Assembly (NCBI GenBank): GCA_019426215.1
Contig: CM033399.1
Span: forward strand, 25,181,022 to 25,245,021
Direction of reading: 5' to 3'
Source of the DNA: Buddleja alternifolia
Taxonomy: Eukaryota > Streptophyta > Magnoliopsida > Lamiales > Scrophulariaceae
DNA length: 64,000 nucleotides
The notes under the pieces are model-generated. The model was not told the origin of the DNA, did not search any database, and was given only the letters and a program-made list of their open reading frames with translations. Position 1 is the stretch's first letter. Every line of letters begins with the position of its first letter. This document shows, one piece after another, positions 1 to 64,000 of the stretch. The translations under genes and the position numbers were made by a program.

Positions 1-120
1 AACTGATTGAGTTGAAATTTGTCTTATTTATCCGAAATGAATGCATATTTCTATAACTATAAAAATGAGTTTGAAACCTTGCCATATCTATATGAATGAG
101 TTATAAATTTCTTGTTTCAG

Positions 121-2750
121 GTCCCCACTTTGTATTTGGGCCTTGAAGAATGTAATTTCAAAGGTAAAATCAACACTTACTGCAAAATGGCAGAAGAATG
201 CAAATTTATAGAAAAATGTTTGAGCGACCATCCGGATGGGATGGCTTGGTTGATGGATTCCCAGTTTGGTCCGTTATTTGATGCCGCTCCTCACACGGAC
301 ATGATCTTGATGCCTTTGTGGATTCTTCTAAGCCGAAAAGTGAAGTCTCCAAAGAATTCGGAGGTTTGGTTTGTGTTAAACGGCATCCCAATTCGGTACT
401 CATTGATAGAGCATGCATTAATGTGTGGGTTGAATTGTGATAACTACCCGAACGAATCTATCCCCGCAATGGGAGATGATAATTTTTGTTCAAGATATTT
501 GGAGGGCAAAAAAATGACATTAGCGAGTATTAGGGAAGTACTTCCAAAAGTTAAAATCCCTGAAGAAGTTGAGCCTTCCACTGACGATGGTGATAGTAGT
601 ATAGGTAGTGTTAGGCGAGGAGACCGAGAGATGGTTAAGGATGACAAGTTGAAACTGTCGTTGCTCTATTTGTTGAGCTCGATTTTATTTTTTTCGGGGA
701 ATGAAAATGCAAGAATAGATTTCTCGCTAATCCAAATAGTAGAGAATCTAGAATATACCAAGACCTATCCCTGGGGTCGTCGGTCCTATGATTTTTTGAT
801 CGAGCAATTGACGAGCTTGGACATGGCGCAGAAGAAGCTATCAAGGAACCCACAGTTCAAATGTCCTGGATTTATCATTCCTCTGATGGTAAGAAATATT
901 TTTTATGTAATGTTGTTTTACTATATTGCATACCTTGGTCATTATTTGTGGAAATGTATATTTCTAATGATTGGTTGTTTTTTAATGTTGTTAGCTTCTT
1001 CCGTTTGAGTTGATGTCCGCACTTTCACCTGATATTGGGCAATTGAGGGAGAATGTGAATCCCAAGTTGCCCCGAATGTGCAAGTGGACAACGAAGCCTA
1101 AAGTGAAGAAACAGTTTCCGAGTTTTGAGCAGTTGCTTAAATTGCTCGTACGCACGAAGGTTGGTATTAAAATATTTGTGCACTGTGCCCCTAGTATTAT
1201 ATTTTTGCAATTAATATGCATAATTGGTTCTCTAATATATTATATTGTACTTTCTATTTTTAGGACATTTCGAGCCTAATTTACCCCACTCCGGAGGAAC
1301 GAGCTTCAAGAGATATGTCGTTTCGTCCTTATAATGCAATTACCTCCGTAGGCGACCCGACGATTGATGAGTGGACTACAATATTGGAGAATGAGGGGCA
1401 TATTTTGTATGAAGATATGTACCGCGCTGATGTGGCCGGGAAATGTTCTACACTCGGATTGAACAGTGTAGAAGACGTTGAGCATCAGCCGGAAAACGAT
1501 CCAGTTGCCTCATCACCCACTCGTCCCGAGAGCCGTCCACCTTTTTCCTCCACCCCCCATCCTGAAGATGCGCCACGTCATTCAACTGAACCTAACAATG
1601 AAGTGGCTAGAATATTGGGTGAGTTAGTGGGAAAACTAATAGATATGGACTCAAAAGTGGATGTTGGGCTATGCACTATAAAAAATGAGCTTTCAAAGGT
1701 AGATAATAGGCTATCAAAGGTAGAAAATAGCCTATCAAATGTAGAAAATAGGCTATCAATGGTGGAAAATAGGTTAACAAATGTAGAAACTCATTTAGAT
1801 ATATTCCCAAGCTCTAAGAGGGATGATGAACCCGTCTTTGATAGCGTGGCTCCTGATGGTCCAGTTGATGATTCAGCCTTTTCTGAACGAAATACTGACA
1901 TGCTTGGCAAGGCTGATGAGGCAGTGGTTGCGGAGGGTGAGGTTGCGAATGTGCTAATGGATATGAAACACGAGGACATCCTCCCCTTGGCAGTTGATCG
2001 CGAGCATCCCAAGAGGGAGCGGAAAAAAGGCAGACTAATTGTGTCTCCATACACTGAATTAGCACTAAAAAAGAAGGTAAGACTATTAGAATTTATTTAC
2101 TTAAGATATATTTGTTTTTTTATGCCTAATGCATTGTTTTATTTCTTCAAGCTACCAAATTCGTTGTTAATCCTGAAGGCCAGTTGGAGGACATAAATGT
2201 GGTCATGGATGCGACTCCCTTGTCATCTTTTCATGAACAAACCGAAAAAAGAAAGATGATTGTTGAAAATGAGGTGATTGGTCTTAAAAAGGTGAAGGTG
2301 GAGGACGGAGTTGGTATTGGTGAGATTAATTATTTTGAGGATATCACAACTCGTGATAAGACCCGGATTTCCAACGCCATGGCCAATCGCTTGCCGGCGG
2401 AAAAAGTTCTGGTGAGTCTCAATAACATGGATATAAAAGTTGGCAGCCTTCGCACTTTGAAACCGAATCAATGGCTTGATGATGAGGTTGTTAATTTTTA
2501 CTTAATGTTATTGAATGAAAGGCAGTCGAGGGAGCCAGAGAGGTACCTGGATTGCTATTATTTTAGTACTTTCTTTTTCGTGCAATTAAAAAACACCGAT
2601 TACAATAAGGTTCGATCATGGGTACCTTCAGTTTCACTTCTTGAGAAGGATGCACTCTTTGTCCCCATCTTTGATAGTATGCATTGGGCTTTAGCTATTA
2701 TTAATTTGAAGGAGCAAAAATTTCAATATCTTGATTCGCTTGGAAATTGA
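121..2750 (+). pseudogene. TE-encoded DUF1985 / Ulp1-type (C48) cysteine protease gene, truncated before the catalytic Cys
   Basis: Exons readable in frame: 121-888 (acceptor cttgtttcag), 995-1159, 1264-2076 and a last one from about 2152 or 2184. Earlier exons lie left of the window. The first exon is DUF1985-like (EVWFVLNGIPIRYS, then EHALMCGLNC). The third ends in a heptad coiled coil and a basic segment. The last exon holds the start of an Ulp1 domain: NQWLDDEVVNFYLMLLN, then FVPIFDSMHWALAIIN with the catalytic His before Trp, then YLDS with the catalytic Asp. The protein stops at LGN, where a foldback repeat begins, so the Gln/Cys half of the active site is missing. The acceptor at 2151 does not keep frame with the donor at 2076; an acceptor at 2183 would. 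Plant TE Ulp1-like proteins are presumed SUMO-protease relatives. This copy should be inactive. Confidence 0.75.
1691..1795 (+). repeat. 21-bp coding minisatellite giving a heptad coiled coil
   Basis: About five tandem copies of a 21-bp unit (core GTAGAAAATAGGCTATCAA) encode seven-residue repeats of the type L-S-K-V-E-N-R. They form a short predicted coiled coil inside the DUF1985/Ulp1 protein. Confidence 0.8.
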
Positions 2751-3530
2751 CGTTATTAGGGAAGAATTTTGGCATTCCGATACTGGCTGATACAGGGGGC
2801 CTGTATCGCAGTATCTCAGGAACACAATTGTTGTGTTGTGTATTCTTTTCTTCAGATATTGTTGTGTATACTGATCATTGGAAATTGACGTTATTAGGGA
2901 AGAATTTTGGCGTTCCGATACTGGCTGATACAGGGGGCCTGTATCGCAGTATCTCATGAGAGATACTGCGATACGGGATACCTGTATCGCCGTATCTCTA
3001 AACCAATACTGCCATACCGGGTCCCGTATTGGTGTATTGTGTATGAAATACTGCCATACAGGGGTCCCGTATCGCAGTATCTCCGACATTGGGCACCCAA
3101 AGCTATCTCGATTTTCTAAATACGAAGATACGGGACCCATGTATTGCAGTATAGCATACACGATACAACGATACGGGACCCGGTATGGCAGTATTGGTTT
3201 AGGGATACGGCGATACAGGTATCCCGTATCGCAGTATCTCTCATGAGATACTGCGATACAGGCCCCCTGTATCAGCCAGTATCGGAACGCCAAAAGTATT
3301 CCCTAATAACGTCAATTTCCAATGATTAGTATACACAACAATATCTGAAGAAAAGAATACACAACACAACAATTGTGTTCCTGAGATACTGCGATACAGG
3401 CCCCCTGTATCAGCTAGTATCGGAACGCCAAAATAATAACGTCAATTTCCAATGAACAGTATACACAACAATACACAACAATATCTGAAGAAAAGAATAC
3501 ACAACACAACAATTGTGTTCCTTAGGCAGT
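2740..3530. repeat. Large hairpin (foldback) of GATACTGCGATAC-type repeats
   Basis: The left arm (about 2747-3060) reads as the reverse complement of the right arm (about 3120-3530), with a centre near 3090. The arms share the string GTATCGCAGTATCTC many times in both orientations, the block ACGTTATTAGGGAA at 2751 and its complement near 3300, and an AACACAATTGTTGTGTTGTG segment. The left arm contains a second, partial copy of its own outer unit (2750-2886 and 2887-2955). The Ulp1 reading frame ends within the first bases of this repeat. A small second palindrome (GGCACCACGGTGCC with GGCACCGTGGTGC) follows at 3536-3572. It could be an insertion or the promoter end of the transposase unit. Confidence 0.85.
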
Positions 3531-3821
3531 GTACTCGGCACCACGGTGCCAAAACGCGGCACCGTGGTGCTGCCCGAGCACACTCCAATCACCCCAAACA
3601 AAACAACAAAAACTCGGCCCCTACCTCACCTCAACCAAAGCAGCAACTCGACCCCTCTTCCATCTTCTCCCACTTCCTCGGTAATTTCAAGCTGGTAAGA
3701 ATGAATTGAGAAATTTAAATGAGAAGCACATTTAATTTTTAGAATGTGTTGTTGTTGCTTGTTACTTGACTTGAATTGTTTAACCCGTTGTTAATTACTC
3801 GGCCTGTTACTTGAGATTGAC
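3531..3821. other. Leader region of the transposase gene
   Basis: No coding evidence is seen here. The stretch is C-rich up to about 3690, then AT-rich. A possible splice donor (AAGCTG followed by gtaaga, about 3690) suggests a 5' UTR intron before the ATG at 3822. Confidence 0.35.
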
Positions 3822-5825
3822 ATGGAGAATGAGACGTGTTCTTTTGAAAAGGAGATAGAGAATGATTATACATCTGCCCCTGGTCAGCCTGGAGTTGTTT
3901 TAGACAAGCCCACCTCCCCGCCAATATCGAAAGCGTCTGCACCCACTCCTTCTAAACACAATCGACCTTATAGTCATTATCCTTCAGGGCAAAATGTGGA
4001 CTCAATGCTTAATGCGACCACTCCAATTGAAAATGTGCAATCAAATGGGAGTCTTGAAACATTCAGCTTTGATGACGGTCTAGATCTTGTGATTGGTCAA
4101 GAATTCGCCAGCAAGGAAGAGGTGAAAGAATTGGTTAACAATGTTGCGCGCACTTTATGTTTCAATGTTAAAATAGCTAAGTTAAATAAAACAGTCTTGG
4201 CGTATAAGTGTAAAGTCGAGGATTGCAAGTGGAGTATTCGTACGGGAATTGTTGGAAGGTCCCCATTTTTCTCGTTGCGAACTCATAATAACATCCATAC
4301 ATGCGGCCCCACATTGGTAAAGCGCCGTGAAAGATGCTCTTCACGAACAGTTGCTGGATTTTTGTTAAAAACTTTCCCAGATCAGTTAAGCTCACCCCTT
4401 CCAAAGGTAATAGGGGAAATGATGAATCAGGGGGGGATTGATGTTTCTTACTACAAAGCTATGTGTGGTAGAAACATTGCTAGAAGTACTATTAGGGGTG
4501 ATCCTAGGCTTAGTTATGGGATTCTTCCAAGATATTTGTATATGTTGGAGAAGGTCAATGAGGGCATGGTTACTCATCTGTGCAAAGATGAGAACAACAT
4601 TTTTCAATCGTTGTTCTTTGCGTTGGGGGCCTGCATTGAAGGTTTTCAGTCCATGAGAAAAGTACTTATTATAGACGGCAAACATTTGAAAACAAAGTAT
4701 AATGGAGTATTACTTGTCTGTACCGCAGAAGACGGAAATAAACATCAGTATCCACTTGCGTTTGCCGTGGTTGGTAAAGAATGCGATGAAAGTTGGATTT
4801 GGTTCTTAGAGAAAGTTCGGGATCTCCTACCCGATTCAGATGATTTGGTAATCATTTCTGATAGACACGCATCAATAAAAAATGCTGTGAGGAAGGTTTA
4901 CCCACGGTCTTCACATGGATACTGTACCTATCACATGTCGCAAAATCTTAAGAATAATGTTTCTACCGGGAGGGGCACAAAGCAAAAGAAGCAGGTAAAG
5001 GATCACATTGTTTCCAAGTTTATTGCCTGTGCAGAATCATATACTGTGCCCGAATTCGATAGACTATTTAGTGACCTCGCAAGAAGACAACCTGTTTCAA
5101 ATGTCAGGTACCATGAGTGTCTTAATGACACACTTGTTGTAAAAGAGCATTGGGCGCGTTGTTACTCCAATGGTTCACGATATAATATTATGACAACGAA
5201 CGGAGTAGAGTCCATCAATGCCGCCTTGACTACCGCGAGATCATATTCGTTGATTCTTTTGTTAGATGAGATTGTGAAGTTACTAATTAAGTGGTTCAAC
5301 AAGCACCGTAGCGAAGCTGCAGCTGGGTCTCTGTCACAAAAGCTCACTCCTCAAGTGGAGAGAACGCTTCATGCAAGGAAGAGACAATCCACTTGCTTTA
5401 ACGCACGTGTTTTGAATTATTGCACAGGTGAGTATATAGTTGAGGGTGGTACTGAAACAGGTGTTGAAACATTCTTTGTTGACTTACAAGCGAAAAAATG
5501 TAGTTGCAAGGTTTTTGATATTGACCGTATCCCTTGTGCACACGCCATTAAAGCATTGAATGGTTTAGATGATGATGATGCTCTTCTTAATCTAATCTCT
5601 AAATATTATTTCAAACAAACGTGGGCTTTGGCTTATGTTAGAACTATATACCCTGTCCCCAGTGATTTGTCTGAGTGGATCATCCCCGCTGATGTAGAGG
5701 CAAATATTGTTGAACCTGCTCCTTGCGTAGAAAAGCGTGGAGCGATTCGAAAACTTCGATATGCATCTGGTGGAGAAAAAGGAAAAAGGGGACAAAAACG
5801 TGTGAAAGATCCATCAATTTTCTGA
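3822..5825 (+). CDS. Mutator-like (MULE) transposase, 667 aa, intact ORF
   Basis: Single-exon DDE transposase of a Mutator-like element. Residues about 85-165 form the MuDR N-terminal DNA-binding region with a CX4C-type zinc site (YKCKVEDCKW) and a distal His/Cys pair (NIHTC). Residues about 280-375 are the MULE catalytic core: IIDGKHLKTKYNG holds D285 and LVIISDRHASI holds D347. The third acid is probably E463 in TNGVESIN. A SWIM zinc finger (CSC at 560-562, CAH at 572-574) precedes a basic C-terminus. The start is the first ATG of the open frame (GACATGGAGA). There is no stop or frameshift, so this is the only TE protein in the window that still looks functional. Its partner genes lie upstream (Ulp1-like) and convergently downstream. 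Confidence 0.93.
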   Translation: MENETCSFEKEIENDYTSAPGQPGVVLDKPTSPPISKASAPTPSKHNRPYSHYPSGQNVDSMLNATTPIENVQSNGSLETFSFDDGLDLVIGQEFASKEEVKELVNNVARTLCFNVKIAKLNKTVLAYKCKVEDCKWSIRTGIVGRSPFFSLRTHNNIHTCGPTLVKRRERCSSRTVAGFLLKTFPDQLSSPLPKVIGEMMNQGGIDVSYYKAMCGRNIARSTIRGDPRLSYGILPRYLYMLEKVNEGMVTHLCKDENNIFQSLFFALGACIEGFQSMRKVLIIDGKHLKTKYNGVLLVCTAEDGNKHQYPLAFAVVGKECDESWIWFLEKVRDLLPDSDDLVIISDRHASIKNAVRKVYPRSSHGYCTYHMSQNLKNNVSTGRGTKQKKQVKDHIVSKFIACAESYTVPEFDRLFSDLARRQPVSNVRYHECLNDTLVVKEHWARCYSNGSRYNIMTTNGVESINAALTTARSYSLILLLDEIVKLLIKWFNKHRSEAAAGSLSQKLTPQVERTLHARKRQSTCFNARVLNYCTGEYIVEGGTETGVETFFVDLQAKKCSCKVFDIDRIPCAHAIKALNGLDDDDALLNLISKYYFKQTWALAYVRTIYPVPSDLSEWIIPADVEANIVEPAPCVEKRGAIRKLRYASGGEKGKRGQKRVKDPSIF

Positions 5826-6553
5826 ACAATTGTTTTGTATTGTGTATTTTGTATTTTTTTAAAGAGACATTAGAATCTCATTAAAAGCATTCGTACTGTG
5901 ATGAAATTTTTGGGGGTGTTGATGGTTTGTGTATTTTTTCTGTTTACTATTTAAAATTGCAACGTCAAGACTACAGTGTCCATTCCAATTATTTTGACGC
6001 AAGTTACTAATTTTAAATTTTCCCAAACTAACGGTTAATATGAAACAATCTAACATAGTTCATTGTAATGGACAAATCATAATCTGGTATGTCATGATTG
6101 ACATTTGTGGTCATCAAAACTAATGGTTCATATCTATGAAGCAATCTAACATAGTTTATTAGAATGGACAACTAATAATCTGGTATGTTGTGATTGAAGT
6201 TATAGTGTATAACTTACCCTAAACCCTAATACTATAACTTACCCTAAACCCTAAACCCTAAATCCTAAATTAATTATATATTGTAAAACCCTATACCCTA
6301 AAACATGGCTCTCGCCCAAAATTCTTTACAAGATTTAATTGTGTGTTATTTGCTATAAATCTAATATCGGAGTTAGAGTACATGTCACCAACCCAGTAAT
6401 ATATTCACATAGACGGTAATATTAGAACTATAAAACATGTCACCAAATCAAAATAAAATTCAACAAAATACGTACATATCCATCGATGCACAATTCAACA
6501 AAATACAAAAATCTACGTTCTAAACATTATTATGAGACTGAAGAGGGTGGTGC
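5826..6553. other. Spacer between convergent TE genes, with tandem repeat and telomere-like tracts
   Basis: Two imperfect direct copies of about 85 bp (about 6026-6108 and 6118-6200) share CAATCTAACATAGTT and ATAATCTGGTATGT. They are followed at 6216-6300 by several CCCTAAA-type plant telomere motifs (ACCCTAAACCCTAAA). No gene is visible. Confidence 0.7.
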
Positions 6554-7660
6554 TCATGTGGAAGGAGGCGGCGGTGGTTCAAAATTCACAAACTTGAAGT
6601 ACTCAGATAATTGCCTCATCATCTCAGTTTGATTTCTCATCAACTGTGTTTGATTTTGTGAGAAAATGGTGAACTGAGATTCAAGACGTTCAAGACGGTC
6701 GCTAGGAGTCGAGGCGTCTTCTGTACTACTCGTTGGTGCATCTTGCTGTAGTGGGGTGTGAGAGGTATACTCTGTCACTGCAGCAATCGGGTCCCGAGGG
6801 TGCGTCTGTAACAGATAACCGAAGCCATCTGGATTACTCTTAATTAGATGCATATCATATACCTGGTGTATATCGACTGTCATCGGACCCTCAATTGGTA
6901 AAAGATCGGTGTTATTTCGATCGAACGCCCCGATACCCTCAGCAATCCGTGTAATAAGACCACCCATAAGTATTTGGCCCTTATCAGATTTTGACATTTT
7001 AGCGAACCTCTCACATAAAATCTTAGTCAGGTCCGCCTGTTTCCCCTTTTCAAAACAATACAGCACACCAAGTTCATTTGTAGATACTTTACCACTATTT
7101 TGTCGCCCAAAAAGTGTGAATGCCAAGACACGGTGGAAATACCGGAGACGTCTATCAACAATATCCGCGGCCTTAGCAAAACGTCCCGAAAACTTTGCAT
7201 TAGGTAGTCGTGTAATCTCCTGCCAAAACACATCCTCATCTGCTTTAGGTAGGGACGACGTGCCACTTGTGGGCCAACCAAATATTCCCGCTATCTCCAT
7301 CTTTGATAACACATAGGATTTGTTTGTAATTCTAAATCGTGCATTATCATCACTGTATTCATAGGTGCTCAAAAACTCCAATGTGAGCCTCAGGTAACTC
7401 GGTTCATTCATGAAATTAAGTTGATCCCAACCCATAGCAGTCAACTTTTTATTCAAACTGATACAAAGAGCCTTCATAGCTAATTTATCCGGGTATCGGG
7501 AGGGGAGACACGGTAACTTAGCAAGTTCATTATATTTGGGAGTGCGATTCTTGATTTGAGGGTATTTCGTCACCTCTTGAGTGATCTTATCGCCGGTGCT
7601 AGGCATGATGCTCAATTCAGACGAAGCTTTAGGGTTGGTACGTGCCCTCTTTCGCCCCAT
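6554..7660 (-). CDS. Athila-ORF1 / 'putative plant transposon protein'-like ORF, 368 aa
   Basis: An intact ORF starting with a basic N-terminus (MGRKRARTNPK). The middle (about residues 60-270) resembles the gag-like ORF1 domain of plant Athila-type elements, with a conserved-looking stretch around GIFGWPTS, RRLRYFHRVLAFTLFGR and ELGVLYCF. After about residue 290 it becomes Ser/Thr-rich. It ends with a short Gln-rich coiled coil and a polyproline tail (FEPPPPPST). No enzymatic motif is seen. Proteins of this kind are common in plant TEs, including alongside MULE genes, and their biochemical role is unknown. It runs convergently toward the transposase. Family assignment is from recalled pattern only. 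Confidence 0.65.
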   Translation of the reverse strand: MGRKRARTNPKASSELSIMPSTGDKITQEVTKYPQIKNRTPKYNELAKLPCLPSRYPDKLAMKALCISLNKKLTAMGWDQLNFMNEPSYLRLTLEFLSTYEYSDDNARFRITNKSYVLSKMEIAGIFGWPTSGTSSLPKADEDVFWQEITRLPNAKFSGRFAKAADIVDRRLRYFHRVLAFTLFGRQNSGKVSTNELGVLYCFEKGKQADLTKILCERFAKMSKSDKGQILMGGLITRIAEGIGAFDRNNTDLLPIEGPMTVDIHQVYDMHLIKSNPDGFGYLLQTHPRDPIAAVTEYTSHTPLQQDAPTSSTEDASTPSDRLERLESQFTIFSQNQTQLMRNQTEMMRQLSEYFKFVNFEPPPPPST

Positions 7661-8452
7661 TATTTTAAGATACCTGCAAATGTAAACAAAAAGTGTATTT
7701 TAATCGAACGAACTTCTTTATCGAAAATTGAAGCCTCAAATCGAATATGACTAAAGATGTAGATTGGACATATCAAATACATTATCAAAGTAAAATTCGT
7801 TCTTTAAATTTCATCACATAATTTCTTTCGGCCATTTCGTCGAACATCTCGCCTTCAATCAGTATTGTTGCATCTCAATAAATTTTTCAACACACATATA
7901 CAAACCAATTATTGATACAATAACCAACACCACAAGCTAACAACAACCTAAAATAAATTCATGAGATAATCTCTTTCGGGAATATCATCGAATAACTTTC
8001 CTTCAACAAATCGAGTTCAACATTTCAAACAAAATCAAACACTTCAAGTTTTAATAATAATACATATATACATACAAATGGATGAGATGATAGCAATTAC
8101 TTGTGATACCGACGGGATTTGAACGGGCTGAACGGGCCGACCGGGAGAAACCAAACGGGTCGAATGGGTTGAAGGCTGGATGGAAACGGGCGGGTTGCTG
8201 GATGGAAACGGGCGGGTTGAAGGCTTGGGTGGGTGAGAAAGGTAAGAAAGGATGGTAATGTAATGTAAGGTCAATTTAGGTATTTGGATAAATATTGAGT
8301 TTTTGTTTATAATAATTATTGTAAATAAAAGTAAGGGTAATTAGGGTATTTCAAGTTCAATAAATGGTTGAGGACTATAATTGAGGGTTATTTTGTGAGT
8401 GAGGCTTAGGTTGTGCAATTTAAGGCTATATGCTTAAAAATCCCTTCTTAGG
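7661..8452. other. 5' flank of the Athila-ORF1-like gene and right end of the MULE
   Basis: AT-rich up to 8100. Then comes a GC-rich patch (8110-8235) of short direct repeats such as GGATGGAAACGGGCGGGTTG, present twice. The proposed MULE terminus is at 8452. No ORF with protein-like composition is seen. Confidence 0.5.
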
Positions 8453-10169
8453 CACTGTCTTCCCCTTTCATATTCTTATACCCTATTTTAGCACATATCT
8501 CCAAGCACTTTAATTTTTTTTTATTTCCTGTATTTGATATTTATAATTTCAGATTTTAAAATATATTAATAATAAATTAACATTATATTTATCTTATTCT
8601 ATTATTTATTTACTCATATAATCATTACACAAATAATTAACTCAATCATTTAACCCATCATACATCAAGCAATTATTATTGATTTGACACATTTTACAAA
8701 TCCCAACTATTTTTAAAAACATAAACAAACACTACACACATCACATCATTCTCACACAAATCCATGTAGTACGCATTTCCCAAATTTTTTTAATGATTTT
8801 ATCTCAAAAACACAAACAAACAAAGCCACAGAATCTTGTCATCTTTTGTTTATATGCACTAATAAACAACACTGCATCGCACATGAGTTATATGATTTCG
8901 TTAATACAATTCATATACATAGATATTTCAACTTGATAAATTCAAAACTTGAACAATAACTTAATTAATGAATTACTAATTAATAAACTATAACTATTTT
9001 AAAAATTAGATATTGATTGACATGAAAGTTTAAATGACTTAATTGAAATTTTAGATTTAGATAATAATATAACTAAATATATTTTTATGTAAATTCATGA
9101 TTTATTTACACATTATCCTGTTTAATTTTGTTGGATTGAGTGCTTCATTTATTCTTTTCTTTCATTGAGTTCTTTTTACGTACTTATAATAATCTCTTCA
9201 TTATGGCTCAAAAACTGAATACTTGTGTATTATTTTTTATTATAGTTGGTGCATTATCAAAATGAGTGAGTTGAACGGATAAAATGAAAGCAACGCTTCA
9301 AAAATAAAGTTAGCCGATCTCTTGAGTGTAAAAAGAAAGGGGGATAAATAAAAATAAAGTATTGTGCGAGTCATCGGTATATGAAAATGACAATTAATAT
9401 TGAATTACAATAGCTGATGTCAATATATCTCCCTAGATAGTTAGGGAACAACGGTTTACTATTTTTCTTCTTGCATTATTATAATCAATTAATTAATATT
9501 AATAATGAAATAAGATATGGCGCCTGACTACAAAGTTTTCCCAAGTCTCTTTTACTAATTTATTTTTTGTATGTTTTTTGTGATGATATTCAATTTTCTC
9601 CATCACATAATATTCATATAATTAATTAACAATTAAAATGTAAACAATGTTGTGAAGACTTTATGTGTATTTGTATTAAAATATGTCTGTTCCAATTTCA
9701 AGCAGATTAAGCTTTCTTTTTGATCTTCTTGTTTTAATGAAGAAATAGATAGGAGTAAACTTGTCTACATGTAATTTTATAGTAAAAACTAATGTATTAT
9801 ACCTTTCATTGTTATAAGATGTTTAATAATTTATTCTTATTATTTATTTTTTATTCTTTTGCCATTAAAAAAATAAATTACATAAGGATATTTTAGATAT
9901 CCAAAGTTGTAACAAAAAAAAGTTATATCAAAAGGCACTAAATTTATGTATGAATAAAGTTAAGATTCCACAACTTTTGCTGAATGAGCTACAAAATTTA
10001 ATTTAGAATAAATTAGTTTTTTGCGCTTGATTTTTTCATTCATATCCTGATATCCATCTTAACCTACAATATAAAATAAAAAGTTGATTGGATATGCATT
10101 CCTATTTACTGGAATTTAATATTAATTGTTTGTAATTTTGTTGTATCATATATGTAGTGATATTCGATT
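8453..10169. other. AT-rich intergenic stretch, no gene seen
   Basis: Very AT-rich, with no ORF of coding character, no tRNA or rRNA, and no clear terminal repeats. Confidence 0.6.
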
Positions 10170-10292
10170 GGGAGCTGATATTGGCACTCCAAAAATTATT
10201 ACTGGAGCTCCACTTTTCAGTATTTTTAGAAAGAAATTTGTATTGAATAGTGGAGTGCCAATAATACTTTTGGAGTGCTAATATCATTTACC
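10170..10292. mobile_element. Short Mutator-type MITE with 9-bp target duplication
   Basis: The inverted ends are GGGAGCTGATATTGGCACTC and, on the other strand, GGTAAATGATATTAGCACTC. Both continue into CAAAA. TATTCGATT lies immediately outside both ends (10161-10169 and 10293-10301), a perfect 9-bp target-site duplication typical of Mutator elements. The unit is 123 bp and non-coding. Confidence 0.85.
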
Positions 10293-10301
10293 TATTCGAT
10301 T

Positions 10302-12290
10302 TCCTATATATTTTCTCCTCAAAGAACTGGCTAACTGATGGAGTTGATCATTAAATATTGGACGAAATTCTTACGTGGGACCAAATGTGAGAAAAGAAAG
10401 TTATGAGATATAATATGAGAATCTCGTAACGAATGAGATCAAAATCGAAAAAGGTCAAACATATGAGACCAAAAATACAATTTCCCTAATAAAAATGAAT
10501 AAATAAATCAATTAATATGTTAACCATTATCTTATGTTTTTAAATTTATTTTTTTGAAATAGACATAATCGTCCACGCATCGTGCGTGTGCACCTTATAG
10601 TTGATTAAAACTTAAAAAGTAAAAGCATTAAGCCTTCTTCCTTGATTACAAAAAGAATATGGAACACAGTTTATGAGCTCAATCGGCTAAATTAACTAAA
10701 TCATAATAAAATAAGATAAATAAACTAATATAAAGAATCAAGTTGCTCAATCTCGTGTCATTTTGATAGGACTTCATTAAAAATATTTAAAAATAATAAA
10801 TAACACTACTATACATACTATTTCTTTACCTATTGCAATTCAACATCTATTTGTATTTCCATTGTAGTGTACTAATAAAATAATATAAGTAGTTGTTGTT
10901 GACATATATAATTTATTTTTATTATTTGACTATTTTGCCATTAAAAATTTGAATTATATGTGGATATATTAGGTACATCGAAAGTTTCAAAAAATCACCC
11001 ATACTTTTATAATAGAAGAGATAGAGATATAGATAACATCTGTATTCTATACATCGTTTTTTATGACCTTGTTATAAAGAGAGAAGTTTTTATATTACGA
11101 ATCATTGTTTTTGCTGGGGGTCAAACTAAATAAATGTAACAATTTCAATCATTTGTTGATATATCAACCCTAGTCAGTTAAATACGGGATGATAAATATT
11201 CGGTCTTTAATATGTAAGAGTATTTTATAAATTTTTATTGAAAGTTACGGTGAAAAAATCTGCTAAAAAATACGGTAATGGAAAATGAACGGAATAATAC
11301 TCATATGGGTAAAATATGAATAAAAATAAATTATTCGGGAGTAAAAATACGGTTTATTTTCATATTATTTTGTAAAAGTATATTGATTGTTTCTTGCTTT
11401 TATATTATTAAATAAAATATTTTATATGAATCACTAGTTGACAATAATTAATATTTTGATAAATTATTAATATTTTTGTGTTTAAGTAGTATAATATTCA
11501 ATTAATAATTTTAATATATTTTTGTTTTATAAATAAAATTAATATTTTTTGGTCAAATATAGAGTATTGTCGGTAAGTATAATACGGGATATGTAAAATA
11601 GTATATTAAACGGTTCAACTCAAAAGTACGAGTATTATTTATTACGTTCAAAAAGTATACGGAAAACGGAAATGCGTACGTGTTTTATATAGGTATAATA
11701 CGAGTTTTAACTAATAGATATATCAATTTTTGTATTTTTCAAAGAAAAATTCTTGTTCGAAAGCGATTTGTTTTAACCTATACGAAGATATTTGTCAAGT
11801 AATTAAGTGGATGTATTATGAAATTCATTATATTTATATTATATATGTGAGTAGTATTTATATTATATATATATATGAGTAGTATATTACATCAAATATA
11901 ATTATTTTATTTTTTAATAATATATGACGACAATCACATACTGTTATTGTACATTTCAATACATAATACACAAACTTTACCATATTTTCAGATAAATTTT
12001 TCTCACTTTTTATTTGCTAAACATAAGACCTTTTTTTTTTTTTTGGATAATTTCTGCTGAACATAAAACGAAAGACGAACATCCCCCATCCTGTATATTT
12101 GCCACGTTTGCACTTACACACGAATACACACACACACACATATTATATATATATATATATATCTATATATATGTATATGTATGTACATATGTGTGTGTCC
12201 TGATTCAATGCCCTTTGTTGTCCAACTCGGTTTGTGATAACTACGAACTTCTTCATCAATTCTAAAGAGAACCCCATTTTAATTCTTCTC
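10302..12290. other. AT-rich intergenic stretch upstream of the glutathione peroxidase gene
   Basis: No gene is seen. 11,170-11,720 contains repeated ACGGGATA/ATACGGGTA-type strings that look like a decayed element. A (CA)n/(TA)n microsatellite lies at 12,120-12,180. The last few hundred bases should include the promoter and leader of the gene below. Confidence 0.5.
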
Positions 12291-12396
12291 GTTGGTAAGC
12301 GCCTTCTTTGTTTTCTCCCTCTCTCTCTCTCTCTGGATCTTAAGCTCGATTTATGTGTTGTTTAGCTTCCTCTGATTTTAATGTTTGTAGAACAAG

Positions 12397-14332
12397 ATGG
12401 CCAGCCAGTCAAACCAGCCTCCTCAATCAATACATGAATTCAGTGTTAAGGTATCCTCTTATAATTTGGTACATGTATTTTTGTTATGGATCTTGAATTC
12501 TTGATTCGATGAATGGAAAGAAATATGATATCACTTCGATGCGCTCTCACAACGACAATGGTTCTTCTCCTTGATTAGGTTTTTGTTCCTGTACGTCCAA
12601 AACATGCTATTTCTTCTTTCAATTCTTTTGCAATTTTAGTTAGCAGTTTACTAACTAGCATTACTGTATTTATTTTTTTGTCTATAATAAATTAGATGGT
12701 TTGGATTGCTTTTGCATCTGAAACTTTATGATTGCAGGATGCTAAGGGGAACGATGTTAATTTGGGTATTTACAAGGGCAAGGTCCTCCTCATTGTCAAT
12801 GTTGCATCCCAGTGGTATGTCTCGGCTTCTCTCAATGCTATGTTTTCTTCTGCTTTCTTTAATGACTATAACTTCATTTCTGTTTATTGGCCTGATCAAG
12901 TTTTTCTTGCTCATTCATTTTTTCAGTATAGTGGCTTACAATCTGAAGTAGCTTTATCATTTTGTCTCAAGTCCAGTGTTTTAAAAGGCGTTCTTGGGGC
13001 TCGCCCCACATTTTTTCATTATAGTGGCTTCCAATGTGAATTAGCTTTATCACTTAGTCTTAAGTGACTTAACTCAACTGAATATATACTCATGCGTGCG
13101 TTGTGTTTGGGAGCAACTTCACATGAAATTACTATTTCTAGTTTTTGTTGTTAATAGTTGACAACAATTTTTATGTAACTTATGCTTTGATATGGTGATA
13201 TGTATACTTACATTTCCTTCTCTTTAAGCAAATATATCATATAATTTTGTTGTCTGCTTCAGTGGCCTGGCCAATTCTAACTACACCGAGTTGGCAGAAT
13301 TATACAAGAAATACAAGGATCAAGGTTTGATTTAGTTTATGTTTCTTTGTTTTTGCTTATTGCATTTACTTGCTTACACGAAGGACTATTTCCATTCTTA
13401 AGCAACTAATATGATTTTTCTTTCCTCTTATTCATTTGAAGCATGAAAATCTAATTAGCAAGTTTATGATCTTTGCAACCTTATATCAGTTCCTGATACT
13501 ATATAATTTGACGACACTCGGTTGCGCATTTCTACTTTTGTCCTTTTGGAGGGGTGGGGTGAGTGCGATGTAGTGTGCTTTACGGATTGGCTTTTGAGAA
13601 TCTGAGCATGATCGATTAATAACCATTTGGCTATTGCTTAGGATTGGAGATATTGGCATTTCCATGCAATCAGTTTGGCTCACAAGAGCCAGGCACCAAT
13701 GAAGAAATTCAAGAATTTGCTTGCACTCGCTTTAAAGCCGAGTATCCCATCTTCGATAAGGTGAGATTTATAAGGAGAGATTATTTGTAATATTTTCCAG
13801 CTTATCACTTGTTCAAAATACCTAGACCATGATTATTACGTCCTTCCATCTTTCCTAGTGTATTAGCTAAACAATTTTTGTTATTATTTCCTTTTCCTCC
13901 TTAAGCGGTTCGCAATTTCACTTCTTGTGTACGTCTTACATTGATGCCTTAGTCATTGATTAGAAGTTTCACTCTTTATGTCTGGATTTATTGAGAGACC
14001 GTGAAAGAAAATCATGTTTTACTGACTTAGGTTGACGTAAACGGTTCTGATGCTGCACCAGTATACAAGTTCATGAAGTCGGTCAAAGGTAGTCTGTTTG
14101 GGGACAATGTTAAATGGAACTTCTCGAAATTCCTTGTTGATAAAGAGGGTCAAGTTGTTGACCGCTACGCTCCCACCACATCTCCTCTAAGCATAGAGGT
14201 AAAGTATCCGTAATGTTGTTTTCAGTTCTCGACTAAATAAGAAAAGGTTATATCATATGATAGCTGAGAAATCTCTGCTTTTCTTGTATCTCTTTGCAGA
14301 AGGATATAAAGAAACTCCTGGGTAAAGCCTAA
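12397..14332 (+). CDS. Phospholipid-hydroperoxide glutathione peroxidase, Cys type (170 aa, six coding exons)
   Basis: Exons: 12397-12450, 12738-12814, 13263-13324, 13642-13760, 14031-14198, 14300-14332. All introns are GT-AG and total coding length is 513 nt. The product reduces lipid and H2O2 peroxides; plant members use thioredoxin. The tetrad is C44 (VASQCGL), Q79, W133 and N134 (KWNFSKF). C92 (FACTRF) is the expected resolving Cys and C73 lies in FPCNQFG. The C44 codon is TGT, split TG|T by intron 2, so it is cysteine and not selenocysteine. There is no N-terminal extension, so a cytosolic isoform is likely, although an alternative upstream exon cannot be excluded. A 5' UTR intron (about 12295-12390, with a CT repeat) ends six bases before the ATG. 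This is a single-copy-looking host gene, converging on the AHL gene. Confidence 0.95.
12915..13066 (+). repeat. Intron 2 tandem duplication in the glutathione peroxidase gene
   Basis: Two copies of about 55 bp (12915-12972 and 13010-13066) share ATAGTGGCTT and TAGCTTTATCA. They are separated by AGTGTTTTAAAAGGCG, a string seen in plant dispersed repeats. Confidence 0.7.
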
Positions 14333-15570
14333 TCACTGGAACAGTCCTGTTTGTTGTCCGGCTGGAAATAATCATTCCATAAAGGATTTATATTGGAATG
14401 AGCTTTATGTTTAAGACCTTTTACTTGATGTACTCCAATAAGACCTTTGTTAAATTTCACATTGTAAATCATGATGCACTCTCTATAGTCTATGGTCGTT
14501 GCAAGTTATTTTCTTTAGGTTATGTTTTCAAAAGCCGTTTTCTATTTCCTATATTTTATATTTTCTGAAAATTTACATTCTACACTACGACCCATTTTCA
14601 ATACAAAATTACTTTTTCTCAAATTCACTTTTACATTTTTGTATATAATTATCAATTCAATTATGTTCTACCCTATTTCTTATCAATAATTACATACTCC
14701 AACCTTCATCTTTTTCCACCTGTTTTAATGATTTTTTAATAACATAATCATTATTAAGATAACTAGGTCAATTGTTGTTATACATCTTACGCTAAGAAAG
14801 TAAAACTTGAATCGATGCATTTCACTAATTCCAAGTTCCAAAATTTCCTAAAAACATAACCAAATGCTATTAATAACCAGCCATTTCCACATGAATACAA
14901 GCAGTACACATTTCCCAGATAGCCCAAATATTGTAGTTAATATATTTTTTCGTGTTAATTCTTTTTGGATCAACATCGTTCCTTATTCAGTTACGAACTA
15001 CATAGGAGAATTTGCTCTTTCTGGAGAGTCCCACAGAGCTTGGTTTGATGCTCTCGTAATAAAAGGACATCTGCGCATGTCACTCTTTCTTACATGAGCT
15101 CATAAATAATTGTAACACATGTTCCAGACTGAAAAATCCATGTTAAAATTACATTGTCAAAGAGATTCATGTTAGGTTTCTCGCCACAACAGATAATGGA
15201 GAAGCTGAGAAATCCCACTGATTTACTAGACGTCAAAAAAACTCACCTAATACAGATTCCCGACAACCATAATATTTCCTACCATCATTGCTACATCTCA
15301 ATAACCTAGAAGTGAAACATTGTCACAGGATGTTAGCACAACCCACCATCTACAAGGTGAGCAGGCTGATCAGATCCCTGGCATGTCACATTTACAACAA
15401 CACATATATACAAAATCCCGTCAAATTGTGCCTATGGAGGCCTATCTCTTCAAAGCTAGTCCCGGAACAGTCACAATCATTAATATGTTGGAACCCACGT
15501 GGAGTCCAACATACACGGACGTTTGTGATCATGCCAGGACAGGACTTACCTAGGAATCACTTGTCTATCA
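14333..15570. other. Convergent intergenic region (two 3' UTRs)
   Basis: Holds the 3' ends of the glutathione peroxidase (+) and AHL (-) genes. It is AT-rich in the middle. No further gene, RNA gene or element boundary could be supported. Confidence 0.6.
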
Positions 15571-18263
15571 TCAACGACTCAGATCAATGTCTGTCTGGGA
15601 AATTTTTGCTTCTGGAGGCCAAACACTTGTTCCGGTATTAGGAGTAAGATTTTGACTAGGAGCACCACCACTAACTGGGATAATCGACTTCTCACCAGAT
15701 TGCTCTAACATATATTTTTCATCTTTTATTACAGATTCAGCTTTATTCTTCCCCTTGGTAGAAGTACCACCATATACAAAACTGCATGCAACCACCTGTA
15801 GAAAAAAGATTTTCATTGACATTATAATGGAAAAGAATAAGGGAATTTCAGGTGTGAAACAAGAGAGAAGAATATCAAATGTATACCTGCACTGGATTTG
15901 CTGCGATGAGCTTACCACCTATCGCACCACCAATTATATGGCCGTCAGGACTACAAACCGAAATGCTTATACCACCGGTTCGATCGCGGGGACCACCATT
16001 TTCATCAACCAAGTAAGAACCCGACAAGCAGAGTATCTCGAAACGGCCCTAAAAGAAATAACAAACCACATTAGTTCTATTCGACGCAATAAGTCATTAG
16101 TTCTCTGGTTTGCGAGTTACTCATAAGCATACTGCATTAACATTCAGATATAATTTGTTAGGAATGAATCAAAGCGATGGAATAATATTTAAAGTAAAAT
16201 CACACACAGAAGACGAGATTTACGTGGTTCAGTAAATATCGCAAATGCTTACGTCCACACATGCACTATAGATTCTTATTGGTTTCAAAGGTACAGATTA
16301 CAAGAGACAAGAGACAGATGCAATCTATTCTAATTGGAGTCTAGGATACAATGAAATAGCAAAATACCCAATCAAAGTTCGACCGGCGAGCAAGGGTCCT
16401 TTTTATCAGACTCAACAATCCCACTATAGTCATGTATAATTAAATTCTTAATGTAGACACAATTTCAAGATGTACTGCAAGAACCATAAAATGAGCAAGT
16501 GATAGATATAAGCTAAAGCAAGGTAATCAAACGATGGTAGTAAACTGATGATCATAAAACATGAAACTATATCACATTAGTTAAGAAAACAAATAGGTTA
16601 CAAATTATAATACCATTAAACCTTCGTGGCATTTATTCAAGCACTTCCAGATCTAATTAAGGCAAACAGATTGCATGGATTTATTTAACATAACTATGCA
16701 AGGAAAATAAATAGATTAGTAGTGCTTCAAAGTTTAACCTCATATGTGACACTGCCACCAGAAGTGGTAGGTTGGCGTAATGTTAGGGCAGAAACTGATC
16801 CGTTGGCTGATAATATGCATAAAGCTCTCGACCTCTGTTGTGCAAATGCCAGTATTTTTGCTGCAACATCCTGTCAGAGAGAGCAATTAATACTTCTCTT
16901 GCCACACTATAGGTCAATTGACACAAGTTTACAAAAGTTAACAATTTTCAAATAATCAGCATACGGGCCTAAAATGAGCAAAATATGAAGGAGCGTATTA
17001 AGAAAAATGTAACTTCGTAAGAATAGCAGTATGTATCAAAACTAAGGCTCGACAAAATATTTTATCACCGAAATTGTCTCAATTAAGAATAAGATCTGTG
17101 TGAGGGGTAATTTTGGCGTTCATTTTGTTTTCAATGGAGAGATAAAATTCATATAACTTATCAGAACCAGCAATCATGAGGGGTGCGGGACGTGTAAGGT
17201 TGTGGATGACCACAATTAAGATGATTGTGGAGACACAAGGTGAAATGTACCTCTCCAACTCCAACGTGCAATACATGTGGCGTAAAGGCTAACCCCGCTG
17301 AGCTGTTCATCCATTCACCTGATCAAACAAAGACCTTTCAAGAACCTAATATGGATTTCTCACAGATATAGAACATAGAGAATCCACAAAACTGTACAGT
17401 GTAATATGGGTGGGCGTGGGGGCTGGGAAATTGAAGCATTCAACAATACAGAGTGTCACTATATGAATACCGAAAGTAAAGAATCAGACATTGCTATCAT
17501 GAATCTCGATATCACTATCAAGGCCTACTTTAGTGGCTTTCACAACAAAACGCCAATTCTTTAATGAAATAAGTCTAAAACGAAAAGCAAACACGAAATT
17601 AGAATCTCACTGAAGTACTAACAACAATTCCACCGCAAAACTCATCAGAATTGTACATATAATCATTCATTTACACCTTTAATTGTTACATTAACCATTG
17701 AGAGATTATTATGAAAGAAAGATAATTCATAATCACAGGCTATTTCCACACACATTTCAGATTTAAAACCCATAATCAACTCGAACTCAACACTTACCAA
17801 GAGGGGCCAGCTTCTGCTTCCACCCACTCCCGGGCGGCCGCCCTCTCCTCACCTTTTCGCCCGAGCTGAGCGCCTCAGAGGAAGGCGTGGGGGCCGACAT
17901 GGGAGACAATTTCAAAGACGTTTTAGCTCCATCAGGGCCATATTTCCTGGGCCTACCCCTCTTCTTCTTCACCGTCTCCCCGCCCGACGACATACTAGGA
18001 ACTATAGCCATGCTCGTGCCATGAGGGAAATTGGGAGATGGGTTCTCAACATGGAATGGTGCTCCATTACCAGCGCCACCAGTGGGGCCCACACTGGGCT
18101 GCTGCATAGAAATGTTGGGGTTTGAAATAGTCTTGAATACGGGTGGGCTGTGCATTCCACCGCCACCGTGGACATTCGGGCCAGGGCCTGAACTGCCTAT
18201 CCCTCCTCTACTGAAGTAAAATGAAGCTGACCCGGGTAATGACATTCCTTCTCTTCCATCCAT
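15571..18263 (-). CDS. AT-hook motif nuclear-localized (AHL) protein, 350 aa, five coding exons
   Basis: Exons on the - strand: 18263-17798, 17318-17251, 16870-16739, 16048-15887, 15795-15571. All junctions are GT-AG and in frame (1053 nt with stop). Residues 1-95 are a low-complexity N-terminus starting MDGREGMSLPG. AT-hook 1 is KKKRGRPRKYGPDG (99-112) and AT-hook 2 is RRGRPPGSG (139-147). The PPC/DUF296 domain starts near residue 157 and contains GRFEIL (223-228), the motif needed for AHL-AHL interaction. The C-terminus ends DIDLSR. With two hooks it fits the multi-hook, intron-containing AHL class. These nuclear proteins bind the minor groove of AT-rich DNA, form complexes through PPC, and modulate transcription and chromatin. 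The start is the first ATG before the conserved MDGRE. Confidence 0.95.
16156..16434. mobile_element. Probable solo LTR inside AHL intron 3
   Basis: The insertion begins TGTTAGGAATG and contains GAGATTTACGTGGTTCAG and CTTACGTCCAC, strings typical of copia LTRs. It ends near GACTCAACA (16417) or a little beyond. TATAATT occurs just outside on both sides (16149-16155 and 16435-16441), but the right LTR end is not a clean CA, so the boundary is uncertain. It lies wholly within the intron. Confidence 0.5.
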
Positions 18264-18900
18264 GCATTTACTAGATACAAATTCACACTAAAGATCCAAA
18301 TTTTTTTCAAAGTATTAGCCCGCCCCCAATTTTTTAACCCTAAAACCGCAAATCTGAACTGACCTACCAAATAAATTACAGTAAAACCCTAGGAAATAAA
18401 TTAGAAGAAGAAATTGAAAAGCGAATACACAATTAGAACGCAAAAAGAACTGGAAAAGTCGAATTTTAAACAAGGGTTTTTCAAGAATTAAGGAAATTGG
18501 GAATTCAGGTTATAATAGGCTGTCAAAGGAACTGAAAAAGGTTGAATCTTGAGAGAGATGGAATACTTAAAAGCTTATTAATAATCTGAAAATGTGGAAA
18601 ATTCATAGCCTATCTATATCTAACCACGCAAAGTTTGAGCTGTAAAATTTGAACAGATTCTTCAACTGAAGCACTTGAAAGGGAGAAAAGAAGTGAGAAC
18701 ATGAAACCCTAGATTTGGAAAATGCGGAGAGAGAGAGACTGGAAAAGAGGGGAGGGGAGGGTGAAGACAAAAGTTGGATGAAATAAGAAAATGTGAAGAG
18801 GAGCTTTTGAATTAAAGTGAGGGCAGCAAGGCAGGGGAGGATGAGGGTACCCTTTTTCTCTTTTAGTAGGTAAATAAATTCAAGCAAGCAATAATTACTT
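18264..18900 (-). promoter_or_regulatory. AHL 5' leader and proximal promoter
   Basis: Contains the 5' UTR, probably with a leader intron. It includes AAGGGTTTTTCAAG and GGTTGAATCTTGAGA on the - strand. Closely similar strings recur upstream of the chimeric locus D ATG (63,330-63,395), which indicates shared ancestry of leader and promoter. Confidence 0.5.
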
Positions 18901-19253
18901 TGGGGGAGATGGAGGGGGATACTTCATATATAGATTCGGGAGTCTAACTCATAATATTAAAATATAATAAAAAATATATATATATATATATGATGGATCT
19001 TCCACATGTTTTAATACTATTTATAATGGATATTTATCCGGGAGTTGAACTCCCTGATCCACCAAATATCACCTAATTGGAAGGGGGTTCGGGCATGGGT
19101 AATTTTATGCCAAAATGAGTACAATAGTTCAATTGTAAATTTCGTGTTTATCTTTTTTACATAAATGTGTATCGAGACTGCATATAATACAATTTATTGT
19201 GTGAGAGAGATAGACAACATGATCATTGAACCCGATCTAATATAAATTTTTTC
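18901..19253. other. Intergenic, AT microsatellite
   Basis: Contains a (TA)n run at about 18,974-18,992. No gene or element ends are seen. Confidence 0.5.
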
Positions 19254-19626
19254 GGGATAATTGCATAAGACCCCGCTGTGATATGTAAAACCTGCGCCAA
19301 ACTCCCCCGTGTTAATGTTTTTGCGAATCACCCCCTTATGTTATTTTTTATTCTATATATTTCCCCTTTTTTGATTTTTTTTTAGTATTTTTTCCATCAT
19401 AAATGTTTTAAATCCAACACAAATTAAATTATTTAACTATTGCAAACATGTTTGGGACAAAAATGCATTTCGATTGACATTAATAATGAAAAAAAATACC
19501 AAAAAAAATCGAAAGGGGGAATGTGCAGCATAAAAAATAATACAAGGGGAGTGATTTGCAAAAAAATTAATATAGAAAATTTTGGCGCAGATTTTGCATA
19601 TCACAAGGGTCTTATGCAATTTTCCC
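19254..19626. mobile_element. Mutator-type MITE (GGGATAATTGCA family)
   Basis: The inverted ends are GGGATAATTGCATAAGACCC and GGGAAAATTGCATAAGACCC, and the arms continue inward for more than 100 bp. Flanks are AATTTTTTC (19245-19253) and AAATTTTTC (19627-19635), a near-perfect 9-bp duplication. No coding sequence; the short ORFs inside are palindrome artefacts. Confidence 0.85.
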
Positions 19627-19962
19627 AAATTTTTCGGATTCTTGTTGTAAGGATTTCTGACTCAAGACTTTGGAAACAATTGGGGTACAGTTGTGTTGTA
19701 TGCACCTTGACCTAAAGTACCAAACATGTCTTTATCTGAATAAAGCCTTGCTTGGCACACGGTAAAGCTAACGCAGTATGGACTGCAAATGTGATTTAAA
19801 TAAGTGTTTGACCATAATAATTGGACCTTTTGCAGTTGAAAAATGGTATTGAAGTCCAAATTTTCGGTATAATCAATTCTACAAGGACTAATTCTTAATT
19901 AATTATTCGATAGTTGAATCAAACTCGCCTGATACTACAAGCACGGTAATGAGTCCCGGGAA
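19627..19962. other. Short intergenic stretch
   Basis: No gene or repeat recognised between the MITE and the miniature LTR retrotransposon. Confidence 0.5.
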
Positions 19963-19967
19963 GGTTT

Positions 19968-21636
19968 TGTTAGATAATAGGGATAAATACAAAATGTCCC
20001 CTTGAACTATTCTTATTATCACATATACCCCCTAAACTTTAAAAGGTACCAAAATAGTCCATCGTGGAAATTTTTAAGCAATTCCAAATGCTTCAACTCA
20101 AACACAACCTTACGATATTTAAGCACCAAATAAACTTGGTTAATTCTTTTTTCATTGAACTTATATGATTTGTAAGAAAATACAAATATATTTAAATAGG
20201 ATTTGTTGGTTGATACAATTAAACAACTTATAACTGAATATGATACAGTTAGAAAACACAAATCTTCGTAGTTTAAATCTACAATTTGTTAATTGATAAT
20301 TAGTTAATTTTATTAATTTAAATTAAATATTTTGTTAATTTATAAATTATAAATTTATAGATTACAAGATGTAAATGATTTGTTAGTTGATAAGATTTAA
20401 TTAAAGAATATTTAAATAATTATAATAATTCTTCATAATTCTTGAATTAACATATTACAAGATTCAAATGATTTGTTAATTTTGAAGACTTAAATTGATA
20501 AGTTCATTTTTAAAAAAAATGAAGGAATCATCGGTTAAGTTAATATAGTGCTTAATATTGTAAGGTTGTGTTTGGATGAGAACATTTGGATTACTCATGA
20601 ATTTCCATAAGGGACCATTTTGGTACCTTTTAAAGTTTAAGGGGGTATATGCGATATTAGGGATAGTTCAGGGGGGCATTTTGTATTTAGCCGTAGATAA
20701 TATAATATTTTTCTATATGTTTCTAGTATTTACGTTAATTTAGGTTTCCTTATGTTTCATTGTATTTATCGTTTTCTTATTTATAGTTAGGTTTTCTTGT
20801 TTACCAAATATATTTATAAATATGTTGCTCAATAATACAAATTTCCTACGAGATTTTCTCTAATCTAACATGGTATCAGAGTCTTCGAGTCATGGTCTCT
20901 CGATCTCTCGTTTCCACTGCCATCATCAAGTCGCCGTCCCAGTCCCCTTATCTAGTTTAGTTTTTCTTTATTTATTTATTTTTTCTTTCTCCTATGGCCG
21001 CTGCCGCCACCAGCTTCTTCTCCCTTATCTCGTTTTCTCTTTTTTTGTTTTGTTTTCCTATATATGGTCGTCGCCGCCTTCTCTCTTTGGCCGCGGGCCA
21101 CCGTGCTTAACCGCTGCCGCACCACCTTCGGCCGCCGCCGTCGCCTTTAGTTTTGTTAGTTGCCGCCGCTCACCCTTGAAAAATGAGGATTTGGAGCCGC
21201 CGCCTTTTTATTTTATGTCGCTGTCTTCTCTCTTTGGCCGCGGGCCGCCGCGCTTAGCCACCGTCGCCTTTAATTTTGTTAATTGCTTCCGCTCACCCTT
21301 GGAAAACGAGGACTTGGAGCCGCCGCCGCCGCTTCTTAAGGCCGCCGCACCTTTTATCTTTGTCGCCGTCTTCTTCTCAAATTCTTTATGACCAGATTTT
21401 TTTGGTCCAGTCTCAATGTTCAAAACTCTCACGTTTCGACTGCAGGAAAGTGTTAGATAATATAATATCTTTCCATATGTTTCTAGTATTTATGTTAATT
21501 TAGGTTTCCTTATGTTTCATTGTATTTATCGTTTTCTTATTTATAGTTAGGTTTTCTAGTTTACCAAGTACATATATTTTTATAAATATGTTACTCAATA
21601 ATACAAGTTCCCTACGGAATTTTCTCTAATCTAACA
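19968..21636 (+). mobile_element. Miniature LTR retrotransposon (TRIM/small LARD-like) with both LTRs and TSD
   Basis: The 3' LTR is 21451-21636 (186 bp, TGTTAGATAATA...TCTAATCTAACA). The 5' LTR is 19968-19979 plus 20703-20870, split by a MITE. The target duplication GGTTT is at 19963-19967 and 21637-21641. The primer-binding site TGGTATCAGAGTC directly follows the 5' LTR and matches the initiator-Met tRNA type used by copia elements. The internal region is only about 580 bp and encodes no gag or pol. It is GC-rich and contains two copies of a block (from about 21,075 and 21,225) sharing TCTCTCTTTGGCCGCGGGCC and CTTGGAGCCGCCGCC. The element must have moved with enzymes supplied from elsewhere. 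Confidence 0.88.
19980..20693. mobile_element. Mutator-type MITE nested in the 5' LTR
   Basis: The long inverted ends (about 100 bp) start GGGATAAATACAAAATGTCC on the left; TAAATACAAAATGCCCC is the right-end complement. Both contain AAACTTTAAAAGGTACCAAA. TAGATAATA flanks both sides (19971-19979, 20694-20702). The target is the LTR itself, as the uninterrupted 3' LTR shows. Confidence 0.88.
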
Positions 21637-21641
21637 GGTTT

Positions 21642-21845
21642 CTGACCCTTATAAGCTCTATAATATTTTATATATGTTACTTTTATAAAAGTTCTATTGG
21701 ATGATTGCGATTGTTTGGATATAAGGTCTATAATAATTTATATATGTTGGATGATTGAGATTGTTTAGATATAGCCTCCTATGAATAACTATGTCAAGCA
21801 CAACAGTGGCAGCAATACTACTTAATCACCATGTTCATCTTTTAT
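21642..21845. other. Short AT-rich spacer with local repeats
   Basis: Contains a short duplication (ATAATTTTATATATGTT-type strings with GGATGATTG.GATTGTTT). No gene. Confidence 0.4.
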
Positions 21846-23004
21846 GGAGTAAAATGCAATTTGCAACCTGCAAAGTAGGGTTTTTGGTAGTTTCCACCCT
21901 CAAAAAAATTTAATTAATAGTTTACACCCTCAAAACCGAATCTATGGCAGGCCCTTTACAACTTTTAGGCAAAAGGCACAGTTGACCAAGAGTAAATCTG
22001 TCAAACTCCTTTATACATACATCTGCAATCTTATTTGTTAAAGTAGGGGGGGTTTAATTCATTTGCGATTGAAAATTTTTTTTTTAAAAAAAAAACTCAA
22101 GCTGGCTTGAATTTTGAAGCTCACCAACTCGATTTGAAAATTTTCTAACTTGATCACAAGGTTAAAATCAGAGTTGAGGTCCGCTCGACTCGAATTAAGC
22201 TTGAGCACATATACAAATAATATATGTATATGTGCATCTTATAAAAATAGCGTGCTAGTTGTAAAATTATATAACTACCAGTCATGATTTCTAAATAAAA
22301 ATCCAAAATTATAAGGATAATATGAATAATTCAGATTAAAAATAAAACTAAAAATAAGTCAATCGTATTATAGTTCTAAATATTCTCAATAGAGAAAAAA
22401 TACAAAGAAATAATGGGTGCTTCGACTTTCTAAAATTAAAATAAAGGAATTATAATTTACTGATATATTTTGATTGTGATCATTTGAAGTATTTTGAAAT
22501 TGTTATGTTATATTTTTATTTATATCACAAAATTAAAAATATTAAAGTTCCAAAATTAAGAGACCCAAGGTCGTCTTGAAGCTCAGCAAGCTAAGCCCAA
22601 GTTTTGATACAAAAGTTCGTTTAAATATCAAATTGAACTTAGAGTCTAAGCCCCCTTTGCTTGATTGATAGTAGTTTTTCCTTGTTTTACTAGATGTATT
22701 TTTTTTAGGATCTTGTTCAACTTACACCCATAATTTCTCTTAGATTAGGCAATTTATTTTGGAGGAGAGAGAAAGAGGAAGAAGGAGGGAGATTTCAGTT
22801 TTTATTTGAAGTCAATAGACCTCCTAAGGCAGAAAATAGATTTGCCCTCGGTCAAGTGTGGCATACAACTCTTTTAGCTGAAATATGTTGCGAGGGTGCA
22901 ACTTGCCATTGACTAAAGGATTGAGGGTCCAAAGTGTTAGTTTATTTATTCTAGGGTGGAAACAGTCAAAAATCATTCTTTATAGGGTGCAAAGTGCATT
23001 TTCC
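21846..23004. mobile_element. Non-autonomous DNA transposon, inverted ends GGA.TAAAATGCA
   Basis: The left end GGAGTAAAATGCAATTTGCA and the complement of the right end, GGAAAATGCACTTTGCACCC, form imperfect inverted repeats. Both lead into GTTTCCACCC. The flanking bases are similar (ATCTTTTAT and TCTCTATTA) but are not a clear duplication. The interior has no coding sequence. Confidence 0.55.
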
Positions 23005-24017
23005 TCTCTATTATGTGCAGTACTATTTTTTTTTTTTCTGTTTTTGAGACAACGAACCACTCTGGAAGTGGCAAAGTTGAGGCATAATAGTTTTTAGATG
23101 TGAGTTTGAGTCTAACTGGATATGTGAGTATTTATATATTTCAATAGTATTTTTTATGGTAATTTATTTTAATAGTAGTTGATTATAGATTGTTGATATT
23201 AGCTAGCCATGGTTATTAATTGATTGTTTTTTGAATGATATTATCATATAACTATATATTTGGCCCTTTCACTTAAGAAGGGGGAAAGAATTCTTGAACG
23301 TGCATTAAATCTTCCTACAGGTCTTGTGCTACAAAATGATGAATTTGAGTATGTTTACTGTCCAAAGGGTAAGTGGAATTTAACCTTAAAATATTTTCAT
23401 ATATTATGGATAATAATTTAATTATAATCTTCTCAACATAACCAACTACTATGACATTAATTAATAACAGCTGAATTCACCTTTTATTAATTTTAATTAA
23501 TTAACTCAATCATTTTATATATCCAGACACATCATGAACTTGACCGATTGTTTCATGTTACAATGAAAATCAAATCTTTGAGCTCTCATTTTAAGTTATT
23601 ATTTGAGCTATTAGGTTGATTCCATATATACTTAATATAAGGTCATTTGAAATTCTTTCATCGGATTCTTTCCCGACATTTAAATCCTTCTATCCAAAAT
23701 GTAATCCAAGGAGATATACTTCCTGCTCATAAATATGACAAATATCACATAAGACTCAAAGATGGAAATAGAAAAATAATCACTATTACTAAAGCTAGAA
23801 CAAAGGTCTAAATTTTGTACATAACAAGACGATATCACATAAGACTTAAAGATGGAAATAGAAAAATAATCACTATGACTAAAGCTAGATCAATAAAAAT
23901 TGGAATTAAGGTCTAAATCTTGTACATAACAAGACCTCTAGTCACACTTCACCAAAATATCTGCATCAAGAATCTAAAAGAAGAAACCAAAAGCACCAAA
24001 CAGTAAAAAGCTACAAT
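23005..24017. other. Intergenic stretch with an exon-like fragment and a tandem duplication
   Basis: At 23,262-23,370 one frame reads a protein-like segment (KKGERILERALNLPTG, later EFEYVYCPKG) next to GGTAAG. It could be an orphan exon or a captured fragment, of unrecognised origin. At about 23,752-23,935 an approximately 95-bp unit (ATATCACATAAGACT, AGATGGAAATAGAAAAATAA, TTGTACATAACAAGAC) occurs twice in tandem. Confidence 0.45.
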
Positions 24018-24020
24018 GCA

Positions 24021-25148
24021 CACTACAAGAAAATTAAGTATTAGCAATAAAATTATGCCATGGTTTAAAGTCGTGGTTTATAGCAGTCTAAACTCACGAC
24101 TAATTTGGACGTGGTAGATGTTTCATATTGTCACACTGACATCAACTGTGATGGAAAAAAATACTAACTATTTTAAGCTTTAACTAGCCGTGGTAAAAGA
24201 CAAGCTAATTTAGCACTTTTTTACCATGGTATTTGCAATGAACCTAATTTTGATAGCAAGATTTTGGTTTCGGTATAGATATCGGGGTAGTAAATTTACA
24301 GAAATTTTGATGAAAAGTTTGAGGACATTCGAAATTTTGGTTTCGATTTTAAAGAAATCATGGAAACTTATAGAAATATTTGAAAATTTATGATCAAACT
24401 TTTGGTAATTTGAATTCTCAAACTTATGCATCTTTTACATTAATAATATTTTATATATATATATATATATATATAATGAATCTTGTTAAATTGTATGATC
24501 AAAACCTATTACAAAAAATATGAAATAAATATGACTTGAAAATAAAATAATAATCAAATCTCATAAGAAGTTTATTAAAATAAAGTGTACCACAAGTTTA
24601 GATGTGTGTGGTTGTGGTGAATGGTTGGTAGGTGCTGATCAACTTGAAATATTATTTTTTAGAATTTTTAAAATGTATAAAAAATAAATATTATTCAAAA
24701 TTTTGGAAAATTTCAGGTTTCGGTGAAAATTTCGTGTTTCGGGCTAAATTTGTGGATATTTAATAAAAGTATTTTAATATCACTTTTAGGTTTTGGGAAA
24801 TTTCAGGTTTTGGCAAAAATTTCGGTAAATTTCGAGTTTCGGTCAAAATTTCGAGAAATTTAGGGTTTTGGTCGGAATTTCAGAATATATTTTGTAAAAT
24901 TGGATTGAAAGTGAGATTTCACTTGGGAGATCCCTCGAAAACCAAAATTTTGGTCGAAATTTCGAGGTTTTGAGGGAAATTTGAAACCATGATTGACAAT
25001 GGCTATAAGTTATGGACAATGTTTTGGCCATGCTTGCAAATATCACGACTAAAGTTGTGGTGAAGTCATGGTCAATCAATTTTCATCATGGCACAAGGGT
25101 TTTTCATCATGGTTTATTGACATGGCAAAAACCAAATTTGTTGTAGTG
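24021..25148. mobile_element. Non-autonomous CACTA (En/Spm) element, 1128 bp
   Basis: The termini are CACTACAAGAAAA on the left and CACTACAACAAA as the complement of the right end. GCA is duplicated at both ends (24018-24020, 25149-25151), the 3-bp duplication expected of CACTA. Subterminal CATGGT and CGTGGT-type repeats are frequent. The centre holds many GAAATTTTGG/TTTCGG repeats. No transposase is present. Confidence 0.85.
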
Positions 25149-25179
25149 GCAATAAATGAAATGAAACTTAGAAATTAAA

Positions 25180-28100
25180 CAACTCTAGTTTTTGCTTGGG
25201 GGAACTAGCAGAAGAATGACACAAATGATTACACTTACGGCACATGACATGTATGATTTCCATAGCAAGTGTACTAGGTCGTGCAATGTAATAAAGAGGA
25301 CAATGAGTCGGGTGTGTATCGTCTCCACAGGGACAATTGAATTCGATGCTCGTTATTGCTATGTTACCCAACTCTAAGCTAAATCAAATTATAGGATGAG
25401 AGATGATTTATACTATGAAAATAAACTAAGGACAACTATATAAAAACCAGGTAAAATATCAAATGGCAAGAGATGATTAGATTTTGATCCTACTATGTTC
25501 TATCTTGTGCTTATAAACTTTAAATTACACGGATTATTAGAACGCTCTTGTTATGACAAACCCCCCCTAAGGTATTCATTACTCAATGTCTTGAAATAAT
25601 GAGTCTATATTAGTTAATAACTTCCTATATTTCTATAGCGAAGATTGAATTAACTAGCATGCATTAAGGTTCAAGGGGATTCCTTACTTACGAAGATCCT
25701 ACATTCAATCGGGCCATCTTATCACGAAAAGCCACTCAACACAATTGAATCTATCTCTAGTCAATTGTTACGTTATGATGTTTGATTTTACTATCTACCT
25801 TTATCTATTTCCTCTCAGTTTCAAGATAAAGCATTATATCAAACACATGGTGATCAAGCATATAGAAGCATTAAGCATAAAAATCAAACATTTAACAAGA
25901 ATGTAATTAATCCGAAAATTAAGAATTCATTAACATAAACATCACAAAGTATTCACATAACCCAATCAAATAGGTACTTAGTTCATAATTATAACAAAGA
26001 GGAATTCAAAATCCCTAAAAGACATAGCTAAAAACTATTCCAAAAGGGGGAATTGAAGAACTCTGTATCACAAGAAGTGAATCCAAGCTTTGATGATGAT
26101 AATTGACTCTTCGAGCTTCCTTGGGACTTTGGGTGTCTTTCTTGGGTCTTGGAGAGCAAAAAAAATCCCTTTTGGTAGATGAAAAATAACCCCAAAAGTC
26201 CAAAAAGAACGGATATAAAAATTAGGATTCGGGAACATGGACCGCGGTCTTTCTCAGCCAAAGTTGGTTCTGAAATTTCGGACCACCGTCCTGGACCGCG
26301 GTCGTAACATTCGCAGCTTTAGTATTTTGATCATAAATATTTTTACAAATGTCGGATTGAGGTGATTCAAGTTGCTACGTGAAGTTAAGACAGAGCTCTA
26401 CAATATTGGAGTAGAAACTTAAGTTTTATTCGGCCACTATGGGGACGAATTGCTCTTTTCTATATGAATATTATGTAAAATCTTTCATCAACTATCTACT
26501 TGTGTTTCTTTCTCCAATTCCAAGCTCAATTTGGATCTCTCGTATCGTCTTTCATGCGTAAATCAACTTTTATCCTACAAAATAAATAAAGACCAATCAA
26601 AGCATTATGAGGGATAAAAAGTGATCAAAGTACCGATCAAATCATATTAAAATGGGGCATAAAACAATGTAAAATATGGACTTATCAACTACCCCCAACT
26701 AGGCTTTGATCGTCTCGATCAATAAATGGTGAACAAGCATTCATAAGTTCAGACTTCACAACTTGGTTTGGGATGTCAGAAGGTTTCATGTCTCAATAAT
26801 CAAGCACGCACATGAAGGCTCAAAATTTTTGCAACTTCAAACACACAAGAGCAATCATTATACCCTCGACAATGATTATGAAAGGTTACACGATACCTAG
26901 AACACTAAAAAATTTGAAGCCTCAAAGAATCTTCGACTTCATCCCCAAATCATGAACTCCATATCCTTTTTCATGCCAAGAGCACACGTTAAACAAGATT
27001 ATGCAAACTAATTGGATCATAAAGACATTAAAACACTCCAAAACTCGTTAACCTATTAGTGTGCATAATATCTGAAAGTCACAACCAAAAGGTCTTCTTG
27101 GCTTGTAATGTAAAGCTAGGTAATGGCTTGCATGGGAAATATGAATAAAGTGACTAAAATCAAGAGCGCACACAACTCAATATCATCGAGCCAAACACTC
27201 ACTTATCAACCGAGCAAATCTCTGCATCTCGTCACTTATTACTTTTAGATTTCCTTTTTTCTTTCAAGCTCAAAACCCCCCAAAACTTGTTTCTTTTGAT
27301 ACCAGGGGTGAATAATGATTCCAAAGCCAATCAATTCACATTGAAGCTTAGTTCATAACCTAGTCGAGAGCTCACTTCCCCCCCTTTTTTTTTTACTCTC
27401 TCGACTATTTAGCCAACTTTCAAAATTTCATTTCATCCCTTTATTTCACATAAAATCTAAACCTCAATTTTTTTCAGCATCATCAAGAACAAACACACCT
27501 TTTAACCCACTAATCCATGAGATTCGATATCCAAAATGAAGCGTATACCCAAATAAAAGACAAATGATATGAAGTTCTGTGCTCTCTTAATTGGGAAATA
27601 GACTTTGTTTTATTTTAAGGCTAGAGGGTGGTTAGCGTGGCTTATGAAAGAAAGGCAAATGGTGGTTTCTAGTGTGCTTAGCACACTCCATTCTTATCAA
27701 TATGGCTCAAAGCAAGGTCTAGTGATTATGTAATATAGTGAAGGCCAAATGTAAGGCTAAAGACAATGAAAGAATGCCTAATTCATTTCATGACTTCGTG
27801 AAATCAATGTACACTTCAAAGTCAACAAAATTGAAAGTCTAACTCTTTAAATCCTCAAAAATTCACATAAGCACGGCTAAAAAGGCTTTCAAGGCATACA
27901 ATACGACATGTTGATCACAGACAAGGAATTTCATCTTAGATAAAGTAGAGATACTCAAACGAATCATGCTCCAAGCAAAGATATAACAAAACATGAATTT
28001 AAAATCAACAAAATTTTACTTGCTAATGTTGTAAATCAAACCAGCGGATAAAATTTTTTCTCCCATTCACATAGCCCGGATTCAATTCATGTTTTTGATA

Positions 28101-28250
28101 ATTTTCCAGTACAAAATCGATATCAAGAAAGGTGGTAATCTAATTACCTTTTCGATGAATCCAAAAGCCTAACCTTTTGTTGAGAAACAATAGATCGTTT
28201 CTTCCTCTAGATTATCATGCGAAAGATGATCTTCAACTTCTTGAAGCTCA
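25180..28250 (-). mobile_element. LTR-retrotransposon 3' remnant (gypsy-like), non-coding
   Basis: On the - strand a purine tract (AGTTGGGGGTAGT, about 26,688-26,700) is followed by TGATAAGTCCATATTTTACA, a typical plant LTR start, at 26,687. The putative 3' LTR runs down to about 25.2 kb, where CGTCTCCACAGGGACAATTG occurs; its end is not resolved. 26,700-28,250 would be 3' internal non-coding sequence. No reading frame survives. Confidence 0.4.
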
Positions 28251-28299
28251 ACCTCCTCTACCTCAGACTGGGTTGGACGCCTTAGAGTTTATGTGGAAG

Positions 28300-29743
28300 A
28301 AAAGGGTTTTGTGTTTTACTATTTTTCACTCTCAAAGATGAAAAATTGACTTGAGTTATGATTTTAGTTAAACACCTAGTGTTTAAATAAAAGACTACTC
28401 CTTGACTAAGGAGAAGAGGGGGGAGGGGGGGCTGGCCGTGTATACCCTAGGGGATAGGTGTACTGGGCTTTTTCTTACTCCAAACCCAGTACTAAGTATT
28501 TAATTAATATTCCCAGTCCAATCTAATTGTTAATTAATTAAATATTGATCTCTTTTTATTAATAGCACTTTATTAATTCTAAATTAATAATACTATACTA
28601 TTAATATTGATTGAATAAAATAATTTAATTACAATAATTAAATATATTCATTATAATCAATACATATCCCTTTTGATAATTTTCACTTTTGATAATTTCT
28701 ACTCCAAGTGAAATTACCAAAATACCCTTCAAACAGTAAAACTCCTTTATTATATCATCTTTACATAGCGCGAATCTATAGGCTCTTCTTGATTGGCATT
28801 GGGAGGATTCCAAGGATATAGTTATCACTAAGTCATCCCGTGAAGCTACACCGAAACCCAATCAAGTACGAGATGAATATTTCATCACAAACCTTTGTAT
28901 TATAAATACCATACGAGTATAAACTCTTCACTGACGCAACCCGATCAAGTAAGAGTCATGGAACCTCAAACACATACAACTTGATACTGTAATTTATAAT
29001 CATACTGATGTGAAATTACCAAACTGCGCTTCATATCCAATATACGCCAGTCATTAATGCTTTGGCTAAAGACTTTAATTTCACAACACCTATGACGTAC
29101 AGGTTGCTTTTCGTTTACTTTCGAGATAGTGAATCCCCTATTGGCAGTCCATTTCCCATTGTCAAATGCACCAATTGAATCATACTTCGAGGTCAACCCC
29201 ACCAACGGGTGAATGGGCCTAACTGCTCCAATAACTTATTCAATGGTACGAGCACAATGTAAATGACTACTCAGGTCTAAAGTTTACTCATACTATTATA
29301 ACGGTAATCCTCATCATTGACTGTCACTGAGTAAAAAATCCATGTGATAGGATTACAACGAGACGTGTTCAAATATGTTGACTCCGTTAACCATATTGAT
29401 GACACCAGCTCCCACTATCCGATCAGCGTGAGACTAAGCACTTTCCTTTCAAAGCAAGTGTCATACGAGTTGAATCTAAACGCTCAATTTAGATTCTTTA
29501 ACTCGCGAACCTTCTTTATAAGATCAAGCATTTAACTCCACCAGTGCTCCTACTTATCAAATAAGTAGTGGTGAGTACACCTTGATCTTAAGGACCTATT
29601 TGTTTGATACATTAAATGCAATAATTAGATCTATAAGAACAAATTCATGCCTTTTATTAATCAATAATAATGTTCATACCATATAAATAAAGCGCCCTTT
29701 TAAATCTAATTCCTCAATGGCATGGAGGGCATAACACCTAACA
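28300..29743 (-). mobile_element. Putative 3' LTR of the decayed copia element
   Basis: On the - strand the purine tract GCAAGTGGGAGAT runs into TGTTAGGTGTTATGCCCTCC at 29,743, a standard polypurine-tract/LTR junction just downstream of the copia RNase H. The LTR's far end is not defined; 28.3 kb is an estimate. ORFs inside it are not genes. Confidence 0.6.
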
Positions 29744-29959
29744 ATCTCCCACTTGCACCTAATGCCAATTGCTATTGTATTTAAGTCCCATCTTCTCAAG
29801 ATGTTTCTCTAGCACCGCCGATGATAGAGGCTTAGTGAGTGGGTCAGCTACGTTTTTCGCTGAGGTTACTTTCTGCACGGCAATGTTGTCTTTTCCAATG
29901 ATTTCTCGTATTATGTGATACCTTCTCTCTATGTGTTTAGATTTATTATGAGACGTTGG

Positions 29960-32764
29960 TTATTTAGCCAGTGCTATTGCTCCATTGTTGTCGCACCATC
30001 GTGCTAACAACATTTCCATACTAGGAACCACTTGAGGTTCAACCATGAACTTTTTTATCCAAACAGCTTTGTTAGCTGACTCTGAGGCAGCTATGTATTT
30101 AGCTTCACATGTGGAGTTCCCAGTTGTGCTTTGTTTGAAACTTTTCCAAGACACTGCTCCACCATTCAGAGTGAATATAAACCCAGACTTAGATTTTCGA
30201 TCATCCACATCAGACTGAAAGTTTGAGTCAGAATATCCATCTACTTTCATGTTTCCATTTTCATATATTAGAAGCATATCCTTGGTTCTTCTAAGATACT
30301 TAAGGATAGACTTCACAACCATCCAATGCTGCTCACTAGGGTTAGCTTGAAACCGACTAACTACACTCACATCGTAGGCTATGTCAGGTCTCGTGCATGA
30401 CATTGCATACATGAGACTTCCCTACGTTGATGCACATAGGGTACTACTCATCTTTAGTCTATCCTCATCTGATTTTGGACACATAGACTTAGAGAGTTGT
30501 GATCCATGTCCCATGGGCAGAAGTCCTCCCTTAGAGTTATTCATTACATATCTCTTAAGAACTTTCTCGAGGTAGAGCGCTTGGGAAAGACCTAGCATCC
30601 GATTTGCCTTATCCCGGTAGATGCTAATCCCAAGGATATAGGTTACTTCTCCTAAGTCTTTCATGGAAAATGTTCTTGAAAGCCATTCCTTGATTGATGT
30701 CATTGAGCCTATGTCATTCCCCATTAATAATATGTCATTTACATATAACACTAGGAATGTCAACTTGCTCCCACTGGACAATTTATAGACACACGGTTCA
30801 TCTTCATTCTTAATGAATCCATAAGATTTTGCTTCTTGATCGAATTGTTGATTTCGGCTGTGAGACGCTTGCTTAAGTCCATAAATGGACTTATTTAGTT
30901 TGCAAACCTTATGAGAATCTACGTCGGATATAAAACCTCTGGGCTACAACATATAAATGTCCTCCTCGAGGTATCCATTTAAAAATGCGATTTTCACATC
31001 CATTTGCCAGATTTCATAGTTTAGGTTCATCGCAATGGCGAGCAGGATTCAAATGGACTATGAGAGAAAAAGTTTCCTCATAGTCAATGCCTCTTTTTGA
31101 CTATAACCTTTCGTGACAAGTCTAGCCTTATAGGTGTCTACCTTGACATCCGGACTAATCTTTCTCTTATAGATCCATTTACACCCTATCGGTCGTACAC
31201 CCTCAGGGAGATCAGTAAGAGTCCAGACTTGGTTCGAATACATCAAATCCATCTCTGCATTCATGGCTTCCAGCCATTTTGTGGAATCAATATCAGTCGT
31301 TGCTTGCTCATAGCTAGAGGGATCATCTCCATGGCTTCCATTTCCTACAGCAAACAAATATTGTTGTTCATGAAGGTAACCATATCTCTCAAGCGGTTGA
31401 GATACTCTACTACAGTGTCGCAACAGCGGTTGTATCTTTTGAGTTTCAGGGCCAATTCTTTGTACTTGAATAGGTGCTCCGAAGGGGATTCATTCGGTTT
31501 TTCTAGTAGAACTAGTTTCCTACCTGTACGTCCTTCTCTAACGAACTCGTCTTTGAGAAAGAATCCTTGCAAAGCCACGATTATCTGATGATCATTTGGT
31601 AGGTAAAACAGGTATCCCATGGAGTCCGTGGGAAAACCTATGAATCGACCCTTGAGGGATCTTTCCTCTAGTTTCTCTACCTTAGTCTTCTTAACATATG
31701 CAGGGCAATCCCACACTCTTATGTACTTAAGATTAGGTTTTCTTCCACACCACAACTCATACGGTGTTTCGGGAACAGATTTCGAGGGACACTTATTCAA
31801 TATGTGTACTTTGTACTGCTGTAAGCAAAGCATGTCCCCACAATGAAAGAGGTAAATCGGTGTAGCTAAGCATAGATCTTGTCATATCCAATAGAGTACG
31901 ATTTCTGTGTTCAGCTACTCCATTTAATTGTGGGGTTGCTAGAGGAGTAAGTTGTAACACTATGCCGTGTTCCTTTAAGAATTCATCAAACTCAGCACTC
32001 ATATATTCGCCACCACGATCCGAGTGCAGTGCCTTAATACTGTGCCCGGTTTATTTTTCAGTCATAGTCTTGAACTCCTTAAACCATTCAATAGCTTCAG
32101 ACTTATGCTTCATTAAATACACGAGTCCATATCTACTATGATCATCAGTAAATGTAATGAAATACTGAAAACCTCCACAGGCCTCATCTTTGAAGGGCCC
32201 ACAAACGTCTGTATGAACCAAACCCAAAACTTCCTTGGATGTTTCAAAATGTCCAGTGAAGGGTGACCTAGTCATTTTTTCTTTTAGACGGGATTCACAT
32301 ATTGGATATGGATCAGATCCAAGAGGACCGATAAGCCCTCGTTTCTCCAACTCGTGAACCTTGAATTCACCAGCATGTCCAAGTCTAAGATGCAACATAA
32401 GTCTTTGGTTAGTACCATTCATACTACGCTTATTAGTCATAGTGTTAACCATGCAATGGTTTTGAACATTAATATAATACAATCCATTAACTAAAGATGT
32501 TGAGCCAACGTTTTTATTTCTAGAATATATATCACAACCATTGTCATTAAAAGTAAACAAATATCATTTCCTGACCAATACAGAAATAGAAACAATATTC
32601 TTAAGCCCAATGGGCAAAACGAGGCAATTATCTAAAGTAATAGAATGTTCAAACATTAATGTAATAGAAGTGCTTCCAACGTGTGTAGCCGCGACACTGT
32701 GCCCGCTTCCCACATTGATCATCACTTCTCTTTCTCCCAGCTCCCTACTTGTTTCTAGATCCAC
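29960..32764 (-). pseudogene. Ty1/copia polyprotein remnant (protease edge, integrase, RT, RNase H)
   Basis: Domain order on the - strand is that of copia: protease-side linker (32764-32564), GAG-pre-integrase and integrase (32560-31793), RT N-terminus (NQVWTLTDLP and IGCKWIYKRK, 31423-31058), RT palm (30781-30422) and RNase H (30412-29960, SCTRPDIAYDVS, then EAKYIAASE). It is broken by frame changes and by a stop after MTEK (near 32,050). One zinc-site Cys of the integrase HHCC motif is replaced (ICESRLKEKM), and the polymerase YVDD reads YVND. gag and the 5' LTR are absent; the sequence turns to AT-rich non-coding near 32,770. Non-functional. Confidence 0.92.
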
Positions 32765-32770
32765 AATATG

Positions 32771-34358
32771 AAATTTTGCATAATACTGTAATAGATTATA
32801 AGTATATATAAATAAACAAACTCAATAGTAGTAAGATAAAAAATTTAATTTTTAAATATTAATATATTAATAGAATATTTAACTTGATATTAATCCAACA
32901 ACCAGGCATAATACTAAAATGCGCACTATTTTAATCTGCATTTTTAATTTAATTTGATCAATTGATAATTTTTAGTTTAGTCTATTCAATAATATAGATA
33001 TTGAGCTTTTATTTTCTGTTTTTACACATTATTAGACAATAAAGAACATTTAACATGACAACAATTTGTAATCAACACGAATCAAACGTAACATTGGAAA
33101 AAGATTAAAATATGGTTCATATCTAATATTTATTAGAAAATTGCATAATTCAATCAAAACTGCTTATACCTAATGTTATTTTGCATAATAATATTTTTTG
33201 AGTTTGTAACTCCATTATCTATTATATGTGATTAATAAATCCAAGCGAGAAAATAAAATAAAAATTAGTTTTACCAGTGATTTTTTTCTTAATAATTGAA
33301 ACAACTATTTGCATTTCAATTTTTGTCACGTTTTAATGGATTTTCTTTCTAACTGTTCATTGTCGTTAATTTTGCAGTTTAAATAGTAAACTTTAGTCCC
33401 ACTTGTAAGTTTTCATTGTTCTATTTCTTAACTTTTATTATAATCTCAAGAATTATTTCTTGTAATTAAATCAATATGAAATTACTAAATATCACATATT
33501 TGAATATTAAAAATGAGTTAATTTAACTTTTCCTTTATAATCAAACCTTAAAATAAATGATAATGTCTACATCATCTACCATTTAACTTCACTATGTAAA
33601 CATTTAGTAGTTTTTATTCATTCACATGAAAAAAATAACTGAACATAAATATATTTTTTGAATTGTCATCCTCCTAAAGCTTTGTAGGGAAGACATTTTG
33701 TGAAGTTCAATTTCTCGGTTATTAAGTGATTATTTTCTTCATTTGGAGCTCGATTAAGAATTTAGCCCTCATTATATATTTAAGTCAAGAGGAACATAGA
33801 GAAAATTTGGTAATTGATGCTACCCCTGGGGGCATCTATGGGTTAGCCTGTCAATTTTTTTTTTTTTTTTTGGAGGATCAAAAAATTCAAATTCAAATTC
33901 AAATTTTTAATCCAACATTACTCCAAAAATGTAGAAGAAAAAAAAAAGGTCTCCGCCCACCGGTCATCGCCACTACCCTGCTCCAACAAAATACAAAGTC
34001 TATTATTATTTGAAATTTAAAAGTCTATGAATCAAAAATAAAATTTTTATTTTTATAAAACAAGAAAAGCAAAGTAAATTGTTTTTCCAAAAAGAAAATT
34101 TCTCCTTAATAGCCAGGTCACTAACAATCATGTCTTTTATTTTTCAAGTTTGATTTTTCCTTTTTTAGTTTTATAAAACTCACGTGGAATACACCTCGGC
34201 ATTTATGACATACAATTTATATTATTTAAAGTCTATTCAAAATTTATGTGGCTCATTAGACAATAAATTATTATTTATTCTAAAAAAATGTGTGGTGAAA
34301 GACATAAATTTATTTACTACCATGTGAATTTATATATCAATCATTTTCACAAAAGTAT
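32771..34358. other. AT-rich stretch, no gene seen
   Basis: Non-coding. A poly-T run lies at 33,857-33,873. From about 34,110 the sequence is the first of several diverged repeat units (see 34,110-41,930). Confidence 0.5.
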
Positions 34359-34363
34359 AAACT

Positions 34364-36466
34364 TGTTGGTCCCAAGTGGCATACGAAAGGGTCTAGAAAG
34401 GGGGGGTTGAATAGATCCTGAAATCTCTTTCGACTTCAAAAAGATTCGTATTAAAATATTTTGGACGCTTGAAATGTAGACGCTTGACTAAGCGTTTACT
34501 TTAAATATAGATGCTTAGGTTAAGCATCTGATGAAGACTGTTTTAGAAAGTTAGCTTAGACTTTAAGATTTGAATACTTTAACCAAATAGGTTTAAGCGT
34601 TCAGTTCTTTAATCAGTTTTAGCACAGCGGGATAATTTTAGAGTCTTCTCTTTTGAAAGCTTTAGCGTCACAAGAAAATGTTTTAGTTGCTTAACGTTCA
34701 CTTGAGTTTTACTTAGAGGGTGTTTGGCTAAGCTTATCAAAAACATCTTATAAGCTCCTACATCTTATAAGATGTTTTAGGAGCTTATAAGATGTAACAT
34801 TTTATAAGCTGTTTAAAAAAAGATGGGGTTGAGTTACTTTTTTAAAAACAGCTTGTAAGACCCAAACATCTTATTTTTTAGTCTTATAAGCTGTTTTTTT
34901 TTGAAAACTTACCAAACAAATTTATAGAGCTTATAAGCTCTAAATCATCTTATAAGATGTTTAGAGGAGCTTATAAGCTTAGCCAAACACCCTCTTAATA
35001 GATTTATACAAAGATATAATAATATGAAGAACGATTGTAAAGTAAAGAGCACGATATTTGTAACAATATTTTATAAGTCTTCACTTTGAAAGCTTAGCCT
35101 TCTCTTTTTCCAGATATAGTTGCTTAACTGTTTTAATGCCTTTTCAAAGATTAATATGCAAGAGTAAGGTAAAGCAATAAAGCAGCAAGCAACACAAGAT
35201 ATTGTAAGGTTTACTGGGTGGTGTAATCCCAGCTACGTCCTTCTCCTTTGCACTCGGAGGCAATCCACTAGATTGATTATAGAAGAGTCACACAGAGACT
35301 TCTACAAAATAAGGAAACAAGAAGAGATGGATATGGATGACTTGAGCTCCTTGGTCACACAAATTTCTGCTACAAGCCACTTCAATCCTATGCTTCTGGA
35401 AAGACGATCTCGAGCTCCTTGATCACACAGACTTCAGCTCCAATAAAGACCTTCCTTAACAAGCTTCTCTTACTAAAAAATACTGCTTGTGAAGTCAGCA
35501 AACTTTCTCACACAGATGAAAGATGTTGAGAGTTTATTGTAACGGGTTTGTTTGATGTTGGGAAGTTCAAACAACTTGGGATATCTCAATAATAGTGTAG
35601 GGTTCTTCTATGAAGATGTTTGAGATATCGGTGACTGTCTTTGGAATGTATTTGAGAAGCTTGATGAATTTTGGCTATGGAGTTTGTAAGCTTTTCTCTC
35701 AAATTATTTCAGCAAAGTTTCTCTCTCTGCACTCTCTAAGGTTTTGCTGGAGGGTACTATTTATAGAGATTCTTGGGATTTGTCCGTTGGACACAATCAG
35801 GCGCGTGTCTCTCACGCAGCACGTCAAATAGTCCCTTTCTGACATTCCTGAAATTCTGCTGGTTCTGATTGGACAGGGGCAGACTTGAACTCTAAAAAAC
35901 TGACAGTCTAGTCAAAAGGTGGCTTGTCCACAAGTCATACTGTCTTGTTACATTTAATGCACTTATCAAGCATTTAATGCATTTTGAATTTATTTCCCGT
36001 TAGAAATAAATGACCGTTGGTGATTGCATTTAAGTCCTTGATAACTTGGGTTTTATCCTTCAGGTGAATCTGAAAGCTGGACGCTTGAGTCGCACGGATG
36101 CTTAAGTTAACGCTTGAGTCACTTGGACGCTTGACTGGACGCTTGACTAGACGCTTGGGCCAAAAATCCCGAAATAGTTCTTTAGCGTTTGACAGACGCT
36201 TGGAACAAATCTTCATCTTCACTTTGACTTTGGACGCTGATCTTCAACTTCATCGCTTAATAGACTCACCCAGAACTCTATTAGCGACTCAGTATCTAAT
36301 ACTTAGTCTAAAATCTACAAAGATAAAAATTTCAAGCCTGACAAAATAAGTAAGCTTTTCAAACGCTTATACAATGTTTCTATGAAATCATAAACTTACA
36401 TTTTTGGGGTCTAACATAAAATCCTATCTTGTCATCATCAAAACATCTAACATGAAATTTCTAACA
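34364..36466. mobile_element. Solo LTR, about 2.1 kb, with 5-bp TSD
   Basis: Starts TGTTGGTCCCAAGTGGCATA and ends ATTTCTAACA. AAACT is duplicated exactly (34,359-34,363 and 36,467-36,471). No internal retroviral-type genes are present. It contains GGACGCTTGA-type short repeats near both ends and a Tourist-like MITE. It sits inside the first 34-42 kb repeat unit, and the flanks rejoin in register with the other units. Confidence 0.8.
34716..34994. mobile_element. Tourist-like (PIF/Harbinger) MITE, copy 1
   Basis: The inverted ends are GAGGGTGTTTGGCTAAGCTT on both sides, with TTA duplicated at 34,713-34,715 and 34,995-34,997. The 279-bp body has many CTTATAAG palindromic strings. It is nested in the solo LTR. 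A second, broken copy lies at 52,323. Confidence 0.88.
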
Positions 36467-36676
36467 AAACTAATACCCAATTAAGAAAGTAGATACCAAA
36501 TTACCTAAGATATACAATGAACTTGGTAACTCATTTATTATAGTGTTTACAATTAAAACTTGAACAATTCATTTTAGGAGGATGGACTAAATTAATTTTT
36601 TAATATAATCAATTAACCTTACTTTTTCCTATCATAAAATCATTAGTCAGTGAACTTAAAATAATTATGAAAAAAA

Positions 36677-37070
36677 GGTAAACGTCATTAATAGTCACTG
36701 AAATTTTATATTTGCATCACTTTAATCCTTAAGGTACCAAATGTTACGCTATCGTCTGTAAGGTTTACTTTTTGATTCACTTTCATCCTTTTGGCCATCT
36801 TCCAATGGATTTAAGGAAAAATGTGAGGTTGCATATGTTATTGTTGTTACACCTCAAGTGCCCCTCTCAAGGGCATGTGAGGTATATATACTATTGTTGT
36901 TACACATGTGAGCTACATATTGCCCGATCCGTTCAAAATCCAGGAAATTGGACAAAAGGACGAAATGCAACAAAAATTAAATTTTAGAGAATGTTGTAGT
37001 AATATTTGATACTTTAATCATCAAAATGATATAAATGTGAAACTTCATGTACTAATAGTGGCATTTACCC
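36677..37070. mobile_element. Mutator-type MITE, GGTAAACG ends
   Basis: The left end GGTAAACGTCATTAATAGT and the complement of the right end, GGGTAAATGCCACTATTAGT, form inverted repeats that continue inward (CACTTTAATC / CATTTTGATG). A-rich flanks make the target duplication unclear. No coding. Confidence 0.6.
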
Positions 37071-37988
37071 TTAAAAAAATATGTTTTTAAAAGTAATATA
37101 TACATAATGAGATAGGTCACCAACAATCAAGTCTTTCTTTCCTCAAATTTGTTTTGTCAAATTTTCTTATTATACTCATATGTATGCATCGAAATTTGTG
37201 ATTGGAATGCTTATTTTGCTCATTAGACAATAAGGAATTATTTATTCTCAAAAAAAGTGTGATAAAATATAGAAATCTATTTACTACTATGTGAACATAT
37301 ATATATATATATATATATATTATTAAACAATATCCAATTCCTTGTATGTATCAATTTTCAAAAATATATAAAAACTATCCAATTTAAAAAAGTAGATAAA
37401 AATTACTTACGAGTACAATGAACCTATAAGTCATTTATTATAGCAGTATGTACAATGAACAAAAGATTAATATTTTTAAGATGCTAGATTAAACTAATTG
37501 TTAATATAATTAATTTATTTATATTATTAATTTTACTTTTTCCCAAGCATAATATCAGTCATTGAACTAAAAATAAATTATTAGTTTTTAAATGTAATGT
37601 ATGCATAATGGTAGAGGTCACCAACAATCACATTTTTTTCTCTCAAATTTGATTTTTCAATTTTTATTTATTTATAAAGTTCACGTGGCATATGCATCAG
37701 AATTTGTGATGAGCTATAATTTATTAGAGTCCATTCAAAATTATATTTTGCTCATTTGACAACAAAGGATGACTTGTTCAAAAAATGTGGTGGAATACAT
37801 AAATTTACTTACTACTATGTGAACCTTATATATATCATCATTTAAAAAAAAAAAAATAATATCCAATTAAAAGAAGTAGATATAAAATTACCTACAAGTA
37901 TACAATGAGCATAATAACTAATTTATTATAGTAGTGTGTACCATGAAAAAAGAATAATTTTTTTTAGGAGGCTAGATTAAAACAATCA

Positions 37989-38599
37989 GGGAAAATTACT
38001 AAAACGCCCTTCAAAATTTTTTTATATTCAGAAAGCCCTTGAAAATATTCCTCAATCTCCAAAACTCATTCTACAAACTTTTCATTCGAAAAAATCCAAA
38101 AGTTAAGATTAACAACTTCTTGAACTAAGTTACCTTTCAATTCTTAAGTCAATAAAAGATTAATTAATTTTAAAATTAATCTCTTTGTTTTAAAATTTTA
38201 AACTGATATTATATAATATAAGTTTTATTTTTTGATATAAAATATTTTAAATGTTTTTATGTAATTTATTTTTTACTTTAACATGGTCATATCCAAAAAG
38301 CATACCATTTTTTTAAATTTTAAAAAGGTTACGAATCTAAGAAATTAAAATTAAAATCATAATTAATTTCCATTATCAACATAAAAGTTCTGTATAAATA
38401 AATTTCTATCTAAAAGTACAATTGGTTAATTTTTAAATTAGAAGGTTAAGGGCAATTAAGTCCATAATTTCTTTTACACTAAATGTTGGGTTTTTTTGAA
38501 AGAAAAGTATATGGAATGGGTTTTTTGGATGGAAAAATATTACCTTGGATTTTTTTAGATATAAAAATTAAATCTTGTGGAGTTTTTAGTAATTTTCCC
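37989..38599. mobile_element. Mutator-type MITE, GGGAAAATTACT ends
   Basis: The inverted ends are GGGAAAATTACTAAAACGCC and GGGAAAATTACTAAAAACTC. It interrupts one of the 34-42 kb repeat units between GATTAAAACAATCA and AATTCATTATTAATAC. The related unit at 41.7 kb is continuous here, which confirms the insertion. The 9-bp duplication is only partly conserved. Confidence 0.75.
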
Positions 38600-38739
38600 A
38601 ATTCATTATTAATACAATTATTTTATTTACAAAATTAACCCAGAGTTTTTTCCCTAACTTAATATCATAGGGATATTTTAGTTTTCAAAAAAAGTTTAAA
38701 AATATAAATCATTGCCTATCATTCATAATTTTATAATAG

Positions 38740-39288
38740 AATATATATAGATATAGATTTATCTTATCTTTATTTCCATCCATATTCTCTTTAATCCTAA
38801 TTTTTTATCAAGCATCTTGATATCTTTAATTTAGACTGCATGCGTGTATGTATCATCTAAACTCATATATTTATGAAAAATATACCTAGTCTATACTATC
38901 CATACAATTATAGAAGCAAGAGGATCTTAGAGAAACTACCTTTGGACTATCGAGTTTTGGTGTAACCTTAAATATTTTTTTTAAAGACTAAAATGAAAAA
39001 GAGAGAATCGAACGTCTAACGTTCCATCCAACACCCCCACATTCTTAACTGATACAAATGGCGTTAACATTAGGGTCAAACATGAGAATATCATAAATTG
39101 TAGTCAGTTTCCATGGCTTTTCTGTCATACTCAAGCAAATCATGCAAAATGCTCATGTTCCTCTCTATATGTTCTTTATTATATTTATGTTAATTTAATA
39201 CGTGGGCGGTGATGGGTTAAGTCACAAGGAAGGCAATTTATGTTTCACTTGAAGACAATTTAATTATATTTTCACTCAGGTAATAATT
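38740..39288. other. AT-rich stretch, nothing recognised
   Basis: No gene or terminal repeats. Confidence 0.5.
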
Positions 39289-39298
39289 TCACCTTTTT

Positions 39299-39494
39299 AC
39301 CAACAAAGTCCACCACAGTTGGTAGATAGCTGAGTTCCTTAAGCATTTGTCCAGGGTTCGATTCCTGGCGGTGTGTATGGAAAAGGCTTTGTTGGGAGAG
39401 GCAAAACCCACTTCGGTGATCTCTACGCCTCGAAGGGAAATAGTCTCTGGCGTCCGGCTGGGGGAAACCCTGGTATATACCAAAAAAAAAAAAA
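39299..39494 (+). mobile_element. tRNA-derived SINE with poly-A tail and TSD
   Basis: A pol III A-box-like sequence (TTGGTAGATAGCTGAG) and B box (GGGTTCGATTCC) lie 5', followed by a unique body ending GGTATATACC and 13 As. TCACCTTTTT is duplicated at 39,289-39,298 and 39,495-39,504. The structure is 196 bp. It is not a functional tRNA because the cloverleaf is not retained. Confidence 0.85.
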
Positions 39495-39504
39495 TCACCT
39501 TTTT

Positions 39505-41560
39505 TTCCCTATTGTCCTATGATTCCATATTGTTCTTTTGCTGCTTGCTTGATTGTTGATGGAGTTGTGAATTTATCATTACTTTTCTGTGCTTTTCTGA
39601 AAGAGCAATGACGAAGTTTTTGGCAGATTCACTTATTTCACTACTTATTTCATTACTTTTTATTATTCAACAAAGTTTCTCCGTTTGTAAACATTAAATT
39701 AAAATGTTAATTAATTAAATTTTATAAATGATCACAATGAGTCATCCTTATCTACTCCCTTTTCTTCCATATAACATAATAAGTTTTTATTTGACATAAT
39801 TAATATTTAATTTTTTTACACTGCACACGCATCGAGTCTGCTCCAGCCGCTAGTCCTTATAGATAATATTTATTAGTTTTAATATAGTTCATATATACAT
39901 GTGTGTGTGTATGTGTATATATATATATGTATATATATATACCCATATCATATATATATATATATATGTATATATGTATTTTAATGTATTCAATTACTAT
40001 TCATTGCATCAAAAAAGAATATGTACATGGATTGTAATAAGAAAGCATATAGCCATGAATACCAAGAGTCTTAGTGAAAAGGAAGAGAAGCAGCCTAATG
40101 GGTTTTCATCTTTCTTTGTTTCATTGTATTCCGTTATTTTAAATTTATAGAAATTCACTTAGGCAAGAAAAATAAATAAAAAAAGGGAAGCAAAGTAACT
40201 TCATCAAAGTTAATTAGACAAAATAGGTGGCCATTCTTCCCTTTTATGCTTTTTTCCTTGTTTACGTATATTTTTCCAAATTTTCGAAAGCAGCTTGCCC
40301 AGCAGAATTTCACAGTAGTAACTGTCTTTTGTTTATTCGACTAACAAATATGAAAACAATATGAATCGATAACAAAAAGTTGGAAAAAATAGATTGATGA
40401 AGTAATTATAAATTCAAAACAAATATTGCAGAGAGTCGATGAGAGGATAAGAGAAGGGTTACTGTTTAGGGAAAACAAAAAGGTAAGAATAATATATATG
40501 AATAACATAAATTTTTCTATATCATATTTCTAATTCTACATAAAATGGTTGGAAAATATGTATGTGATCTTGATGTTTGTAGAAGACATTCGTTAGAGTA
40601 AAAACAATATGTAAATGAAAAATACTAAACATCAACTAATTTTTTAAGCAAACTAGTTGTTAGTGAAAAAAAAACAGACTAAATATATTTAACAAATAAT
40701 CATAAGAGAAAATCGTAATAATCATTAAAAAAAATAGGTTTCTTTATCTATATACCCATCAGTATAATTTTTATCCCAATATGATCATGAAGAAAAACTG
40801 AAAATGAAACGCCATTCAGAAGCATAACACGAAGGTCCCTATACGGAACTTGAGATATACTCGCAAATTACATGTGAATCACAATAGAAGGCTTGATCGA
40901 ACTATAAAATATCGATTATTAAAATCAAATACCTAATTAAGTCAAATCAAAGTGTAATAATCATTTTCTGTCATTTCACTAATATATATATATATATAAG
41001 TAGAATTACCCATTAAATTTCTTGGTATGGCAGGCCGATGAGTACCTAATATTTCTTGATATTGCTGACTGTAAAATTAATAAAATGAAATAACTAAGAG
41101 GAACTTGCAAGATTGAGCAACATATTAACTAACAAAGATTATGTTCGAAATAAAAACAAAGAGAAAGCCTGAAAAATGAAATGCATTAGTGAAATAAACT
41201 ACATAAATAGAGAAAGTAGGGGGAAAATTGGAGATTATTATAAAAATAACTTTGAAGTGTCACAAAAATAAGAACATGAAAATAATAAAAAAAACAAATG
41301 CACAAATGCTTGAAAATTAAAATTAGGAATCAATAGACCAACCTTGCATAAGAAATGAACAACAATGGTGTTACAATAAAATTTAGTGACTATCTCTACT
41401 CAATATTCTTGCTTTTATAATGAACAAATAGTGATTGAAAACTTAGAAGATACACATTGTTTTCCACATGCACAATTATAGAATTCTGGTTTGGTAAAAA
41501 TTACAAAGTGTAATCTCACCGGCTTATTTGTATGGCCTACATGCTTTTCAATTTGAGATT
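39505..41560. other. AT-rich stretch, no gene seen
   Basis: Contains a (TG)/(TA) microsatellite at 39,899-39,975 and a (TA)n run at about 40,984. No coding sequence or clear element ends. Confidence 0.5.
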
Positions 41561-41867
41561 TTAGAGATTTCTTACTAACTTATATATACCAATTATCTTT
41601 TTAAAAATCTAAAATAATATCTAATTAAAAAAGTAGATTACTAAGAGTATACAATGAACATAGTAACTCATTTATTATAATGGTATATACAATGAACAAC
41701 ATTAAATTTTTTGAGGAGGCTATATTAAAAATAATTACTAATACAATCAATTTATTTACATAATCAACCTTACTTTCTTCCTAGCACAATATTGATGTAG
41801 GAATACTTTGGTCTTCACAAAAAAGTTAAGAAATGTAAATCATTCCTTAACATCCATACTTTTATAA

Positions 41868-41922
41868 TAGTTATAGATTATAGATTATAGATTATAGATA
41901 TAGATTATAGATTATAGATAAT
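41868..41922. repeat. ATAGATT-type heptamer microsatellite
   Basis: Seven to eight tandem copies of TATAGAT(T), slightly irregular. Confidence 0.85.
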
Positions 41923-42079
41923 GAGACCCTCCAATATAATTGTTTTAATCATACAAACTTTTTATTTCACTAATTTCATTTAGTAAAATAATAAGTATTT
42001 TGGTTATAGAATCATGACATATCATAATTTTATTATGTCAAGATATAACAAAAATATATAAAATTTTCATGTCATAGTT

Positions 42080-43313
42080 CAACCTTTTTGTTTTCTAAGG
42101 AGACGTCTTTTACTAAAGAGTGGATCTTATTCTTAATATGATGATTAGTCTCTGTTAATGATAATTATTCCATAATTCCCGTATCATAACATAAGCATCA
42201 TTTGAAAAAAGTGTCTGATAATATGAATTTAACCTATCAACTCCCATCAATCGCCACTTAAATATATATAAACATGAAAGGTCTAGACATTTTTTAATCT
42301 TTTTTTTTTTTTGTTAAATAGGGCTAGACATGTTTGGTTCTAACGTAAACCTGCAAAGCCTGTGCTCATTTGGTTCTCACGGGCCAAACCAGGTTAGGCG
42401 GGTGGCCGACTAAGATGATCATCTAATGTTTGTTAACATTTAACTTTTCACATTTTGATTAAAACACTTCGCATCCCTTGTTAATAAGGCTAATGAATGA
42501 TTCTTTGTCCATTGTTTTACTTTTTCATCAGAATATTATCTATAATCAAATCAGAAAAAGTGTAAATAGTAAAAAAAAATGAGTTGTTGAATTTAAGAAC
42601 ATACTCTCCCCATCGTTTATCATAATGTGAACCCCAATATAGATTCCCTTCAAATTTCATACTTAACAAAACGAAAACAGCGAAAACAATCACCACAAAC
42701 GTTTCCCTCAGATCTTTAGTTCCCTTCCTTCCCACCATGAGGTACAAAAACAAAGGCAAATTCATCTACATGATCACTTAAAAGAGTTAATCCTAAAATA
42801 AACTACCCAACAAACTACTACGTTTGAAATGTTCAAACTTGGTTGTCCCAGAGGCAATATCTCTATCCAAACAGCGTATCGTCACATTCGCCAGGGCCAT
42901 TTCTTTTTCTTTGCTAGTTATCGCCAGGGCCATTTCTTCCACAACTTTTTGTTTCTTAGTGTCGAGGGCTTTCAGTTCTTCTTCTTGCTTCTTTAACTTG
43001 TTTCTCTGCTCATTTCTTTGAGCAATGAGTTCTATCACTCCCAATTTTGAGTTGATGGCCTCTTTGATTCTATTGAGCTGTCCACGGAACCATTTCACGT
43101 CTATCTTTAATCTTTCAGCGTCTTTAACTGCATCATAGAACTTCTCTAGAGAACCAGCATTAAATTCCTCAATTTTGAGCCTTTTCAGCTCCTTTAACAC
43201 ATTGCAGATGCCAGTGAGAACACCTTTTCTCATCACTTGAGACTTTAAATCACAATACTTGTCGATATTCCCATATTTGGCCTTGATGGACTCTATGGTA
43301 GGCTCTTCATCAA
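42080..43313. repeat. Segmental duplication block A (paralogous to 48,890-51,266)
   Basis: The two blocks align from CTTTTGTTTTCTAAGG-type sequence through CGCCACTTAAATATATATAA, TTGGTTCTAACGTAAACCTG and the coiled-coil exon. Block C carries two extra insertions. This shows that loci A and C arose by duplication of a multi-kilobase segment, not by retroposition. Confidence 0.8.
42793..43313 (-). pseudogene. Chimeric family locus A: coiled-coil exon only
   Basis: An open exon of 521 nt, acceptor at 43,314, phase 2 nt + 172 codons. It reads DEEPTIESIKAKYG, then VKWFRGQLNRIKEAI, then a long charged coiled coil (KLKKQEEELKAL), and ends LLGSLF. No first exon follows upstream: beyond the acceptor the sequence is the 3' flank of locus B. 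Without a start exon it is probably a gene fragment, although its frame is intact. The WxxxQLxxI layout resembles the C-terminal coiled-coil region of MATH-CC/PEARLI-4-type plant proteins. Confidence 0.6.
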
Positions 43314-43648
43314 CTGATAAATCGCAATATAAATAAGTTAGAAAAAGTGTAAATAATCAAAAAATGAGAAGTTGAATTTATGAACTATCTACTTTGTATT
43401 AGTGTAACAAAACTTTAACGCCCATGTACAACACCATAGAGTTTCATCGACCCTCCCAATCACTTATCATAACGTGCAACGCCGATATAGATTCCCTTCA
43501 AATTTCATACTTAACAAAACGAAAACAGCACAAACAATCACCACATACATTTCCCTCGGATCTTTAGTTCCCTTCCCTCCCATCATGAGGTACAAAACGA
43601 ACGCAAATTCATCTAATTAATCACTTTAAGAGTTAATCCTAAAATAAA

Positions 43649-44666
43649 TTACAGAAGGCCATCCAACAAGCTGTTACTTTTGAAAAGTTCAAATTTGGAT
43701 GTCCAAGAGGCAATATCTCTATCCAAACAACGCATCGTCACATTCGCCAGGGCCATTTCTTTTTCTTTGCTAGTTATCTTCAGGGCCATTTCTTCCATAA
43801 TTTTACGTTTCTCAGTGTTAAGGGCTTTCAGTTCTTCTTCTTGCTTCTTTAACTTGTTTCTCTGCACATCTCTTTCAGCAATGAGTCTTTTCGCTCCCAC
43901 TTTTGAGTCGATGGCCTCTTTGATTCTATCGAGCTGTGGACGCAACCATTTCATGTCTATCTTTATTTTTTCAGCATCTTTAACTGCGTCATAGTACTTC
44001 TCAAGAGAATCAACATGAAGTTGTTCGATTTTGAGCTTATGCAGCTCCTTTAACACACTGCAGATGCCAGTGAGATTCACTTTTCTCATCATTTCTGACT
44101 TTAAATCACAATCCTTGTCAATATCCCCGTATCTGGCCTTGATCAACTCTATGGTAGGCTCTTCTACATCTGAGAGAAATCAGAATATAAAAATAATGTG
44201 ATTAATTAATAGCAAAATGATTATATATGTTGTGTCTGTGTGGTTTCTTGAAGGAGGTCTTGTAGCAAGCAAATTTCCTTCTGAAAAGAGATTAAAATAT
44301 TCTTGTTCTTTTTTATTTTATTTTTACTTCTCGATCGGACCATTATGGGCTAACATTATTTTCTAAATTTTTTTGGTGAAACAAGGGGTCCGCTCACAAT
44401 TTGAAAGCATTATATATACGTTAATAATATACAAAAATTGTAACAAATGCATTCAGAAATTTTTTGAAAAAATTTGAACAAGACAAACTTACAAATAGGT
44501 TGAGGAGGAAGGGAGATGGAGTTGGATTGAGTGGGAGTCTGTTTCTCAGGTGACCTAATAATATTGGGTGGATTTGATGAGGGTTGGAACCAGGTGGCCG
44601 TGGTGGTGTGAGCAGTGCACCGCCATTTATCTCTTCTCTTTTTATGCTGTAAGAAGGTGACGTCAT
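43649..44666 (-). pseudogene. Chimeric family locus B: AHL-like first exon (frameshifted) plus coiled-coil exon
   Basis: Exon 1 (44,666-44,493) starts MTSPSYSIKREEINGGALL. Exon 2 (44,169-43,649) is intact: VEEPTIELIKARYGDIDKDC, then MKWLRPQLDRIKEAID, then a coiled coil, ending LLDGLL. A one-base deletion relative to locus C after the TPP segment shifts exon 1, so the donor (AACCTATTT|gtaag) ends in phase 0 while exon 2 needs one carried base. The correct frame after the shift reads NSISLPPQPI, as in C. The AT-hook segment is deleted. The intron is 323 nt. A truncated or non-coding product is likely. Confidence 0.65.
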
Positions 44667-44878
44667 CCCTCCGCGGTTCTTCAACTTCCCCCTCAAACAA
44701 AGGGAAAAGGGAGAGATGAATTTTGCCCAAGAAATGGCAAGTGGTGCGAGAGGGGAGGCAGAGAAGCTTCAATAAAGTGGGACAAATAAAATAACAGCTT
44801 CAGAAATCAATCCCCCCCACCCCCAAAAAAACAAAATTAACGCGTAAGGGTTTTAAATTTTGAAAGTTGTTAAAGGGC

Positions 44879-44925
44879 ACTCCAAAATGTTGTTATTGGC
44901 ACTCCATATTCCCTTTAATTTTTTC
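44879..44925. mobile_element. Fragment related to the 10.2 kb MITE
   Basis: Reads GGGCACTCCAAAATGTTGTT and then ATTGGCACTCCA, the same GGCACTCCAAAA terminal motif as the 123-bp MITE. Only a short piece is recognisable. Confidence 0.45.
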
Positions 44926-45094
44926 AAAAGGGCAAAACGATCCTTGATGTCAAAAAAAATAAATTAGTGCAAAACACATGCACTTGTACAATTAAAAATA
45001 CACATTGACTCCAAAATAAATAAAAATATTGAACCTTGATATTTTGTCCAAAAGAAATAGGAACAGAAAAACATAGAGCCCTTCAAAATTTTTT

Positions 45095-45379
45095 GGGAAA
45101 ATTGCATATAACCCCCTGTGTTATTACTTTTTTGCTGAAAACTCCCTTATGTTAATTTTTTTGCATGAAACCCCCTTGTGTCAGCCTAAACCCTGCACGA
45201 AACCCCCAATTCGTGTTAAACCCGCGGAAAGTAGCATACACGAGCAATGTATTTGATGTACGGTTGGGGGTTTCGTGCAGGGTTTAGGCTGACAAAAGGG
45301 GGTTTCGTGCAAAAAAATTAACATAAGGGAGTTTTCAGCAAAAAAGTGATAACACAGGGGGGTTATATGCAATTTTCCC
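45095..45379. mobile_element. Mutator-type MITE (GGGAAAATTGCA family) with perfect TSD
   Basis: The ends GGGAAAATTGCATATAACCC match in inverted orientation, and the arms pair over nearly the whole 285 bp (for example GTTTCGTGCAGGGTTTAGGC and its complement). AAATTTTTT is duplicated at 45,086-45,094 and 45,380-45,388. Confidence 0.9.
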
Positions 45380-45388
45380 AAATTTTTT

Positions 45389-45867
45389 AAAGAAATAGTT
45401 TTTCTTTTTTTCCCCCAACTTTATAAGATTATCTGCAATATTTTGGTTCTTGGTTTCTTTTGAAATTAAATCAACCGAAATTGTAGTTGTAACAAAAGAA
45501 AATTAAATTTTAGCAATGGACACGTGAAGTAATGAAAATAATTTAGAGGAGTTAGTGAAATATTAGAGCTTGCAAATGCTAAAAGCTTCGAGGAGATCTT
45601 AAAATATTTTCAAGTACTAATCAGCCCATTAGTAATACAATTGGTAATTTTGTTTCTTCATAGTTCTACAGTCCTTTTTATTTGTATTTTAAACATTGTT
45701 GACTCTAGAAACAAAAGTTAGGGATTTTGTTAAATATTTTGTTTGATGAATTATTTTTTTCTAGAATAGTTTACAATGTTAGTTTTTCTCAAAAATTAGT
45801 TGTTTTTTACAATTTTTTTTTACCATTTGTAATATTATATATGTGTTCATACGTGATTTATAGAGTC
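45389..45867. other. AT-rich spacer
   Basis: No gene or element ends recognised. Confidence 0.4.
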
Positions 45868-47190
45868 TGTTGATCTTTTTGGTCCTCACAATCAATCATA
45901 TTTTGACGATGACAATCTTTACCTATTTACCTTATTAAGTCTAATCTTTTCCTTGTGCAGATTTCCTCCCGAGATCAAAATATCCAGTCAGCAATATTAT
46001 CTTACAAGGGTCTCACTCTATCAGGGGCGGATCTACAGCCCCTTCAAGAGGGGGAGGGAGGGGGATTCGCCCCTCCTAAAAATCGAAAAATATCACATTT
46101 TCTCCCTTTACTTTGAGTTCGCCCCCCTAAAACTCAAAATCGTGGCTATAACAAAAGAGGTATAAGAGTATAAATTATGTCAAAAGTTGTAATTGAACCT
46201 AATTCCTTATTATATTTTTCCCCATAAATATAGCGTACCGTACCGCGGGGCCCCCCCTTAACATATTATGTAACTATATCACAACAATCTCGTCCCCCTC
46301 GATATAATCCCCAGTGCCCCCATTGAGCAAAATTTCTGGATCCGCCACTGCACTCTATATTATATTTCCTTTGTCTTCCCATGATTTGTTGTCTTCGTAT
46401 CTATTTAAAATGGCATATATATTTATCTCCTCGTTCCTATTCTCTCTTTGGTAAGGAGCCGTTTGTACATGTATCTTGGAAAGAGTCGTTCATGCCTTCC
46501 TTTTATCTATGAGGGTTGCATCTATTTAAAGAGAAGAAAAATGATCATCTAAAAGTGAAGAGAGAAATCTGAAGTTTTGTCTTGTCTTTTGGCATAGGTC
46601 CCTTCTCTGTTGTGTCTTCAGCAAGAAAGGAGTGACACCTATTCGTCTGAAGATTGAAGTGAAAAACACGAGTGATAAAAGAGGAGTTTGTGTTGAGTCT
46701 TTTGAATTCCAGTTTTTAAGTTGTATCGTGTGAATTAATCCTTTGATTTTCACATTTTCTCTTTGGGATTAGGCAGAGCAGCTCTCTCTAGTATTGAGTG
46801 TGTTTTTATGCTTAGTATTATTACAACCATTTAGTTCTGTTCATTTGTTGTGTTTTTCCTTTCAAGTTATGTGTTGGAAGTTTCACACATCAGTTTCAAT
46901 AAAATTTTCTTATTTCTCTTTAAGTTTTACATATTCCGTTGTGTACTCCAACAAAAATTTAAATACCCCCTCGTAGGCAATTCTTGATTTACATTTGGCA
47001 CCAGAGACAGATTACTCACTTCATAGGGTCTAACCACCCCAGTACAAAGATCCCCATGATGACCACAGTTGCCGACATGTATGCTGAGGCCCAATCTCAC
47101 TCTCGTCCTCCTCTATTCGATGGATTAAATTAAGCTGCCTGGAAGAACCGAACGCATGAATATGTAGTCTCGGTAGATTTTAAAATATGG
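45868..47190 (+). mobile_element. Copia 5' LTR, primer-binding site and gag start; rest lost
   Basis: The LTR reads TGTTGATCTTTTTGGTCC to TTCTTGATTTACA (45,868-46,993, including a nested hAT MITE). It is followed by TTTGGCACCAGAG, a copia-type primer-binding site. At 47,056 a gag-like frame begins (MMTTVADMYAEA, then RPPLFDGLN, a stop, then AAWKNRTHEYV). The pattern FDGxNxxxWK matches copia gag. Coding resemblance ends near 47,190 and no 3' LTR is seen. Confidence 0.75.
46022..46350. mobile_element. hAT MITE with perfect 8-bp TSD, inside the copia LTR
   Basis: The left end CAGGGGCGGATCTA and the complement of the right end, CAGTGGCGGATCCA, are hAT-style. CACTCTAT flanks both ends (46,014-46,021 and 46,351-46,358). 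The 329-bp interior is non-coding. Confidence 0.9.
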
Positions 47191-48889
47191 ACAGTTATCA
47201 TTTTAAAAATAATTTACAACTCTTTGCGGCTTGAGCTAAGAAATTAAATGAAGGGTTTCAATCGCGATTTGGTGGGGGGTTTCAACTTTTAGTAAGAATA
47301 CACAACAAACAAATGAAATTGTTTATTCAAGAATTCAAGATCTCAAAGCATTTTTAGCGTTCATTCATGGAGGTAATTGTTTTATATTTTTTATAAAATT
47401 TATTTCTATTATTCTTAAAACTATTCAATGATATAAAGAGTTTAATCGGTTATTAGTGTACAAGTTGCAACATAAAAATAGATTAAAGAGTAATTTTCTT
47501 TAATGAAGGAAGATGTCGATAGAAATTCTTTCTTGGAAGAGACTATGCGATTCTTATTAAGTTTTTATATTATGTCGTATTTACATTTCAAGGAATTCAA
47601 GTTCTATAGCTATGATCCTGTTATGAATTAGGCCTTTGAATTCAAAATATTTCTTAACGATTTATCTTTTATTGCAAGCTTGCAATCTATATTCAAGAGT
47701 GTAGTTTTTTTTATCTTATAATTAGTGTTTTGTATGCATTTCATTGAAGTAAAGAAAATTCTAATTTGAGCTGGCCCGAAATAAGCCCGAAGCTCGTAAA
47801 AATATGTGAGCCGAGTTTGAGCCGAGCCAACAAAAACTAATAGGAGCTGAGCTTGAGCCTATGGTTGATAGCGAGATATAAATTGATCTTGAACGAACTG
47901 AAGCTCGGCTCGTAAAACCCGATTGACAGGCCTACGATTTAGCCTCTTTATACTTACAATTACACTCTAAAAATGAGTGAACTCGTATTTTTTTTTGAGT
48001 TAGATGGTGAAAAGTCGCTTCTGGATGCAGATTGCCAAGTTATATGTAATTCGAGGGTGTAAAGTTCGAAAAAGTGACTTTAAGTATGTATTATGCCAAA
48101 AGATGACAATTCGAGGGTGCAATCCACCAATTACCAAAGAAAAAAGTGGGATCAAAGAACATTTTCAGCAATCAATTGAAACAACAATGGGACTATGGGA
48201 GCTACGTCTTGCGATTAGAGCATCAGAATCTATTTGGATTAGGACCCTCAATTAACTCAATTAGGCTCAAAGCTTGTAAGGCGTAGTTTGTATATTTGTA
48301 AACTGAGCCCAATAAAAGGGTTCGAATTCATAAACAAACCGAGCACAAACAGAGGTAAACTCGACTCAAATTAAGCTTGAATATATAAATATAAATAATA
48401 TATTATATTATATATATAAATAAAAAATAATACACTAATATATAAAATTACATAATATTATTCATTTTTTATAAAGTCTACCAAAAATGGAGTATAGAAA
48501 CTACTTTTTGGGGTTCAATTGAGAGGGTTACTTCCCTCCTTTTAAGTTTTAACTTGGTCAGTGGTAGTGTAGCTCCGCCACCACCGTGGTGAAGGACGAC
48601 TGAGGAGGTTGGAGAAGTGCATTTTTCACCTATGAGCGATAGATCTAACGAGGGTCCTCCATAGAGGCTAGAGCTGAGTTTAGACATTATGATTCTTCTA
48701 CATTTGAAGGGATGTGATCCGTTCAAAGATTGTTTCATGTTATTCGAGGTTGTAGGGTTATTGTTTCTAGATTGAGATTTTGTAGTCAAGTATCTCAGTT
48801 GTTATATATGGGGTTCAAAAATTGCAATATCGTGTTCGAGTGGCTCTATAGCATCCGAAACCTTATTTCTTGGCTTCTTCTAGTGATGT
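47191..48889. other. Unassigned repeats, no supported gene
   Basis: Contains GAGCCGAGC/GAAGCTCGGCTCG strings (47,770-47,920) and AATTCGAGGGTG twice (48,050, 48,108), which suggest old DNA-element remnants. A 103-residue ORF on the - strand (48,789-48,478) has no recognisable domain and is not called. Confidence 0.4.
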
Positions 48890-49095
48890 GCTTCAGCCTT
48901 TTCGTTTTCTAAGGTGATGTCTTTTACTAAACAGTGGATACTAATGATGATTAGTCTTTATTAATGATAATTATCCCATAATTCCCGTATCGTAAGCATC
49001 ATATAAGAAAAAGGAATCTGATAATCTGCATTTGACCTATCAACTCTAATTAATCGCCACTTAAATATATATAAACATGAAAAAGTCTAGGCATG

Positions 49096-49730
49096 TTTGT
49101 GACGGGGCGGAAGCTAGTAATTTTGAGAATTTAAAGGACACGTCTTAAAATATCGAATAACTCAAGAAAGTCTTGAAAGTAAAATAACTCAAAATCTTTA
49201 TTAATGATAAAATTGTATCTAACAAAGACAAATAACTGCAGCAACTATTTATAGGAAATAAAAGAAAGACTCCTAATTGAAATAAATTAGGATTCCTATT
49301 TCTACTTCTATTTTGACTCAAAAAAAAAAACACTAGAATTCCAATGGACTCGAAACACTACCAAATTTGTCCCAAAAATACTTCACCTTACGAGGTGACA
49401 CGTGTTAAAATTTGGGCCACATTCGACAACTAGATAATTTATTAAAAATAAAACAAAAACGCTGAAAATTGAAAAAAAAAACACTAAGCGGACCAAACGA
49501 AAGCCTAAACGATGGAATTTGGGGTCGATCTATTAGCCCTAAAACGGCCCTAGCCATTCAATCCGATTCCTCTCGAAAAGATCTTCGATTTGGTATTATT
49601 GTGGGCCCTGTAACTCCAAACAGATCAAAAATTATGACTGTTTGAAGTTTCGCCGACAACTTTTCGTTTGTTTTTCACTTTTCTTCCTTCGAACCTACCC
49701 AAAAACATGTCGTCTTCTTGTTCTACATCT
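49096..49730. mobile_element. Insertion of about 635 bp in block C, absent from block A
   Basis: Block A reads CTAGACATGTTTGGTTCTAA continuously. In block C the same junction is split by sequence starting TGTGACGGGGCGGAAGC. The ends and target duplication are not clear. A solo LTR is possible. Confidence 0.5.
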
Positions 49731-50233
49731 TGGTTCTAAAATAAACCTGCAAAATCTGTACTCATTTGGTTCTCATTGGCCTAACCAAGTTAGGCAAGTG
49801 GCCCACTAAGATGATCGATTGTCTAATGTTCGTTAAAATTGACATTTCACATGTTGATAAAAACACTCATCATCCTTTTTTAATAAGGCTAATGAATGAT
49901 TCTTTCTCCATTATGGTTCTTTCTCCATTGCTTTACTTTTTCATAAGAATATTATCCATAATCAAGTCAAAAAGAGTGTGTTCAATCAAAAATTGAGTTG
50001 TTGAATTTAAGAACAATGCTCTATATTAGTGCAATAAAATTTTGACTTAGGCTCGGACTTTTTGGCGTTCTTTCTTTGACATGTATACAACACTACAGAG
50101 TTCAACTGTTGAATTTAAGAACCATCTACTCTGTATTAGTGCAACAAAACTTTAACATCCATATACAACACTATAGAGTTTCATCAACCTTCCCGATCAT
50201 TTATCATAATTCATAACGTGAAACGCCAATATA

Positions 50234-50613
50234 GGCTATGTTTGGTTTTGTTTTCAAACCAACTTTGGCAAAAAAATTTGGCCAAAACTTGTTTGCTTCA
50301 TGTTTTTTTGATAAAAAATAATCTTTTTGGAAAAAAAAATTGTCAGCTATTGTCTCTACTTTAGGGTGCTTACTAATTACATCAACTACAATATAATCAT
50401 TTAAAACTTATATTATATTATATATTTCAATCATTAACTAATTATAAATACAACTTTTCAGACAAAAACTTACATGATTTGACTGCTACAGTCACTTTTG
50501 TTTCTTCTGAAAATAAAATTAAACACAAAACCAAACACATTTTCATAAAAATACACAACTTCCAATAAACATTTTCACCAAAACAAAGCCACGAAACAAA
50601 ACCAAACACAGCC
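50234..50613. mobile_element. PIF/Harbinger-like MITE with 3-bp TSD and visible empty sites
   Basis: The ends are GGCTATGTTTGGTTTTGTTT and GGCTGTGTTTGGTTTTGTTT, with ATA at 50,231-50,233 and 50,614-50,616. Loci A and B carry the unbroken target (AATATAGATTCCC near 42,638 and GATATAGATTCCC near 43,484). Confidence 0.9.
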
Positions 50614-50750
50614 ATAGATTCCCTTCAAATTTCATACTAAACAAAACGAGAAACAGCAAAAACAGTTGCTACAAACATTTCCCTCCTCCCACGACAATGT
50701 ACAAAAACGAATGCAAATTCATCTACATGATCATTTAAAAGAGTTAATCC

Positions 50751-51970
50751 TACAGAAGGCCATCCAACAAGCTATTATTACGTTTGAAATGTTCAAACTT
50801 GGTTGTTGTCACAGAGGCAATATCTCTATCCAAACAAAGTATGGTCGCATTAGCCAGGGTCATTTCTTTTTCTTTGCTAGTTATCTTCAGGGCCATTTCT
50901 TCCATAACTTTTTGTTTCTCAGTTTGATGGCTTTCAGTTCTTCTTCTTGCTTCTTAAACTTGTTTATCTGCTCCTCTCTTTGAGCAATGAGTCGTTTCGC
51001 TCCCACTTTCGAGTCGATGGCCTCTTTGATTCTATCGAGCTGTCCACGAAACCATTTCACGTCTATCTTTATTCTTTCAGCGTCTTTAACTGCATCATAC
51101 TACTTCTCTAGAGAACCTGCATTAAGTTCCTCTATTTTCAGCTCCATTAACACATTGCAGATGCCAGTGAGAACACCTTTTCTTATCACTTCAGACTTTA
51201 GATCACAATTCTTCTCAATATCCCCGTATTTGGCTCTGATCCACTCTATGCTAGGCTCTTCATCAACTGAGAAATTAAATCGCAATATAAATAATGTCGC
51301 TCGCGCGTTAACTAAGAAAAATAAAATTTTAAGAAATTATATTCTGCGGCTTGGTTACTTGAAGGAGATCTTGGTATCAACAATTTCCTTAATTGTGAAG
51401 AGAGATTAAAATAATGGCTGATAATTAATATTCTTTTTCTCTTTTCATTTTACTTCTCCGTCGGCGTCGGCTAATAATATTTTATTATTAATTTTCTAAG
51501 TTGTCCGTGAAATCTTTTTTATTAAAGTCTTTGGTGAATGAATAAGGGCTATATTTTTTCTTTTGATAATTATGAATAAGGGCTATATATAGGCTCACAT
51601 TTAGAATAAAGCATTTACATATTATTATATATAAGAAAAAGAAGCATTATATATACATATTCAATATATTGAGAAATTATTAGAAACAAATTTTTTTTTA
51701 AAAAAAAGACTTACAAATAGGTTTAGTGGGAGGAGGAGGAGGAAGGGAGATGGGGATGGATAGAGTGGGAGTGTGTTTGGCAGCGGCAGGGGGTCTACCC
51801 CTCTTCCGGGTGGTGGTTGGTGATGGTGATGGTGATGGGTTCTCAACTTTAATGTTGGGATTTGAATGAGAGCTAAAACCAGGTGGTGTGAGTGGTGCAC
51901 CCCCATTAATGTTCTGATCTTCTCCTTTTATGTTCCTTATTTTTTTGTTGATAGAAGGTGACCCCGTCAT
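50751..51970 (-). pseudogene. Chimeric family locus C: AT-hook exon in frame with coiled-coil exon, then stop and frameshift
   Basis: Exon 1 (51,970-51,715, 85 codons + 1 nt) starts MTGSPSINKKIRN. It contains SNPNIKVENPSPSPSP and a good AT-hook (TRKRGRPPAAAK), then a proline-rich tail. Exon 2 starts at 51,266 in the right phase (FDEEPSIEWIRAKYG). It then meets TAG at 51,102-51,100 where the paralogues have Tyr/Phe (SLEK-stop-YDAV), and further on lacks one base relative to locus B. The homologous exon end is near 50,751. An upstream ATG would add 35 residues but lacks paralogue support. It is a pseudogene in this haplotype, or encodes a truncated AT-hook peptide. Confidence 0.7.
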
Positions 51971-52589
51971 CCCTTCAGACAAACCCGGAGAAATGGAAAA
52001 ATGGTGTGGTAAGAGACAAGGAAGGAACAGAAGCTTCTGGAAAGAAAGAGTGTCAATATAAACAATTGGAAACATTAAGGAGGAGCTTTGTAAAATTCGA
52101 GCATCAGCATTTAATGGGGTTTAAAATGGGTTTATTGAGGGGGTGTTGTCGGTACTGCCCATTGTCACGTCTATCCAAGATATGATTATTTACCCTGTTT
52201 TTTCTATTTGAATTCACCCTAATTAAATTATATTCAATTAATTTGTAAGTAGAGGTTAGCTTGATTCGATCCTCTCAATTCAAATAAGTTCGACAGCACA
52301 ACTTTTTTGTTTTTTTTCAAAAGAGATTGTTTGGCTATGCTTATTCAAAATATCTTATAAACTCTTACATTTTATAAGATGTTTTAGGAACTTATAAGAT
52401 GTAACATTTTATAAGATATTTTAAAAAAAATTGGGGTGAGTTACTTTTTTAAAAACAGTTTATAAGACTCAAACTTTTTATTTTTTTATCTTATAAGCTA
52501 TTTTTTTTTAAAAAAAAATACCAAACAAATTTATAAAGTTTATAAGCTCTAAAACATTTTATAAGATGTTTAGAGGAGCTTATAGCTTA

Positions 52590-54216
52590 GGGTGAGTTTG
52601 GCCCAACTGTTGTATAATTGATTATAGAGGAATTGATTATGGTATAATTGATTTTGAGATAATTGATTTTACAAAATTGATTATGCGTTTGGATTCCACT
52701 TTTCAAAATTGACTGTGAAATTTTACTCAACAATGAAATTGTCAAAACTATCTTCATTTATCTGCAAAGAACCATCAATAATATTATAGTGAATATGGGT
52801 ATAATGGGTAATTAAGGGATGAGTAATTGCGTTAGGCCAAAAGCTTCGGCTATGTTTGGTTATGTTTTGGAGTTGTATTTTGGTGAGAATTATTGGAGAG
52901 AAATTTTTTGGGACACGTGTATAATTGGTGAGATAATGTTTGGTTTTGTTTTGAAAGTTGATTTTTAGGTGGTTTTTTTGGTAAGATAGTGTTTGGTTTT
53001 GTTTTCAAAGGGAACAAAAATTACTGTAGCAGTCAAATCACTAAAATTTTTGTCTGTTAATGATTAAAAATTATAATATAATATTGAGATTGTAATAATT
53101 ATTATATAGATGAATATAAATAATAGTGGTTGATATATATATATATGTTTTATTATATTTAGAACATATATATATATATATATATATATTTAAAATAACT
53201 TATTACTAGTCACAAGAGACAGATAAATACATATAATATATACATATATATATATATATACACACATATTAAATGAGAACAATTGTGAACTTCCTTTGCC
53301 TTCTTAAAGGCTTCACACAAACAACACACACAACATTAATAAAGCCTTGACACACGCACGAGCCCCACAGACATCAATACAACACACACAAATAAGATAT
53401 CCATAAAAAATTGTAAGAAACCCATCGCGAAAACAAGCATTTCACAGTGTTAGCACAGCCACGGCACCCTCAGCGCCACCGTCTGTAGCTGGCGGCTTCC
53501 GAAACGCAAGTGGAGGCGGTAAAGCTAATCAAATCCACAATTTACTAATTATAAAAAAAAATTTTAATAAAAGGTCGTAATAAAATTTGTAAAAAAAAAT
53601 TGTAAAAATCGCAAGACCCAGAAGGGATAAAGGTTTTAGAGTTTGAAATTCAACAAAGTATTATGTAATAGTTTTATTTTTCATGAGAAAATGTAAGAAT
53701 GGTGGGTTATTGCAGAGAGTGGGGACTTGGAGAATTTTGATTGGGGGTAAAAAGTAGCAGAGAATGGGGCGTAGGTGAATGGCCAACTTCACCACAACTT
53801 TCACATAAAAATGGCTCCATTACCTTGACAGAGCAGAGAATAAATCACAGGCAAAGAAAGAGATGAGGGGTGGAGAGAGAGAGTGTTACACGAAGAGAGA
53901 AAAAAGAGGGGGACAAAATACTGTTGTTGCATTGATTAGCAGGAGAGAGAAAGAAAAAGGGGCCAAAACGATTTTTGGTCCAATATTTTGGCCCAAAATC
54001 ATGGTATCCAAACACTATTTGGTCAGAAATTTGGGCCAAAATGAGTCCAAAACATAACCAAACATTGCCTTCAATTTGGAGCTTTTACCCAACTGCTGAT
54101 TTCCACCGTGAAAAGCCCAAAATTAATTATCATGAAATGGGCCAAACACACATAAGAATTGCTTTTTCCTCCCAAACGTGATTATTGGCGGTTGAAAAGC
54201 TGGGCCAAACGGGGCC
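52590..54216. mobile_element. Second-level nested element, TTTGGCCCA ends
   Basis: The ends GGGTGAGTTTGGCCCAAC and GGCCCCGTTTGGCCCAGC are inverted repeats. TTA is duplicated at 52,587-52,589 and 54,217-54,219. It is itself interrupted at 52,848. Confidence 0.75.
52848..54069. mobile_element. Third-level nested element, GGCTATGTTTGG ends
   Basis: The ends GGCTATGTTTGGTTATGTTT and GGCAATGTTTGGTTATGTTT are the same family as the 50,234 MITE. TTC is duplicated at 52,845-52,847 and 54,070-54,072. The body is 1222 bp, non-coding, with (TA)n tracts at 53,140-53,265. Confidence 0.8.
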
Positions 54217-54299
54217 TTAGTCAAATACTCTCTAATTAAAGAGGAAGGGGATACCCTATATATCTAAACCGATAAATTCGAATTGATAGATATAATCTT

Positions 54300-54425
54300 G
54301 AGCCATAAAGACTCTATGTAGCTCCATAAAAAAGGGTAGAACCACACAACTTGTGGCAGTCTGAATTCGAATCCAAGACCTCTCACATAAAGTGGGAGGT
54401 GGATACCATTAGACCAACTTTAAAT
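54300..54425 (-). mobile_element. tRNA-derived SINE-like fragment
   Basis: On the - strand a tRNA-like stretch has an A-box-like TTGGTCTAATGGTATCC and a B-box-like GGATTCGAATTC with the usual spacing, followed by unrelated sequence. It lacks a convincing cloverleaf, so it is not called as a tRNA gene. Confidence 0.5.
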
Positions 54426-54549
54426 AGCTCATGCAAACAATATTATTATAGTATATCTAGATTATTATTTTTGGCTGGCTTTTACGAAGTGGGTAACAGT
54501 TTTCTCTTTATTTAGGCTTACAATCGATGATTTCACATATAGTTTTGCA

Positions 54550-56080
54550 AATTATTTATTTTTTTAGGACATTTTTTTTAGCATAACACACACTTATATA
54601 CATATCAAAATAAAGTACACGATTTTGTACAGAGGTGGCCTGACTGTGAAAGCTTATATACATAACAGATTCTATCACTATCTACAAGATTTTGCAAAAA
54701 ACTGGGGGCAGTGGGAGAAGTAGTACGCTCTATCGGTATGTGTGGCGTTGGTCTTCGCTAGGTAGTCAGCCACTATATTTACTTTCCAGTAGCAAAATTT
54801 TAGCTGGAGGTGCTGGAGTTTAATCCACGCCTACTGACAGTTCTGTGAAAGGGTCGCCATGGCTGGTTCCCACGCAATCCTGCAAGACAGACAATTGAAT
54901 AATATAGTAGAGTCAGTCTCAATGATCATGTTATCAACATGCATGTTCACAGCTAATTTAATGCCCACATAGGCAGCCCATATTTCCGCAATATTGTTTG
55001 TAGTAATGCCTATATTCATCGAGAAACCTGCCAGAACTTCACCACAGTGATCCCTGATGACCCCTCCAACTCCAGCCCAACCCGGGTTACCTAGGGAAGA
55101 TCTGTCAATGTTTAATTTATACCAAGCTGGCGGTGGGGCAGTTTATTTGAGCTGAAAAGCCATGGGTCGAGGAAGGTGCAGGTAGGGGGTGATATTGAGC
55201 AAGGTTTTTGAGGGTATTGTGATAGGTAATCTAATTATTTATCGGTGCATTTTGAAACACGGCTTGGTTGCGTGCTTTCCAGATGTTCCAACAGGAATAA
55301 AGGAGGATTAGCTTTTGTTTGAGCGGACTTCCAGTAGCTTTAAGTGTAAGAAGAAGGTGAGTATCTGGAAAAACCGTGTGGGTATCATAGGCGAGTTTGC
55401 GGTAAAGCGGTGTCAAAATGGGGCATTCCGAAAAGAGACGAGTTATGGTATCTTCGGCTGTTTTACATAAAGGACAGAGCGGATATGATAGACGATGACA
55501 ATTGTAAAGATGTGACGCAGTGGGGAGGCGTTCATGCGCGAGCAGCCATGCAAAGAAAAGGTTTTTAGATCGTATTCAAAAATTTGAGGTGCCAGATAAA
55601 TACGAGGCCACATGCATATTCCACACTTCGGCAACTATTTGGTTATATGACTTATATCGAGCCCATGCATTTTCAAAGCGAAGGGTTTGTGAATAAGGGG
55701 TCCGGGTCGAGTGCTATCAAACAGGATTGGGGTATGGTCCGAAGAAATCATAGAGAGGTGAGTAAGGGATGAGTGGGGAAAATTTTGGAGCCAAGAGGGA
55801 TTTCACTAACACTCGGCCAAGCCGGGCACAAATAAGCTTATCCTTAAGATGGAATTGTCTATTTGTCCAGGTGAAAGGATGGACGACATATTCAATATCA
55901 ATCAAGTTACACGCGTCAACACAGGCTCGAAACTTATTAATTTTATAGTATTGGTCCTACTACCTACTTTTTTTGACATGGATAATAAATTATTGAAATC
56001 ACTAATAATCAACCAATTAGAAGAAACATGCACAACGAAAGATATAAGTTGTTGCCATACCTCATGTTGGCGGGAAGTTT
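54550..56080 (-). pseudogene. LINE (L1-like) remnant, internally deleted
   Basis: On the - strand, in order: the endonuclease region (WLIISDFNNLLSMSKKVG and then PFTWTN, about 56,080-55,720); after a gap, the zinc-binding zf-RVT region (LLAHERLPTASHLY, CPLCKTAEDTITRLF, 55,560-55,230); then an RNase H-like domain (NNIAEIWAAYVGIKLAV, IIETDS) ending KVNIVADYLAK near 54,700. The reverse transcriptase that should lie between endonuclease and zf-RVT is missing. Several frame breaks are present. An A-rich tail is plausible at about 54,551-54,583. Confidence 0.85.
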
Positions 56081-57296
56081 TCAATTGATCTAGGAGTTGT
56101 TTTTGTGCTTGGATTTTTGTCCATGAGAATATCATTATCACTAGAGTTCTCCAGGTCTCCTAACAGGATGCTAGGAGCATCACACCTTACAGATCCTAGT
56201 TCATCACTTTCATATGCAAGCTGAACATAGTCAGCATCTGAGGAATCATCATACTCTGATCTGGAATCTATTTCATCATCCCTGAAAGCATCACTCACCT
56301 TCTTTTTCCCCTTGTCTATACTTAACTCTCCCACTTTTCCTTTTCCCTTGTCTGTACTTGCCTCTGCCGTTTTTCCTTTGCCTTTGTCTGCCGCTGTTTT
56401 TTTTTGCCCTTGTCTGCACTTGCCTCTGCCATTTTTTTTTTCTTTGTCTGCCACTGTTTTTTTGCCCTTTTTTGTGCCTGCCTCAGTCACTTTTGTCTTT
56501 CTCTTTCCTCTAACCTCCCTAGCAGCACCAGACCTTTTTCTTTCCTTTTTGTGGTCTAACATCACTCACCTTTCCTTTCCCTTTTTTTTTGCAGTGGAAG
56601 GGTTAGTTTTCACATGTTCTTGGTCATTGTAGTAATCAAAATCATCCACACACCTCTCACCCCCATAGTAATACCACCCATTTGTGTCATATAACCCACC
56701 CTCTCCATAATATGCCCCCAGCCCCAGCTCTTCATTAGTATTAATTCCACTCTGCCTCAAATTAGCCTCTGACTGCACTATTTCCTCCACTGATTTCTCC
56801 TGCACATTGGTCTCCTCTGGATGATCACCAGTGTCAGGATCCTGCCCATTAGTCTCCACTATTTTCTTTTGCATATTAGTCTCATCTGACTGCTCATTAT
56901 TTACTATATCTAAGGCCCTGTCTCCATGAAATCTTGAGTTGCATTCTCTCCATATGTATCATTGAAATCAATCCCAGACATTAACATTCTCATTTCTCTC
57001 TCTTCTGGTTCTTCTGGAGCATTGATAATTGCTTCTATAGGAGCAACAATGTCTTCAGAATATAATACAACTTTGCATTCTAAACCTTTATAAGCAGCTG
57101 TCATTTCACCAATTGACATATCAGGCAGGTGTCTGTTAATTTGTCTCAATCCTAGTTCCAGTGTGACTCCAGATCTCTTGAAATATAAGTCCACAATTCC
57201 ACATTCTCCTCCACTTATAGCATGCATCTCAGAAATATCATCCAAGTTGAACGTGTCTAAATCAACATCTTCACACATTCTTTTTCCTTCCCTCAT
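56062..57296 (-). pseudogene. Mutator-like transposase, N-terminal part only
   Basis: It starts at the ATG at 57,296. After about 128 codons the frame changes; it reads on at 56,874, with a stop at 56,568, and then as a Lys/Gly-rich tract and an acidic segment (DSRSEYDDSSDADYVQLAYE) typical of the N-terminal linker of plant MuDR-type transposases. It breaks at about 56,070, where the LINE starts. The catalytic core is absent. Its upstream end carries the GGGATAATTGCA terminus at 58,173. Confidence 0.65.
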
Positions 57297-58173
57297 ACAC
57301 TAATCTTGAACCTTTTTCAACAAATTTTCCACTTATCCACATCTTTACATCATGATAATTATCATCCATCTGTAAAATAGTATAAAATAAATAATCAAAA
57401 TATATATAATATTATTAAACCATAATTAAAATACTATCTTTTTCTGTCATGTAGTTTATAAATGAACCATAAACAAAGACAAGTGCGGGACCATATTCTC
57501 ATAAATTATACATTGGGATTATAGCTGGAATTCAATGTTCAATTTGGGTCCACATTTGACACAATTCACAGATCTTTTGGTTGGTATTCCGGTCTACAAC
57601 AGCTGAATTTCATATTTTTGGGACCACTTTGGTTGGTATCTAAGGAGCACATAGAATATATGTCCATGGAACAACAAAAGAAATAGATTCCCATTCACAA
57701 TGTAGGCCACAAACAAATATATAACAAGAAGCATTCAGCGTGACAATGTTCCCTAAACCCTAAGCATTGAAAAAAAATACAATAACAATCGACAATTTCA
57801 AAAAACAAACGAACATAACCAACATACAAAAAAATAACAGGATACGCCCATAAGTTAAAGAAAAATACAACGATTCCTGCACTGAATATCGGATTGCGCA
57901 CTCATTTTTATCCAAGACGATCGGTTGATTCTGAAGATTCAGCAGGCTAGGGTTTGGGGTGAGAGAAAATGGCGATGTGTGTTGGGTGTGGGTTCTGAAA
58001 ATTACAATGCAGTAATGGTAATTTCCTTACTTTATATACAAGGGTATTTTGGTCAGCACACATAAATTTCAAGTGAAAAAATAAGTAGGGAGGCAGTGTG
58101 CTTTATTAAAATTTACTCAGGGAGTTAAATTGACCTTTTTTGTTTCACGGGTTATTTTTTTTGCAATTATCCC
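57297..58173 (-). mobile_element. 5' end of the truncated MULE, terminal GGGATAATTGCA
   Basis: Non-coding leader ending at 58,173. There the - strand begins GGGATAATTGCAAAAAAAAT, the same terminus as the MITEs at 19,254 and 45,095. The other end of this element was not found. Confidence 0.55.
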
Positions 58174-58302
58174 TATCCCTTTGAAAATATCATAATCTTG
58201 CTGCTAATCATATTTGCAAAACTAAACAAAAACGACAACAGCGGCTACAACTATTAAGGGTAGCACAACATTTCACTTGAAAATAAATTTATCGTACGAC
58301 CA

Positions 58303-58545
58303 GGGACAGAGTCAGGATTTGAAATTTTGGGGGAACGAATGAAAAAATTCGAGGCAAAACTTAATATTTTTAAATTTTGGAGGGGCGAAATGTCAAATAT
58401 TAAAAAATTTTAAGGGGGCAAAATATCAAAAATTTGTAAGGCAAAATATCAAAAATTTGTAAGGCAATTTTTTTTTTTTTAAAGTTTTGGGGGGGGGGGG
58501 TGCCCCTAGATATCCGGGGCCTCACTCCGTCTATGCATAAGACTG
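58303..58545. mobile_element. Possible hAT-type MITE, decayed
   Basis: The left end CAGGGACAGAGTCAGGATTT and the complement of the right side, AGACGGAGTGAGGCCCC, resemble hAT-derived CAGGGGCGGAGCCAGG repeats. A G-run lies at 58,491-58,500. No clear target duplication. Confidence 0.45.
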
Positions 58546-58671
58546 TATAAAAATCATGTATATAAGCCTTGGATCATAATCCATTTCCCCCAAACCTCGT
58601 AATAAATTATAAAAATTGACAAGTAGGAGTAAAATGACCTTCACTTCATATACAATTCACTAAGCTCGAGA

Positions 58672-61195
58672 GGGGTTTTTTATTAGATTAATATTGAAAA
58701 AAAAATTCAAAATAATATAATTAAAAAATCATTATTTTTTAATATAAAACGCCATTTGATATGTCGTCTTCACCTGATTTTTTTTTTTAAATAATTTTTT
58801 TTTAAAATGTCGTCTTCAATTAAATTTTTTTTTTAATTTTTGAACAATGAATGATTGGTCGTCTTTACTGTTCACTTTTTTTTTAAAATTTCCCGGCCGT
58901 GGAAGATGCAATTTCCCTGCTGTCAATTTAATTTTTTTTTAATTTATGAACAGTGAAGACGACATTGAAAATGTCGTCTTCACTGTTCACTTTTTTTTTT
59001 AAGTTGTGTGTATATATATACATATATATATTAATTAATTAAGTCATGTTTTTTTCTTTATTTTCCGCTCATTTTTCTCCTTTTTTTGTGCATTTTTGAG
59101 TTTCGACTTGAATAAATAAATTGTAGACTTCATATAGAGTTTGTAACCACACAAGAATGGACTCATTTTGATACCCGAGTGAAGAAATATGACAAGTAAA
59201 AAAGGACACATTAGAACAATTTTTTAAAGAAAACAATAACTTTGTCTATGTTTCCGACTCATTTTTCTCCCTTTTTCGTTCATTTTTGAGTTTTGACTTG
59301 AACACATAAATTGTAGATTTTCATATAGACTTTGTAACTACACAAGAATGGACTCATTTCAATATTTGAGTGAAGGAATATGACAAAGTAAAAAATGACA
59401 CACATATACGAATTTCTCGGGAAAAAAATATTTTTTCGTCATTTTCGGGATGATTTTTCGACATTTTTTGTACATTTTCAGGCTTCGACTTCAACACAAA
59501 AAATGTAGATTGACTCACAAAGTTTGTAACGGTATGAGAATTGATTCATTTCGATATCCGAGTGAAAAAAATACAATATGTTAAAAAGGACACACATATA
59601 CAGATTTTTTGGAAAAAAATATTTTCTCGTCATCTTCAAGATGATTTTTCGACCTTTTTTGTACATTTTCAGGTTTAGACTTCAACACAAAAAATGTAAA
59701 TTAACTCACAAAGTTTGTAACGGTGTAAGAATTGATTCATTTCAATATCTTGGTGAAAATATACAATAAGTTAAAAAAGACATATATATACGGATTTTTC
59801 AAAAAAAAATTATTTTTTCGTCATTTCGGGATGATTTTTCGACCTTTTTGTACATTTTCAGGCTTTGACTTCAACACAAAAAATGTAGATTGACTCACAA
59901 AGTTTGTAACGGTATAAAAATTGATTCATTTTGATATCCGAGTGAAAAAATACAACATGTTAAAAAAGACGCACATATACGGGTTTTTCAAAAAAAAATT
60001 ATTTTTTCGTCATCTTCGGGATGATTGTTTGACATTTCTGCACATTTTCGAGTTTCGACTTCAACACAAAAAATGTATATTGACTCACAAAGTTTGTAAC
60101 GGTGCAAGAATTGATTCATTTCGATATTCGGGTGAAAAAATACATTAAGTTTAATAAAGACATTTTTAAACATGTATTTTTAAATCTGGATATCGAAATA
60201 AATCAATTCTTGCACCGTTACAAACTTTGTGAGTCAATCTACATTTTTTGTGTTGAATTTGAAGCCCGAAAATGTATTGAAAATGTCAAAAAATCATCAC
60301 GAAGATGACGAAAAAATATTTTTATTCCAAAAAATCCGTATATATATGTCTTTTTTAACATATTGTATATTTTCACCCGAATATCGAAATGAATCAGTTC
60401 TTACACCGTTACAAACTTTTTGAGTCAATCTACATTTTTTGTGTTGAAGTCGAAGCCTGAAAATGTACAAAAAAGGTCGAAAAATCATCCCGAAAATGAC
60501 GAAAAAATATTTTTTTCCGAAAAATCCGTATATGTGTGTCCTTTTTTACTTGTCATATTCCTTCACTCAGGTATTGAAATTAGTCCATTCTTGTGTGGTT
60601 ACAAAGTTTATATGAAAATTTACAATTTATGTGTTCAAGTCAAAACTCAAAAATGAACGAAAAAGGGAGAAAAATGAGTCGGAAACATAGACAAAGTTAT
60701 TGTTTTCTTTAAAAAATTGCTCTATTGTGTCCTTTTTTACTTGTCATATTTCTTCATTCGGGTATCGAAATGAGTCTTATGTGGTTACAAAGTCTATATG
60801 AAAGGCTACAACTTATATGTTCAAATCGAAACTAAAAAATGCACGAAAAAAAAAAAGCAAACAGTTTCAATGTCGTCTTCACTGTTCATAAATTAAAAAA
60901 AAAATTAAATTGACAATAGGGAGATTGCATCTTCCACGGCCGGAAAATTTAAAAAAAAAGTGAATTCAATATCGTCTTCACTGTTTATAAATTAAAACAT
61001 AAAATTAATTGAAGACAACTTTAAAAAAAAAAAAAAAAATTAATGTCGTCTTGTAATTTTCATTTAAAAAAAAAATTCAAGTGAAGACGACATATCAAAT
61101 GGCGTTTTATATTAAAAAAATAATGATTTATTAATTATATTATTTTGAGATTTTTTATTTAATTTTATATTAATATTAATCTAATAAAAAACCCC
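58672..61195. mobile_element. Foldback element of 2.5 kb made of tandem units of about 190 bp in inverted arms
   Basis: The termini GGGGTTTTTTATTAGATTAA are inverted at both ends. The outer arms share ATAAAACGCCATTTGATATG, TGTCGTCTTCACTGTTCA and CACGGCCGG. Inside, six tandem units of about 190 bp in the left arm (from about 59,050; TGACTCACAA at 59,511, 59,891 and 60,081, variant TAACTCACAA at 59,702) face about four in the right arm in opposite orientation, centre near 60,170. A near-perfect palindrome of about 43 bp lies at 58,947-58,990. No transposase. The short ORFs repeated through the arms follow the DNA repeats and are not genes. The target duplication is ambiguous. Confidence 0.88.
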
Positions 61196-61355
61196 AAGAG
61201 AGTGGAAAATTAATTTTCATTTTTGTTTTCACATTGACAATATGCTCAAACAACTGAAGCTTTTACCATTAACGGGAACAAAAATGATTTACTAATTTAG
61301 CATTTACAACTCCCAGGAAAACCAAACGCAAATTCATTTACATTAAACTTACGAA

Positions 61356-63256
61356 TTATCTAAATAAATTGAAAAAGGCCAAAGATTTGAATTTTGCAAA
61401 GTCGTATGTCCGAGAGGAAATATCTTTATCCAAACTCTGTATCTTTGCAGTTGTGAGGACCATTTCTTTCTCCAAGTTTTGTTTTCTGATGTTAAGGGTT
61501 TTCAGTTCTTCTTCTTGCTCCTTCAACTTGTTTTTCTGCACATCTCTTTCAGCAATGAGTCCTTTCGCTCCGACTTTTGAGTTGATGGCCTCTTTGATTT
61601 TATCGAGCTGTGGACGCAACCATTTCACGTCTATCTTTATTTTTTCAGCGTCTTTAACTGCCTCATAGTACTTCTCGAGAGAATCAACATTAAGTTCTTC
61701 GATCTTGAGCTTATGCAGCTCCTTTAACACATTGCAGATGCCAGAGACAACCACTTTTCTCATCACTTCAGACTTTAAATCACAATCCTTCTCAATATCC
61801 CCGTATTTGGCCTTGATCGACTCTATGGTAGGCTCTAAATCTGCGAAATCAGAATATAATCATGTTATTAACTATAAAAAATGTAAAGAAATTATTCTGC
61901 TGTCTCGGTAGCTTCTTGAAGGAGATCTTGTTGCAAATTCTATTCTGAAGAGAGAATTAAGTGCATATAATATTTTATTTTTTTCTTTCTAATTTTTGGT
62001 GAACAAGGGCTCTGCTCACATTCAGAAAGCAAAATGTTCCATAGTTATGCTATCATCAAGCATCTACACTCTTTTGAGTAGACCATGTTGGTGTTACCCA
62101 ACTATTAGTCTCTTAATCTCTCAATTTTGCGAAAAAGTAAAGGAAAAAAGTGGGAGAATTGCAGTTTTCGTCCCTCAACTAACCATTAAAACATATTTGG
62201 TCCATCATTTTTCAAATTCACATATTTAGTCCCTCAACTTGTCAATTTCAAAAACATTGGGTCCTCGCCGTCAAATTTCCTTCTAAAACTAATGGAATGG
62301 CCAAAAGTACGATCCAAAATTATGTTTTGTTAGGTCCTTTGTTCGATGAATCTGTGACTGAAGCTGTGACCTTCAAATTGAATAGGTAAATGGTGATTTG
62401 CGAGCCCAAAGCATTTAATTCGAAAATCCCCAACTTTTTATAAATCCTAATCACCATTTTTTCCCATGAAGTTATTGGTGCAAATGGACAAAATTTTGTA
62501 GGAAGTGCAAATTCAGATCTCATATGCCAAAATCGACAAATTTTCCTAGAATTCAACCCATGTGCCTCACGCATGACTCTTTTCGTTAACTTTTTGAGGG
62601 AAAGTTGACGGCAAAAAGTGATTATGTTTAAATTGAACAACATTAGGGACTAAATGTATAATTTGAGAAATGGGGGACCAAGTCTATTTTAGTGGTGAAG
62701 TTCATGGCTGAAAATTGTAATTCTCCCCGGAAAAAAGTCCAAAATTCCCTATTTATCTAATTTTTCAACTTTCACCTACTTCCAATTTCTCTCTCCAATT
62801 CTAACATCCATCCTTTTTCATATATCCAGTACTTGAGTTATTTATTCATATCTAAACAAAAAAAAAAGAAATTATTTACTTCATTAACGAAATTCCAAAT
62901 AAAACATATTAGAACGAATAATAATGATAATCACATTTAAATAATTTAAAATAAAATTTATACACACGAACCAGTGTGGCGCAGACGCTACTTAACATTT
63001 GAGTTTTTATAAAAATTAAAAAAAAAGAAAAAGAAAAGCTTACAAAAAGGTTGGGAGCAATGCGGAAGACCTTGGATCCAGTGGCACTGTGTTTCCCGGG
63101 CGGCCTAGCCCTCTTCCGAGACGGATCCTCAACCGCCGGCGGAATAACTGGTGGTGGTGTCAGTAGTGCAGCCCCACCGCCACCGTCACCACCGCCGTTC
63201 TCTTCTCTCTTTATCTTGTAAGATGGTGAAGAAGCCATCCCTCCTATTTCATCCAT
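61356..63256 (-). CDS. Chimeric family locus D: AHL-like first exon plus coiled-coil exon (splicing unresolved)
   Basis: Exon 1 (63,256-63,044) reads MDEIGGMASSPSYKIKREEN, then a Gly/Pro-rich stretch, a decayed AT-hook (SRKRARPPGKHS, where the usual G-R-P core reads A-R-P), ending APNLF. Exon 2 (61,840-61,356) is fully open: LEPTIESIKAKYGDIEKDC, VKWLRPQLDKIKEAIN, KEQEEELKTLN, ending FFNLFR. The obvious donor (CTTTTT|gtaagc) is phase 0 while exon 2 needs one carried base, so direct joining would give an early stop. Another donor or a small exon in the 1.2 kb intron is needed, or it is a pseudogene. The 5' leader resembles that of the AHL gene. The intron contains a MITE (62,152). Predicted nuclear, function unknown. 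Confidence 0.55.
62152..62728. mobile_element. Mutator-type MITE in the intron of locus D
   Basis: The ends GGGAGAATTGCAGTTTTC and GGGGAGAATTACAATTTTC are inverted, with TTTAGTCCCT in both arms. GGAAAAAAGT lies outside both ends (62,142-62,151 and 62,729-62,738). Length about 576 bp, non-coding. Confidence 0.88.
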
Positions 63257-63560
63257 GTATATTAGAATAAATCAGATACTGGAAAGACCAAAAAACAATT
63301 TAAATAAAAAACCCAAACTTGCAACAAGGGTTTTTAATATGGGGGTTTTTCAAAAGAAAGGAAACAACTCAAAAATGGTTGAATCTTGAGACCCATTAAC
63401 ACAACAACTAATAATAATAATAATAATAATAAAGCTTATTCTGAAAGAAGAAAAAAAAGAGAGAGAGTTGTAAATCCATACCTAAATTACTAGATTTAGA
63501 AGTGGAAGCACAGTCTCCCTTCCGATAAGCTGAGCAAACACAGGAGTCCTCGGTTCTTCA
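63257..63560 (-). promoter_or_regulatory. Leader of locus D, AHL-like, with possible 5' UTR intron
   Basis: The - strand contains ATGGTTGAATCTTGAG-like and AGGGTTTTT strings that match the AHL leader. An (AAT)n run lies at 63,411-63,432. ATTTAG|gtatgg near 63,480 is a plausible leader-intron donor. Confidence 0.45.
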
Positions 63561-63689
63561 GTTACCCCCTTAATGTGTCCTCTAATAATTATTAAAGGTG
63601 ATGTGTTGTGTCCTCTAGTAATAAATAAAGGTGATGTGTCCTCTAGTAATAATTGGTACAAAATTGCAATTCAAACTCGCGAATCAGTC

Positions 63690-63850
63690 CTAAGCAATCC
63701 GGGGTGAGATAGAGCGGAAAAGACTCCTCCTTTCTTAATTAAGTAACGAAAGTTCGATTCTCAATTTTGGGTATAGAGAGCTATTGAAAACTCTGGATCA
63801 GCTGTCCCACCCTTTGAGATTACTCCAATCAACAAAAAAATTAATTACTG
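63690..63850 (+). mobile_element. SINE-like, tRNA-derived sequence
   Basis: An A-box-like GGGTGAGATAGAGCGG and a B-box-like AAGTTCGATTCTC are followed by a body ending near an A-rich run (CAACAAAAAAATTAATTA). No clear target duplication. Confidence 0.4.
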
Positions 63851-64000
63851 CAGTCGGTGATAAAAACCCTAGTGAAAATGAAAAGAATAACTCTGTCCTT
63901 GCTATGATTTCACTTCCTAGCACTTGAAAGGACAAAATGTGCCTTCATTTTATTAATATTTTAATCCTTTGTTTTTTCCAATACTCTCTCATTTTTTTCT

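Follow-up and report, generated by a model that had tools for sequence, protein, structure and literature searches.

A probable chimeric gene family in Buddleja that pairs AHL-type first exons with PEARLI-4 exons through local exon shuffling

Tandem duplication combined with exon shuffling can yield chimeric genes, as reported for Drosophila yakuba in one study (PMC5460883), and the parents and breakpoints of such genes are often blurred by the time of discovery. Here we describe an array of loci on chromosome 10 of Buddleja alternifolia, most of it within a window of 64,000 nucleotides (the whole stretch of DNA analysed), in which an AHL-type first exon precedes a PEARLI-4 exon. The likeness to AHL genes (AHL5/9-like, clade B) lies in the leader and start (loci D and E), a SNPNI and VENPSP stretch (locus C), a hook or hook-like motif (C, D and E) and a phase-1 intron after exon 1. 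We nonetheless do not class the chimeric loci as AHLs, because no PPC domain was found at them and the canonical hook occurs in a single copy. The likeness to PEARLI-4 genes (PF05278) lies in exon 2 of A, B, C, D and E, which scores above the curated cut-off, whereas the apparently AHL-derived N-terminal exon of C, D and E and the near-neutral substitution among A, B and D set the array apart. MATH-CC proteins had been suggested by the initial annotation on the likeness of the helical region, but the chimeric loci lack a MATH match and are not members. Set against the D. yakuba account, the array is alike in that local duplication would have joined parts of genes; it differs in being from a plant, in having several decayed copies and in that a second chromosome retains the gene order.

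The fusion was found elsewhere in neither of two protein searches (1014 candidates; 7993 proteins scored as the top sharers of words), which covered lengths of about 128-436 aa and relatives with shared 5-residue words and returned only BUALT_Bualt10G0047200, the annotated protein of locus D. In the open papers searched, AT-hook and PEARLI-4 co-occurred in one paper at most, each named once, and the titles and abstract openings listed made no AHL chimera of any kind evident.

Six loci were found on chromosome 10, A to D in the window and E and F outside it, of which five have an exon 1, plus one fragment. Fragments also lie on contigs C7 and C19, and the copies with exon 2 only are A, that on C19 and the C7 fragment. 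The features in the window, with the AHL gene, are as follows.

15754..17319, minus strand: downstream exons of the AHL gene, PPC-coding; counterpart not found at the chimeric loci
17798..18263, minus strand: AHL exon 1 (BUALT_Bualt10G0047000), 466 nt, phase-1 end before GTAAGT
18264..18700, minus strand: putative AHL 5' leader, upstream of the start codon; matches the locus D leader
42793..43313, minus strand: locus A exon 2, PEARLI-4, open
43649..44169, minus strand: locus B exon 2, PEARLI-4, open, acceptor phase 1
44493..44666, minus strand: locus B exon 1, 174 nt, phase 0, without an AT-hook
50751..51266, minus strand: locus C exon 2, PEARLI-4, frame agreeing with exon 1
51715..51970, minus strand: locus C exon 1, MTGSP...TPPGFSSHSNPNIKVENPSP...RKRGRPP, 256 nt, phase 1
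61356..61840, minus strand: locus D exon 2, PEARLI-4, open, acceptor phase 1
62780..62831, minus strand: locus D mini-exon, 52 nt, read from the annotated protein BUALT_Bualt10G0047200 (P0001)
63044..63256, minus strand: locus D exon 1, MDEIGGM...VEDPSRKRARPPGK...APNLF, 213 nt, phase 0
63257..63410, minus strand: locus D leader, with the AHL-like blocks TCTCAAGATTCAACC, AAACCCTTGTT and TTTCCAGT

The initial annotation had given four minus-strand loci a shared two-exon layout; four PEARLI-4 exons are indeed present, but at A no exon 1 was seen, and exon 2 of B ends about 335 nt upstream. The upstream exons of B, C and D end at a GTAAGT or GTAAGC donor, the exon 2 acceptors of A to E are all phase 1, and the exon that follows exon 1 in the window AHL likewise begins in phase 1. 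Exon 1 of E (238 nt) ends in phase 1, as does that of C; that of B is shifted in frame relative to C. Under plain splicing B and D reach a stop within two codons, the phase-0 end of exon 1 in D causing a frame break with exon 2. The annotated D protein bridges this break with the mini-exon, whose exact words are unique to that site in the window and which is probably a gene-prediction repair. Exon 2 of C has an in-frame TAG at 51100-51102 and then a later 1-nt deletion, E has a 1-nt insertion, and in F exon 1 is interrupted by a stop and exon 2 by a large deletion. Under plain splicing, none of the six chromosome-10 loci (A lacking exon 1) thus keeps a frame open across both exons. The initial annotation had mentioned neither the lesions of B, C and D nor the missing exon 1 of A nor any loci beyond the window.

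The motifs are unevenly spread. NPNI, VENPSP and the AT-hook, initially assigned to B, C and D alike, occur together only in C; NPNI, VENPSP and RGRP are absent from B and D. The canonical hook core (RGRP, in RKRGRPP) is found in C only among the copies; the hook position of D and E reads RARP (RKRARPP), and D has VEDPS where C has VENPSP. The MD...GM start is present in D (and also in E), not in C or B.

The window AHL exon 1, identical (100%) to P0002 across residues 1-154, is by its sequence the source type for the chimeric exon 1. Its relation to the chimeric loci was assessed by colinear (chained) alignment against shuffled sequences, together with rank among other places or windows. Colinearity with the AHL, first proposed for exon 1 of B, C and D, held for C and for D with its leader but failed for B. 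The D leader plus exon 1 scored 46.1 and C exon 1 scored 40.6, each unmatched in 1000 shuffles (0/1000) and with the AHL as top place outside the family, and a repeat gave 0/2000 for each. The proposed match of the D leader to the AHL leader was confirmed. The shared words cited for common descent are present: C has GTTGAGAACCCATC and CCCAACATT in common with the AHL, and CTCAAGATTCAACC (other-strand form) recurs in the D and AHL leaders. D exon 1 alone was reached by 9/1000 shuffles and did not place top; E gave no match (81/2000), B gave 13/1000 without placing top (72/2000 on repeat), and the leaders of B and C gave no match to the AHL leader (438/500 and 274/500). Local alignment with short gaps gave weaker matches to the window AHL than chaining did: the D leader 2/500 in both settings, D exon 1 0/500 and 4/500, C exon 1 2/500 and 0/500, B exon 1 16/500 and 21/500, and the C and B leaders at chance. 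Among combined alignments to the window AHL, exon 1 of B, C, D and E placed top (1/2000), and neither D with E (15/2000) nor these four loci with their leaders included (22/2000) did.

The same reading of origin was upheld against an AHL paralogue on chromosome 5 (C5:9921767, plus strand), which lies outside the sequence first annotated and is not a wholly independent target, because its exon 1 is 70% identical to that of the window AHL. Across 162 gap-free columns of the leader alignment, the window AHL and the chromosome-5 AHL agree at 108 and the chromosome-5 AHL and D at 105. With 574 windows ranked and two gap settings (-8/-0.1 and -12/-0.03), D scored 87.9, E 70.0 and C exon 1 44.4, each at 0/1000 shuffles and top of the 574 windows. 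Under -8/-0.1 all five queries (D, E and C exon 1, then exon 1 alone of D and of E) were at 0/1000 with the paralogue as top window; under -12/-0.03 the first three remained so, D exon 1 gave 3/1000 (top) and E exon 1 1/1000 (not top), and the lead over the next window was small (E 37.1 vs 35.0, C 35.3 vs 35.0). The D and E exon-1 scores come partly from a GGT-rich repeat. The D leader alone scored 71.2 (0/1000), the E leader alone was not clearly top (16/1000 and 59/1000), and B did not place top under either setting (609/1000 and 10/1000).

At the protein level, only C exon 1 passed an AHL profile (117/120 AHL N-termini; 0/20000 shuffles), with D (1671/20000), B (1115/20000) and E (346/20000) failing. 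The reverse profile, from exon 1 of C, D and E, does not single out AHLs (medians -1.8 for AHLs and -1.4 for shuffles; window AHL -3.8), and the hhalign alignment was confined to 21 initial columns (probability 75.7). A genome search with C exon 1 returned itself and then only matches at E 0.2 or weaker. The Pfam AT_hook model gave no score for exon 1 of C, D, E or B, and two real AHLs also fell below its cut-off. Taken on sequence likeness, D (with leader), C exon 1 and E share ancestry with the AHL 5' end; B gives no such signal of its own, its place in the chimeric family coming only from its likeness to C and D.

Exon 2 had been called MATH/PEARLI-4-like, of which the PEARLI-4 part stood: Pfam PEARLI-4 bit scores were 58.7 for D, 63.2 for B and 51.0 for A (cut-off 29.9), a genome scan placed A-D (L006, L003, L009, L004) and E (L010) above the cut-off, and no MATH match appeared in the Pfam results for the scanned exons or P0001. 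The stated lack of a PPC domain was also confirmed, as tblastn with two AHL PPC regions found none in 42001-64000 and recovered the window AHL as positive control; one weak match in L013 (E 0.86, 29% over 38 residues) lies on the strand opposite to the gene. A structural model of B exon 2, built from three sequences only, contains four helices, of which the longest spans 99 residues (mean pLDDT 74.8, pTM 0.37), and predicts a mostly helical PEARLI-4 exon. The heptad pattern is weak (shuffles reaching the observed value: A 5/300, B 25/300, D 19/300), and the three matches from a PDB search had E values of 0.19-0.25.

Among A, B and D the dN/dS of exon 2 is 0.70-0.98 and the codon positions are nearly flat, so that substitutions look neutral. 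Exon 1 of D and E has a dN/dS of 0.28 (Fisher p 0.008-0.023 depending on rounding), which indicates purifying selection, and the gaps ahead of the D lesion have lengths divisible by three. In neutral simulation, A, B and D were jointly stop-free in 99-131 of 20000 runs; we count this, with the low D/E exon 1 value, as evidence of past constraint.

On chromosome 5, a PEARLI-4 exon with a phase-1 acceptor lies at C5:9874217 on the plus strand, 47 kb upstream of the AHL paralogue, in the same order and relative strand as on chromosome 10. The sequence upstream of it yielded no AHL-like exon; a 40-nt match to C exon 1 (80%, E 0.001) at C5:9858372 lies on the opposite strand to this PEARLI-4 exon. 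The shared gene order and the matching phase-1 introns lead us to infer a tandem duplication. In the ancestral state a PEARLI-4 gene would have stood upstream of an AHL gene on a shared strand; a duplication with both ends inside phase-1 introns, one preceding the PEARLI-4 exon and the other being intron 1 of the AHL, would have put a duplicated AHL leader and exon 1 in frame before a duplicated PEARLI-4 exon and left both parent genes intact. The chimera would then have multiplied along chromosome 10, with fragments spreading to contigs C7 and C19, and would have been coding and constrained, perhaps expressed from the AHL-type promoter with a product in the nucleus that may have bound DNA, during part of its history, with copies now decaying by birth and death. 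The initial proposal, an AHL leader and first exon placed before a coiled-coil exon and spread by local duplication, agrees with this for D, C and E, not for B by itself. We consider the whole account, a Buddleja chimeric gene family arising from local exon shuffling, likely.

Chance likeness of low-complexity sequence (Ser/Pro/Gly and hook-like residues), with exon 1 a native PEARLI-4 start, could explain why D, B and E fail the protein-profile tests, why E and B fail against the window AHL and why the GGT repeat supplies part of the exon-1 score; yet D, E and C place best at the chromosome-5 AHL at 0/1000 in both gap settings, and the D leader alone contributes 71.2 where the whole of D scores 87.9. 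The chromosome-5 alignment largely contradicts this explanation, which we judge very improbable. Mobile-element-like sequence is common in the region, and a 2.5-kb inverted-repeat element adjoins D. Capture of the AHL 5' end by an element of Pack-MULE or Helitron type, which would have brought it to the PEARLI-4 exon, could draw on that setting, but both genes keep like order and strand on two chromosomes, so a local event is simpler and capture seems distinctly improbable.

Improbable, too, is that the two exons were never spliced together and that AHL 5' and PEARLI-4 fragments were co-duplicated as debris: the want of any intact copy among those found, and the copies with exon 2 only, fit that idea, while the donor and acceptor sites retained in B, C, D and E, the matched phase 1 of C and E, and the in-frame gaps and low dN/dS of D/E exon 1 speak against it. 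It is unlikely that at least one copy now makes a working protein, with a hook or hook-like N-terminus joined to the helical PEARLI-4 part and an AHL pattern of expression, that binds AT-rich DNA or competes with AHLs without a PPC. In favour of such a protein are the D/E constraint and three-base gaps, the annotated D protein, the weak downstream GAG acceptor whose use would let the B and D frames continue through, and the location of the one-base lesions in D and E, which fall within or next to short stretches of T and G; assemblies can err at such stretches. Against it stand the early stops of B and D, the lesions of C, E and F, the RARP core of D and E and the near-neutral exon 2.

The product first proposed, a dimerising coiled-coil protein that binds AT-rich DNA, is not borne out by the copies as they read: the canonical hook occurs only in C, whose exon 2 carries a stop; each remaining copy is out of frame or lacks the hook core or exon 1; and the heptad signal is weak. 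That E or D at least gave a lineage-specific AHL/PEARLI-4 chimera under an AHL-type promoter, which works as a chromatin factor lacking a PPC or as a competitor of AHLs, is a conjecture we hold to be quite unlikely. Were it true, a new regulator would have been built from two neighbours through a single duplication, with an apparently unfused pair on a second chromosome. The AHL parent type is present in the window, its paralogue lies beside an apparently unfused PEARLI-4 exon on chromosome 5, and the surviving copies have decayed to differing degrees. With parent types and decay series both preserved, the proposed route, a tandem duplication across introns of matching phase, and the proposed fate, constraint followed by loss, become testable. 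No copy found reads cleanly today, and the array would stand as a preserved example of plants trying out new gene combinations.

The PEARLI-4 domain lies on four minus-strand exons, at loci A to D (Pfam match; C from a genome scan), in keeping with the PEARLI-4 likeness that the initial annotation had suggested for the second, coiled-coil exon. Candidates for exon 1, the AHL-like 5' exon, stand upstream with GT donors in B, C and D; locus A is without one. The window is placed at C10:25181022-25245021, where locus D as query retrieves the Buddleja alternifolia database protein BUALT_Bualt10G0047200 and the AHL gene (AHL10) is BUALT_Bualt10G0047000 of the same species; contigs C5 and C10 agree with the chromosome numbers in gene names, the remaining contig numbers being as given. 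The window also contains the following:

2130-2750: open frame containing WLDDEVVNFYLMLL, which we take to resemble a Ulp1-type protease
3795-5825: open frame of 676 aa (by eye), presumably resembling a MULE-type transposase
29960-32563, minus strand: broken retrotransposon reading frames (by eye), presumably copia-type
58676-61197: 2.5-kb element of nested inverted repeats, directly downstream of locus D
62156-62716: apparent insertion (by eye) bounded by short terminal inverted repeats, within the long first intron of D
62780-62831: 52-nt mini-exon, as we read it from the annotated D protein

Against a profile built from 117 of 120 rows of AHL N-termini, exon 1 of C scores 10.9 bits, which none of 20000 shuffles reaches; exon 1 of D, of B and of E, a further chromosome-10 copy outside the window, fails (1671, 1115 and 346 of 20000, respectively). 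In a colinear block alignment of DNA, permitting long gaps between blocks and controlled by shuffles, D with its leader (46.1) and C exon 1 (40.6) each match AHL10 at 0/1000, and no place beyond the family scores higher than this AHL. D exon 1 alone (9/1000) and B exon 1 (13/1000) have their best place elsewhere, E fails (81/2000), and the leaders of B and C find no match in the AHL10 leader. The AHL-derived exon 1 originally claimed for B, C and D thus stands for D with its leader and for C exon 1, but not for B.

A second target was the DNA of the chromosome-5 paralogue AHL5 (C5:9921767), unseen when the match was first measured and compared among 574 windows of a 90-kb stretch; being 70% identical to AHL10 across exon 1 and its start, it is not a wholly independent target. 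At gap setting -8/-0.1, D (87.9), E (70.0), C exon 1 (44.4), E exon 1 (41.9) and D exon 1 (34.2) all give 0/1000 with AHL5 the best of 574 windows, and the D leader alone is likewise best (71.2; 0/1000); the E leader alone (38.6; 59/1000) is tied by another place, and B exon 1 (28.5; 10/1000) is not best. At -12/-0.03, D (51.5), E (37.1) and C exon 1 (35.3) give 0/1000 and are best, the latter two narrowly (next window 35.0 for both); D exon 1 is best too (3/1000); E exon 1 (1/1000) and the E leader (16/1000) are not best, and B exon 1 gives 609/1000. Judged by leader columns, D is about as distant from AHL5 as AHL5 is from AHL10.

Leader agreement in 162 gap-free columns
AHL5-AHL10: 108
AHL5-D: 105
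AHL5-E: 101
AHL10-D: 97
AHL10-E: 92
D-E: 116

The genome scan finds 12 PEARLI-4 matches, five of them A to E. On chromosome 5 the PEARLI-4 exon lies 47 kb upstream of AHL5 on the same strand, in the order seen on chromosome 10, a linkage whose chance we roughly estimate at about 4 in 10000 (from seven loci elsewhere, with 50 kb and 854 Mb). Beyond the two genes, what the 90-kb stretch shares with the window is mobile-element-like by eye or consists of short hits (about 24.2-24.9, 34.3-35.4 and 38.0-38.6 kb of the window). AHL intron 1 and the intron preceding the PEARLI-4 exon are both phase 1. A tandem duplication running from inside the latter intron to inside AHL intron 1, the origin we infer, would produce exactly AHL exon 1 followed by the PEARLI-4 exon, leaving both parents intact. 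Exon shuffling through tandem duplications is known (PMC5460883), and introns whose phases are conserved inside the clade are reported for AHL clade B genes (PMC8458767). A distance of 221 kb separates an AHL-like exon from the strongest PEARLI-4 match on contig C6 (C6:43252707, C6:43474230); both have the same strand, and the pair may be an older vestige of this linkage.

The exon 2 acceptors of A, B, C and D are all phase 1. Exon 1 of C (256 nt, phase 1) joins exon 2 in frame over 55 codons, junction codon included, before a TAG, after which exon 2 carries a 1-nt deletion. Exon 1 of D (213 nt) and B (174 nt) is phase 0, so plain splicing reaches a stop within two codons. By our own reading of the annotated D protein the mini-exon restores the frame, and an alternative GAG acceptor, which a better CAG precedes by 8 nt in D and 11 nt in B, would likewise mend it in both; rescue by either route seems unlikely. 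The apparent insertion in the first intron of D may explain the length of that intron relative to B and C.

Copy E (C10:25356.3-25358.5 kb; loci L010, L013) has a 238-nt, phase 1 exon 1 with 78% DNA identity to that of D, and one additional G inside a G run of exon 2; in copy F (C10:25335.0-25341.0 kb) exon 1 contains a stop and exon 2 has lost an internal part. A genome search with D exon 2 gives at least 16 matches, counts for large families being lower bounds: near ones are A-E, F (two pieces), C19 (two pieces), C7 (one piece) and a piece just beyond the window (C10:25246848), and more distant loci lie on C5, C6, C11 and C1 (two). The exon 2 tree groups A with locus C (support 93), joined by B (68), and E with C19 (91), joined by D (100). 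Both flanks of the 2.5-kb inverted-repeat element, but not the element itself, are present in a partial copy beyond the window (L017:1445-1908), so its insertion probably postdates that duplication; the chromosome-5 PEARLI-4 exon has similar sequence beside it.

Exon 2 dN/dS is 0.70 for A/B, 0.98 for A/D and 0.98 for B/D, none deviating from neutrality (p 0.20, 1.0, 1.0), and the three codon positions hold nearly equal numbers of differences (A/D 29, 29, 29). Gaps among these three copies are multiples of three, and all three are stop-free in 99-131 of 20000 neutral runs, depending on root choice, a generous figure because three intact copies were chosen out of four. For D/E, exon 1 gives dN/dS 0.28 (p 0.008 to 0.023 by rounding; first 183 nt of D, 222 nt of E) and exon 2 downstream of the E lesion 0.55 (p 0.05 to 0.10). 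We read this as past constraint, stronger on the D/E branch, followed by relaxation.

AT-hook function requires an RGRP core, which among the copies occurs only in C, whose frame is broken. In its structure model the PEARLI-4 exon forms mostly a single long helix; the heptad signal is weak. Among open-access papers, at most one holds terms for both AT-hook and PEARLI-4, and that one holds each a single time. The DNA-binding dimer that the initial annotation proposed is unproven for any present copy, because the RGRP core is confined to broken C and the heptad signal is weak; for an ancestor of these genes, such a dimer is possible.
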